Shown here: positions 1-64,000 of the stretch, piece by piece | Layout: each line of letters starts with the position of its first letter | Position numbering within the stretch: position 1 is the stretch's first letter | Assembly (NCBI GenBank): GCA_914767715.1 | Contig: OU612075.1 | Coordinates: 6,942,001 to 7,006,000, forward strand | DNA length: 64,000 bases | Direction: 5' to 3' | Source: Membranipora membranacea | Lineage: Eukaryota; Bryozoa; Gymnolaemata; Cheilostomatida; Membraniporidae | The notes under the pieces: model-generated | What the model was told of the DNA's origin: nothing | What the model saw: only the letters and a program-made list of their open reading frames with translations | Database searches by the model: none | Program-made: the position numbers and the translations under genes

Positions 1-260
1 ATATGAATTGGATTTACCGTCAATAGAAGTAAATACCACCATTAAAATCATTAAAACAGCAAAGATAGTCCGATGTAGATGCTCACTATTTAAATAGGAG
101 TGTGTATGTTTTATGTACTAGAACATCAAGAAAGACCATTCTGTGTGCGAAAAAATTTAAATGGATGAAAGCAAATCAGCTTTTGTAGATATCACAAACG
201 GTGAATAGCCTATGCATGGAAGTCTTCTATAGATACAATCAGCCGCTCATCTAAACTTAC
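1..260. other. Intron of gene C after exon 18
   Basis: The sequence aligns with the intron of gene B near 24,230-24,500 (shared stretches such as GTCAATAGAAGTAAATA). I see no exon in it. The next exon, bearing the WPD and HC motifs, lies beyond the edge. Confidence 0.8.
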
Positions 261-3200
261 ATTTTTGAATGCATATTTAAGTTTCCTGACGACATATTCT
301 GCAAACTGCCGTTCCTCAACAAGTGTGATAGTGAAACTACCAATTGTCTGTTTACCTGTGTCCTCAGGCCAGTACACTGCGCATTTTAGCTGTGAGGATA
401 CAAAAATGTAACAGTTATTGTAATATTACATATTATTATTTAACTAAAATTGAAACAAGCAAGATTTGAGCATGTGTTCATGAAATGCACATTTTATCAC
501 TGGAGAAATGTTTGTCGCATTTTTCAACAACACTGTTAAAATTTGAAAGTCAATCAGTAAACCAGAAATCTAGGAATTGGCTGAGATTCATCATTTATTA
601 CCTTTCCAGCCTCTATTGGATTAGTGAGCATCACAATTGTTGACGTCGTTGTGTCATGTATGAGTCTCCACATGTCCTCCATTGTGGTTTTGATCGGTCC
701 TGCAAGTGTAAGATGAATAGCAGGTGTAAATATGTAGGAATTATCAAAAATATATTTTGTTGAGAGAGATCATAGGGAAATGTGGTCCCGTGCTGTAAAG
801 GTTGGAGGCTCCTGTCATAACATTGTCAGGAAGATTTGGCTGATATATATAGTGTTCTTGATGACCAAATAAGGTTCTGTGTTTTGATCCGATGTATATA
901 CAAGACACTGGCTCTAGTATTTGACCTATTCAAATATAATCAAAACAGTGAAGTTTTTTTACCCAAGTATAAAACTGGGTATATCAGCTGCAGTAATACT
1001 CAAACCTATTAATATTCCTACCTTGTGATGCTATAAAAAGCTCTCTTCCATTGTAATCCTACCAACAAAATGTAAATCATCAATTAAACAAAAAATTTGG
1101 GAAAAAAATTTCATATAATGTAATACGAGGACAATCAAATCAAGTTTGAAACATGGCACCAATTTATTATCAAGTTTTGTTCCTTTTGCTAGTGAATTAG
1201 ATTTTCTGTAAAATCTTAACAAAATATAGTTCCACTTTTAGCTGGGATTGGTGATGTCTTGGGGCGATGATTAACTAGTAATTTGGTCTGTCAGTTAGCC
1301 TGTCTTGACAAGCTTTGTTCGGATGGGGGGAAGCTTTGTCCCCCCCCCCCAAGACAGGCTAGTCTGTCAGTGTAAACAGATATAAGAAGTAGCGGGATAG
1401 GTATCGAGTTACTCCTTGGGGATAGGCATTGAGTCATATCTTATTATCTATGTAGGAAGTCGGTATAATTCTAACCTTGATATAGTTGGCATTAACATAA
1501 TCACTATCATAGCCGTGTGAAGTGTCCAGCTTTACCCGGTTTTCGTCAGCTTAAAAAACGAACCACAAGATGAATGTTCGAGCCTTTCAACCTATCAAAT
1601 TATCAACGACAACATGCATTTATGTATTTTATGTCTAAGACATAATCATTTTCATTGTTAGTCTTTATCTTCCATATTTCTTCTTTTATTTATCATTGTT
1701 TTGTCTTGGCTTACTCGGAAGAACATCATTTTAATGATGAAAACTGCTTGTTTAAAATAAAAATCCAGGATAATACATTAAAATAATGGAAATGGTAGCT
1801 TTGGAGAAAAAGACAACACAGTCATCATAACAATTGCGAAAAGTGCGGAAAATATTGCCAGATGACCATAATGTAAAGAAATGTGCCTGATACTTACTTG
1901 CAGTAATATTTTTAAAACTGTTTTTGGCCACATTATTTGGTATCCTGCCGATTTTGCAAACAAGCTCTGGACTTCCAACTCTCTGAGAACAAAATGCAAG
2001 CTATAGAATGTGTTCAATCAGGGAGTTACAGGTAACTCCTTGGTTCAATGCTCGAACATATTTTAAGATGACACTTGCACCATGAATGAGATCTAAAGTG
2101 CGGTAAAAGTAAGATGTACTACATCCAATTGTGAGTAACGTGGCTCCCCACATATTTTACTGAAGATTGAAGATTGAGTGTTTTAAAGTTGAAGAAAAGA
2201 TTTGCTCAGTTTAAATGAAAAATCAATAAAAGATTTTAGACTGGAAATCAGTCCAACAATTTGGAGTTAGCTACTCAAGTTAAGTGTTTTGAACAAACAA
2301 CTCCAAACAATAACAAACTTTAACTCATCAGCCAATCAAAACAAAACCAAAACACAAGCACATTGGTCATGCTAAGCAGAAATGAGTAGATAACACCACA
2401 GTCCAGTTGTTTTGAAGAATTTATTCTGAAGATAAGAGTTTTAAAATTGAAGATTGCTCTATTTTCTCTGAAGAAAATGAAGACAGCCTTGTGTGCAGGG
2501 AGCCCCAGTAACTATGGACTCATTTTTTTTGCAAATGCATCAAATTTCATCAAGATTCAAACCTTTTACACAGTTGCACCTCTCCAAACTCTTTAATTTG
2601 CTTATCAGGATGAACCTGTAGATTATTGCCGAACTTATCAACTTACATCAAATTCTTCTCTGAATGGATGAGTCGGATTGTCCTCATGTTCTGCTTGTAC
2701 AATCTTATATATATCAGTAACTGGGATATCATGTGAATCAGGCAATTTGGAGCCCATGTTCTGATATGTGTCCCCTTCTTCATCAATCATCTGTCTGTGT
2801 TTGGGGATGGGTGGTGCAGTCCCACTGTTAGAGCCATTTTTGACCAGAGGCTTGATAGCTCCAACAGGCTTGACAGGTTGGAGCGGTCGCTCAGCATCTG
2901 AGAATGGAAATCATTTATAAGGAATCAGATAAATATAAAGAATGCACAATCATCTTATTTATGTTTCTCAGACACTTAATTAAGTTCTTTTAATTCTCTT
3001 AATTTTTTTAATTCTTTTAATTCTAGTAATTTTTGCAATTCTTTTATTGCTTTTAACTGTTTTAATTCTAAAAAATTATTTTGGATTCTTCTTATGGAAT
3101 TCAATGTTCTCAGAGTATTGACTGGTATGGAAGCCCCATAGAAGGTACCGTATTTTATCTTCTTCACACGGTATAACAAATTGTAAACATCAATTTCTGA

Positions 3201-6200
3201 AGTTGTGAATGGGCAAAGTGATACAGGAAAACATTGGAAACTTTGTCAAAGAGTGGTTGAAGGTTGGCAGTGACAATATGAAGCAAATTAATTAATAATT
3301 AATAAATTAAATTGATAAATTAATTAATTAATCATTAATAAATACAAATTCATTAATTAATTAATTAAATGATAATTAATCTATTACTATATATTATATA
3401 AAATTATATATTATATATCAAATATTATATAAATTGAAACAATAAATTAATAAATCAATTAAATTAATAAAAGTGTTAAAGACAAAATACAGTGGTATTT
3501 CAAGAGTTAATATAATACTAATACTACCTTCAGATAAGCTGTCATCATGACTGGGTGCCTGAATACCAGGAGCATGGTAACGTTTGGGTTTATTTCTACA
3601 AGTAAAGAACCATAGTTTTTTAAACATACCTGGTTGTGAGATATGTGCAAAGAGCATTGATATGAATTTATGGCCTAGTGGAAAAATATATAGGACGGCT
3701 AGTTGTGGAGAAATTACATCAGTATATAACTTTGTGTCAGTAATTAGATCTAGCTAACGTTCTGGCAGCTTCAAAGCATTGACAGACCTTCCAGTAACAA
3801 CCTTTAAAACTCTGGCAAGCTACTTGACAAGCGCTTACCAGGTCGGCTTTAGCATTACTGAACTTTTGAACAAATCAAAGATGAGAAATTGTTTCCAAAA
3901 ATCATACATGAATGTGAATTGCCATATGCTTGTTCAGGGTCAGATATGTTCCCTTAATTCATGAATATAATCGGTGGCAAAGAGAAATAACATATCACCT
4001 GCAAATGATTGAACTGTGGCATTAACATCACGGGCTCTTTCAATGTGTGAACTTCATCTTCATTTTACACTTGACTGTGTTTATCTGATAAAAAGAACTC
4101 AAGCAAGAAAGGGTATTATTTTTATCTCATTCACTTCCGTTTGTGACTGACCTGTGCTTCAAGAATATTACCACCAATATGACCACAATCACCACAGCAA
4201 CACCGACGACAATACCAACAATCAACAGTGTTGGTGGTGCGGTAGTTGGTACAATCACTGAAATATAGAAGGCAACGCTTGAGATTGAGCCACAAATGAA
4301 ATATTATATATAATTATATGTATACTTTATTATTGCCGATCAAAGTCAATGAAAACGAAGCAGTCAGGTGTATTTATGGAAGATATGTTTACCCATGGAG
4401 TGACAAGCCGTTTTGGTTGAGAGAAAAGCAGATTAACGTGAACTGAAAGTCAGGTGACTCCCAAGGATCAATGCTGATATAATTTTTTAAAGTACGTCGC
4501 AACATTGGGTGGCAATATTGAACACCAGATTTGAATACCTATTATAACTTTCTTCATTGCGGTCGACATACCTGTCAGTGGTTTCTCATTAAGCTGGTAG
4601 AATTCTGTCACTTCTTCTTCAGTGACAGCCTGATACCCCACATATATGGTATAGTTTCCTATTTTGAGTTCTTTGTTCGTCTTGCCCCCATACGTCTCAC
4701 CATCACCAACTATAAATGTACTGCCAGAGCCCAAAAGACCTATTTTTGCAGCAATATAGGTGTTTGTGCCGTCGATGGTTAGTGTTGTTGTTGTGGTAGA
4801 TCTATTTCTTCTACCAGCCTCTCCGTTTCGCACCACAATCCAGATTGAGGCGAATCGCTGATCAAACTTGTCAATCATTGTGACATTAGGCAAAGTGATA
4901 GTGGCATTGCCGCTATACACAAATGTTTCCACACTGGTTGATGATATATTAAGCGCTGGATCTACAAAGGATAGAACAAAACAACAGATGAATAAACCTC
5001 AGCAGGTAAATATGAGGGCTATGCCTATTTGTTAGAATAGCATGAATAGGAGGACATTCAAGGGAATAATCATTTCACATAGGCGATGTGTTTGCTCTGA
5101 TTGGTTGGGTGGAGTGAACCCAACCAATAAGAGCAAACTGATAAGCTACATTTCACCTAGTGCAATAGCGGGTAGGGATACCTACATTGGGGTTTAGTCC
5201 ACAGAGGTATAAAGCTTGAATTGTAGCCGTATCCATCATTTTCAAGAAGAGCTTTAACCCAACAGCTGTACAGGACCTGAGGGAAAAGTCCATCCACTTG
5301 AAGGGCCGTGACATCTTTTGCATCCGTAGTGAAGGTGAGGTTATCTGAGTATCCAAGGTCAGCATCAATATTAAAGCTATCGTTCGATACCGTGCAATCC
5401 ACCTACAATGGCATGAGTGTATAAAAGTAAGATCAGCAGCTGCAGAAGACTTTACTTTAAAGAGCAAGGAATTTCAGGGATGCACAGGAAGTAAAGTTAA
5501 GGTACATAAATTATTGACATAGATCTAGAGGTACAGGGGGTGATTTTGTTAAAATCACCCAATCAATACCTTTTTGAGATGTAATTTAGAAACTTATTCT
5601 CTTAGGATTTTCGTATTATAATAAGCGAGGCTCCTAACGCCAGATCCTTTCTACTACTTGGCACAAAATCCATTTGGATTTTGAGTTAAGCAAACTCGTC
5701 ACCAAATCAGTCATTCAGAAGTATAGAGTTCTATCAAGCAGTGAGCAATTGCATAGGAAGCTCTGGCAGGTCTTGCTCCCTCAAAAAATAGCAATCAGAT
5801 AGTGACTTGGCTGAACATTGGTCATGCGCTTATAGAGGGACAGTGTCTTCATAGTTCACCTGATATTTTGTTATTATTGCATATTTATAATTTTTGACAG
5901 CATCCCACACCATCTTTGCTGAATTTCTTCGTCGTTCTGTAACTCTGGGGTCTGCAGGAGCTCCAGGTACTGTCATGAAAATAAAAAGATGAATTATCAT
6001 ATTGACGCATGTTTGGAATGAGGTGAGAATATGATCAAATCAAACACTATGACATATATCATGTCATTTGTTCATTATAACTGTTGGTAATCTATATGAA
6101 TGGGTAACTGTGAGTATGTTTCTTGTTCTCACTGCAAGTCAAGGTTTGCTGTTTTACTTGTAGTCATCACAAAAGGTCTACCTCTTTTTGTCATATGTTC

Positions 6201-9200
6201 TCCGGTCCAAACAACTTGCTGATATCCACCAAAGAGGTTGACTGTTATGTTGATGGTGAACTGAGCACCCTGTGGTTTTGAAAAATGCCATTCATTGGTA
6301 GCATTGGATCCATTCGCTAGTTCTCCCGACTTATCAGAAATTATCACCGATTGAACGCAGCTGTCATTCTGTGAAACAAAACACGAATGGTAACAAGCAG
6401 AGCAATACTTTTATGGTAAAAATCCGATGTCAAATTACCAGAATTTAAGAAGTCGAGGATGTGTTTGGTTAATACTTACAAGAGAAGTTTTGAGACTGAC
6501 ATCGCGTTGTTCTCCAGGCCTAAGTATGCCGGAGTCCTTCACCTCAACTGTCTCATCTGTCAACATCGGGCGCCCTGTAACGTATAAAGCACACCATAAG
6601 TCATGTACGTAATACATGATACGGACACTGCTATTTCCACTGTTGGGAAGGATACACTATTTATGTGTGCAAGATTTTTTAATTTTAAAATTTGGGGACA
6701 CACCAGTTAAATATTATCATGTCAGCGATTTGCAATCGGAAATATCGGAGATTTCTTATCACAATCACAAGCAACAGTCATTTTGTATTTGCTCATAACC
6801 ATGACTGAAAGCTTAGCGTTATAACAGCGGCTCCATTTTTGATGTTTTTTCCGACCGAAAAAGACAAAAAATGGGGCCGCTGTGATAAGGCTATGATAGT
6901 CTCTACGGATGGTTGATACAGAAATACTGGACTGAACATGATGTCCTCTAGGTTATTATGGAAACATCAGTTTTAATGAAAATGCCCATCATTAAAATTT
7001 CAGATAATCAGTTATCACCATTGTTTGGAACCAAAAACATAATTATAAAAATTGTTTATTTTCTTCAGGTTGGAAAATTTTTGCATGGAATACAGGAAAG
7101 ATATAAGAGATTACGATAGGATGATATGATGAGGATCGTAATCTTAATCGACTTACTTGCACAGAAAAGTCCCAAGTCTTTGTGTTTCTCATCAACTAAC
7201 TTATTGCCATTGAAATTTCTTACAACTTCTATTCTGACATAATGAGGATGAGTGTAGTCTGGTAAACTAAGAATTGCTGATCTGGCAGAGACAGGACGGA
7301 GTGATGAGGCAGCTTCCCCGAAGCAGGGAACTAATGAACCATTGCTGAAGGTATCACTTGTAGAGCATGTCAGCTGAAATCCTCCTCCAGTAATATTCTG
7401 TTGACCACTCTTAAGAGATAGGTAGCCTACCGGATCACCCCAATGGATATTTGCTTCCATGGCAAGTACTTTTGAGATATTGACGGATAGTTTAGTCACC
7501 ACTAGATACTCTACAAAATATTATCAGTATGAGTTGTAATCTAACGGTTGATTATTGCAAGGTACGTCAGATCAACAACTGTCTTTATAATTATCATTTC
7601 TTGTTCTGACCATCACAGTTGACACTGTAAACCTCCACTGTATATTTGGTTTGGGCCCACCCACCAAGAAATCTCTGCATCTTATATTTGATTGCCAGTG
7701 GTCGGACAGGTATTTTATTCTGCGATGTTTGTTGTAAGGTAGTGTCAACGACCAATCCGAGGTTGTCAACAAATTATATACCATAGGAGTGCTGCCGAGC
7801 TAATGATTATGAATACCTGAACAAAATTTTGATTTGATGACGTTTAGTCATTTTAGTGAAGAAATGGGGTGAAAACTGCTGTTTTTGTCAGTGCCGATGG
7901 GTGAGTCAAATTAATTGCATGAAATTCCAAAATGTGTGAAATGCAGTTCATCATTTATAGTTTAGTTTTGGTATAACACGTGACTGATTTGAAGTGACTT
8001 TTCACATCAAGTTATATTGGACTTGTGCCATACTGTAATGTGTAGCTGTGTGAGGACTGCCTGATCCAATGTATGTCTAAGTAGACTCATGATTTAGACT
8101 CATTTAAGATTACCAGACTAGTTAATCTTTCCCATATAAAAAATTCAAACTTTCTTAAAAACTTATGTACCGATTTGCTTTCCAATAAAGCAAATCAAAG
8201 AATACTCTTTTTGGGTAAAATATACTGTGTCACTTATGTGTAGTTACCCCTCATGTTTATTTATTTTGTGTCTGATTTATTAAAGCAAAAAAATCCCACA
8301 AACCTGCAATGAATGGTCGAAATGACACCTCTCTCTGTTCGCTTTTTACATCATTGAGTACATCACCAACAGAGACATTTTTCAATAATTCCATTTTTCC
8401 ATATTCTCCATAGGTACCTAAACTCCAATATGATATCAAGTTTCCAGCACATTTTTCTTTAACGTTTCTCACATATGTCGACGGCAGATATCCTTTTTCC
8501 ACCCTTATTATTTTTCCTGAGATATAGTGGAAAGTTATTGAATCTTGTCTACCATAAGTGAGCAGTGTTTCACCGATTAGCTGATAGCCACGGCCAGAGC
8601 CACTCCAAACAGCAGCATAGGTTGGACAAGGAATACCATCTGATCTTGTGTAGTACTGCCAAGCTACAAGATATCCATCTGCTTCTAACGGATTGTTATT
8701 CAATATCGCAAAGTCCGTTCCCCGATCCCATTTCCTTCCCACTGTTAGAGTTTCTGCACCAGGAGCGTTGTCTGACAATTATTGTAAAATAATACAATAT
8801 CATTTAATAATTATGGTAATGATGACATCGTTTACCGTGCAGGCTGTCCTTTCTAAAGTAACTCCGGGATAATCTTACTAATTGAATGGATAGAGAACAC
8901 TGCAGCTAGCACAATTCCATACCAGCAAACTTAAATAATTATAGTCATTCCCGAAGCCCCAAAGACAAATCCGGAATCATTTTTTTGTAAAAGCAGTGTT
9001 GTAGACAGAGCTCAATTCTGATACAATTGGGGTATTATACGCCCATTTTGAGTATGCAAAGACAAGGCCCTATGTGACTGAAGTTATAAACTCTGGCACA
9101 TCTCCCTTCTGGTTGTGGATACATTTATTCTTAGTAAACATGTATCAGAAAGCCTTGATGCGGTTAAAAAAGATCATCCACCCAAAAATAACAATGTACA

Positions 9201-11351
9201 AAACTCACCAAGGTACCAAGATGGTCGCTTGAAATATTGCCATTCATCGCTTTGCTTGGTTCGGAGTCCGTCATCAGGCTTTGTGCTGATAAGCTCACAA
9301 GTATCATTGTTGATCATTTTGGATTTCACAGATTTGATAATTGAGCTGCAGTTTTTACCACCAACATGCTGTACACATTTACGCATGCAACTTCTAAGGT
9401 TATCTGTGTCTGTGTCATCGATCTTTTGATCTTCTCCAGTGTCGAGATACCTGCCTTTGTGAGCAGTCCATGGTTGCCAGAAACCTGCAGTCATAAAATG
9501 TTGATTATCAATTAGAATATTCCTAGGTACACCTGCAAAAACTCAAGCTAATGGATGAACCCAAATATGGTCTAGACATCCCAGGTTTGTATTACCTCGA
9601 TCAGCCCCTTCTCGAAGACAAGACATATAACAATAAAAAAGATAAGAAAATTCATTTTCACCAAAGAGATTAGAGTCTTGTTATCGCATACTCGTCAGAT
9701 TACGGAGGGGCTCCACATCACAATTTGCATCACCCCTAGCTCGCAGTTGTTCTTATCTTGGTCTGAGCGTTGTTACCATAGATTTAACATACTGTTTTTG
9801 AATCTATGGTTGTTACCAATGGATAGTGCGTGGGCAACACAGTTGATACCAAAAATATCATAAGAATGACAACCTGCACTTACTCTTTAACACCAGATAC
9901 ATGACAATGCAATAACTTGCTATTTTTGTACCCCAGTGCACTACTCGGTAAAAAGTATTAGATATGACAACAATTACCTGCACAGATAGGTCTGAGTGAG
10001 TACTGGTAGCCATCAGCATCCTGAGGTACAGCTGTCTGATCATTCTCCTCCAGTAGCTCACACCGCCTGTCAGACTGTCGGTAATTTACAGCAGCACAGA
10101 TGAAGGTGCTCTCCTCTATACATGACTTCTGACATTCCCTAAGATTATTATGTCCTTCTTCTAGAGTTACATTCTTAGGATCACCAGATATGTACGTGAC
10201 CAGTTTCTGTCCTGCTTCAGTTATCCAATTACAAGGAAGAGCTACAACATTAAAAAGTTAGATACAACAAGTAATTGATGATAGATTCTTTGCCATTCAA
10301 GACATGAAGTTATGCTACTCGGCTGTGGTTTGTCGTATTTTGTAGCCAAATTGAAAGCTATATAGCTCAAAGCAAACTTGCGACAATCCAATAATTAATA
10401 CCATAACTTTTGTACAGGTATTTCTGGCCATGGCAATGAATAGAAACATACCAAGGCATGAATAAAATGACAAAACACATGAAGAAACTGGAGGGGTTGT
10501 AAATGATACGGAAACAAATTATTGTTTAGGATTGTTAAAAAAACCAGTATCATGCCAAAGAGAACAATAACGAATGGCAGTCTAATACAAGAACCAACTA
10601 CAAGCTGACAGGATAACTATATGAAATAACCAATGACAGCGAGTTAAATTTGCCAGACCTTCTTACAAAAGGAAAACAGATAGTGTCCCTTAACTTACAA
10701 TCTTAGCTAAAAGGGGCCACATACCCTAAAGGAGTAAATGTAAGGTTGAGTTTAGTTTAGCTAATTTTGGGGAAACTTAATGTCAGTTGGTCAGTCAGTT
10801 AATTTGGCTAAAGCTGAGGATGGAGTATATATATAATAATATACATATGAATTGAAGTGTAGTAACTGTTGGCTAGCCTTAAAATTATATTTCTCAAGCA
10901 TGTGCCAAATGGCTAGCTTTTCCACCTGTGAATACTTTACTCTTCTAGGGCAAGTAAGATAATAATGATTATATTATTATCTTTAAAAATAAAAAAAACC
11001 ATCTGTGGCCTCACGCAAAACCCATGCCGAAGCTTACAAGCGACAGATTTTTTACGGCCTCGAAACTACTGAGAGCCTGATGAAGGTTTGTCATCAATAA
11101 CCAGTATGACTATTTTACTATAAGTATTGGTTATTGAAGACACCCTTCAAATTTCCAGTTGTTTTGCAGCATGGGGGCTTGTCCTCTCTTACTTGAAGCA
11201 TCAATTTTTAATGAAGATATTTTCCATATTTGAGTCATGTTTAGTATGACTGAAGGTGTGAATTTTACTTACCTTCAAATGGGCAGACACAAAAAATGGT
11301 CAGGATAACCAGCACTTGGGTGAATCGGCAGCGCTGAGGTCCCGGCATCAT
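261..11351 (-). CDS. Gene C: PAN-domain RPTP paralogue, 5' 18 exons, runs off the left edge
   Basis: Exons in transcript order: 11273-11351, 9978-10241, 9209-9484, 8304-8771, 7157-7510, 6480-6574, 6182-6368, 5860-5969, 5186-5402, 4572-4961, 4152-4257, 3528-3595, 2647-2897, 1898-1982, 1476-1549, 1022-1058, 602-699, 261-389. They sum to 3,288 nt, exactly 1,096 open codons, ending inside D1 just before the exon that holds the WPD loop and catalytic cysteine. That exon should begin a few tens of bases left of position 1, judging from the 311-nt intron at the same place in gene B. Differences from A: a shorter stalk in the membrane exon (106 nt against 181), NSF in place of NRF in the phosphotyrosine-loop region, and an exon 6 shorter by one codon. 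No lesion is seen in the part present. Catalytic ability cannot be judged from this window. Confidence 0.9.
1296..1361. repeat. Small palindromic element with AGCCTGTCTTG ends
   Basis: AGCCTGTCTTGACAAGC on the left meets CAAGACAGGCT on the right around a G-rich/C-rich centre, within an intron of gene C. Related copies lie at 16,765-16,829 and 56,093-56,172. Confidence 0.6.
3286..3425. repeat. AT-rich TTAATTAA-type simple repeat
   Basis: The intron of gene C holds over 100 bases almost entirely of TAATTAAT and ATATTATATA units. Low-complexity DNA with no coding signal. Confidence 0.85.
3528..3640 (-). other. Exon 12 of gene C with a dead microexon beside it
   Basis: Exon 12 (3528-3595) is 68 nt as in gene A and codes a related segment (NKPKRYHAPG at its start). 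At the matching upstream place (3630-3640) an 11-nt microexon-like stretch still has its GTATGT donor, but the acceptor AG reads AT at 3641-3642. Its length (11) still fits the 20 and 14 nt forms modulo three. I infer that gene C has lost the microexon alternative. Confidence 0.6.
3706..3968. repeat. Dispersed 250-bp repeat, copy 1 (inverted copy at 21,196-21,470)
   Basis: Read in reverse complement this matches 21,196-21,470: shared pieces are the CTGACCCTGA(A/G)CA stretch, a TCATCTTTGATTxG stretch, CAAGTAGCTTGCC and a TACTGACAC stretch. One copy is in an intron of gene C and the other in a non-equivalent intron of gene B, in opposite orientation, so it moved independently of the gene duplication. 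Confidence 0.6.
6806..6895. repeat. 90-bp hairpin element in a gene C intron
   Basis: ACAGCGGCTCCATTTTT on the left pairs with AAAAAATGGGGCCGCTGT on the right across a short loop. It looks like a small MITE. Confidence 0.5.
10690..10965. repeat. Intronic repeat related to 33,010-33,225
   Basis: Shared pieces are GGAGTAAAT, a LTR-like run of TAGCTA motifs and the end CxCCTGTGAATACxTTACT. One copy lies in intron 1 of gene C and the other in intron 2 of gene B, so the positions are not orthologous. Similarity is diverged. Confidence 0.4.
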
Positions 11352-11389
11352 CAATATATAGTATCGGGTATAATTAGTTTCTCATAGAC

Positions 11390-14110
11390 CTACGAAAGAA
11401 ATGATGCAGTTATCCAAGACTTGATTGTTTGATTTAAAGTGATTGTAAAGGAACAGGGTTCTTGGTATCATTTTTGAGCTTGAAATGAGATTAAGACAGC
11501 TATCACACATGCATTTGCATGAAAAATAAGTCTTCAGAGTTACTTGGTCTGGTAGGTTTGGGGGTCATAAGTTAACACTATTGAGTTGCCTACTCATGCA
11601 CAGCCCAACTTGTCCAGGCGATTTGTAATGAGCCTATTATGGGGGAAATACAGTAATATTAGTGACTATTGTGGTTAGATAACAACTTTTGCGAATACAT
11701 GACAAAGTCACTCACAAGTCTGTCGATGACATAAAAGTTCAAATTTAATGAGTTGAGACCGCTAATCAAAACAACCTTCATTTATGTTATGAGCCCATGT
11801 TGATGAAGAGATTAGAAGAACCACTGTACCAAAGATTATAAATACTGACTGTACATAACAATCAATGACTATGACCCATTCCCTGTCCACAGCTTTTCAA
11901 GCAAGTGATTTTCATTTCATACCGCTGCGCTTGTTTGCTCTGTTTAAATAAGATTACACTGGAGCAATGGATTCTTCCTGCTGACAAAGCCTTGCTTATT
12001 TCAGATTTACCTAAAAATGGTCCATACAATGCTTTATGGTTAGTACCAAATATTGCGATAATATCCAACACTAGCCCCCCAAATAAGATCCATACTGATG
12101 AAATAACTCAAAAACTTGACAAATTAATTTCCTATGTGACTGATGTGTGCTTTGACATAGGTTCTCATATGGCCTGCTGCACTCAGTCAGTAATATTGAT
12201 AGTCCATGTTTAGATGTGCTGAGTATCCGTGATGCACAGATGGACAAGATCTGATGTAAAATAATATAGAAAGTTTCTCAGGGTATTCCACTGCTTACCC
12301 GATTATCAATACTCCTCTCTTTAGGAGGCAGTCAAATTCATTTACATTTTTCATCACCGTCAAGTCCGAAATAACTAGATGACAATTTTATTTACTTCAA
12401 TTTACTTCATGACTTGTAAATTCCAGTTTTTGATGTAAACAAGAAGTTTACCCGAGAAAATCTTGTGAGTCCAAACATCAGAATATTTGCAAAAATTGTT
12501 GTAAAGATTCTCAAAACATCAAATCACTCAGTATTAATCATCGCATGCTTTGGATTTTAACATCATCCTAATGCCTGAAATGTCGAGATTTACAAAGAAT
12601 TTATTTTAGATTTCTGTGCGATTTGGGAATACACATTTTCAAGAAAAACACACAATCTACCTGTGTAAATTTGGTATCTTCCATTGAATATCTATTGAAA
12701 GCCGCTATTCATGAAGCTAATAATTGAAGCATATCACTGGTTTTCATGCGGGCTGAAGACGGAGTTTGATTGGAATGTCATAGCCACAATCTCATTTATT
12801 CATCATATTAATGTAAACAAAACCTTGAAATATGTAGCGTTGTATTGATCTGCCTTTATATTGCCAATTTCTATCTCGAGCAGTAACCATGGTTAACAGA
12901 AAATGTCGTATCTGCCAAAGCACTGTGGGTTATTTCCAGTGGCCGAAATCATACAGATTTAAACTTGAGTGGTGTGACTACCTCAGAGATATTTTCCCTC
13001 TGATAATCACATGGACTCGACGTCGATTTGCTACAAATGCCTCCTAAATGATATTCAATCTTGCTCTCACTAGAGCTGTTAATCTCCCTGTAATTTTCAT
13101 TCTCACTGTCGGATGAGCTAGAACTGTAATTTTTTAGATCGTTAGCTTTGTCATTGAATTATGAAATGTCATACACTATCCCATTTTACCAGCTAAACCG
13201 CATGGGACAGATAAATAATGCCTTGTATTCACTCATTCATTCAATAGATGAATTCTGTGTGTTTTGATATCACATGCAGAATATCAAAACCACTGTGTCA
13301 TAACAATACGCCTTAGTTCAAAGTACTGTATATTCCCATTATAATCTGAGGTACTAAAAAGGTACTATTTTCAACAAGTGATCACAACTCAAAAGGAAAA
13401 AAATAGTACCTTTTTAGTACCTTCTCATCCCAACTTTGAAGCCAAATAAGTCTGAACTGGGCCACAGGCTGCTTTTGAACATAGAATAATGTTCTAAACT
13501 AGACTGAGATCTCTAGAATGATACCAAAAAACCTGATCCTTTACAAACACTTTAACAAAATGGTAATGGTTGCAAGAAAGCCTCCATTACGCCGAGGCTG
13601 ATGTTGATTACTTTCAAATACAAAGTTCATGGTTGGTTGTTACGATGCTGAAGTTGGAAAAAGTCGGGCATGGGGATAAATACCTATCACACATAATCTT
13701 TCTGGCAACACCAATACAAACCATTTCAGGGAAATAGTAGCTGAAAATTTAAGGTATAGAATATATGTGTATGAGAAAAGGGTGTCTTGCCATTGAGTTC
13801 CTCACAAGTGTGTAATACGAACGAGGGTGACCAAATTAGAAGAGTACATAATAAACCGTTAAATCTATAAACACCAGGAAGTCCCAGTCTATCTTGACTG
13901 GGTTTGTTGGTACTTTTTATTCAATCCCAACCAGAGGTTTTATGCACTGTAAATTTGAAGCATATTCTTCTCAAAACAATTTTATTGGTATGGAGCAGTA
14001 GTATCTCATATTTTCATTTGACTGTCTTTTCTGATATATATCGTCTCAGATTGTTGTAAATCCTACTGAAAACTTAACTAGATAATGTTGGTTTTGTCTG
14101 TTAAGCCAAG
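11390..14110. other. Spacer upstream of gene C, no gene recognised
   Basis: It probably holds the untranslated first exon and promoter of gene C, which I cannot place. A short open frame on the plus strand near 11,905-12,213 overlaps one on the other strand and resembles nothing I know. A hairpin lies at 13,350-13,421, where GGTACTAAAAAGGTACTATTTT is mirrored by AAAATAGTACCTTTTTAGTACC. Confidence 0.6.
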
Positions 14111-14129
14111 TTGCCCTCAGTTTGCAGGC

Positions 14130-14250
14130 TGGTTGGATCTCACCCGGAGCACAAAGCACAGACTTCCAAAACTTATGGAGCACAGGTCAAGTACTCTAAC
14201 CAACTGAGTCATTAAGCAGAGCCTCAGATAGCAGATAGCAAGTACGAGGA
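14130..14250 (-). repeat. tRNA-derived SINE-like fragment
   Basis: On the minus strand a segment reads TGACTCAGTTGGTTAGAGTA, very close to a tRNA D-arm/A-box, followed at the right distance by a degenerate B-box (GTGAGATCCAACC). It is too degenerate for a functional tRNA. Confidence 0.5.
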
Positions 14251-14379
14251 AACTTAGCTGATTCGGAACTGGCAAGTTAAGACTGGAAGCGTATGAAACT
14301 AGTTCATATACAATGTAAACGTAAATCACTTTTTATTAGCAGCTCTCCAGCTGTCTTTGCAGGCCATGAACATGAAATT

Positions 14380-14540
14380 CAACTTAGCACCCCCCTGTAC
14401 AAGGTAGGATTGGGCAAACTTAGCTGATATATGGAGAGCACACCCCCATTAGAAGCATGGGTAATAACTGAGATTCGAACCAGCAACCCTCAGATTGCCT
14501 AGCTCGAATCCCAATCACCACGGCATCTTGCCTGCCTAGT
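14380..14540 (-). repeat. SINE-like element with good B-box
   Basis: The minus strand has GATGCCGTGGTGATTGGG as A-box region and GGTTCGAATCT as B-box. A non-tRNA tail containing TAATGGGGGTGTGCTCTCC follows. This is the usual build of a tRNA-derived SINE. Confidence 0.5.
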
Positions 14541-14770
14541 AGTACATACCTTATAGAGGAGGTGCTAGGAGCACGCTCATAGACTATCTATACTCAGAAT
14601 TTCACACAAAGTCTCCGTGCTAGTACTTTGTGTTAGGAGCTGACATTGCAAGCAGCAGCTAACCTAAATACGAAATGAAAGCGTTTCTTAAGAGTTGAAT
14701 AAACATAAGGCAATGTAAGCGTACATGTTTTTAACAGAAACTTCCTCGTTGAATTATGCTTAATGTAACC

Positions 14771-14977
14771 CAGGGCCGTAGTTTAAAAAAAGGGTAGGGG
14801 AGGCAAAATTCCGAGGCAACTCAGAAGCATCGCCAGTAAGCACCTCCCCTAGCGATTTGAGACTCCCAGAAGAGCTGATGCAAACATGGATTTTTAAATC
14901 ATAGTGTTTTTAGGCCGCTGCATTTAGCTTGCTAGGGGAGGCAGTGCCTCCCTGCCTCCCCTAGAACTACGGGCCTG
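14771..14977. mobile_element. hAT-like MITE with CAGGGCCGTAGTT ends
   Basis: The left end CAGGGCCGTAGTT is mirrored by AACTACGGGCCTG on the right, 207 bp in all. A short GTAACC/TAACC repeat flanks it. The CAGGG start fits hAT-type ends, but only 5-6 bp of target duplication can be seen instead of 8. The inside holds no open frame. Confidence 0.6.
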
Positions 14978-15407
14978 TAACCGTAGTAGTTTTATGTTTA
15001 CTTATTGTTATTGGGGTTAAAAGTGTCATGAACTGATAATAGGACTGTTTTTTGATAGCATTACGTAATGCAGGTGTTCATTGTCGAGCCATAATATCAA
15101 ACTGATTGGTTTGCTTACAAATGGTTAGACAAGACAGGTTACGCTTTTAACAGAGTGGTGAAATGACCGCTTGATATTAAGAGTGCAACCAACATTCCAC
15201 TTGGTCTTCTACTATCTTACTCATCTTGCTCATGATAAAGCTTACTCAAAGCCGTCGGGCGAGGGGCAAAAGTCTGGGGGGCTCAGACTAACTCAAATGC
15301 TTTCCTTTTTTAAGTTGACCGGTGAACCCCTCCCCTTAACTGAATCTCAAGATTCTCAGAGCACAAGTTATCAGGACAAGAAAAATTCTAGTCCCTTCAG
15401 CCATAAC

Positions 15408-17910
15408 AGCATAGACAAACACACACAACACTAGACTGGACACTGTGTAGTAAATACTCTATCAAAAAGTGTCCTCATTAAATACTGTGACGCAACGACA
15501 TCTCACTGTGGTAGAAAAAGCAATGATGCATGTGTTTTTCGGAGTAATCTCCCTTTAATGCAGATAATTTTATAAATTTTATAGAATTTGTTTCTGAATA
15601 GCAGTATCAATCTTCTGCAGCACAGGTAACAGCTTTGTCTTTATTCTGTCTAACTCATCATGTATTTTGATTAAGCAAAAATGACATAGAAATATTAGTT
15701 AAACAGCATATCATACTTGCCAAGTAATCTAAATTAAAAAGTAGGAGATTTCAATTTACAGCGATACTGCACGTCATCGCAATGCTCCGAGGGTGCGAAG
15801 TACCCGAGCGATCCACATGGGGGTGTGAGGGCAGTGTGATCCTCCAACAGGGTCCGGGATAGAACCCGGCCGCTGATGCTCTGAGAGCGTTTCTAGCCAC
15901 TAGGAAGGGCTAAAAACGCATATTTGACACATTAGTCTATATTCTGTCTAACTCACCACTTATTTTGACTGAGCAAAAATGACATAGAAATATTAGTTAA
16001 ACAGTGATTGTAAATATAATGCTGATACTAAGTACCCATTGCAGCCTTAATCATGGTACTGAACATTTTGTAAATGAATGTACCTGCACGCTACACTGTC
16101 TCATCTCGAAGGCTATATAGCTATTTGCACTTGGAATCAAACTGAGCATCGTTTTTTTAGGAATATCCAATGTTGTCCATTAAATACAATGAATTGAAGG
16201 ATCTTTTGACACAATGCTTTAAAAAGATTATTTGGCAACAATTCTTCATTTTATAAGACAACTGCTGAACACCGGGTCACAAAAACCTTGTTGAAATACA
16301 TATGTAGTGGTTTGATTCTCATCAGTATATAATATCATTAAAGATTTTCTCCCAACCCCCTCAAAGCTCTCTATATTGTATTTTTGAAGAATATCATCTT
16401 CCCATATTATGCTCAAATTGTTTCATGGATTTATTTTCAGGTTTTGTTGTAAAGGATTCGATCTGCTAAAATTCTATATTAGATGTTCGGCAATAATCAT
16501 TAGCCATGAATTCTACATTTCCTAAAACAAGGACTGAAAACAGGTTCACAATCACCTTGCAGCAATATCCAATAATGCGTTGTGGTTCGATTCCCATCAG
16601 TATTATAATGGGATTTAGGATTTTCTTCTGATCCCCTTTAAAAATTCCAATCTAGAATTGCATTGAAGGAATCCATCTTTCACCATACAATGTTACAAGA
16701 TTATCTTGTGTGTTGTATTAGTTGATGCATCAGTTTAATTAAGCCAAGTATGTCTGAATGACCCCTGACTGTCTTGATAAGCTTGTTGAACCCCCTTACC
16801 CTACAACAAAGCTTGCGATAACAGGCTAGACCACCAAATGCTATTTGTTACCAGCAAAAATATAATTTGTATGGTTGGTATATACCTGTATTGATATCCC
16901 CAAGTGTATGAGGCTGGCTGCTCATTATTAGTTCTTATTATACATAATTTTTTAAGGTGAATACATTCTTAGAAGTCAAAAACTAAACTGCTCTGAGTGT
17001 GCGGATTTTTAAGTGCAACTAGTGATCCCTCAGCAGCGGACTGCTCTCTATTCTGCTGCAAGAATCGGGAGGCCTCAAACCAAGGAGTGCTCAGCTCACT
17101 AACCCAGTTGTAGATAAAAATTACCATGCAGCAGAAAGGGCAGTCCAACACTTTATTGGTACCATAGGGTTTGCGCCGAATTTGGCTAATATGGTTGTCA
17201 CCCGTACATTATCGTACATATTACTCAACAAGATTCATTGCACATTTCAACTTCACTCTTTAAACTCTTGTTCTGTGGTATGCTCTAGTTCCCAGCCATC
17301 ACAAAATAACAAAGCTAGCCCTAGAAAAACGATGCTTGGTTTGAATCCAAGTGCGTAAAACTATATATGTTATCATTGCCTTCGAGATGAAATCATTTGC
17401 GATCAAATATGTGTTTTTAGCCCTTCCTAGTGGCGAGAAACGCTCTCAGAGCATCAGCGGCCGGGTCCTATCACGGATCCTATTGGGTGGATCACACTGC
17501 CCTCAAACCCCCATGTGGATCGCTCGGGTACTTCGCACCCTCGGAGCATTGCAATGACGTGCAGTATCGCTGTAAATTGAAATCTCCTACTTTTTAATTT
17601 AGATTACTTGGCAAGTATGATATGCTGTTTAACTAATATTTCTATGTCATATTTGCTTAATCAAAATAAGTGATGAGTTAGACAGAATAAAGACAAAGCT
17701 GTTACCTGTGCTGCAGAAGATTGATGCTGCTATTCAGAATCAAATTCTATAAAATTTATAAAATTATCTGCATCAAAGGGAGATTACTCTGAAAAACACA
17801 TGCATCATTGCTTTTTCCACCACAGTGAGATGTCGTTGCGTCGCAGTATTTAATTAGGACACTTTTTAATGCTCCGTGTCCAGTCTAGTGTTGTGTGTTT
17901 TATCTATGCT
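15408..17910. mobile_element. 2.5-kb foldback element with 0.5-kb inverted repeats
   Basis: Left arm 15,408-15,929 is matched in reverse by 17,402-17,910. Shared blocks include AGCATAGAC, ACACACAACACTAGACTGG, a GATGCATGTGTTTTTC block and the GC-rich GCATCAGCGGCCGGGT block. ATAAC stands on both outer sides (15,403-15,407 and 17,911-17,915), a likely 5-bp target duplication. Part of the arm is repeated directly at about 15,938-16,001. The 1.47-kb centre has no transposase that I can recognise, so the element looks non-autonomous. Confidence 0.8.
16765..16829. repeat. Small palindromic element, CTGTCTTGA type
   Basis: CTGTCTTGATAAGCTTG on the left meets CAAAGCTTGCGATAACAGGCTAG on the right. Same family as 1,296-1,361. 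It lies inside the foldback element, so it is probably a later insertion. Confidence 0.45.
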
Positions 17911-17914
17911 ATAA

Positions 17915-19113
17915 CAGCACCAAAAATTGATCAGTTTTGGATGAAGTGGGTCTGCCAACAGAGTGACCCTGAAGGATTTACTCACGCAGACAAAAAAGGT
18001 ATAAGTTTGTCTCTGGCAAAATCGAGAAACAATTGAATCCTCTCCATTGAAATAATTTGAACGCAAAATTGATTTCTGATATTGATACAAACGCTATTAA
18101 TTCTCTGGTACAGATACTGGCAACACCTCGCAAGCTGCGTCATGGATATCAAATCTTACGTGACAAAACCTTCCTTTACATTAGCAGAATATTGTAAAAG
18201 TTGCGCTGGCAGCATATCATAAGTAATTACCTACATACTTATTGTATGGATGAAAAGTGCATCGATACCAATATTGAGCTATGCAGCCCCTCGTGAGTTT
18301 TCTGATGCAGGGTCAGTTTGAATATCGTGAAACCTTGTTCTAATGAAATTATGTTTTTTGGATATGTTGTCATCAAATCAAATGTAAAAAATATAAATAA
18401 TGCTGGAGTTATTGAACACTGGATTTCTATTGACATTCTGGATAAGTACAGCATTTTCAATTACTGCTACAAAATGGGTAACCATAATCCTCATACAAAT
18501 TAAATTTCATTAATTTACATCATTACTGTAATAGTTGATGGCAAAGCAGCCAAACAATTAAGTTTCTCTCAAAAAATATTTAAAGGAACCATATTCAATA
18601 TTTGCCACATAACAGTTCAACATTCACGACGTTTTTAAAATACTACAATAATTCACAATAAGTTTGAGTCGCCCAATTTGGCAAGAGAGAGTAGCTTGCA
18701 AATTCAAACTATGTGTAGTTTTTGTTGTGAAATAGGGAACTGTTTGAGGAAATAAAAACAGAAATTCTCAATTAAAATAAAAGCACACTTCAAATAATAT
18801 GCAAAGAGTTCATACAAACATCTTGGCATACAAATTGGAAAAGCAGTAGTTTTTGTATATCCTTAAAAATCAGTTTCTTATAAATCGGTAAATAGAATTA
18901 GTATAACATAAATGTAATAAATGTATCAAAAATATAAAAAAGGTATATTATTCAACACTGAATCTACCCATAAATTTTGCTGCAAATCCACAACTGAGAA
19001 GAACATGGTTGGTTGAAATGACGCTCATCACATTATTAATATGTTGCGACCAGGATATCAAAAATAAATAGTTTTGTTGACACAGTATCTACTTCACCTT
19101 TTCTCATAATTAA
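17915..19113. other. Spacer and 3' flank of gene B
   Basis: AT-rich sequence to the left of the gene B stop codon. It must hold the 3' UTR and the poly(A) site, which I cannot place with confidence. No gene recognised. Confidence 0.5.
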
Positions 19114-21195
19114 TCACTTCACCCCAAAGTTGGAGTAGTCATTGAAATCCGACAGGTAGGAAGACACAAAGTCATACAGAAGCTCAAAGCTTTCCTGGAA
19201 ATACAAAAATGATTAGATGATTTGTAGTCTAACGTACCTTTTCTAAGTTTAAGTAACTATTCAAAAAAATAGCTCACACCATCCCTTGGTAAAGATTCAT
19301 TTTCTACAACATATTTTTGAGATTGTAACTAACAATTTGATTGCGAAGCCAACATAACACAGCCATATCTAGGATAGCCGTATGTGTTGGAAAGGAGTGG
19401 AAAATTTGTAGCAAAGTCGCCTGTGCAGTAAACATATGTACACATTAGCTCATCAATTCATAATATAGGAACTAAATTGAAGCAACAATGCACTTACATA
19501 ATCGGGAATGAACTGAGGACGACTTCGACGGGCCAGCTTTAGTTCTAGTACAATGTCCACCTCCTGTTCAATTCTGGCTCTCTGATACAGATTCAGGGCC
19601 ACTATAAGAAGACCAGTCAGTCTGCTACCATTCCTGTAATTATATGAAGATTGAAGATGAAGACGGAATAAACACATTCCCACACTACCACCGAGACTAC
19701 ACTTTTAACATGTGTATTTCTCATCGTCAGAGTCACTTTTAGTGTGAGTACCTAACATGTTCCTGCCCTAATTGATGAAACTGACGTCGGTCATCACATC
19801 AACTTCCCTCTGATGGTACTCATGCTAAGTGAATTAATTCACTCTCCATCAATCAGATATATACATACAATACTATATCACATATATGCTTAATAATACA
19901 AAATCTTATTATGTCTATGTGATATCACATCATCAGTGTGATACATTGCAACTGTTTTGAAAGTCGCCTAAGTCTTAATAACATGCTATACATTTTGGGA
20001 AATAGATAAAGAACATTGGTTATCGAACAGTTGTATAATTTACCCGCATAGCACAGTAACGACATCATGTCCCGATGTTACATATTTCTCTAGTTTAGTG
20101 CACAGACTAACTAACTGAGCTGCTGAGGGGAGGTTACTTCTCATCTTTACTTCAATATGCAGCACTTCACGAGTTATCTATATGTATGAGAATAAAAGTC
20201 ATCCATCAATAAGTGAGTACTTTTTTTGTTATGACCTTACCTACAGCTCATCCAAAACGACTGTCACAAGGTGCCAATTGCTATATATATATACCTATGG
20301 TAGTTTGAGATCTGGGTATGGCACGTTTGAGATGAGTGCCATGTTGTTAGATTAGGAATTTTAGAAAAACTTCTGATGTGATACAAAACATATGATAAGC
20401 AATAATTTTAAAAGCGACTCAACCTATTGTACTAGGGATCTCAGACTCATTTTGCACTTAAGAGTAACATAGTCATAGCATGTCCCTTTGCTGTCAATCA
20501 TTTCGAGCACAATACACCTCAAAGCCAACAATCACAAATGTGAATGCGGATGGCTGTTGGTTCACCTTGGAGCTAGTCGAGCACAGTAGTGTGGTTTCTG
20601 TAGCGCTGAGGCCGTCAGCAGTTCTCTCCGTGATCTGGTTTGATGAGAGACACTTCACTTTTATTTCAGAATATGTCTGTGGTGTATCAAGTTCGTCAGG
20701 CCAATAGAGGTCCTCATCCTGTTAACAAATAAGGGGTATCTGTTAGGGGTTGGAAGTTGTCCTTCTTCTATACACAAGCTATTTGCAACATTTTAGTACA
20801 ATACGGTAAAAACTTTCTGGTTTTTTTTAGACTGGTTGTGCAAATCATAACTAAATATCAAACATTTGGATACTATGTCATGTTGACTTTACCATGGTGT
20901 AAATCAGTTAAACATGTGGGCTCAAATACGAATAAAATATATGAGATTTATTATGTATAGTAGTGATATTATTTTCAACCATTTTCAATCACAAAAAAAG
21001 TCAAAATTATGATTGGATACCGGTTGTAGTCTAGCCACACTCACCAAGCAATCATTCAGATAGACAATGACAGATGTCTTCTTCTCTATGATCAGAGACC
21101 AAAAATCTGCTCTGGTGTCTGGGAATGGTGTTTGTGTAGCAATGAAACCTCTCCTCGTCTGATAGGACTGTAGACAAGAAAAACACTGATATATA

Positions 21196-21470
21196 TTCAC
21201 GGATTAGGGTAACATATCTGACCCTGAGCAGGCAAATGGAAATTTATGTATGATTGCTGGATTCGATTTCTCATCTTTGATTGGCTCAAAAGTTCAGTAA
21301 TGTTACAACCGACCCCTGGCAGAACATTTGTCAAGTAGCTTGCCTGAGTTTTTAAAGATCGTTGCTGGGATATCAACCAATGCATAACGTTTAAGATGCC
21401 AGAATTTTTGCTAGATCCGATTACTGACACCAAGTTATAAAATACTGATTTGATTTTTCCACCGATAGCC
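21196..21470. repeat. Dispersed 250-bp repeat, copy 2
   Basis: Inverted relative to 3,706-3,968. It sits in the gene B intron between exons 23 and 24, close to the exon 24 acceptor. No open frame is shared by the copies, so it is probably a non-autonomous element. Confidence 0.6.
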
Positions 21471-23465
21471 ATCCTGTACAATCGACCACTAACTTATCAA
21501 TTCACTGAAGAGGAATAATTACACAAACCAGCTCATAATTGTCATAGGTTCTGATTTTGCGTGTACTGTATGGGCACATAAAAATAACTATATTGAAATA
21601 GTAGGCCTATGTTTATCGTTATGTAGGGGAGCAGCCCGGTTTGGGTTATTGGTTCAGGGAAATGTATTACAAACAAAACCATCACTAATTTTGCCATCAT
21701 TGATAATTACTCACATCAACGGTGACCGCATTAATGTAATCATCTGGAGTAGACTTTCCGGCTAATATTACTCTTGCGTTATCCACTGCAAAAAAAAAGA
21801 AGCCAATCTTACCTTTATGATCTGATCTACATCAGAACAGTTGACATGAATTACCTTATACCATGGTATGAGTCAACTTATAACTGGCCACATTCTCACA
21901 AAGAGCTGATAGCCAGAAAAAAAAGGTAAGATATAGACTACCACTTTCAAAATACCCTGAGACAAAATATTTTGAACACTTTTGCAGCTTTCATTTATCA
22001 ATTATAATGCGCCAGATTACGGGACATGTCAGCAAATTACTGAAGTATATACACCTATTAAACAAACACTAATGAGGGAGAAGCTGGTTTTGACTGTGGG
22101 TGAATAAACAATGCCTTCAAATCATACCCTAGTGTACCATGTAAAAGGTTATGAGCAGCATTCTTCACTTATTGTTAACCAAAATACCGATATATGATTA
22201 AATGGGCAATCTCACTCACATGGTAATACCCTTCCATCTCTGTTTTTGCTTTGGTTTTCCTCCATGTTACCATGAGAGAAAGCTGTTGGCTTGAGAATAG
22301 GTGAGGTAAGTCGAGTCTTGTTAAACTGATCCTTCATAATGGTTGGATTTCCTCGGCGAGGCTACCAAGAAAATCAGCAATAACATTGGGTCATGTTCTT
22401 GGATCATGCAGGATAGACATATCATCTATGAATGTATTGTTTAGGACAGAGATATTTGATATATTTTTAAGTTGTGCCCTCTTCTTAAGTAGGGACATAA
22501 CTCATAACGTTTAGGTCTTGCAACAATGATGTGTTGATTGACATATGCAAATTTTATCTTATAATTTGATTGCTGTAAGAGTCAGAGTAAAAGACAATCA
22601 CAAAAAAACAGACCTACAAAGCCAACATTGTCTATTTGTAAATTATATTCATATTAATTCAAATACCATTCGCGTGTAAAAAGAAACAAATATCTGATGC
22701 GAAGGATTTTTTAGGTAGGTGTGTAGAAAGATGAGATCTGACCGCAAAACGGCTACAAGACCATAAACAAAAAATGGGTTTTCTAATTCCCAAAGACGTG
22801 CATCTTTCTGACTGCATGTTCAGTATTTAGTTATGTTTGATCCATTGTCTAATTAGATAAGAATTTTATACTTACCTGTTTCCATTTATCGAGGACAGAC
22901 TGGAACTGTGAACAATCTACAGCTGTATCACCACAAGTAAGAGCCTCTGATACAATACTGTACAGGAATGAGTATTGTGTCTATAAATGAACACAAAAAC
23001 TATGTACAATGTATGAAGAAGTGCCTAACATTGTGTGACACCAGATAAAACACGCCCACAACTATTTCGGAGCACAATCGGATTAGCCAAGTAGAGCCTT
23101 CTGAGCTAGGTTAGATTGTTGGCCTGGAGGTGGTTGCTGTCTCACACTGACAAGCTATTCAGCCTGGTTTGATTGTATCAGGGCTATGCCTCCCAGTTGT
23201 CCATCTGTTTAAGTTTACCCTTTCGCCTCTTTGAAAAGGGGGAGATGGATACTTTTAAGGTATTAGGTGGGAATCAAGGCATTGTGTGGAACAAATCTTT
23301 GAGGTGAAATTAACCATGATGAAGATATAAGTTATCAACAGCAGAGAAAAGCAGTAAAAACAGTGCAACTCAATATGCAAAGCAGATATATAATATCAGA
23401 GACCGAACTGCGAATATTATTATTATTACATTGAAGTATTCACAAATTGTCTGCGCGAAAGCACA

Positions 23466-23485
23466 CCCCCCCCCCCCCCCCCCCC
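23466..23485. repeat. Poly-C tract of 20 bases in gene B intron
   Basis: An unbroken C run lies 27 nt left of exon 20 of gene B, close to the splice donor. Similar runs occur near 1,350, 62,578 and 63,681, and a G run near 56,512. Run length may be uncertain in the assembly. Confidence 0.85.
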
Positions 23486-25592
23486 GTCTTTAGTTTCATA
23501 ATAACTACTCACAGCAGTTTGCACCATCTGTGTTCTCTGAAGTCTCATATTATGTACACATCTCATCACATTAATAGTCTGATGTCCGGATTTCTTAGAG
23601 TCATTTGCCTCATCTACCAGGAGATCTAAGCCGATAAATGTTCCAGTCCGACCCACTCCGGCACTGGTAAAATGGCAATCACAGAGAATCATATTTTAGG
23701 TTTAGCGAAAACACCAGATAGACTATCTGTTAGCTTATATTAGGCAATTTTAGAATTAATTTTCTCAGAGTGTGCTCAAACAACAAAAAAATTACACCAC
23801 CAAATGATTTTTTTTCTACTTGCTAAAGGTGAATGAAGAACAAGAGTGTCCTCTATTGTTCAAAGTATAGGCAAAAATAAGTAATTGTTTGGTTTTGGTT
23901 CTTTCTCATAAGTGAAACTGGCAACCTATTGTATTGCAGTTCCAAACTTGACTTGTCAATTATAAAAAAGCACTCTGGCTCTCTGGCGCACTGGCATTGA
24001 ACAACAGGTTTTTTATTTGTGATAAATTAATTTTCAAATTTGTTTTACCTGCAATGAACGATGACAGGATTTTTGTGTGAGTTCATGTCTTGCTTGACTC
24101 GATGTCTCAAGCTAAGAAGTCCTGATGTTGTGGGTACTCCGTGATCAGGCCACTGGGTAAAGTGGAAGTGCTTAACGTGTTTAGCAGGACCCTGCAAAAT
24201 TAAACTCAAATTCTGCAACAATGAAAACCAGATAACAAAACATGGTTTGAATTTAATGTCAATAGAAGTAAATAACACCATTAAAATCATTAACAAAGAA
24301 ACCAAGGTCCCATGGAGATTTTCACTCATTAAGTATCAGTGTTTATGTTTTATGTACTAAAACATGCGAAAGAACATTGTGTGTGAAAAAATGATAAATT
24401 GGATGAATTGTAGATATCACTGATACATACAGAGACTAGACGGTGAATAGCCTATGCATGGGAGTCTTCTATCTATTCAATCAGCCACTCTTCTAAACTC
24501 ACATTTTTGAAGGCGTACTTCAATTTTCTGACCACATACTCTGCAAACTGCTGTTCCTCGACAAGTGTGATGGTGAAATTACCAATTGTCAGTTTACCTG
24601 TGACCTCAGGCCAGTACACAGCACACTTCAGCTATGGAAAAAGATCTCGTATAATTATAAATGCATACGGTCGAAGAATGTGCTGAACATATTAGATCTC
24701 TCCTATCCATAATCTCTTGTACACAGTACAGCGCAACTCGGCCACATCAGAAGATTTGTTTAAAAGTTTTACTCAAATAAAAATTAATAATTATTATTTT
24801 TTTTGAGCAACCATTGCGAGGGGTTATTCAATCTGTAGCAGAAGAGGTTTGTCACAACTCTGTTGCCGCTATTATTGATCTAATCTACAACTACACAACA
24901 AAAAAATCAAAATATTGAAATATATATCCGACGGAAATATGTATACCTTCCCGGCTTCTATCGGATTCGTGAGCATAACAATTGTTGACGATTTTGTGTC
25001 ATTGATAAGTCTCCACATGTCCTCTTTTGTGGTTTTATTTGGTCCTGTAACAGCGATTACATGTATAATACAAGGGAATATCCATACGAAATCAACAACT
25101 GATCACTAAAATCTAATCGGAATGATTTTGCCATGCGATGCATTTCTAACATGAAGTATTCCTCTCAATTAGTCAGAATCTTTCCATTGGAGTGTGAATT
25201 AAGCCTCTAAACTCTAGAGCAGACATCTCACCTTGGGAAGCTATGAAACGTTCTTTTCCTTTGTAATCCTGTCCAATTATTAATAACATAAGATTAACAA
25301 AACTGGTATCTTATCCAATAACATTATTACATTTTTATGTGAGGGCAGAGAAATCAATTAATGATCAAAAACAGCACTCAAGCAATTTTCAGTCTTTGTC
25401 TCGGACCTATCTATGTACAAAATTGAGCATCAAGTTCGAAGGGGTTCTGCAGTGCAAGGAACAAAGAACTATTGAGCCCCCAATGCTGCCGATTGCTGTA
25501 TTTTAATAGGCTTTTGTTCATGTTCTGACTGCAAAGAAGGAAGTTGTTATTGATCTTACCTTGATGTAGTTAGCATTGACGTAATCGCTGTC

Positions 25593-25595
25593 TTA
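25593..25595 (-). other. In-frame TAA in gene B exon 15 (D1)
   Basis: The minus strand reads GGC TAA GAC AGC, where gene A has GGT TAT GAA AGC and gene C has GGC TAT GAT AGT. One T to A change turns the tyrosine before SDY-(I/V)-NANY into a stop, which would remove nearly all of D1 and D2. Confidence 0.88.
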
Positions 25596-27500
25596 GCCGT
25601 GAGACATTTCTAATTTTACTCTATTCGCGTCAGCTTAAGAAACACAAAAAAAAGATAAATATTCCATTTTCATTTAGTTTTTTAAGAAGTGAAATATAGA
25701 ATGAAATTTAAAATCAGAAGATTAAAATTTGCATACGTTATCTGATTGAGCCTGTTGAGTATATTCAAATATGGCTCTGGTTTCTTACTTGCTGTGATGT
25801 TTTTGAATCTATTTTTATCCACATTCTTGGGAATCCTGCCAACCTTGCAGATGAGCTCAGGACTTCCAACTTTCTGTAAATAAGATTTAAAATAAATCTG
25901 ATTGCCTGTCTATCTGTATGGTCATGAGCATTGTTATCTATATTTGTGAAAGGGACCAGGATAGAAGTACTATATCTAACTGGAGTGGTGAAGAATTTTG
26001 ACAATAGTGGAATGTACATATATTGTGGCCTTGATATGCTGTTGAGTGGTGTTTTGACCCACCAGAAATAGCTTTGGATTTTGTGGTTTAGTCCCGGGGG
26101 GAATTTTGGCCCTGGAACTTTTGCATTGTACACCATAACAAATCTATGTAACTGTGACCAACAAAATAATATGTAATTGCACTTTGAGTATCTATATCTA
26201 ATTTGGAGGAGAGAATACTACCATGTGGTGTAATAAGATTCTCTAGATGTGATTGGGCCAGCTAATCTAGACCAGAAAACACAGCCCGGCCCATTATTGC
26301 CCACTTGCACAGTGTGGCCCACCAAAACCGTCAGGCATGATTTTCAGTTCGGCCAAGCTCATTGGAATCAGAATTGCCCATATAAAACTGGCCAAGTGTG
26401 GACAAAGGTCTGTCCACACTGGGCTATATCTGGCTAAATAAACGGAGATTATTCACACAGTATTTTGTTTCATAGGTCAAAAACCTACATTGAACTCTTC
26501 CCTGAATGGAAAAGTTGGATTGTTCTGATGTTCAGTCTGTACAATCTTATATATATCTTGTACTGGGATATCGTGGGCATCAGGCAGAGAGGAGCCCATG
26601 TTCTGATATGTATCCCTTTCTTCATCAACCATCTGTCTGCGTGTCGGGACGGGTGGTGCTGTCTCTCCATCAGAATCATTTCTGACTTGAGGATTTATGG
26701 CAACTTCAGGCATGACTGGAGTTTGTGGCCTCTCCGCATCTGAGATGAAATATGAGGTAAAGACAACAAGAATTAGATTAGATTAGATCATTTATTTGGT
26801 AATATTGTCAATGACATAAATATTATCATCATAGTGTTGGAATGTCTCTGCTATTTAAAACTTAATACTAACAGGTATAAAACTATTTAGAAATCAGCTG
26901 GTCCTTACTTTTGGCAAAAGGTATGGGCATGAATAGCAGTCATTTAAAATATGTTCATCCCACTTGGCATAGTTCGTGGTTAAAATATGAACCTTTCGAC
27001 TAAGTAACTAGTGATGTCCACAGAAAAGTTGTTACGGATAAGATGTTTAAAAACCAAGCTCAATCTCCATGCCTCTCAGTGCGTGCGTGCGTGGGTCGCG
27101 TGCGATATTCTTAAAGATTGTGATTTTGATTGTCTGAGGGTGAGAATTAAAATATTTGTACACTATTGATCGAAGAAGTTAGAATTGGAAAACGGCTGAT
27201 AAAACCACCCAAGTGTTAAAGTGAGCAGATGTGACTACATTTAAGACCATCCCTTTATCTCTGTCGTGAGAGGCCACATCGGCCAAGCTACTATTGTATG
27301 TGACAAAAGTGACTGTGCACCATTGGAGTATTTGAGAATCTTTAAACCAGTTCCATAACCTAGTGGTGGATATACCAGCGATTGGGTCGTAATCAGGTGT
27401 CTGACATTAAGCCCCTGGCAGATAATATAAGGGCTTGAATACAGCAGAATACTGAGGTGTTTTCTAAAGGAAAATCAACCATGAAGCAAGTTATACGTAC

Positions 27501-27514
27501 CTTGTCGTTTTGAG
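27501..27514 (-). other. 14-nt microexon that replaces exon 12 in gene B
   Basis: The sequence around it aligns with the gene A microexon (the downstream intron begins GTACGTATAACTTG, against GTATGTATAACTTG in A). It is 14 nt, six fewer than in A, so it keeps the phase 2 to 1 change, and it codes SKRQ. I find no recognisable coding exon 12 in the following intron; only its old acceptor region can be followed near 27,445-27,490. Without this microexon, exons 11 and 13 of gene B would be out of frame. Confidence 0.6.
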
Positions 27515-28326
27515 CTTTATTATAAAACAAATTACACTCATTAACACAACGCAGGCTGAAATTAATATACTGGGACAGAAGGCGCAAAATTGTTTTTTTC
27601 AAGTTAGGGGCTTTGTATTTTGAAGTGCAAAATGACTTGCAATGCTTTTTGGAATAAAATATGAAAGGAGATTATTTATGTAACTTGTAAGATATATTCA
27701 ACTTGAAAATCGCATAACTTTTTTCCAATTTCAACCTGTGAAGACTCTGTTCACCACTTTTGACACAGACGTCCTCAAAGCCTGGGTGATCAATATAACA
27801 AAAATGTAACAGTTTCCCATGTTTTGATTATGCTCTCAATAAAATTCAAGAGATTCGGTTGAGGAAGTGTCGTCTTTTAACATGGATTAAATATTATTTG
27901 AGATACAAAGTTGCAACTAACAAGTACTTGAAGTCTTGGCTAACAGTCAGATATGCCTATGATGGTACGTAAAGAATCTCCGAATTTGGATTGATCAATG
28001 GGTATATTTTCATATTTTCGTTATCCTTCAATATTCAAAGCAGGAAACATTTGTAAAAGCCATATCTGTGGTGAGATATTATAAATCAGTTTTTAACTTA
28101 CCCTTGCTGACGTCGCAAAAATATTACCACAAATATTACTACAACTGCAGCTATGGCAGCAGCCACACTCCCAGCAACACCACCAATTATGGCTGAATTT
28201 ATCCCACCAGCGACTGTTGTTGTGTCTACATTTATTCCCTGTCTTGGCAATGAGATTGGTGGTTGAGTAGTTGGTGCAACTGAAAATGTAATGGTTGACT
28301 ATTATGACATAGATGAGCCTTATTAC

Positions 28327-28423
28327 CCCTCATCATCACAAGGACTGATTCCTCTACTGAATCCAGTTGACCCCCTATGTGTGGTTGTCTCTCTGTATGA
28401 CTGTGGAGAAGTTGGTACCGCTA
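28327..28423 (-). other. Cryptic or relic second copy of the stalk exon in gene B
   Basis: This 97-nt open stretch lies just upstream of the membrane exon. A TTTCAG acceptor comes before it and GTAATA after it. It starts like the true exon (codons for VPTSPQ against APTTQP) and changes phase 1 to 2 as that exon does, but has no hydrophobic segment. It could be a decayed duplicate or, if spliced, an alternative lacking the membrane helix. Nothing in B or C confirms use. Confidence 0.3.
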
Positions 28424-30754
28424 CTGAAACAAAATTATGACCATACTTCGCATTGACACTGTGGCAAGCACTTGCAGCCAGACATCAAGTTGTCATGAGC
28501 TCTTTCAGTTCTTTCGCTTGGGCTGTTCATAAATTGATTCCCTAGAATTAACCCCTTCCACAAAAATTTTATTACTGGTACATAAGCTAAATTTATAATG
28601 AAATCAAAAAAAGTCTCAATTTTGATAGGCCGGTGAGCAAATTTTCTTGCTTTGCTACATTAAGGGAATGTAGCGCCTGAGGATTGCAGCATTGGTTCTT
28701 ACAAGACTTCCATTCTCACAATCGGGAAATACCGATTATTAGGTTTTGGTGTGACAGAGAAACACTGTGTCATCAAGTGTGTACATACCTTTCAATAGTT
28801 CCTGGTTTAGTTGGTAGAATTCTGTGACATTATCTTCGGTGACAGCCTTGTATCCCACATATATGTTGTAGCTTCCTTGAACAAGTTCTTTATTCACCTT
28901 GTCCCCATAAGTCTCGCGATCACCAACAATGAATGTATTATTAGAATCGGCAAGAGCTATTTTTGCAGTGATGTAGGTGTCTCTGCCATCTATGGTGAGG
29001 TTAGTCGTTGTGGTGGATCTTCTCTGTCTACCACTAGAAAGTTGTTCTACCACAATCCAGAGGGTGCTAAATCTCTGATCAAACTTGTCAATTGTTGTGA
29101 TATCAGGTAGTTTGATAGTGGTGTTGCTTACGTAAATGTTTGCTTCCACACTTGTGGATGATATATTCAGTGATGGATCTACAATAGAGAAATTCAACTG
29201 AAAACCGATTAAAGAATAGATGTGACATCAGGATAACAGATATAAATCAGCATTGAGAGTTTTCACATTCATCGGATACGAACCGGCTTTAATGGATCAG
29301 GATGAATGGTGAACATTGCGTCGAATGAATATACGATCTATCAACGGTAATTTATTAAGTTTAATGAAAATTATTACTTTCAATTTTCAAAGTGATACAA
29401 TGTTATGAATGAAGGCATGAGATTTCCACATTCTGACATAATAGTTTATGCTTACATTTTGGTTTGGTCCATAGCTGTATGCTTGAGCTGTTACCGTATC
29501 CTCCATTTTTAAGGAGAGCTTTAACTTGACACTCATACTGAACTTGGGAGAGAAGTCCATCTACCTCATGGTTGGATACTTCAGGTCCCATAGAATTAAA
29601 GGTAAGCTCCTCAGAGGATCCAGGGCTAGCATCCGCATTGAAAGTGTTGTTTTTTACTGTACAATTGACCTGCATTTTCATTCAGATGTTAGATATTTGT
29701 GAGCCCATATTTTTAAAATTGTTGCTAAAACTTTTGATTATAATGTTACTCAAAATCACCAAAAAATCTTCAAAAATCTTTCAAAAAATCGAAAATATTT
29801 TCTGTTTTGCTTTCCGAGGCCAGTGAATGAGACTTCTTCACCTACCTGATATTTGGTTATGTTTGCATCAATATAATCATTAATAAGATCCCACCGCAGT
29901 GTAGCTGAGTTATTACTCCTCTCTGTAGCTCTGAGGTTATCAGGGCCTTTGGGGACTTCAAATAAAAGATTAATTCTGAGTCCCAACTGTATTCTCAAAT
30001 AGTTAGATCACTAAGATGCTGTGCTGTAATGCTGGGGATCGAATACTTTAAATTTTCTGTTCAGTTGCTCTACATTCATAGAAAGATATGCACTACCTAC
30101 ACTTTTGTGGTAGGTTCATCTCACACAAAAACATTGTTTAATTAAATAATTTGGAAATAATCTCTTTCCTTACCTTTCATCGTTGTGTAAGATTGTAACC
30201 AAACTTGCTGTTGATATCCCCCAACTAGATTTGCAGACACTGTGATGGTGAAAGTAACACCCTGGTCTTTGGTAAAGCTCCATGGTCCTGACTTAGTCTC
30301 GTTATCCATAGTCCCTGACTCATGAGTGATTTTCACCGTTTGGACACATCCGTCATTCTGTAAAATTACACTAGAGTCGTAACCAATGAGCACAACCAAT
30401 ATATATTTCTTGATGTTCCCCAGGAAAATTAAATTCTATTTTTGACTTATGGTCTATTATTGATAGAGTATCATGGATCATCTAAATCTATACTATCAAA
30501 CTATGAATGAATGCAGCAATTCATTAGAAAAAAAATTATTATTGATCATGAACATAATATTATCACTTTATTAATGTCATAATATGCTAACTAGGACATC
30601 ATATCATACAAAGAAAATTTTTTTTACTCATTTAAAATTCTTTTTACTGGATTTTTTTAAATGCGATATTATTTTAATACAAGGTGTCACTTTTTATGTA
30701 ACAAGACTTTTAAAGGTTTAACACTCTGTGTGGAAATTAGTAGTCTGAAAAAAG

Positions 30755-30781
30755 ATAATAATAATAATTATTATTATTATT
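30755..30781. repeat. (AAT)n/(ATT)n microsatellite
   Basis: AATAATAATAATTATTATTATT, an inverted triplet repeat, ends about 12 nt from exon 6 of gene B. Confidence 0.8.
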
Positions 30782-31387
30782 GCGTGACTCACCAGATGTG
30801 TGGTATGAAGGCGGACATTGCGCTGTTCTCCAGGCCTAAGTACACCTGACTCGACGATACTCACTTTGCTATCAGTCAGCATCGGGCGCCCTATCATAGA
30901 AAAAAAAAACAGACTATACCAATTGATTTAAATATCCGTACAATTTGACTGACATTAATTTTGGTAGTTTAGCAGGAGAAATTCACTGTCAATAAATCAG
31001 TTTTTCCTCAGACTGTTACTATCATTTGGGCATCTTAGATTTAAATTTCAAAAAGTTGATTGCAAATTGCTCAAAGGTAATCATCAGCAATGTCCTAACC
31101 TACAGCAACATTGACTACATGACCAGCCATGTCTCACATTGACCAACTTTAACTTCATGATCTTATGTTAACATTGTCGCATTGCATAAAATCTTTGTTT
31201 TGGTAAATATATTATTTATCAATAATTAAATATCATGTTTTTTTCAACCAATCCACTCACCACTGCTCCCACTTACTTGCACAAAACTGCTGAGAATCTG
31301 TGTATTTCTCATCAGCAACCTCCTGCCCATTGAAATTTCTCACAACCTGTATTCTGGCATAATAAGGTTGAGTGAAGTCTGGAAGAC

Positions 31388-31396
31388 TAAAACATC
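31388..31396 (-). other. One-base deletion in gene B exon 5
   Basis: Exon 5 of B is 344 nt, while the A and C exons are 336 and 354. Translation follows the family up to SDVLVF and then continues correctly (LPDFTQPYYARIQVV) only in another frame. Alignment with A and C places a single missing base in this interval. The downstream exons are phased for the uninterrupted frame. Confidence 0.85.
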
Positions 31397-32446
31397 TGAT
31401 CTGTCTGTATCTGGGATGATAGACTGGCTGCCAGAACAAGATACATCTGGCGTTAAGGTTGAGTTACTGGTAGAGCATGCTATCTTGAAGCATCCTCCTG
31501 CTATATTCTGGTTGCCAGCATTTCCAGACTGGTAGCCGATTGGATCACCCCATGAGAGCTGCACGTTATTTTCTGCCATACTAGATATGTCTGCAGAGAT
31601 TCCAGTCACGACCAAATATTCTGTATAATAATTCATTTATATCAGTAATCTTCATCTCAAAAGTGGGTAATTAATGAAACTGCATTACTCAGCTTGATAA
31701 TAAAGGATAATTTAGGTTAAAAATTGAAAGACACCAAGGCTGTAAATTCTGGATATAGTTACTGGGACGATTACAGGACATTACTGATTTAGTAGTACGA
31801 CAAGGTACAGCTGGTCAGATATTATGTACTCCTGAGACGATTTTTACAGTTTAAGTGAATGTTATCCCCCATTTACTTACCAGCCACAAATGGACGGATT
31901 GAAACTTCTCTTCCTCCTTTATGATCTCGCTCTGTCTTAACTGTCAGAGTCTCATTTACTTTGATGCTTGATACATCCTGATAATCGCCGTAGTATGCAT
32001 CTATGGAACCGCCAGTAGCAAATGTCACCAGATTTCCAGCACAATCATTGGTGTTCTTCACAAAGATTGATGGTGAATCCCCTTCTTTTATCTTTACAAG
32101 CTTGTCTGTTATAAAATTGAAATTGACTTTGCCAAGACCTTGCTGATAGTTTAACAATGTGTAATCAATGAGTTTGAAGTTCCGCCTACCCCCACTTTGC
32201 CTCCACACAGCAGCATAAGTCTGACAAGGTGTACCAGCTGAACGAGAGAGGTACTGCCATGCTACTAGATATCCATCTGCCTCGATAGGGTTTTTATACA
32301 TGATCACATAGTCATGACCACGGTTTCCTCGTCCACTGGCTACTGTCAGATCCGTGGCACCAGGAGCTTCATCTAACAAAAAAAAGAAGATGATTAACCT
32401 TGCTCTCACCGTAGTATATCATACATAAATATGCCTCTGCATACAA

Positions 32447-32465
32447 ATATATATATATATATATT
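32447..32465. repeat. (AT)n microsatellite
   Basis: A short run of AT dinucleotides in the gene B intron between exons 3 and 4. Confidence 0.8.
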
Positions 32466-33009
32466 TATCTCTTCAATAGATATATCATTTCCTATTTATT
32501 GTCAGCGGACCTATATAGCTTATAAATAGGCGGACTGACAGGACAGGCAATTATGCATTCCTTATCTACCAGAAAACCTACATATGTAACTAACAAAGAG
32601 GCTTGCAGTTAGAAGGAAAGGTAAATGGTAGGTACAGTATCTAAAACAGCAAAACACAAAATAAGTTTGTTAACTCACCAAGGTACCAGTGAGGTCGATC
32701 GAAATACTGCCAATCGTTATTTGATTCGCTTAGTATGTTGTCATCGTCAGAGCGTTGGTTTACAAGTTGACACATCTTATTACTGTTTGATTTAGACTTG
32801 ATTACTGAGCGACATTTCGCACTTCCGACATGATCCACACATCTACTCATACAACTTCTGAGATTGTCAGTATCAGACTCATTAATCTTGCTAACTTTGT
32901 TGTTGAGGTACCGGCCTTTGACAGCAGTCCATGGCTGCCAGGAACCTGATAAAATGAATGTTTGTGTAAATTTGAATTTTATATAAAGGTAATATGTGCA
33001 ATATCATCA

Positions 33010-33225
33010 ACCTAGGGGAGTAAATATTGGCTAGAGTTTAAATAAGCTATTGGAGGTGACTTAATATTAGCTAGCGCCCTTATTTTTAGACTTGTCAATT
33101 GGTCACCTGTTTATCTTGGTTGGTTTGATGAAGAAAGGACGGTGAGTAAATGTAATTTTAAGACTGTGGCAAATGGCAAACTTTTTCTCCTGTGAATACC
33201 TTACTACTATAGGGTTTGTGATCAG
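33010..33225. repeat. Intronic repeat related to 10,690-10,965
   Basis: Second copy, between exons 3 and 2 of gene B. It has the same TTTCxCCTGTGAATAC end block. No coding content. Confidence 0.4.
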
Positions 33226-35756
33226 ACACATTTTCTAGAAAATGTGTTAACTGCCAATTAGGCTGCCTATTATGAAATATCCTCATAGCAATGAATCTTC
33301 ACTTCTGATTTGTTGACAGAATTGTTAAAATAAATGGGGAAAGCCGAGGTGATCAAAACTAACCGCTTCATATCATTTTCTCAAATCGGAAGCTTGTTAC
33401 AACGAGATAAGCATGTATAGATACTCATCAATTAACTAATTTTAGTAAGTGCGTATTTAGAGTTTTTTGTATAACTGGCCCTTTAGAGAGGCTAAAACTC
33501 TTATAATGAACAAGACTACCTGCACAGATAGGTCTCAGTAAGTACTGGTAGTTAGACCGGGCCTGAGGTGTAGCTGTCTGATCGTTCTCCTCCAGCAGCT
33601 CACACCTCCTGTCAGACTGTCGGTAATTTATAGCAGCACAGATGAAGGTGCTCTCCTCAACACATTTCCTCTGACATTCCTCCAGACCCTGTCCTTGTTC
33701 AAGAGTTACATTCTTAGGATAACCAGATATGTATGGGTCTAGTTTCTGGTTTTCTTTGGTAATCCAGTCACAAGAGAGAGCTGTAACAGAAACAGAGTGT
33801 GATAAAAAATGCTGTACATGTGACAGTGGGTACGGTGCGAGATATAATAAATTGTAATAAATGCCCTATTATGAAGAGTTACTTGCTCCTTTTGCTGGAG
33901 AGAATAACTCCTTTAAACATTGACATTTTTGGCACTAAAGGGATGACTGAAACAATGTTAGCGATAATTTATTAATGATGAATGAAATCAACTGATATGA
34001 AGAGAAGCATAGGGGGTGTCAAAAATCTAGAAACTAGAGTAAAATATCGACAAAAACTCAACCCATCGTCACATTCGACGCTGCACTCGTAATCTACAAC
34101 ATTTTGAGCTGCTGCCCATATGCATCACCCTGACCAACGAATTATGTCTGATCGCTTGTCCCGCTCTTAAAATACACCTGTGGTATATGTTGATAGTAAT
34201 ATTCTTCATTGTTCATTATTCTGTCAGATGCACGGCACCAAACCTCTATACCATAGAAGGGATGGGAAGCAAAAAGGGAAACTACCTTCCATTTAATTTT
34301 CCCAGTTTAAGTAGGGGCTTGCTGAATTTTTACCACAGAGACCTGATTTTTTTATGTTTTGTCTTTGACCAGCGCCAGTTTTTACACCGAATTTCACGGC
34401 TTGTATGTCAGTGGTAGTATTATATCCATCCATCAGACCTAAAAATCTCTCTCACTCTTTGATTATTATTAATTTTGATAAATGCGGAAATCACATCATA
34501 CCTTGAGAAGAGCCAAAGTAGAATAAGGTCAGGATCACCAGCACTGGAATGAAACGGCAGCATATAGCTTCTGACATCATAAATTATTACTCCTGTCAGC
34601 AGGTTTGACATATATTTCAACCTAAAACAGCAGAAACCAACGTTGAGCGTCTAAGATCAGAATCTTGATTCTAAACAATCTGTGTCATCCCTCAATTTCG
34701 GCTTTAAAATCAAGCACACCAAATTGAATTGAACTAGAAATGCTCTTTATCTACATCTAATCTAAAGCGCTCCAGTGATAAAGGCTTCACTTATTCGTGC
34801 TGAGTTGGTGTGCAAGCAAACTTCCTATAGTGGATAGTAGAGACTGGATTTGTTTGGTCAAAGAAAGCTGATAAGGCTATTTTAGATATGTTCAATGAGG
34901 TCACACCTATTTGGAGTGGTTGCAATCTTCCTCATCCACTTATAAAATGCCCACAGTACGGCTGCTCAAAAGCATTAGGAAATAACTCAGAAAGGGTAAC
35001 TCCAAACAAATTGAACTGAGCAACAGCAGTATGATCACGATTTGCATGCACTTACTTTCTCAATGAATCAATTTAACGCTCTGCAAAACTTCCTATAAGG
35101 ATAATTTAGCTGTCTCCCATATCTTCTTTCCGCCTAGATACACCCAATTTGTTTTATGGCTGTATTATTTCAAGATAGAAGGGTCTGGAACGGGGGAGGG
35201 TAATTTCCATGATAATGTAGGGATCGCCTGTTTCACAGATGAGCCATGATCTCGGTAGGCTTCCTAGCAATCAATTATCCAGTAGAAGTGCTTTGAATGA
35301 TTGACCATATTCCAAGCTTATATAACTTTCTCGAGAGCTACCTCAAAAATTGTCAGTCCCCAAAAGTAATGGAAGATTAGTTTCCACACTGAACTCTAAT
35401 CACACACTAAGGCCTGACTTCCTGTTTATATTCATAAATTAACTCCCAATAAATAATCTTAATAAGGAAGTTATTTGTTTGAGGTTTAAACCCTAGAACA
35501 CACTTGTATCCTCCGGTGACAGACTGATATTGCAAATGCAGCGTATAGAGGTGCGGCGTAGCCCCTTCATACACACAAGATGGGATCCCTCCGCGTCCAG
35601 AGTGACCACAAGGTTCATTATGTTTTTATATGTCGATGTGGCATCAATTTGAGGGCCAATCATTACATGGGATTAGCATTTAGGTCAATCGCCGTACGCA
35701 ATGGTTCTGGTTTGTTCATTAAAATTAAGGAACCGTGTTGTTTCGAAGCAGTGGCA

Positions 35757-36060
35757 GTGGTGGCGGCGTAGATAAATGGATAGCGCTTGCACACCTAACT
35801 TCATTGTTGGAGGCCTGGGTTCAAATCCTGGCCCCGGCAGATCTCTTTTCATTCATCATTTGATATGGGAGTGAACCACTCATTAGAGGCATGGAACCAT
35901 AGTGACTGCGTCATGACTGCTGCTAATGCAACCCCAGCCTCACATATGTATGGAATATGAGTTTTGATTAGGGCTGTCGTGGCGGACTTGCTTGGGCTCT
36001 CGAAAAAAATGGGGCTGAGACTTGAATGAGTTCATTAAATAAATGTTTTGCCCAAGAATA
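35757..36060 (+). repeat. tRNA-derived SINE
   Basis: The head (35,757-35,840) resembles a tRNA: A-box region GTAGATAAATGGATAGCGC, then GGGTTCAAATCCTGG as B-box (35,817-35,831) and a CCCCGGCA end. A body of about 200 bp follows, ending near AAATAAATG. The tRNA part has no intact acceptor stem, so it is not called as a tRNA gene. Confidence 0.65.
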
Positions 36061-37080
36061 AGTTTGTTCCCTCTGACGGTAGAAGCATATTCTCAAAATC
36101 CCTCTAGCAAGGTGTGGTGCCACAACAATCCAGGGGGAACAACAGTGTCATTAGGCAAGACATGCAACTCAATATGCTAGCCGCTGGATCGTTTCCAAAG
36201 TTTTGTTATAAGAGCACAGTCAACAATCAGCAGCATGAATTTGTCAGTCTCAAGTAAATATTGACAATTGGACACTATAAGTAGCACATACCTTATTAGC
36301 AATGATTATTGACCTTCGATCAGGGTTTCAGTTACACTAGATCTCCACAAGTGATGTCACATTAGTCAGCTGTTGTAGAAAAACTGCAGCTTAGCTTACA
36401 ACTAAGCCTTTGCTGATGTGAATTGCTTAAAAGCTCCACAAATATTTACCTAATAGCTTAAGGCTTTTTTGATAGCTTTCTCAATATCTGAGGTAACTTC
36501 CTTGTTGATAAGAGTTTCAGATTTGTGCTGATAGTATAGCAGTTTTGTGTTTGATCATTGTTACCATTGTCCGTATCTAAACAAACGTATGTTGTAAGGT
36601 GTTGATTTAGATAATTAACTCCATTATATGAATTTGGGTCCTACAAAAAAACGTATTGGTGACCGCACTCTATTGAAAAGTTTTATAAAAAGCGCTGTCA
36701 CTGAGAGTAACAAACTATGTGTGAGAATGACTAAGGAGAAACTTTGTTGCTTGCACAAACAGAACTCGACTTGATGAATGTGGATAAGAATGAGAGCAAC
36801 TTCCCAAAAACTGGTGAGCTTCGTTTTCTCTTGAGAACATTTAATGTAATAATCATGATTAACAGTTCAATATTCATTACTGAAGGCTATGCAGTGCTAG
36901 TGTTAGAAGCTAAAGACAAGGAAAGAATTGTCAAAAGTTAAAAAATAACTTATCTTCCCTCTTCAGATGGGAAAACATAATGGCATTATGTCCCTCACTG
37001 AGGATGCACATTTACAAAATAAATCATAGAATTAAATTTCGTTATTATGAAAAGACCGTATTGGCCAAACATTTAAAGTA

Positions 37081-37571
37081 GAAATGTGAGATAATTTTTT
37101 TTTGTATCATTGGAATGCTCATAATAATGTGATAATAATGTGAGTAGCAATATAGGGACCTAGTGTGCACCTTACCAGCCAAAATTGATTTAAGTTCTGA
37201 CTTTCGAAAATTTTGGGGTCTTGATGGGGGTCTTCCCAGGGTTTATCTCCCCTACTGAAAGCGGAAGCAAAAGAGTCTGCAGTTAGCATAGAGATGATAT
37301 CCAATCTAAGTGATCTAGTATTATAAGGCATTTATAGATGCTAGCTCTCTTTTTTTGGTGCGCAGGCCTTATTCCCTTAACTTCTCAGCTCTTTTGCTTC
37401 CGCTTTCAGCAGGGGAGATAAACCCTGGGAAGACCCCATCAGAACCCCAAAATTTTTTGAAAGTCAGAACTTAAATCAAATTTGGCAGGTAAGGTGCACA
37501 CTAGGTCCCTATACTGCTTCTCACAGTATTATGAGCATTCCAATGATACAAAAAAATTATCTCGCATTTCC
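37081..37571. mobile_element. 490-bp inverted-repeat MITE
   Basis: Arms 37,081-37,275 and 37,389-37,571 are reverse complements with few changes: GAGATAATTTTTTT, CATTGGAATGCTCATAAT, TAGGGACCTAGTGTGCACCT, GGTTTATCTCCCCT and GCGGAAGCAAAAGAG all recur inverted. No open frame with a transposase is inside. Confidence 0.75.
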
Positions 37572-38773
37572 CAGAGAGTGATAGCCATAAAAATGCACAA
37601 CAATTTCAAGGATTTCAACCTACTTTTGTTGGCATTATTCAATCACAGTTGTTGTAAGGCGATGATGATGTATTTTTGCAAAGGGGCAGGGTGCCATTGA
37701 ACTGTATATTATTTATACAATTCTATGAATTGAAACTTATGGCCCTTTTACCCCCTATTTGTCAGTGGATGGTTTTTTTTAACAGCCCTTTCCTAAGTTC
37801 TTAGCCCAAGGTACAAAAGACCTGGATAATTTTGCTTGGATAAAAGGTGACATAAGGCCCCAGTTTTACAAGGTAGACCATGTCTCATTCTATTATTCAT
37901 TGCTAATTGTTAGGAAGTTTGTTTGCAAATAAATAAAAAACCTATGAAAACTTAATAACGAATTGCTACTATTTCTTTCAAAATATAGGAATATATATTC
38001 AAGAAGGCAAAGCAGGAAAATTGCATAATTGTTCGTACAAAAATATTATAAAAAAGGGAGCACCTTTTATGTGATTAGAATTATAATTGGGACTATATAT
38101 ATAAATTTGAACTAAGCTGTTTCTGATTCACACATATAGCTGAAGAATCTTGAATACAAGTTGTAGGAAAAAAATCATCAGTATCTACCAATAAATCATG
38201 GCCAAGTTTGTCCAACCTCAAAGTATTATAAAAATCTTTCATCAAGAGATGAAAACTTAACCAACCTTAATCAACCTTTTAATCAACCATTAACAAAGAA
38301 AAACATTATTGCGCACATGAGTATCATTACTAGTAATTTTTTTTGTCATATGAGAGAATGGTAGTAAATTATGAGAATGAGTGTGAAACTTGTGAATCAT
38401 TCTACATAGCAATAATAATTATGATTGCGAATATCTCTTTTATGGCAAAACCCTTAAGAATGGTTAAAGGGGTTGAAATAAAAGCAAAATCTGCAGCAGA
38501 ATTCTCTTTGTAAGTTAGAAAAGTCATCACTAAAGCTATCTATAGCTATACTTGTTGCAAACAATAAAAATATAACTTTTGCATACTATGAATATTATGA
38601 CAGCTAAGTTATAAAATAAAATAAATGCCTTGCAATGGTGAAATGTTGCAAACTGTTTTGCATAAAAGCATATATATATGTAAATATTATGACACGGTCA
38701 TCTGAGAGCTATGTTAAAAAATAAGATGAAAGCCTTGCCATATCTACTTCGTAAAGTTCACAGTTCCTTGAAA

Positions 38774-41700
38774 TCACCTCACACTGAAGTTGGAGTAATC
38801 ATTGAAGTCAGAGAGATAGGAAGATACAAAGTCATAAAGAAGCTCAAAGCTCTCCTGAAAATATAAAAAAACCAGTGTCGGATCTCAGCGAAGAATATAC
38901 AACTACTTTTTGTGAGCTCATATAACTCCATGCAAAGCTACTGGCTAGATATTTTGATGCCACAACTCTCTATTTAAATTTTTGACTGGTGGCGCTGCTG
39001 GGCAAAGCCCAGCTGTGTCAGCAGTAGTTTAAAGGCATTTGGCAATGTTTTGTCAGTGGTTTATGTGACAAGATTCTGGTAGTAAATTTCATTCACTTTT
39101 TTCGACTTTTGGATATGTAAGATGAGATCTCAGACAGACTATAGTTCAGAGCTCCAGACCCATTTATTGTGGAAAGGGAGTGGTGATTTCTTTTGCAGAC
39201 GACTACAGATGGCAATAAATGAAAGCGTGCACTACATAGACCATCGCCAACTTATGTAAGTACACAGTATGTAACAATAAAACACTTACATCATCAGCAA
39301 CAAACTGAGGTCTACTTCTACGAGCCAGCTTTAGTTCTAGTACAATGTCCACCTCCTGCTCAATTCTGGCTCTCTGGTACAGATTCAGGGCCACTATAAG
39401 AAGACCTGTCAGTCTGCTACCATTCCTGTGATAAAGAGAATATATCTGAATGCATAAATGGATGTTACGAAAAGTGTAGTCTTACCTGTTATAACAGCTT
39501 ACCCTCAACCTTGCATGCCACCATGGTCATTAGTTTATTCAAAAGACATTCTTCCAAACATTGTTTTTCGCAAATAACATGATAATTTTTTTCAATTTTT
39601 AATTTTTTTTGTTTTTATGGCTAATATTGTAGAACATTCTTCGAGAATGAAAATTATGCCAATAAAGTATTAAAAGAATATCTGTAGATTATCATGGGAA
39701 GTATCTCCGAAAAACAAAAAAAAACCTTGAGAATGTTGATAACAGCAGAAAATTCTCATAGCAAGCGAGATAATGAACTGGAAATAGGTTGGAATGATGA
39801 TCATAACTCAGTGTCTTAGTTTACCTGCATAACACTGTGACGACATCACGTCCTGATGTAACATATTTCTCTAGTTTGGTACACAGACTAACAAGCTGAG
39901 CTGCTGAGGGGAGGTTACTTCTCATCTTTACCTCAATATGCTGAACTTCATGAGTTATCTGTGTACACGAAATCGAAAGGAAAATTAAGTTGAGAGTACA
40001 AAAAGTATGAAAATTCTCTGTCCCAACACCAAAAAAATACATAACTTCTTCTATCAATGTTACTATTTGCGAAAGCCAATGATAATACAACTGTAATTAA
40101 ATTAGGTCAGCTTGTTGCACCACTCCTTGTAACAAATTTATTAGTACGACTGATGACAAATGAGGCTGTAGCCATTTCAAAAGCCCTGCTGTCATTGATC
40201 TTGAACCTTGCTAATATTGTCCAGTGTATTTGCAATGGAATTTTGTTGATTTAAAGTTTGAAAATTTTTTTGCAGAAAATCTAGGTGGACACTTTTAACC
40301 CTTACTCACAAATATGGAAGAGCAGGAGCATACCATCATTTTGAGTGGTCAAGTTAAAGAAATAGTCAACATAGTTTGCATGTAACGCAATGAGAAATAA
40401 ATATAGGTGTTGGACCAATGTGGTGATTCACCTTGGAACTAGTAGAGCACAGTAGTGTAGTTTCTGTAGCGTTGAGGCCATCTGCAGCTCTCTCTGTGAT
40501 CTGGTTTGATGAGAGACACTTCACTGTTATTCTAGAGTATGTCTGTTCTGCATCAACTTCTTCTGGCCAATAGAGGTCTTCATCCTGTTGACAAATATGA
40601 GACAATTATGAAGAGTTTGGAGTTGTCTTTTTGTAGGAGGAGTACTGGATTTTTGAAGCCTGGTCCTGAACATGATATTTACGATTATTTCAGCTTGAAG
40701 GAGATATGACAACTTTCTTATACCATTGTATAGCTCTTAATCAGACTGAGGGAACCAAAGGGACCTTGCAGGTACCAAACCTGGCATAAATTAAGGAGTT
40801 ATAATAGAAAATTTAGAGTTTGTGGGGTGACCATAGGGTAAATCCAGCGTTTTTCTCACCTGCAGAATGCGGAAGAATGAGGTATGTGAATGAGGCATGC
40901 GCAACAAATGATGAGAGCTATCCTCCAAAAATGCCTTATAAAACTAGATTATTTGAGTTAGGATATGATTTTTTAAGCTTACAGCCTCAACTGCACACTT
41001 GGAGGCTATGGTATAAGGGCAACTTTGAAGTCAAAAGTTTAATTTTCAAAAACTCTTAAAATTACAGAAATTTGTCAGCATCTAGAGAACCCACGAGGTT
41101 GTGCAACTTTTTGAGCTATTTTAAATGATATATGGTGACCCTGAACTTGTCGTTTCCACCAATAAGAGGACAATTCGCAGCTCTGATCACAAGCTATAAT
41201 ACTAGGCTAGATTCACAAGTCACTCTTACCAAACAGTCATTGAGATAGACTATAACTGGTGTCTTTTTATCCATAATCATCGACCATAAGTCTGCTCTTG
41301 TGTCTGGGAGTGGTGTTTGAGTAGCAATGAAGCCATGTCTTGTCTGATATGACTGTGGATAAGAAAATAAATTACACAGAACTGGATATTTATTAACATA
41401 TTTTACCCATAGTACAGGCAGTAAATATTGTCTATTACGTAAACTTTGGCATTAAACTCTTTGCTTTCACATACTGAGTAAAATTTTTAAATTCAAGGCT
41501 ATAGCAACAATTTTCTGTGTGGATCAAATTATCTAAGATCAAAAGGTGTCATTTAAAAAAATTAGTTTATTACCAGTACCACTCTAGCTACTTAATTACA
41601 TGAAATACTCACGTCAACAGTGACAGCATTTATGTAATCGTCTGGACTTGACCCTCCTGTGAGTAGAACTCTTGCACTATCCACTGAAAAGAAAAGATTA

Positions 41701-42113
41701 CCAAAGTTCTCAAATCATTTCTAACAGGTCTCACATTTATTGCGTTCTGCTTTACGGTCCACAGAGATGGTCCCTGATTAGATAGTTGGATTTTTTTTAT
41801 TCTTAACTAGTTAAAACAACAAGCAAGTGAAGGATGCTTGGTAGTACCCCTTAGTCTTTAGGACAGCAATACGATGGCCAGCAGAAAACTGCAAATCGCC
41901 ATTATTTTTCTTTATAACATCATGTCACAACCAGCATGTTTGTTTGTAAATTGATGAACAATCTAACTCACATGGTAGGATACTTTGGTCTCTGTTCTTG
42001 CCTTGGTTCTCCTCTATTTTACCATGAGAGTAAGCTGTCGGCTTGAGAATTGGTGAGGTCAGCCCCACTTTCTTAAACTGATCCTTCAGAATGGTCAGAT
42101 TTCCTCTCTGTGG
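38774..42113 (-). other. D2 pseudophosphatase domain of gene A (exons 22-28)
   Basis: The fold is recognisable from DDYINAVTVD, GFIATQTPLPDT, DLWSMI and VIVYLND. The WPD loop is gone (KMRSNLP stands in its place), and the signature loop reads VLCRNGSRLTG, lacking the histidine and having leucine where the invariant arginine belongs. Cys 1455 is kept. The C-R-x-G-S spelling recalls the inactive D2 of CD45. The domain is probably catalytically dead and may serve in dimerisation or substrate binding. The protein ends shortly after FNDYSNF. Confidence 0.88.
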
Positions 42114-45100
42114 CTATGAAGCAGTGAAAGAAATAATGGATTACCAAACACGGATAATTCTTTAATATTGTTTTGATCAAAAACAGTAATGATGTGGTCA
42201 CCTGTCTTGCTACAAGAATATAACTCATGATGTTGTCACGCTGTGATACGGTGTAATAATCGTTCACTAATTAAGAAGAACCGAAGAGCACAAGTTGCAC
42301 GAAATATCTTTTCAAATGAGGTTGTAACAACTATAACCCAGATGCAACCTTCCCTGCCCAGTAGCTAAGTGTGCTCAACAGCCGAAACAATGACCTGGGA
42401 GCTACATAAAGCCAATTGGATGAAGATATCACAGAGTAAGGATATGCAGAGGGGACACTTCAATGATCGTTATAGTGCCTGCGGTTTTTATCCACTGGGG
42501 GAAATTCATCAATCTGGCCACCTGCCAATTTCAGAATATATATAAGTTACAGTGGAGTTTTGTCATGCAGACATAGCCACCTTTGATAGGTCATAATTCA
42601 TTCTGTATTTATCCTAAAGACTGATTTCCAACTTTTCTGAAATGTCCAATCTTCAAGCTATACACCATATTATTGTCATTTTTTGCTAGGATACATAGGC
42701 TATGAGTAATCCAGGTTTTTAAAATGAGTTTTATCAAATAGATTTACATGGGGCTTAGGTCAAAGCACGGCCATTTCCTAATTTTGATGACCAGCCGTCT
42801 ATCAATTGTCACATGTAAATCTATATGAAAAAACTCATTTTAAAAACCTGGATTACTCTTAGCCTATGAATCCTAGCACAAAATGACAATAATATGGTGT
42901 ATAGCTTGAAGGTTGGACATTCCAACAAAGTTGGAAATCAGTCTTTAGAATAAATACAGAATGAATTATGGCCCATCAAAGGTAGGGATGTCTGCAAGAA
43001 AAATGTCATTATAACATATAGAGATAATGAGTTTTTGGCATCCAGCTGTGCACAATTTTCCCTCAGTGAATCAAAAGCCGCAGGCACTATAACTATCATT
43101 GAACTGTCCTCTCTGTATATCCTCACTCTGTGAAGATATCCACTAACAAAAACATCCCTTGCCAACAGTGTCAATATTATCTTTTGAGTTAGTTTAGACA
43201 AAATGCTTCCAACTGGCCTGTAGAAAACTGTTATATATGGCTTGATCCATCTTTTAGTGAGGCCCTGATGAATATAGATTTGATTCTAGCGACTGTTTTC
43301 TCGATTTTCCCTCCCACTTGACCTTTCATTACTCTGGTTGTAGGTGTGATATTCAGGTATGCTGGTCTGTTCTACTGTCTAATAAGACCAGAATGTTGTT
43401 CTCACCTGTCTCCATTTATCCAGGACATACTGGAACTGTGAACAATCTACAGCTGTATCACCACAAGTAAGCGCCTCTGATACAATACTGTACAGGAATG
43501 AGTACTGAGTCTGAAAAGGAACAGAAAAACTTTGTCTTACTGGCCCTATAGCTGCTCTAACAAAATTCTTTTCTTTTTGCAAAAAATGGTCTTGATGGAA
43601 AGCCTCAAAAAGTTCTAAATTGGTCTATCGTGGAAACAATATTCAAGGATGGCAACCCAGATGCCCAATGCAGCTGAATAATATCATGGATCAACAGTCA
43701 GCTACTCAGTTTGAGTTTTGAAAAGGTGGATAATGGTGCTTTTTTCCCATCCATCTATGCAAGAAAACCAGGCACGTTGTAATCCTTACTTCATTACATT
43801 GTCAAAAAACTCACAGCCGTTTGCACCATTTGTGTTCTCTGAAGTCTCATATTATGGACACATCTCATCACATTAATAGTCTGATGTCTGGATTTATTAG
43901 AGTCATGTGCCTCATCTACCAGGAGATCTAAGCCGATAAATGTTCCTGTACGACCCACTCCAGCACTGTAACAAATTAAGTGAATATATAAATAGATCAT
44001 CATCAAGCACAGTAAATGTTGACAGAAGGTCGACAGTAAATGTTGAACACAAGATCTTGTTGCATGTTCCAATGCGAAGAAGAAAAGTAGGGTCGGGCAG
44101 GGGATGGCAGAAGAGGTGAAGCAGGGTAAGGGAGTCTAACACAAGGTAATTGCATCACTTATTTATTTTCTCCAACTACAGGTACCTTTAACAAATAAAC
44201 AAGGGTAACAAGTCTCTTGAAGAGGCGGATGATAAGAGTTTCTTCTCTTGTTCGAAGGACAGATAATTTGAAAAATGGCGGTAAATTGTTTGTTTTTATG
44301 TCAAGGTAAAAAAAAACTCAACCCTGCTCAACTTGACCCTCAGTCCCACAAGGATGGTGAAGTGAGATAGTTAGGGGATAAATTGTGATGTAGGGCGTAA
44401 AATCGAGATCACCACAATTGTGGTGTTCCATATTTTACCTGCAATGAACAATGACGGGACTTTTGTGTGTGTTCATATCTTGTTTGACTCGATGTCTCAA
44501 GCTAAGAACTCCTGATGTTGTGGGTACTCCGTGATCGGGCCATTGGGTAAAGTGGAAGTGCTTAACGTGTCTAGCAGGACCCTGCAAAATTAAACTCAAA
44601 TGTCAGTATAAAAACAGGCCTGAGAAAGTATGTTTTACTCGCGCGATTTATAATTTTGCAAAAATAATTTTTTAGAACTCGAACTGGCACGATCAGAGTT
44701 CCACCTCACTGGCTAAATTAATGCACTCTGTATTGCATGTAATTCCTTAAAACTTACATTGCTGAAGGCATATTTAAGTTTTCTGACGACATATTCTGCA
44801 AACTGCTGTTCCTCGACCAGTGTGATTGTGAAATTACCAATTGTCAGCTTCACAGAATCTGCATCTGGCCAGTACACTGCACACTTCAGCTGTGAAGGAA
44901 TATCAAATACGCGAGTATAAAATGGATTATTATCATAGTTGATGAATTGTTGATTATTGGTGTAAATAAAAAGTTATTAATCATTGAAAACAAAAAAAAG
45001 GATATAAGCTGAGTATGTATGTGTACGGTATTCAAATTTGTTGTACCAACCTAACAAAAACTGTAAAAATTTGAAAGTAACGGAAGAAGAACTCGGATTA

Positions 45101-48100
45101 TGATTTATAAACGGATAGGATGACCTGAAACATTTATACCTTGCCAGCCTCAATTGGATTGGTGAGCATCACGATTGTTGATGTCTTTGTGTCATTGATA
45201 AGTCTCCACATATCCTCCTTTGTGCTCTCATTTGGTCCTGTAAGATTGATTGCATGTGTACAACATGGTGCTCAGGGAATTCCTCTATAACAGCGAGGTG
45301 GTTGGCTCTATTTAAATGACACCATTACTACCCGGACAAACGACACAGATGTGGCAAAATGTGTTGTAAATAGTGGCATATGAAAGAAAGTAATAGCCAA
45401 AGAAAAAACTTCTTATCAAAATAAATTAGTATTCAATGTTAATATCATATGGCCCATATAACGGTCTCTGCTCCAAGCACCTCTATATTTGATCACTCAT
45501 AAACTTCTAGATGGGTATTTGACGTGATCACCATTTTGTATGTGTCTAAGAGACAGAGTCTTAGTTTGACAAGTAATTAGACTGTCAATGTAAAGATGGT
45601 CAAGACCTAGCTTGATTGCACCTAAAATTTTTCGGATTGTGTTTTTGTCACATGTATGTAAACAGGTAAAAAGTGAGGTCAGGCAATCAGTGATAAAGGA
45701 TGCATTGAAACTGAACTAGGCTTTGAGCGGTAGTAAATACTAAATTTGACAATGTACATAAGTTGGGAGGTATTGGATAATATAGGTCAATCGGCTATGA
45801 AACCTCAGTTCATCATAAACTATCCATCCAAGAAATTTCATCTGCTCACACAAAATTATATTGGTACCATTTAGATTTAAAGAATATAAATTTTCAGAAT
45901 TGGCATATTGAGTGGAAAATAGCATTTTCCCGGGTTTAAGTAAGGTCGCAAACATATTTATAATGACCTCAAATGTTTTTTTTGGCTGCGAAAAGATGTG
46001 AATTCAAACTTATCATCAACATTGCTAGAACTCTGATCTCATCTTACCTTGAGAAGCAATGAAACGTTCCTTCCCATTGTAATCCTGAAAAAGAATTTAT
46101 TACAAATGCTAGAATGAGCTTTGTTCGAGCAGACGAAAACCCGAATCAAATGATACCAGTTCAGCATGATATTAACAATCTTACATATACCGCCTACAGC
46201 CAATAACTACACATTCAACAGCATCCATCTTAGTTAAAGTTTCAGCTTATGGTACTCGCTTTGAAATTAAACACAGGGTAAGGATCTTTCATATTGGTTG
46301 GTTAAGTTGTAAGAAGACAATCCACTTTTACATAGGATTAACAAAACAAATGCAAGAGTCATGTCATTAATGCAGTATGCTAAAAATGACGACCTGGCAC
46401 TATTCCACAGCAATAATACAGAATTAAATTTGCTTGGAGAGAGAATTTTAAAGCCAGATAAATCGGTGTATATATAAAATATGCACATTTTCATGTTGGA
46501 TTGGTGTGGGTCTGGAACTTGAACAAGGAACGAGGAACTAGTCACATGACGTGAGCTAGGCTTGCCATGGGAAGGGCTGTATTGGGATAGGTATCAAATC
46601 ATATTTAAAAACCATAAGGGAAGTTGACGTTAGTCTTACCTTGATGTAGTTGGCATTGATATAATCGCTTTCATAACCCTGAGAAACTTCCAACAACACT
46701 CTATTTTCGTCAGCTGGCAACAAAGAACCAATCGATGGATGAATATCTAGGCATCTAGTGTTATTCTACTGGCGAAATTATAGCATGTGAACGGCAGCAC
46801 ACCTGAATTTTGCATAGAACCAACATTTGGTTGAGCCGCAGTGAAATTGACGATGCAAAGTCTTTTTTTAAAGTTTATGGGCCTGCTACAGTGCAATTTT
46901 TATAATTTTAGATCAGGGGTACTTTCAATAATAAACAGTTAAAATCGCAATCTGATCGCGCAATCAGTGAGCTAGCGAGGCGTTCTAGAGTCTCGCTCAC
47001 AAATTTCTCACTCATCGTTAGAATTAATTACACTCTGAGTGAGCGATTTAGGAACGAATTGGCTGAAATAAAGTGAGCGATAAATTTGAGCGATGATGAC
47101 TTGCTTTAGTAGTTCTTATTAAAAGACCTCTGTATCCTTACTTGCAGTGATGTTCTTGAATCTATTTTTAGCAACATTCTTCGGTATCCGGCCAATCTTG
47201 CAGACGAGTTCAGGACTTCCGACTTTCTGCAAGACAAAGATGACAAAACAATTATACTTTTTAACAACAAAGTTTATTCACTCAGTGATGTGAGTCTGGT
47301 AGTCATCATTACAAATGAAAACAGGGCTCTTGCTTCTGTAACAACAAAGTTTATTGAAGGTCTTACAAAGCTGCCAACAACAATGCGATTGAGCTTTGAG
47401 TAGGCAGCACCAGCTTATTAAGACCACCTGGTATTGAAAAATACTTTTTGAGATGTGGCTGATGATAATTGTTACAAACAATAACTTACATTGAATTCTT
47501 CCCTGAATGGATGAGTTGGATTTTCCTGATGCTCTGCTTGTATTATCTTATACAGATCTGATACTGGGATATCATGTGAATCAGGTAAAGCCGAGCCCAT
47601 GTTCTGATATGTGTCTTCCTCTGCATCGGGCACCTGTCTTCGTGTGGGGACAGGAGGTACCGCCCCACCTTTAGAACCATTTCTTACTTGAGGTTTAACA
47701 GCAACTGCAGGCTTGACAGGGGTGAGTGGCTGCTCTGTATCTTAGAAATATGAAGAAGTATGCATGAGTAAGCCAATGGCTTATTTTCTGTGGTTCTCAG
47801 TGGTATTTAAGTGCAAAAGAAAGCACCAGTTAATGATTCCCCTCCAACATTAGTTTCGGAATACAGTGGTTATGTAGGGTGAAACATAGCCAGCCCTTGA
47901 TGTCATTCTGTATGGCGATCGCGGCCGGATGTTGTTTGTTCAATCCCTTAACAACCACCTACGGCGCCGATCGCCATCCTGAACGTCATTAAGGCTGGCT
48001 GTGGGGTGAACATGGAAAGCATGTAGGGTGAAAACAGAGATAGCTACAGAGAAAATAGTTAATAAATTACCACCAGAAAGGTAAAGAGATCACTAAAGTG

Positions 48101-51100
48101 TGTGCCTTGTACCCTTTCAGTATGTGCCTGTAAGTTTTGTACCTTGAAGTGTGTGCACAAAAGCTATTGCATGGTTGATAAATGGTTGACATCACAACCA
48201 ACTACCACTTCTACTAGCAAAGTTTGAGGAATTAAACTAAATGAGAGTGCAAGAAAGTCTACCTTCAAATGAACTTTCGACATGACTAGGTGCCTGTGTA
48301 CCTGGGGAGTCATAGTATTTGGGTCTATTTCTACAAAGAGATAACCATAGGACAAAGCAAGTTATACATACCTTTTGGTTTTGGTTTTGAGCTGTATAAT
48401 TGAGTAAAGAGAGATAAAATGCAGTTAAAACAAGACACAGTCAGCTGTTTGAATCATAGCTCAATTCAGGCATCTTTCAAGGAGGCTTGTTTTGAGAAAG
48501 TTTAGTATAAAATAAGTAAGCTACCAGTTCTTGTAATAGATAAATAACTCACTAGATCTACATGAGTATGAGAAAAAGGCAGCATGAAGCATGTTACACC
48601 GTTACTCATACTTCACTGGTTACGTAAGTATTAGGAGCCATAAGCATTAATATAAAGAATGCCAGTATTGTCTTTTGACAAGATACATCTGTTTGTGACT
48701 TACTTATGTCGGCGTCGCAGAACAAATATTACTGCTAATACCACTGCAACTGCAACTATCGCAGCAACCACACCTCCGACAATACCAGCGACCATACCGG
48801 ATTTCCCTCCACCATCTGTTGTTACTTCTTCAGTATTTCCCTCTCTTGGCGTGGAGGTTGGTGGTGGAGTAGTAGGAACCACAACTACAATTATAATATA
48901 ATATAAATGAATTGTAAAAGCAATAGCAATAGCAAAATTACAGAAGAAAAAAGGTAACTGCACACTAAAATCTTCGATTCGTAATGACGGGCAGGTTTCA
49001 TCTCACCCATCTAAGATCTTCAAAATTTTCAATTACTAAATATATGCTGGGCAGCACCCTAAAAGCAGTACCGGTACCCGTTTATATATTCTCCTAAATC
49101 TAGGTTTTTATGCTGTTTTGCTTTCATCACAAATGCTACGCAAAGTTTGTAAGAATTGGTATCAATTGGCATCTACCAAATATTTGACAGGTAAGGTATG
49201 TACACTCAAATGTCTAATGACAAAATCGCAAAAATTTGACAAAATCAACTATCAAAGATTTGGAGTTGTAGAATATTTCCCTTTCATACTACATACCCCT
49301 CAGTGGTGCCTGGTTGAGCTGGTAGAATTCTGTTACTTCCATTTCAGTGACAGCCTGATATCCCACATATATGGTATAGTTTCCTAGCCCAAGTTCCTTA
49401 TTTTCTACACCCCCATACATCTGACCATCACCAACACTGAATGTACTGTTAGAATCAGCAAGAGCTATTTTTGCAGCAATGTAGGTTCTTGTGCCATCTA
49501 TGGTAAGGTCAGACGTTGTAGTCGATCTTTTACGCCTAACTTTAGAAGCCCGCTGTACCACAATCCATAGGGTGTTATATCTCTGTTCGAACCTGTCGAT
49601 CACTGTGATATTAGGTAGCGTGACAGTAACATTGCTTTCGTACACTATCCGTTCCATACTTGAAGAGGATATATTCAGTGTTGGATCTACAATGGAGAAA
49701 CCAGAACAAAAGTTGTATAAGAGGAGGTTATCACTCTTTTAAGGTCATATAATTCCAATGTTCACAACGGATTGGCTTGCTAGATCGCAGGATTGTACAC
49801 AAACTCAATGCAATTTCTTAAATGTATATTGTGTTTGTCAAGAAGAAAAACCTGCCAATCTTGAAAGGCTTGTCAAGTGGTTAGCCACTGTCTCAGAAAG
49901 TAAGAGGAAGACAGCATGTCGAAGCAATGTGCGGGAGATAATTTGATCAGTCACAGATGTTTTGAATTCCATTGCAATGCTGATTGTCATTGGTTATCGC
50001 TTACATTCAGGTTTAGTCCATAGAGATATAATCTTGGAGCTGTTGCCATATCCTCCATTCTCAAGTAGAGCTTTAACCTGACACTCATACTGAACCTGAG
50101 GAAGCAGTCCACTCATCTCAAGGTTAGATATGTCTGGTCTATTAGTAGTGAAAGTCAGCTCCTCAGGATCTGCATCTATATTGAACGTGTTGTTTGCTAC
50201 TCTGCAGTCTACCTGTAATGTCATTAGAAGCTCGATTCTATCTCCATGTTTTGCATGAGTGATACTGCGATGGTAAATATATATTATAAACTCTAAATTC
50301 TAAATATTTGTTTGTGGGCCACGATTCATAAAACTGAAAATATTGTTAAATTATCATTCACTCAAATCTCGTAGTCTTGCAATGTACAGTTGAAAGCTTA
50401 ATGGTAAATGTTGGATACAAAGATGCAGCAAGGCAGCTTTCATAACTGATGTGGCTCAAAGGAATATTTCACTTTGAATCTAATTTTTGTCATGAAATAG
50501 TTACTAAATTGGAGACTGCGTCACAAACCTGATATTTACTGATCGTCGCATCAGTATAATGTTCAATAAGAGTCCACTCCAGTGTAGCTGAGTCATTACT
50601 CCGTCCTGCAGTTTTGAGACCAGTTGGTGCTCTGGGAACTACAAGTAAAAATCACAAGCCTACCTCAAAAGACATGACATTGAAGATGGAAACTTCCCAG
50701 GATAAATAAATACATATGGACACTCTTATTGGCTATATTAGCACTCCACAACAGTAAATCACAAACCATGCGATGCGAAACTTTTATTTGCCGTAGAACT
50801 GAGGATTCTCATTAGGATTTTGTTCAGTTGCTAGAGAGCCATAGCAATTCAAATTCCCTAACGGCAAATTATTCAATAATATTACAACGCTTTTGACAAT
50901 CACTTCCATCTTTACCTTCCTTTGTTGTATAGGATTTGGTCCAAACTTGCTGCTGATAGCTGCCAATTAGATTGGTGGACAGTGTAATAGTGAAATTAAC
51001 ACCCTGAGTTTTATTAAAGCTCCATGGTCCTGACTTAGGCTGAGTACCCAATGTTCCTGTCTGATATGTAATTCTAACCGTCTCAACACAACCGTCACTC

Positions 51101-54100
51101 TGTAAAATGTCATGGGGTAGTGTAATTTTAAACGGATAATGCAAAGAAGAAGCAATACTTTATTTATTAATGGTACTGGGGAGTTACTGAATGTTCACAA
51201 TTAATCTCAGCATCTAAAGTCTACATTGTCAACCGTAACAGGTGGTGCTGACTTATGTTCTTGTAACAATCAAAGGAACCAGTTTTAATGCTATGTTGGT
51301 GACCAGCTAGAAGAGACATCATTGGCACCAATTCATAAACCAGAGGGAATTTGCAAACTATGCTTGTATCAAGAAATCAGAAAGAAAATCAATATTTGCA
51401 ATGATCCTTTGTATGACTTACCAGATGAGGGGTATTAAGGCTGACAGTGCGTTGTTCTCCAGGCCTGAGCACACCTGACTCAACAATGTTCACCTGGCTA
51501 TCTGTCAATATCGGGCGCCCTGTTATTAAAATAATACACTGAATGACGCTAGTTGCATTTTTGATGCTAATTGCAGAGGTTTTCTTCGGCTGCACATACT
51601 TTACAACTCTTTTTTTCACAAGTATATTTAACAGTTGTAACATTCAATGCTTATATTAATTCAACAACATCTTCTCCCAAGCATTTCTTCTCTGAGTCCC
51701 ACTTACTTGCACAAAAATCCTTAGGATCAGAATATTTATCATCAAAGACCTCTTGTCCATTAAAATTCCTCACAACCTGTATTCTGGCATAATAAGGTTG
51801 AGTGTAGTCTGGCAGAGTGAGAACAGCAGATCTCTCAGTCTCTGGGCTGATAGACTGGCTACAGATTAACTCCTGGTTAAAACCACTACTTGTAGAGCAT
51901 ATTATCTTAAAACCTCCTCCTTTTATATTCTGCATGCTGGCCTTATCAGACTTGTAACCTTTCGGATCACCCCAGGTTAGCTGGACACTTTTTTCTGTCA
52001 CACTATTTATGTTGGCAGAAACTCCATCCACAGCCAAATATTCTTCAAAATAAATTATTCATTCATAAATAACCTCAGAAATTGGTGTAGAAACTCCATT
52101 AATCAGCTTGATAAGTGGTAACGATAATAAGACTTGAAAGACACCGAGGCTTGTGATTTTTGGATATTGTGACCCAACAATATTGGGACACTACTGATTT
52201 TGTAGTGAGATTATCTTTCTATGTGTTGTAAGCCTCCCTTTGGTTACTGATATCTTTTATTCACTTACCAGCCACAAATGGACGAATGGAAACTGATCTT
52301 CCTCCCTGATTATTTGTGCCAGTCTTTGTTGTCAAAAGGTTGTTTACTTCAATGTTTTGTACTTCCAGAAAATTGCCGTAGTATGCGTCACTTCCGCCTG
52401 TAGCAAATGTCACCAGATTTCCAGCACACTCACTGCTGTTCTTTACAAAGATTGACGGTGAATACCCTTGGTTTACCTTCACAACTTTGTCAGTCACAAA
52501 ATGGAAATTGGCTTTGCCAAGTCCTTGCTCATAGTTTAGCATAGTGTAATCTATGAGTTTGAAGTCCATGCTGGTTCCACTTTGTTCCCACACCGCAGCG
52601 TAGGTCTCACATGGTAATTTTTCACCAGAGGATCGAGTGAAGTATTGCCATGCTACTAGATATCCATCAACATCAAACTTATTGCTATACATGATTACAT
52701 AGTCATTGCCTCGGTTTCCTCTCTGACTGATTGTCATACCTGAGACACCAACAGCTTCATCTACCAACACATTTGGTAAATCATACTATAATACGGGATT
52801 ATTCAGGGTATTCAAGATGGATACATCAATGTCTGTCTTTGTTGTATCTATCTTGAAGGCTCACTTGACCTACAAAGTACAGGTATAGTATTTTGGGAAA
52901 TTTCAGGCAGGGGGGATAACTGTCAAATATTTTTGACAAGAAAGGCACCTTGTCGTATCAGATAGAGTACAGATTTGAGCTAAGAAAAACTGGAAAAATA
53001 ATACTTGCATTTTCCGAAACTCTTAGTAGTTATATTTTCCAATTTATCCAAATTATATAGTACATTGACATTGAGGATTGATTTCGGATAAAAATAATGT
53101 TGGGTAGAAAGGTAGGTACCATAGGAGCCAAATAATTTTGGAATCTTACGGAGGTACCAGTGTGGTCGGTCAAAATACTGCCAATCATCACTTTCTTCAC
53201 TTTGTACGTTGTCATCATCAGACCGTTTATCCAGGAGTCCGCAACTCTTGTCACTGTTTAATTTGATTATTGAGCTACAGTTAGTGCCATCAACATGATC
53301 CACACATCTACTCATACAACTTCTGAGATCATCAGTGTTGCTGTTGCTTATCCTAACAACTCCAGTGTTGAGATACTGTCCTTTTTCAGCACTCCATGGC
53401 TGCCAAAATCCTTAAAATAGAAGTAATCATATAACAGGTCATTGCAATGAACAACTTTCACACCTGTTGACTGAACTGCCAATTGCCATAATTGATTCTC
53501 ATTTTTCTCCTTAAACTAGTGTTTTTTTGTAGTACTGGCTCCATTGAGTGGGCTGAGGGTTAAGGGTAAGGACCATAGATTTAAAAAATCTATGGTAAGG
53601 ACATATGATCTTATGATCCAGGTTGAATTTTGATTCCTGATTTGGCACTGGCAAGCCATTCATCCTAACCAGGTTTGTTCGGATCAGGACTATGAATACA
53701 GGAGGTCGACTGTGCGCTTGCATGCAGTATAAAGATCCCCCTCTGCCTGTTCAAAAAATAGAAGCCGACAAGGCCGGACAAAGGTATAAGGTATCTACAC
53801 AAGCAACCTGTACCTATGGAGGCATAGGTCGGTCAAATAAAAACTAGTGCGTAGAAAGAAAGAAAGACAGTAATTACCTGCACAGATAGGTCTAAGCGAG
53901 TACTGGTAGTTAGGGTCGGTCTGAGGTTCTGCTGTCTGATTATTCTCCTCTAGTAGCTCACACCTCCTGATAGCCGCTCGGTAATTTACAGCAGCACAGA
54001 TAAAGGTGCTCTCTTTTTCACATTTTGTCCGACATTCAGCCAGACCCTGTCCTTCATCAAGAGTCACAACTTTAGGAGCACCAGATATGTATGGGTCTAG

Positions 54101-54983
54101 TTTCTGGCCTGCTTCGGTAACCCATATACAAGGGAAAGCTACAACAAAAAACAAAACAATGTAATTGAAGTATTCATTAGTAATGCATGTTGTGAGACCT
54201 CCCAGAAAGACATCCATATGTAAAAGTGATCGCTACCAAGAGTTAACATGTCTTTAATTGGAAATGATTGTTCCTATCGCATTTCTGTGAAAGGTACCCA
54301 TAGACTACCATTCACTGCCAGCATAAGGGCTTGCTACTTATTTTAGCGTCTTAAAGAGTTGTCCCGCCTTTGTGCAAGAATGGTTAACTCCCTATATTGA
54401 CTCCGTGGTTGGCAGATAACAGTTAGCAAAGAAAATTGGTACTTTTGAATAACATGGCACCCAGAAACTATTCACTGGAAACGATAAATTCATCATGCCA
54501 GAAAATCTTAAAGAACAATGGCCAGTTAAATTAACAAACGCGATTTGGTATCTTTAGAAATCTTCACAGATCTCTAAAAATATGCTTCATTACAATATTT
54601 CTGTAATCCAAAATTTAAAAATGAAATAGTTGGTATACCACAACCAGGTGTCTAGAGTGTTGCAAAAAATTGCGTTTTTTTAAACTCGTTGCTATAACAT
54701 TTACTGGCAACATTAGCAAGTGCCAACTCACTCCATTTGACTTCCACAATAGTAAAATCACCGTTTTCCATTAATTTTGGGTGGCCTTTATAAATGCTGG
54801 ATAATTCCAGTTGTTAGGATGAAATTGTCTTCCAATCTGATATTAAAATACTTTCAATGATGAAGGCTTAAATATTAATATGAAATGCATTAAGTTTTAC
54901 TTACCTTCGGATTGGCAGAGGTAGTGAAAGGACAGGGTCACTAACACTTGGATATATCCTCGGTGCAATGATCCTAACATCAT
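38774..54983 (-). CDS. Gene A: complete PAN-domain receptor-type tyrosine phosphatase, 28 coding exons, 1,527 aa
   Basis: Exons in transcript order: 54905-54983, 53878-54138, 53150-53410, 52269-52760, 51707-52042, 51422-51519, 50916-51099, 50529-50638, 50005-50212, 49297-49686, 48704-48884, 48263-48330, 47490-47740, 47142-47226, 46640-46713, 46048-46084, 45140-45237, 44758-44889, 44439-44581, 43815-43965, 43406-43510, 41972-42113, 41613-41683, 41230-41352, 40432-40584, 39825-39958, 39290-39425, 38774-38854. I placed every boundary at a GT/AG site. Phases match throughout and the sum is 4,584 nt. Domains by residue: signal peptide 1-26; PAN-like 27-113 and 114-200; unrecognised domain 201-364; beta-rich modules 365-570; FN3 571-676; membrane-proximal RPTP domain 677-806; helix about 837-862; juxtamembrane 863-973; D1 about 974-1248 (WPD 1129-1131, Cys 1162, Arg 1168); D2 about 1249-1527. 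It should dephosphorylate phosphotyrosine proteins at the plasma membrane. The start is the first of two adjacent ATGs and both paralogues share it. The ligand is unknown. Confidence 0.92.
42430..43132. mobile_element. 703-bp palindromic DNA transposon in gene A intron 21
   Basis: The ends are CACAGAGTAAGGATATGCAG and the inverse of CACAGAGTGAGGATATACAG. Nearly the whole element folds on itself (arms of about 340 bp). AAGATAT stands on both sides (42,423-42,429 and 43,133-43,139). A second copy of the same length is at 58,777-59,479. No transposase frame. Confidence 0.88.
43406..47226 (-). other. D1 catalytic phosphatase domain of gene A (exons 14-21)
   Basis: Motifs in order: KNRF (residues 993-996) at the place of the phosphotyrosine-recognition KNRY, so Tyr is replaced by Phe; DYINANYIK; FIASQGPN; TIVMLTN; CAVYWPD; WPDHG (general-acid Asp 1131); VHCSAGVGRTG with Cys 1162 as nucleophile and Arg 1168; then the Q-loop stretch RTQMVQT followed by TQYSFLY. 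All residues needed for catalysis are present apart from the conservative Tyr to Phe change, so D1 should be active. Introns split the domain into eight exons, and the codon just after the catalytic cysteine spans a junction (44439 / 43965). Confidence 0.9.
46915..47130. mobile_element. MITE of the GGGTCTTTCAATTAGAA family next to a splice donor
   Basis: In reverse orientation this matches 55,458-55,703: shared blocks are CAATCTGATCGC, a TCAGTGAG block, CATTCTGAG against CACTCTGAG, GAGCGAT and GACTTGCTTTAGTA. Its right end lies about 11 nt from exon 14 of gene A, just past the donor. Confidence 0.65.
47490..47740 (-). other. Juxtamembrane signalling exon with PxxPxR and YQNM motifs (gene A)
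   Basis: Exon 13 is 251 nt in all three genes (26489-26739 in B, 2647-2897 in C). In A it carries PPVPTR at residues 918-923, a class II SH3-ligand pattern kept in B and changed to PPIPKH in C. YQNM follows at residues 934-937 (47,598-47,609; 26,597-26,608 in B; 2,755-2,766 in C), inside a DTYQNMGS block identical in all three. When phosphorylated, YxNM fits both the Grb2-type YxN and the PI3K-p85-type YxxM SH2 ligands, as in CD28. The exon ends with the helical lead-in to D1 (HPFREEFN). Confidence 0.7.
47885..48004. mobile_element. 120-bp hairpin MITE in gene A
   Basis: CATAGCCAGCCCTTGATGTC...GGCGATCG on the left is mirrored by CGATCGCC...GACGTCATT-like AACGTCATTAAGGCTGGCTGTG on the right. 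It sits in the intron between exon 13 and the mutually exclusive exon pair. Confidence 0.6.
48263..48391 (-). other. Mutually exclusive juxtamembrane exons in gene A: 68-nt exon 12 or 20-nt microexon
   Basis: Exon 12 (48263-48330, 68 nt) and a microexon (48372-48391, 20 nt, AG before and GTATGT after) both turn phase 2 into phase 1, so either can link exon 11 to exon 13 in frame. Using both, or neither, breaks the frame. Only 41 nt separate them, too short for an ordinary intron, which would prevent joint use. Exon 12 adds a tyrosine-bearing segment with KYYDSPG; the microexon adds a short basic SKPKPK. Both read through into the same aspartate. Confidence 0.65.
48704..48884 (-). other. Stalk and transmembrane exon of gene A
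   Basis: Exon 11 (phase 1 to 2) codes a Pro/Thr-rich stalk, then a helix of about 26 small and hydrophobic residues (837-862; GIVGGVVAAIVAVAVVLAVI is its centre) and a basic stop-transfer run RRRH. The counterparts are 28102-28279 in B, ending RRQQ, and 4152-4257 in C, where the Pro/Thr stalk is much shorter and the stop-transfer is KH. The single helix puts the PAN domains outside the cell and the phosphatase domains inside. Confidence 0.88.
49297..49686 (-). other. Membrane-proximal RPTP domain with furin-type cleavage site (gene A exon 10)
   Basis: This 390-nt exon has the same length in B (28789-29178) and C (4572-4961). It carries the pattern seen just outside the membrane in LAR-like and R2B RPTPs: a TYIAAKI strand, then VGDGxxYGG, NKEL and YxIYVGYxAVTE. 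Residues 727-730 are RRKR followed by serine. The matching places are RQRR in B and RRNR in C. In known RPTPs proprotein convertases cut here to make a two-chain receptor that stays non-covalently joined. Cleavage in this family is an inference from the motif. Confidence 0.75.
50005..52042 (-). other. Beta-rich modules and FN3 domain of gene A ectodomain
   Basis: Exon 5 (51707-52042) codes a symmetric module with an LTWGDP segment and a YYARIQVVRNFNG strand, loosely FN3-like. Exons 6-7 (51422-51519, 50916-51099) share one split module with an LRPGEQR motif, a PWSF motif and a YQQQVW strand; its family is uncertain. Exons 8-9 (50529-50638, 50005-50212) together form a typical FN3 domain: SATLEWTL early, then YxCQVKALLENGGYGNSS and a WTKPE end. 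The intron inside the FN3 domain falls at the same codon in all three genes. Confidence 0.6.
52269..52760 (-). other. Single-exon ectodomain of about 164 residues, family not recognised (gene A)
   Basis: A 492-nt symmetric exon (phase 1-1), the same length in B (31881-32372) and 468 nt in C (8304-8771). Residues shared by all three include a DGYLVAWQY core, C-x-TYAAVW, LIxxTxLxY, a CAGNL motif and a closing VSxRPFxAG. The pattern of alternating hydrophobics with two conserved cysteines suggests a beta-rich disulphide-bonded fold. I do not recognise the family. Its one-exon, phase 1-1 form marks it as a shuffled module, and it is the largest unit of the ectodomain and so a candidate for ligand binding. 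Confidence 0.6.
53150..54138 (-). other. Two PAN/apple-like domain exons of gene A
   Basis: Exons 2 and 3 are each 261 nt and symmetric (phase 1-1), one domain per exon. The first has the pattern CxxxC, a STFICAAVNYR segment and a CELLEE segment before a closing cysteine (RPIC). The second has SCMSRC, a cysteine in NCSS and a further CGLL segment. This matches the spacing of the PAN/apple fold, which binds proteins or carbohydrates in other extracellular receptors. Counterparts are 33520-33780 and 32679-32945 in B, and 9978-10241 and 9209-9484 in C. The PAN call rests on cysteine spacing and motif resemblance, without a profile search. The first domain is clearer than the second. Confidence 0.7.
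54905..54983 (-). other. Signal-peptide exon of gene A (same 79-nt exon at 34502-34580 in B and 11273-11351 in C)
   Basis: Each gene opens with ATGATG, a short polar or basic stretch, a hydrophobic core and a GT donor after exactly 79 nt, giving phase 1. The hydrophobic run (VLVTLSF in A, VLVILTLF in B, VLVILTIF in C) fits a cleavable signal peptide. On the minus strand a pyrimidine-rich stretch and AG lie 38-56 nt upstream of the ATG in all three (exon edge at 55,039, 34,621 and 11,389). The coding exon is therefore probably preceded by an untranslated first exon, and the promoter lies further right. Confidence 0.8.
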
Positions 54984-55457
54984 CAATATTCCACTTTCTC
55001 TGTAAATTTGGCATAAATATGGGTGTAATAACTTGTAATCTATGAAAAAAAGAACAGCTGATAAGAACAGATAACAGATTTGGTTTGAGTAAAAAAGCTG
55101 TCAATACAAAATCTCAATTCTCAATGAAAAAGAGTTTGATCTGAAGAATATGTATCGTTTAGGACGGAACCCAAGTTAATGGGGGGTGCATACATATTGC
55201 AGATCTTTGAACAGATGTTTTCATCAGATTTGGTCACAAAACAAATTTTCTGTTGTTCCCAATGATAGCTTATTTAAAAAAAATCAGTCCCAAAAATCTG
55301 TCCCAAATATTCTGCAGAATAAATTAAGTTTTTGTTGCATTAGAAGGTTGATCGTCTGTTTTTGTCACATTGATTGTACAGGCAAGATGACAAAAATCTT
55401 GAAGTTGGAATGAGATTTGGGGGAGGGAGTATTTAACCCTTTTGGTGCTGGCTACCA

Positions 55458-55703
55458 GGGGGGTCTTTCAATTAGAAAGAGCGATCCTTTACTAAAGCAA
55501 GTTATCGCTATCACATCGCTCAAAATTATCACTCACTTGGTCTTTCAATTAGACAAAATTGCTCCCAAATCGCTAACTCAGAATGTATATAGTTCCATCA
55601 AGTGACTGAGCGATCTGAAAGCGAGAGCCTAGCAGGTATCACTCACTCACTGAGTGAGCGATCAGATTGAGATTTTGGCTGTTTCTAATTGAAAGACCCC
55701 CCC
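55458..55703. mobile_element. 246-bp MITE with GGGGGGTCTTTCAATTAGAA ends
   Basis: Perfect terminal inverted repeats of about 20 bp (GGTCTTTCAATTAGAAA and its reverse). A third GGTCTTTCAATTAGA stands inside at about 55,540, so the unit may be a partial dimer. The interior is rich in GAGCGAT motifs. Related to 46,915-47,130. Confidence 0.75.
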
Positions 55704-56092
55704 TGGTCCATACTCTATCTACATAATAATTAACAGCGATAGATTGAGCGGAGTCAAGTAATGCAAGGAGTGCCCCCAGATAAGAATGCAACCAGGAAAA
55801 ATGATTGACCATTATGTATGGACTAACGATTTCTGATATAGGATTCGATGTTACATGATGTAGATAGATGTCTAAGTGTTCAGTATGCTCAGAGTGCTGC
55901 CAGTGCGAGTGTTTGACACAAAGTCGCACTTAATGCTGTCTGAGCACTTAGACTATGTCTGAGTTTTGACTTAAGGGTCAATTCTAAAAAGACTTCCTTA
56001 AGAACAGACTGTAATAAGTCTATAATGAGTAATTCCTTGCAATGAGTCACCAGCTATGTCATGTAAGATTCCCATTATTCCACAGTTAAACT

Positions 56093-56172
56093 CGCCTGCC
56101 TTGACCGATCACTGTTGATGGGGAGGGGGGAACTCTCCCTGTCCCACCAACAGCGCTAGTCAAGACAGGCTG
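56093..56172. repeat. Small palindromic element, GCCTGxCTTGAC type
   Basis: CGCCTGCCTTGACCGATCACTG on the left meets CAGCGCTAGTCAAGACAGGCTG on the right. Third member of the family at 1,296-1,361. Confidence 0.5.
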
Positions 56173-57315
56173 CAGTTTCACCAGCAACAGTGCAGAACTA
56201 CTGTTATTCTTCCTGGTGGTATGATAAGTGGGATGGTGTTGTCGGCTGAGGGTTGAGACTTGTTGGCATTCTTACTAAATAGGAGTGTTGGTGAACTTCC
56301 TCATCAATTTTAAACTGATATTCACAAAAGCACTTGTATCATACTTTCAAATCATGGTGTATGAATTAATCAGTACCTAAATTGCAATGATAGACAGAAC
56401 TTTCTGAATTTGTCTTTATGGAGGGACAGTTTACGATAGATCTGTCACTGTTGCAAAGTGTCCCCGGGACAGTTTAGAACATATTGTAGAACGCTCCAGG
56501 GATGTTTTCGGGGGGGGGGGGGGAGGCAGTTTGCAATACTACACCAGCATTAACTGACTCAACAAACCTACATCGTCTTGATAGACGATGGCTCAAAATT
56601 AGTAAAGTTTGGACACCATAACCTGAAAAAATTATAATCGAGAGTAGATTTCTCTAACCAAGGAGTAACAGGGCTCTAAGGAATCGGCTGATTCTGAATT
56701 AATGATATCCCGGCAAAATTCTGCCATTCAGTGATGATGAGATACTATCCATGACTAATATAAATCACATAGCTTTAGATTTATGCTAGGTAACCCAATA
56801 TATTGTCATAGTTTACAAATCTACCACTTCACCGAATGCCACTCTAAGCGAGACTATCGGGTGATCTTCTGACTGGACCGCTCCGCCAATGTCAGTTGTT
56901 ACCTGCCTAGGTACTGTAGCACAATTCATTGTAATCAATCCTTTGTGGAGTAAGACTTCAAAGTACCAGAAATTCACTGTGTCATTGCACTAACCCCCCC
57001 CCCCTCCTCTGGTCTTTGACATACAGTGTAACCTATATTCCCACGCAGGAGGGTATAGGGCGTGACTAAAGGGCTAAACTCTAGTTGGTATAACTAATGA
57101 GGTGGTGGTTGTCTACGCTACAATTTCCCAATCCTCAACGCACAATCACACCCGTAGATGCCTGCTCTTAACACCATAACATTGGCCTCAAAACTTTCAA
57201 ACAATTCAAAATTACACTTAGACTCATGAGAATTATTCCCACCAAAACACCTGAGTGCCAATGTTCAGTTTCCATAGCCAACAGAGAGGTTCAGACTATC
57301 CTCCTTTTATCAACA

Positions 57316-59890
57316 AGGAAATGTGCGCATGCCTTGAGCTCAAATTTCTCATCATATCTGTGCTGCACAACGTTCAAAAATGAAAAGAAACAGGAGTGCA
57401 CAGATTCAATAGGTCACTAGCACTAACGTCATTGTCTGAGGTTTAATCTCAGAACAAATGGCCAAGTGCTCCCACCTGCTTGTTCAGCAAAACTCTATAT
57501 AGAATAGTACATACCAACACGCCCTTTAGAATGTCTTTTCTGCCCTCTATACTAGTAAAAGTGATCCTCGTGTACACTGACTAAATCCTTGTGTACACTG
57601 ACACTGCACACAGCCTTTACAATCCACTCCACGATGAAAGCACTTCTTAAGAATTACAGGACAAGTAAACACAATAGATATGTGCAACTTATTGCTACAC
57701 TAGAACTATCACTTATGCTGTAAGCATTAATTCTGTAAGCTGAACTTCCTCGTTGACGAATCAAATTTTGATATGCATGACAAGTACTATTATCTGTGTA
57801 GAGTCAAAGATTATAGATACTTCTATTATCTGTGTACAATGTCTCAAAACAAAGATGATTAAGATATTCTGATAAGAGGATGAGACTCAATACAAGCAGG
57901 CTAATCAGTCTCAAACAAACACACCACAACAAACCATATAGCTTAGTTAAGGCAGTATTGAGGGTTTGTCACAGCAAGCTTAAGTTTAGCATCCCTCGAT
58001 AAAACACAGACCGCCAAATAGGTCTAAGAATAGCCAAACCCACTTTCTCTCCTTCGGAGTACATTAATACCACTTCCCCCTTTGTTACTAGTTAGAAGGA
58101 AACAAAATGTTTGGCAATCGTTCCAAAACTGTTTGGAGAACTCTTAAAAATATGACTTTATCTATGCTAGAGGTACCACATGCGCCTATAAAAAGATAAT
58201 AAAGTGATAACACGAAATAAAACTGGCTCAAGAACATCATATGTTCACAAAATAAAATTTCCACCTATTCATCAGAATGAATAGCTAGTAATGAAGTCCA
58301 TTACAGAAAAATTACATCCATGGCAACAGATTATATTGAAATCGAAAGTGATTGAATCGCACACCGGGAGGTTGGACACCCTCCTGCCCTCCCGATGCAC
58401 ACTACGTATCATGACATACCGATAGGTCAGGATCAACAGTCAAATATGCTTATGCACCGTCACCTGGGCGTCCAGGGGCAGAGGCTATCCGGAGTATGTA
58501 GATTGTAAACTAGCCTTTTAGATAGCCGAAACCAGCCCAGGATTGCTATAGCTTGCACACCACAAAGTAAAAACAAATCCTTTGTATAATATGTAAGCAA
58601 AGTTGAATCAACTAAATGATAAGAGAGTTTTTTGAAATGATGAGCGAACTAAGTGGCTATGACAAACTATTAGACACGCTCATTTGAAGCTTTAACTTCC
58701 TTGTTTAATCATACTTGCAGTGATGATGCGTGATGAATTTGACATTATTGTTTGATTATAGCATGCAGAATGACATCACAGAGTAAGGATATGCAGAGGA
58801 GACACTTCAATGATCGTTATAGTGCCTGCGGTTTTTATCCACTGGGGGAAATTCATCAATCTGGCCACCTGCCAATTTCAGAATATATATAAGTTACAGT
58901 GGAGTTTTGTCATGCAGACATAGCCACCTTTGATAGGTCATAATTCATTCTGTATTTATCCTAAAGACTGATTTCCAACTTTTCTGAGATGTCCAATCTT
59001 CAAGCTATACACCATAATATTGTCATTTTTTGCTAGGATACATAGGCTATGAGTAATCCAGGTTTTTAAAATGAGTTTTATCATATAGATTTACATAGGG
59101 CTTAGGTCAATGCACGGACATTTCCTAATTTTGATGACCAGCCGTCTATCAATTGTCACATGTAAATCTATATGAAAAAACTCATTTTAAAAACCTGGAT
59201 TACTCTTAGCCTATGAATCCTAGCACAAAATGACAATAATATGGTGTATAGCTTGAAGGTTGGACATTTCAACAAAGTTGGAAATCAGTCTTTAGAATAA
59301 ATACAGAATGAATTATGGCCCATCAAAGGTAGGGATGTCTGCAAGAAAAATGTTATTATAACATATAGAGATAATGAGTTTTTGGCATCCAGCTGTGCAC
59401 AATTTTCCCCCAGTGAATCAAAAACCGCAGGCACTATAACTATCATTGAACTGTCCTCTCTGTATATCCTTACTCTGTGATGACATGCAATTTCACTTAT
59501 GACTGTGGTCGGTAATTACTATCACATTAACTTTTTTAAAAGACATGCATGCATCTGAAATATATTATGCATTGTGTCTCAGGAGTCAATAGTGGGTGTG
59601 AAATTAAATTGACAGGTTTGAAGTTAAATTGAAGTTAGATATGATAATTACAATACCGCTAGTTAAACTCTTTTCACTTGTTCCAACTGAAGTGAACAGG
59701 ACTGATAAGGAATTTAGGTGATGTGATCCCCAGAAACCAGAATTAAGAAATAACATGAATTCGCATTATTAATTTCTAATTTGTTAAGCAGAAACTGCTG
59801 GTAACAGAAATTGGACACAACGCATCTCATATCAAGAAAAGGGAAAGTTATCTTTACTTTGAAGCAAGGTATGATAACTCGAAACTCAAA
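57316..59890. repeat. Direct segmental duplication, copy I
   Basis: It aligns in the same orientation with 61,706-63,860. Shared blocks include TGAAAGCACTTCTTAAGAAT, GAACTTCCTCGTTG, CACCGGGAGG/CACCAGGGAGG, TACCGATAGGTCAGGATCAA and CTTGCAGTGATGATGCGTGA. The 703-bp transposon at 58,777-59,479 interrupts this copy only. No coding frame is conserved between copies. Confidence 0.82.
58777..59479. mobile_element. 703-bp palindromic DNA transposon, copy 2, with known empty site
   Basis: Same length and ends as 42,430-43,132, with few base changes. ATGACAT flanks it on both sides (58,770-58,776 and 59,480-59,486). The duplicate region at 63,442-63,448 has a single ATGACAT and no insert, so the 7-bp target duplication and exact ends are shown directly. 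Confidence 0.92.
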
Positions 59891-61705
59891 ACAGGACACT
59901 GGACCTTATATGCAATTGGAGAGCCTTCCTTTTGTGAGCCTGCAATGAGGAGGTTTTCTAATAGCTTATAATTAAAAATAATTTCTTTACCTCACATACA
60001 ATAACACACATACAGAAAACGACTATTGAACAAACTTGATCTAGAAGGGTGGAACATACCACAAAATAATATTAGTAGGTAAGTTCAAATGATTATGATT
60101 CATAAACCTGGTTCGACATATTTACAGCTGTATGAAATGTTTTAAGAGGCTAATCCGCCTGATCAATCGAGCAGGAGCAGTGTCAAGGTGATAAGATCAT
60201 CTATATGGCACTCCAGATTCAGAATTGCCTTATCTACAGTCATGTCAGACTTTAAGTGCAATTAAATTTAGATCGAGAGCAGTTGTACTATAATCTCAAT
60301 TTTTATATGCAATCAGACCCTGCATCATTGACATAAGGCTTGGTAAGTGATTTTTTCAGTTTGAAAAATAAAGATTTCCACACCTGTACTTGAATGTTGT
60401 TTTGTAATGAACTTCAAGGTACATGATATTGTTTGCATTTTGTCTTATTTTATTTTTTTGGCCCTGGCACTTCCTTGATCACATTTTATCCATTTTGCCA
60501 GCGCTTGGGTCGGCCCACCCTCTACTGACAAAGTCGATTTAAGTAGAGGGAGCAACTCCAACGCTGGCAAAATGGATCGAACTTGATTTAGGCAGGGAGG
60601 GTGCTCCAAAGCATGCTCGGAAACTATACAATTATTGATATTTCTAAGACGTAAAATAAGTTCAAGTTGTATCCACGACAGTCTCATTAATGGTTGGCAA
60701 TATCTTTTTCCTGTCCTTGCAAAAAAATAGTTTTGTGTCTCATGTGTGAAAATGTTTCCAATATAAAGCTAGCAGGGTTTGCAGAAAGTTCCACTCTGTG
60801 CATCGCCTACAGCACAGCCTACAATATATACCTATCCGATCGTCTGTCAAAGTTTATTTATTTCTTAGGACAATGAAAACAATCTCTGTTACATATCTTT
60901 TAGTTTTTTATTCAAATTATGGCTGTCATGAAATTATAACAAGAAGTTTTGCAGTATGGTTTGTTTGGCACAAATTTGAATATCTTTGCCGTATCACAGT
61001 ATCCGTTTTATGACTTCCAGGTTGTTTTTCAACCAGAAGTGCTGCACTGATGATGTAATCTTCCAAAAATACATGCATATCATGCAGCATCATCTATGAA
61101 TATTTGGGTGAGATAAATATTTCTCAATTGATACAAATCTTTGTGTTGATCCTATCTATGTATCAATAATCATCTCTAAATCTATCTAGCTTCTGATAAA
61201 AAACTCTGCAATAATTTTACCTCTGTTCATTTACACTAAACATTCAGTGTAGCAGAGAAGTGTTGCAGAATATTTTATCAGCCATTTTTTGACATGACTT
61301 TCTGCCATTTGGTTTCAAAAACGACAATGTTGACAACATATTCTCTGATTCCACTAATTTTTCTCACAGGTGAGTAGCGTACACAGCCTTGTCACGCGGT
61401 TACTTTCTTTGTTTTACCCCAAAAATAAAGAAATTAGCCGCGTGACTTGGCTAAGCGTACACAGTTATATTGATACGGGCTGTAAAAAGGGGCGAAAACA
61501 AAACAAACAAGGCTTACTGTAACACTGGTCATGACTATTGCATTCCTAGACTTTATCAACCTTTCTCTAAAAACAGTTACAGTCCGGCCAATAGGGACCT
61601 GATATAATAAATGGCTTGTCCTTGTTAAATGATACCATCTGATGATTCAATGTGAGTCGGAATATGATGTCGGGACTCGGGCTGTTTGGCTTTCACTTTT
61701 AATAA
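59891..61705. other. Unannotated stretch between the two duplicates
   Basis: Apart from the small MITE at 60,473-60,592 I see no gene, RNA or further repeat that I can support. Confidence 0.5.
60473..60592. mobile_element. Small MITE with ATCCATTTTGCCAGCG ends
   Basis: TTGATCACATTTTATCCATTTTGCCAGCG on the left in part mirrors CGCTGGCAAAATGGATCGAA on the right, with a CTCTAC/GTAGAG inner pair. A shorter relative is at 62,382-62,453. Confidence 0.65.
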
Positions 61706-63860
61706 GGACAGGTAAAGCACACATACAATGAGCTCAAATTTGGATCTCCTCATATGTGTGCTGCACAAAATTCTTACTTAATTTAAAAATTGATCGAAAC
61801 AGGAGTGCAGAGATTCAATGGGTTACTATGTCCTTGTCAGGCGGCCAATACAAAACAGAAGCCGGCTGACGAGGCTAGGGTTACTAGCACTAATGTCATT
61901 CTCTGAGGATTAATCTCAGAACAAAGGAAAAAGGGCAACCGCCCGCTCTGCTGATTCATTGCAAAACTAAAAAGAGTAGTACATACCTACACGCTCTTTA
62001 GCCTTCCTAGTAACTTGATGTCTCTTTAGCCTTCAATACTAGTAAAGTTAATCCTTGTGTACACTGACACTGCATACAGTCTTTACAATCCACTCCACAA
62101 TGAAAGCACTTCTTAAGAATTACAGGTCAAGTAAACACAATAGAATGTGCAACTTATTCCTAAGCTAGAACTATCATAGATGATACTTTTATGTTGTAAG
62201 CATTAAATCTATAAACGGAACTTCCTCGTTGGCGGAATCAAATTTTGATATGCTATGACAAGTACTATTGTATTATCTGTGTACAATGCCATCTCAAATC
62301 AAAGATGATAAAGATATTATTCTGATAAGAGGATGAGGCTCAAGCAGGCTAATCAGTCTCAAACAAAACACTTCAACAAACTAGATCAGGTTTGATCCAT
62401 TTTGCCAGCGTTGGAATTGCCCCTCTACTGGCAAAATGGCTCAAACATGATCTAACAACAAACTAATAGCTTAGTAAAGTAAACCTATATAGTTTGGTGT
62501 GGCATGTTTGACTTTTAAGGCAAAAGTTTAGCACACCTCGATAAATCACAGACCTTCTGATAGGTCTAAGATTAGCCCCCCCCCCCCCCCTTCTCCTCTG
62601 AAGTACATTAATACTACTTCCCCTTATGTTACTAGTGAGAAGGAAATAGAATCTTTGGCGATCCATCGTTCTGAGACTGTGTGGGGCAATGAAAGGAGTT
62701 CATTGGTGTGGGGAACTCTTAAAAATATGGCTTTATCTATGCTTGAGGTATCAAATGCGGGGCAAATTCGCCAATAAAAACGATAATTAAGTGATAACAC
62801 GAAATAGAACTGGCTCAAGAACATTATCCAGACACAATATAAAATTTCACCTGTTAATCAGAATGAACAGGTGATCACGAAGTCCATGGCAGGAAAATTA
62901 CAGCAAAGACAACAGGTTGTTTTGAAATTGAAAGATATATTTTGTTTTAAAATGATGACGGATGACAACCCTTGCAAGTGCGAGGTGAACTGATTGAACA
63001 CACCAGGGAGGTTGGACACCCTCCCACCCTCCCTACGCACACCACGTAACATGACATACCGATAGGTCAGGATCAACAGAGCCTACGTGTACGCTTATAC
63101 ACCGTCGACTGGATGTCCAGAGGCTATTCCAGTATGTGCTTCTTATCAGTGTTTAAACTGGAGTTTAGATAGCAGGAAACCAGCTAAGGATTGCTATAGC
63201 TAGCACACCACGAAGTGAAAAACAAGTCCTTTATAATATGTAAACAAAGTTGAATCAACAAAATGTTACAAGATAACAGAAAGTTTAGAAATGATGAGGG
63301 AACTAAGCGGCTATGGACTATTGGATCACAAATAAATTATTAGACACGCTCATATGAAGCCTGGACTTCCCTGTTGACTCATACTTGCAGTGATGATGCG
63401 TGATGAGTTTGGTATTCAATAGTCTGATTATAGCATGCAGAATGACATGCAATTTCACTTATGACTGTGGTTGGTAAATACTATCACATTATTTTTCTTA
63501 AAGACATGTATGCATCTGAAATGTATTATGCATTGTGTCTCTGAAGTCAAAAGTGGAAGTGAAATTAAATTGACATGTTCGAAGTTAAATTAAAGTTAGA
63601 TATCATAGATATCATAGATATAAAACTCTTTTTACTTTGTTCCAACTGCTGCAGTGAACAGGTGTGGAATTAATCTGAGCCCCCCCCCCCCCCCTCAGGT
63701 GAAATAGAAATTAAATACTGTGATCACCAGAATTTAGAAGTAGCATAAACTTCTAATTTGTTTATCAGAAACTGCTGGTAACAGAAAATGGGCACCATCC
63801 ATCTCATATCAAGAAAAGAGAAAGGTATCTATACTTTGATTCAAGATATGATAACTCAGT
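61706..63860. repeat. Direct segmental duplication, copy II
   Basis: Counterpart of 57,316-59,890. It lacks the 703-bp transposon but has its own 72-bp MITE (62,382-62,453) and a short extra block near 61,830-61,880. C runs near 62,578 and 63,681 are also private to it. No gene recognised. Confidence 0.8.
62382..62453. mobile_element. 72-bp MITE, relative of 60,473-60,592
   Basis: AGATCAGGTTTGATCCATTT on the left mirrors the right end AAAATGGCTCAAACATGATCT. CAACAAAC stands on both sides, and the other duplicate (about 57,926) lacks the insert, so it entered after the duplication. Confidence 0.7.
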
Positions 63861-64000
63861 AGGTAAGTAGGATGATGAAAGCATGGTAGCATAAATCACA
63901 TGTAAAGGGAAAGAAGCAGATAACGACAAACGAAAGGCGAATTTGCAACATGAGTAGGTAAGTTCAATAGGAGCTGTTCAGTCACAACTAGGAATAATTT

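Follow-up and report, generated by a model that had tools for sequence, protein, structure and literature searches.

A tandem family of genes that join PAN domains to a receptor-type tyrosine phosphatase (RPTP) is present in the genome of the bryozoan Membranipora membranacea. The window, i.e. the whole stretch of 64,000 nucleotides that was analysed (contig OU612075.1, positions 6,942,001 to 7,006,000), harbours, on its minus strand, three paralogues whose exon blocks correspond to one another, in agreement with an earlier note that had proposed a tandem family of PAN-RPTP genes. That note counted three adjacent genes; the tandem set is indeed present, but with the neighbouring genome included it amounts to five near-complete copies on one strand (Z, A, B, C and D), B being broken and C cut by the window edge. 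A tract of ~0.8 kb of the ectodomain-coding region has passed between the lineages of A and B, in one direction or the other. We consider it reasonably probable that these genes form a bryozoan tandem family of adhesion or recognition RPTPs, with a PAN-PAN-X-FN3 ectodomain and exchangeable exons.

Organization of gene A

Gene A extends on the minus strand from position 54983, its start codon, at which the stretch 261-54983 ends, to position 38774. The model, built from genomic sequence, comprises 28 exons (numbered 0-27) with GT-AG borders for 27/27 introns, and the spliced frame is open from start to stop, coding for a protein of 1527 residues. Exon 0 (54905..54983, minus strand, like all exons below) contains the start codon and a putative signal peptide and ends in phase 1; the hydrophobicity of this N-terminus stays < 1.6, and that of the N-terminus of C reaches a KD value of 2.01. 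Exons 1 (53878..54138) and 2 (53150..53410) code for PAN domains 1 and 2, with six and four Cys residues, respectively, exon 3 (52269..52760) for a domain hereafter called X, and exon 4 (51707..52042) for a part of the ectodomain without domain assignment in the Pfam scan. Exons 1-4 and exon 9 have phase 1 at both ends, which permits exon exchange without loss of frame. The region between X and the stalk consists of exons without assigned domains, which also include exons 5-6 (50916..51519), and of an FN3 domain (residues 574-668; Pfam fn3, E 1.8e-9) coded by exons 7-8 (50005..50638). Exon 9 (49297..49686) codes for the membrane-proximal RPTP stalk, identified with a stalk profile, in which a motif scan located a furin-like RRKR site at residues 727-730. 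The single transmembrane helix of the protein (19-residue stretch > 1.6 at position 844, mean KD 3.24), followed by RRRH, is found in exon 10 (48704..48884). Exon 12 (47490..47740) contributes the juxtamembrane region, with a proline-rich stretch and the sequence DTYQNM (Y934), exons 13-20 (43406..47226) the D1 phosphatase domain, and exons 21-27 (38774..42113) the linker, the D2 domain, the C-terminal DYSNF motif and the stop codon.

The PAN domains predicted in two ectodomain exons were recovered with the Pfam PAN_1 profile, which scores above its cut-off in exons 1 and 2 of gene A. In the spliced protein, PAN_1 was detected with an E value of 1.4e-10 and 41.3 bits (cut-off 21.4), in two stretches at the limit of E 1, together with fn3 and with Y_phosphatase (E 1.2e-113, two stretches), confirming the observation that PAN and RPTP domains belong to one open gene model. 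Exon-wise Pfam scans placed A PAN1 (E 7.5e-8), A PAN2 (E 2.6e-5) and B PAN2 (E 7.4e-6) above the curated cut-off; C PAN2 scores 16.7 bits, below it, and copy D has one PAN stretch better than E 0.01. Among PDB sequences, a profile of the PAN1 exons of the three genes found the PAN region of plasminogen (E 9.8e-4). The PAN2 profile retrieved nothing credible from the same source (best E 1.7), and the spliced gene A ectodomain matched no PDB chain at E <= 0.001, the best E value, 0.049, corresponding to an FN3 match. The PAN Cys spacing occurs five times in the six frames of the window, in 5/6 predicted PAN exons (the exception being C PAN2), and is absent from 30 shuffles; this pattern was defined after the exons had been viewed, which makes it a weak control. 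The AlphaFold model of PAN2 is of low confidence (pLDDT 43.3).

PAN_1 exons are also found at other sites of the genome, a search over 339.3 Mb in 18 contigs having yielded at least 142 matches, as 150 of 500 candidates were scored. Those close to the window on contig 11 are at 6.84, 6.95, 6.98, 7.00 and 7.02 Mb, and dense clusters are present elsewhere, e.g. on contig C10 (16.68-16.76 Mb) and contig C6 (8.10-8.40 Mb). Eight 3 kb loci compared with the array exons harbour only weak PAN1 matches.

The single-exon domain X had been described as unrecognised, and our searches agree with this description. The exon scan assigned it to no Pfam family, no credible match was found among PDB sequences (best E 0.28), and NCBIfam profiles gave only 14-15 bits for cut-offs of 420-850. 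A domain X profile run against 121 proteins yielded no significant match beyond protein P0001 of Watersipora (see below), itself part of the profile, and the AlphaFold model is of low confidence (pLDDT 51.9).

The D1 domain of A harbours the receptor-type PTP motif set (KNRF, WPDHG, HCSAGVGRTG and QTATQY), and its D2 domain is degenerate, with LCRNGSRLTG and without the catalytic Arg. The nearest solved structures to the phosphatase part are D1-D2 structures of RPTP alpha, epsilon and sigma/LAR-type. The stalk profile (exon 9) matches Bugula P0006 and LAR-type RPTPs; Fn3_PTPRU was detected in the Bugula P0006 stalk (E 2.4e-7), and A exon 9 alone is under the cut-off (E 0.046). A stalk site of the R-x-K/R-R type is common to A, B, C, D, Bugula P0006 and Watersipora P0023, and none was found in the Watersipora P0001 and P0007 models. 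By analogy with LAR and MAM-type RPTPs, furin would cleave the protein at this site. The Y-x-N motifs of A, at Y934 and Y1521, might likewise bind Grb2, as in RPTP alpha; this motif is present in the juxtamembrane region of 5/5 copies, and A, B and D have it at the C-terminus as well. LAR (R2A) and MAM-type (R2B) RPTPs thus resemble A by their FN3-type stalk, furin-like site and tandem D1-D2, but they have Ig or MAM ectodomains and neither PAN nor X. No Ig or MAM family was found in gene A at E 1 (Pfam).

The tandem array and an exchanged ectodomain tract

Gene B (19114..34580, minus strand) is a paralogue of A with two lesions of the reading frame: exon 4 (31620-31277) is frameshifted by loss of one base, and exon 14 (25633-25560) contains an in-frame TAA. 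Its exon 11 was not found, the best local scores (23 and 23) being below the maxima of 29 obtained with 100 shuffles each, with a score of 81 for the A-C control. Exons 0-17 of gene C are in the window (261..11351, minus strand), the last of them at 389-261, and the gene runs on past the left edge to 6,936,251; it is open (1508 residues), with GT-AG borders for all introns, the motifs HCSDGVGRTG and KNSF, and YSTF at the C-terminus. Copy D (6,842,829-6,818,601, same strand as A) is also open (1506 residues, all introns GT-AG), in a model with manual choice of the borders of exon 10 and of a shifted acceptor for exon 12. Copy Z (7,024,073-7,007,685, same strand as A) is damaged, with HCSAGVGPTG, a changed C-terminus and loss of the exon 11 donor (GA for GT), and its exon 10 is known only as an open frame. 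Open from end to end are therefore A, C and D, and 2/5 copies (B and Z) carry lesions. HCSAGVGRTG is common to A, B and D. Given the lesions and the HCSDGVGRTG and KNSF motifs of C, only A and D have motifs that make active signalling secure.

Between C and D, contig 11 also harbours an orphan 3' fragment with exons 21-27 (6930167-6932867) and a lone signal-peptide exon (6926108-6926185). No array exon was detected at E 0.001 in the segments 6,912,001-6,922,000 and 7,026,001-7,036,000. The survey covered the region from 6,815,001 to 7,036,000 except for 67 kb between D and C (6,845,001-6,912,000), and further copies are thus possible in this gap and in the flanks.

The window contains several repeated elements. 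A 718 bp element is present in two copies with 97.8% identity (42425-43142, within intron 20-21 of gene A, and 58772-59489), each palindromic, with 81% identity to its own reverse complement. Another palindromic element (37081-37570) is 80% identical to its own reverse complement, and an inverted pair (15408-15927 / 17403-17910) shows 92.7% identity. The segments 57335-59880 and 61729-63857 are direct copies that have diverged (piecewise identity 71-77%), without a clear conserved open frame, and probably represent a repeat; these duplicates at 57.4-63.9 kb are not copies of the RPTP array.

The exchanged tract of gene A (51975..52767, minus strand) comprises exon 3 together with the intron that follows it (3-4) and the beginning of exon 4. 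The A-Z alignment extends over most of the gene, with 6540 non-exon bases, but no segment touches exon 3, and it resumes 68 bases into exon 4. The A-B alignment includes 789 non-exon bases only, 243 of them in the one segment (52767-51697) that spans exons 3 and 4 with the intron between them, and Z has no alignment to the exchanged tract. Since this tract of A aligns to B and not to Z, while other exons and introns of A match Z, ectodomain exons have moved between copies. A and Z are the nearest pair in D1 exons 13-17 (97% identity), exon 12 (94%) and the stalk (88%), but are just 47% identical in X, with a saturated dS. Identity in X is 68% between A and B, and 41-48% in 9/10 copy pairs.

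We ran topology tests with all 15 trees of the five copies on six segments (signal peptide with PAN1, PAN2, X, exons 5-9, D1 and D2; short alignments of 276-1008 nt), for which uncorrected p-AU values are given. X favoured the A+B grouping (A+Z, p-AU 2.9e-5), and exons 5-9, D1 and D2 favoured A+Z (A+B, p-AU 0.0055, 0.0019 and 1.7e-44, respectively). The segment including the signal peptide and PAN1 clearly grouped C with D and weakly rejected A+B (0.034), and no tree was singled out for PAN2. As for the remaining copies, D1 prefers C+D and D2 prefers B+C (A+Z with C+D, p-AU 0.0054). Chance or long-branch attraction as the source of the conflict in X is disfavoured, because the intron next to X, which serves as an independent check, also aligns A to B.

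A second sign of patchwork is found in C and D, which are 96% identical in the signal peptide (dS 0), 90% in PAN1 (dS 0.11) and 43% in X. A and C align through introns around exons 21-22 (41450-42381) and 16-17 (44750-45244), with 219-305 non-exon bases per segment, possibly as further exchange tracts or a repeat. Tandem duplication would have given rise to the copies, and ectodomain exons would have been moved by gene conversion or unequal exchange, aided by their symmetric phase 1-1 borders, while D1-D2 were kept under strong constraint.

Relatives in Bryozoa and in amphioxus

A search with the full gene A protein, which finds only relatives with shared five-residue words, retrieved three proteins: P0001 of Watersipora subatra, named receptor-type tyrosine-protein phosphatase alpha-like, an ant RPTP and one further protein. 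With an ectodomain profile that included a piece of P0001, the latter was the sole match among 6215 candidates at E 0.01. P0001 is 47% identical to gene A over 39% of gene A and, like it, harbours PAN, the X motif GYLVAWQYY, D1 with HCSAGVGRTG and a degenerate D2. Unlike A, it has one detected PAN domain, neither FN3 nor stalk nor transmembrane helix in the model, in which no hydrophobic segment was found, and WYD for WPD. The latter replacement, with the aspartate retained, is found in D1 of both P0001 and Watersipora P0007, which may be a linked pair, since the longest contig has the same length (66,307,180) for each. The PTPRM protein of Bugula neritina (P0006) has the same exons as A from exon 6 to the end, with an RKKR stalk site, a transmembrane helix and D1-D2; unlike that of A, its model, from a 21 kb contig, begins after X, so that any PAN region would lie outside it. 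Watersipora P0023, a kappa-like RPTP, has three stalk units alternating with two or more FN3 units.

These models bear on whether the ectodomain and phosphatase exons might be separate neighbouring genes. The exon joins are known from genomic sequence alone, which would be compatible with such an arrangement, but the order and phases of the exons are the same in the five copies, except that exon 11 is defective in B and Z, PAN, X and D1-D2 are joined in the single gene model of P0001, and the P0006 model spans exon 6 to the end. We therefore regard separate genes as highly improbable.

We built a tree from 33 D1 sequences, namely those of A, of a portion of B, and of 31 proteins chosen from 122, C being left out. 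A and B form a clade (100/100) with one protein of Bugula and three of Watersipora, and this clade adjoins Lingula (90/87). A sponge origin was set aside in view of this tree and of the search with the full protein. Vertebrates, which the earlier note had used as its frame of reference, are thus not the appropriate one, since the clade places the family among Bryozoa. Judging from this phylogeny, the lineage of the gene family is bryozoan, and the sequences collected so far point to a PAN-X ectodomain present only in Bryozoa. The proposal of a lineage-specific family therefore stands for the ectodomain, so far found only in bryozoans, but not for the combination of PAN and RPTP, which also occurs in amphioxus models.

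Those amphioxus RPTP models, P0047 and P0106, have PAN_1 at the start (E 3.5e-9 and 5.9e-7, respectively), followed by MAM, EGF, Sushi and FN3 domains, and we accordingly rejected the idea that the combination of PAN and PTP is unique. PF00024 was found in three of the best 120 of 6837 matches, namely P0001, P0047 and P0106. Like A, the two amphioxus proteins have PAN behind an N-terminal leader, FN3 domains, an RKRR site and D1-D2; unlike A, they harbour MAM, EGF and Sushi domains, and their D1 belongs to a PTPRA-like clade. Two related models, P0045 and P0054, start only downstream of the PAN region. A common origin with the amphioxus PAN-RPTPs was rejected, as a joint D1 clade costs 68.6 log units (p-AU 4.2e-6). 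PAN would thus have been added to RPTPs on at least two occasions, provided that the amphioxus models are right; lancelet gene models are described as error-prone (PMC4967905).

Literature searches with phosphatase wording and 'PAN domain' found no PAN-domain RPTP, and no paper was found on RPTPs in bryozoans. The term 'apple domain' was not found among the matches listed, and 'PAN domain' does not appear in the accessible sections of PMC11788884. The view that no PAN-first RPTP class has been described thus agrees with the literature searched, but P0047 and P0106 do begin with PAN.

Selection and possible roles

Pairwise dN/dS values between copies are 0.23-0.85 from PAN1 to the stalk and 0.06-0.15 in D1, the ectodomain diverging faster than D1 in these comparisons, in line with the ectodomain divergence described earlier. 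No measurable value is > 1 among the copies; positive selection thus finds no support in pairwise dN/dS, and diversifying selection is not demonstrated. The dS values are saturated for several pairs in X, in exon 4 and in other parts of the ectodomain, dN/dS is undefined for the C-D signal peptide (26 codons, dS 0, dN 0.02), and decay of B and Z may raise some of the values.

We propose that the signal peptide would direct the receptor to the cell surface and that furin-type cleavage in the stalk would generate two associated chains. The distal PAN-X module might bind a ligand, either protein or glycan, in the matrix or on an adjacent cell, and ligand binding would alter clustering, with the active D1 dephosphorylating nearby substrates. 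The degenerate D2 could serve as a scaffold, and Grb2-type SH2 adaptors could dock at the juxtamembrane and C-terminal Y-x-N motifs. The exchange between copies suggests that variation among the ectodomains is favoured or at least tolerated. A role as recognition receptor may be inferred, to which the exchange of the X tract adds more weight than divergence by itself, but exchange of this kind is also found in arrays that lack such a role.

Two other explanations differ from an adhesion or recognition family with exchangeable exons mainly in the role that they assign, and the probabilities of all three overlap. The array may consist of ordinary developmental adhesion or matrix RPTPs that were duplicated, with a less constrained ectodomain and incidental exchange. 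The dN/dS values, none of which is measurably > 1, and the resemblance of the stalk, the furin-like site and D1-D2 to those of LAR/MAM-type RPTPs are consistent with this explanation. Nothing decisive speaks against it; the X tract rules out mere divergence with no exchange at all, but incidental exchange is compatible. We regard this explanation as quite possible, though less likely than not.

Alternatively, the array might be a polymorphic self/non-self or immune recognition locus, in which exon exchange between copies would create diversity and alleles would differ between colonies. The evidence comes from one haplotype only, no measurable dN/dS is > 1, and tandem arrays that have no recognition role also show exchange between their copies; we consider such a locus rather unlikely. 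It would nevertheless agree with the exchanged ectodomain tract, with the broken copies and fragments, with the divergence of X in all but one of the copy pairs and with the Bugula neritina genome paper, which gives only weak similarities to Alr1 (PMC7576161). The intron alignment firms up the exchange and not the role, and the standing of the various explanations is therefore unaltered by it.

RPTP ectodomains would have been remodelled with PAN modules on at least two occasions in animals, in bryozoans and, if the gene models are right, in amphioxus, and the bryozoan PAN-RPTP genes form a tandem array with an ectodomain tract exchanged between copies. Bryozoans are colonial animals, for which a recognition role suggested by these sequences would be attractive, and to our knowledge their self/non-self recognition genes have not been identified. 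The PAN-RPTP array offers a concrete, genotypable candidate recognition locus, whose phosphatase output would be unusual among such receptors.
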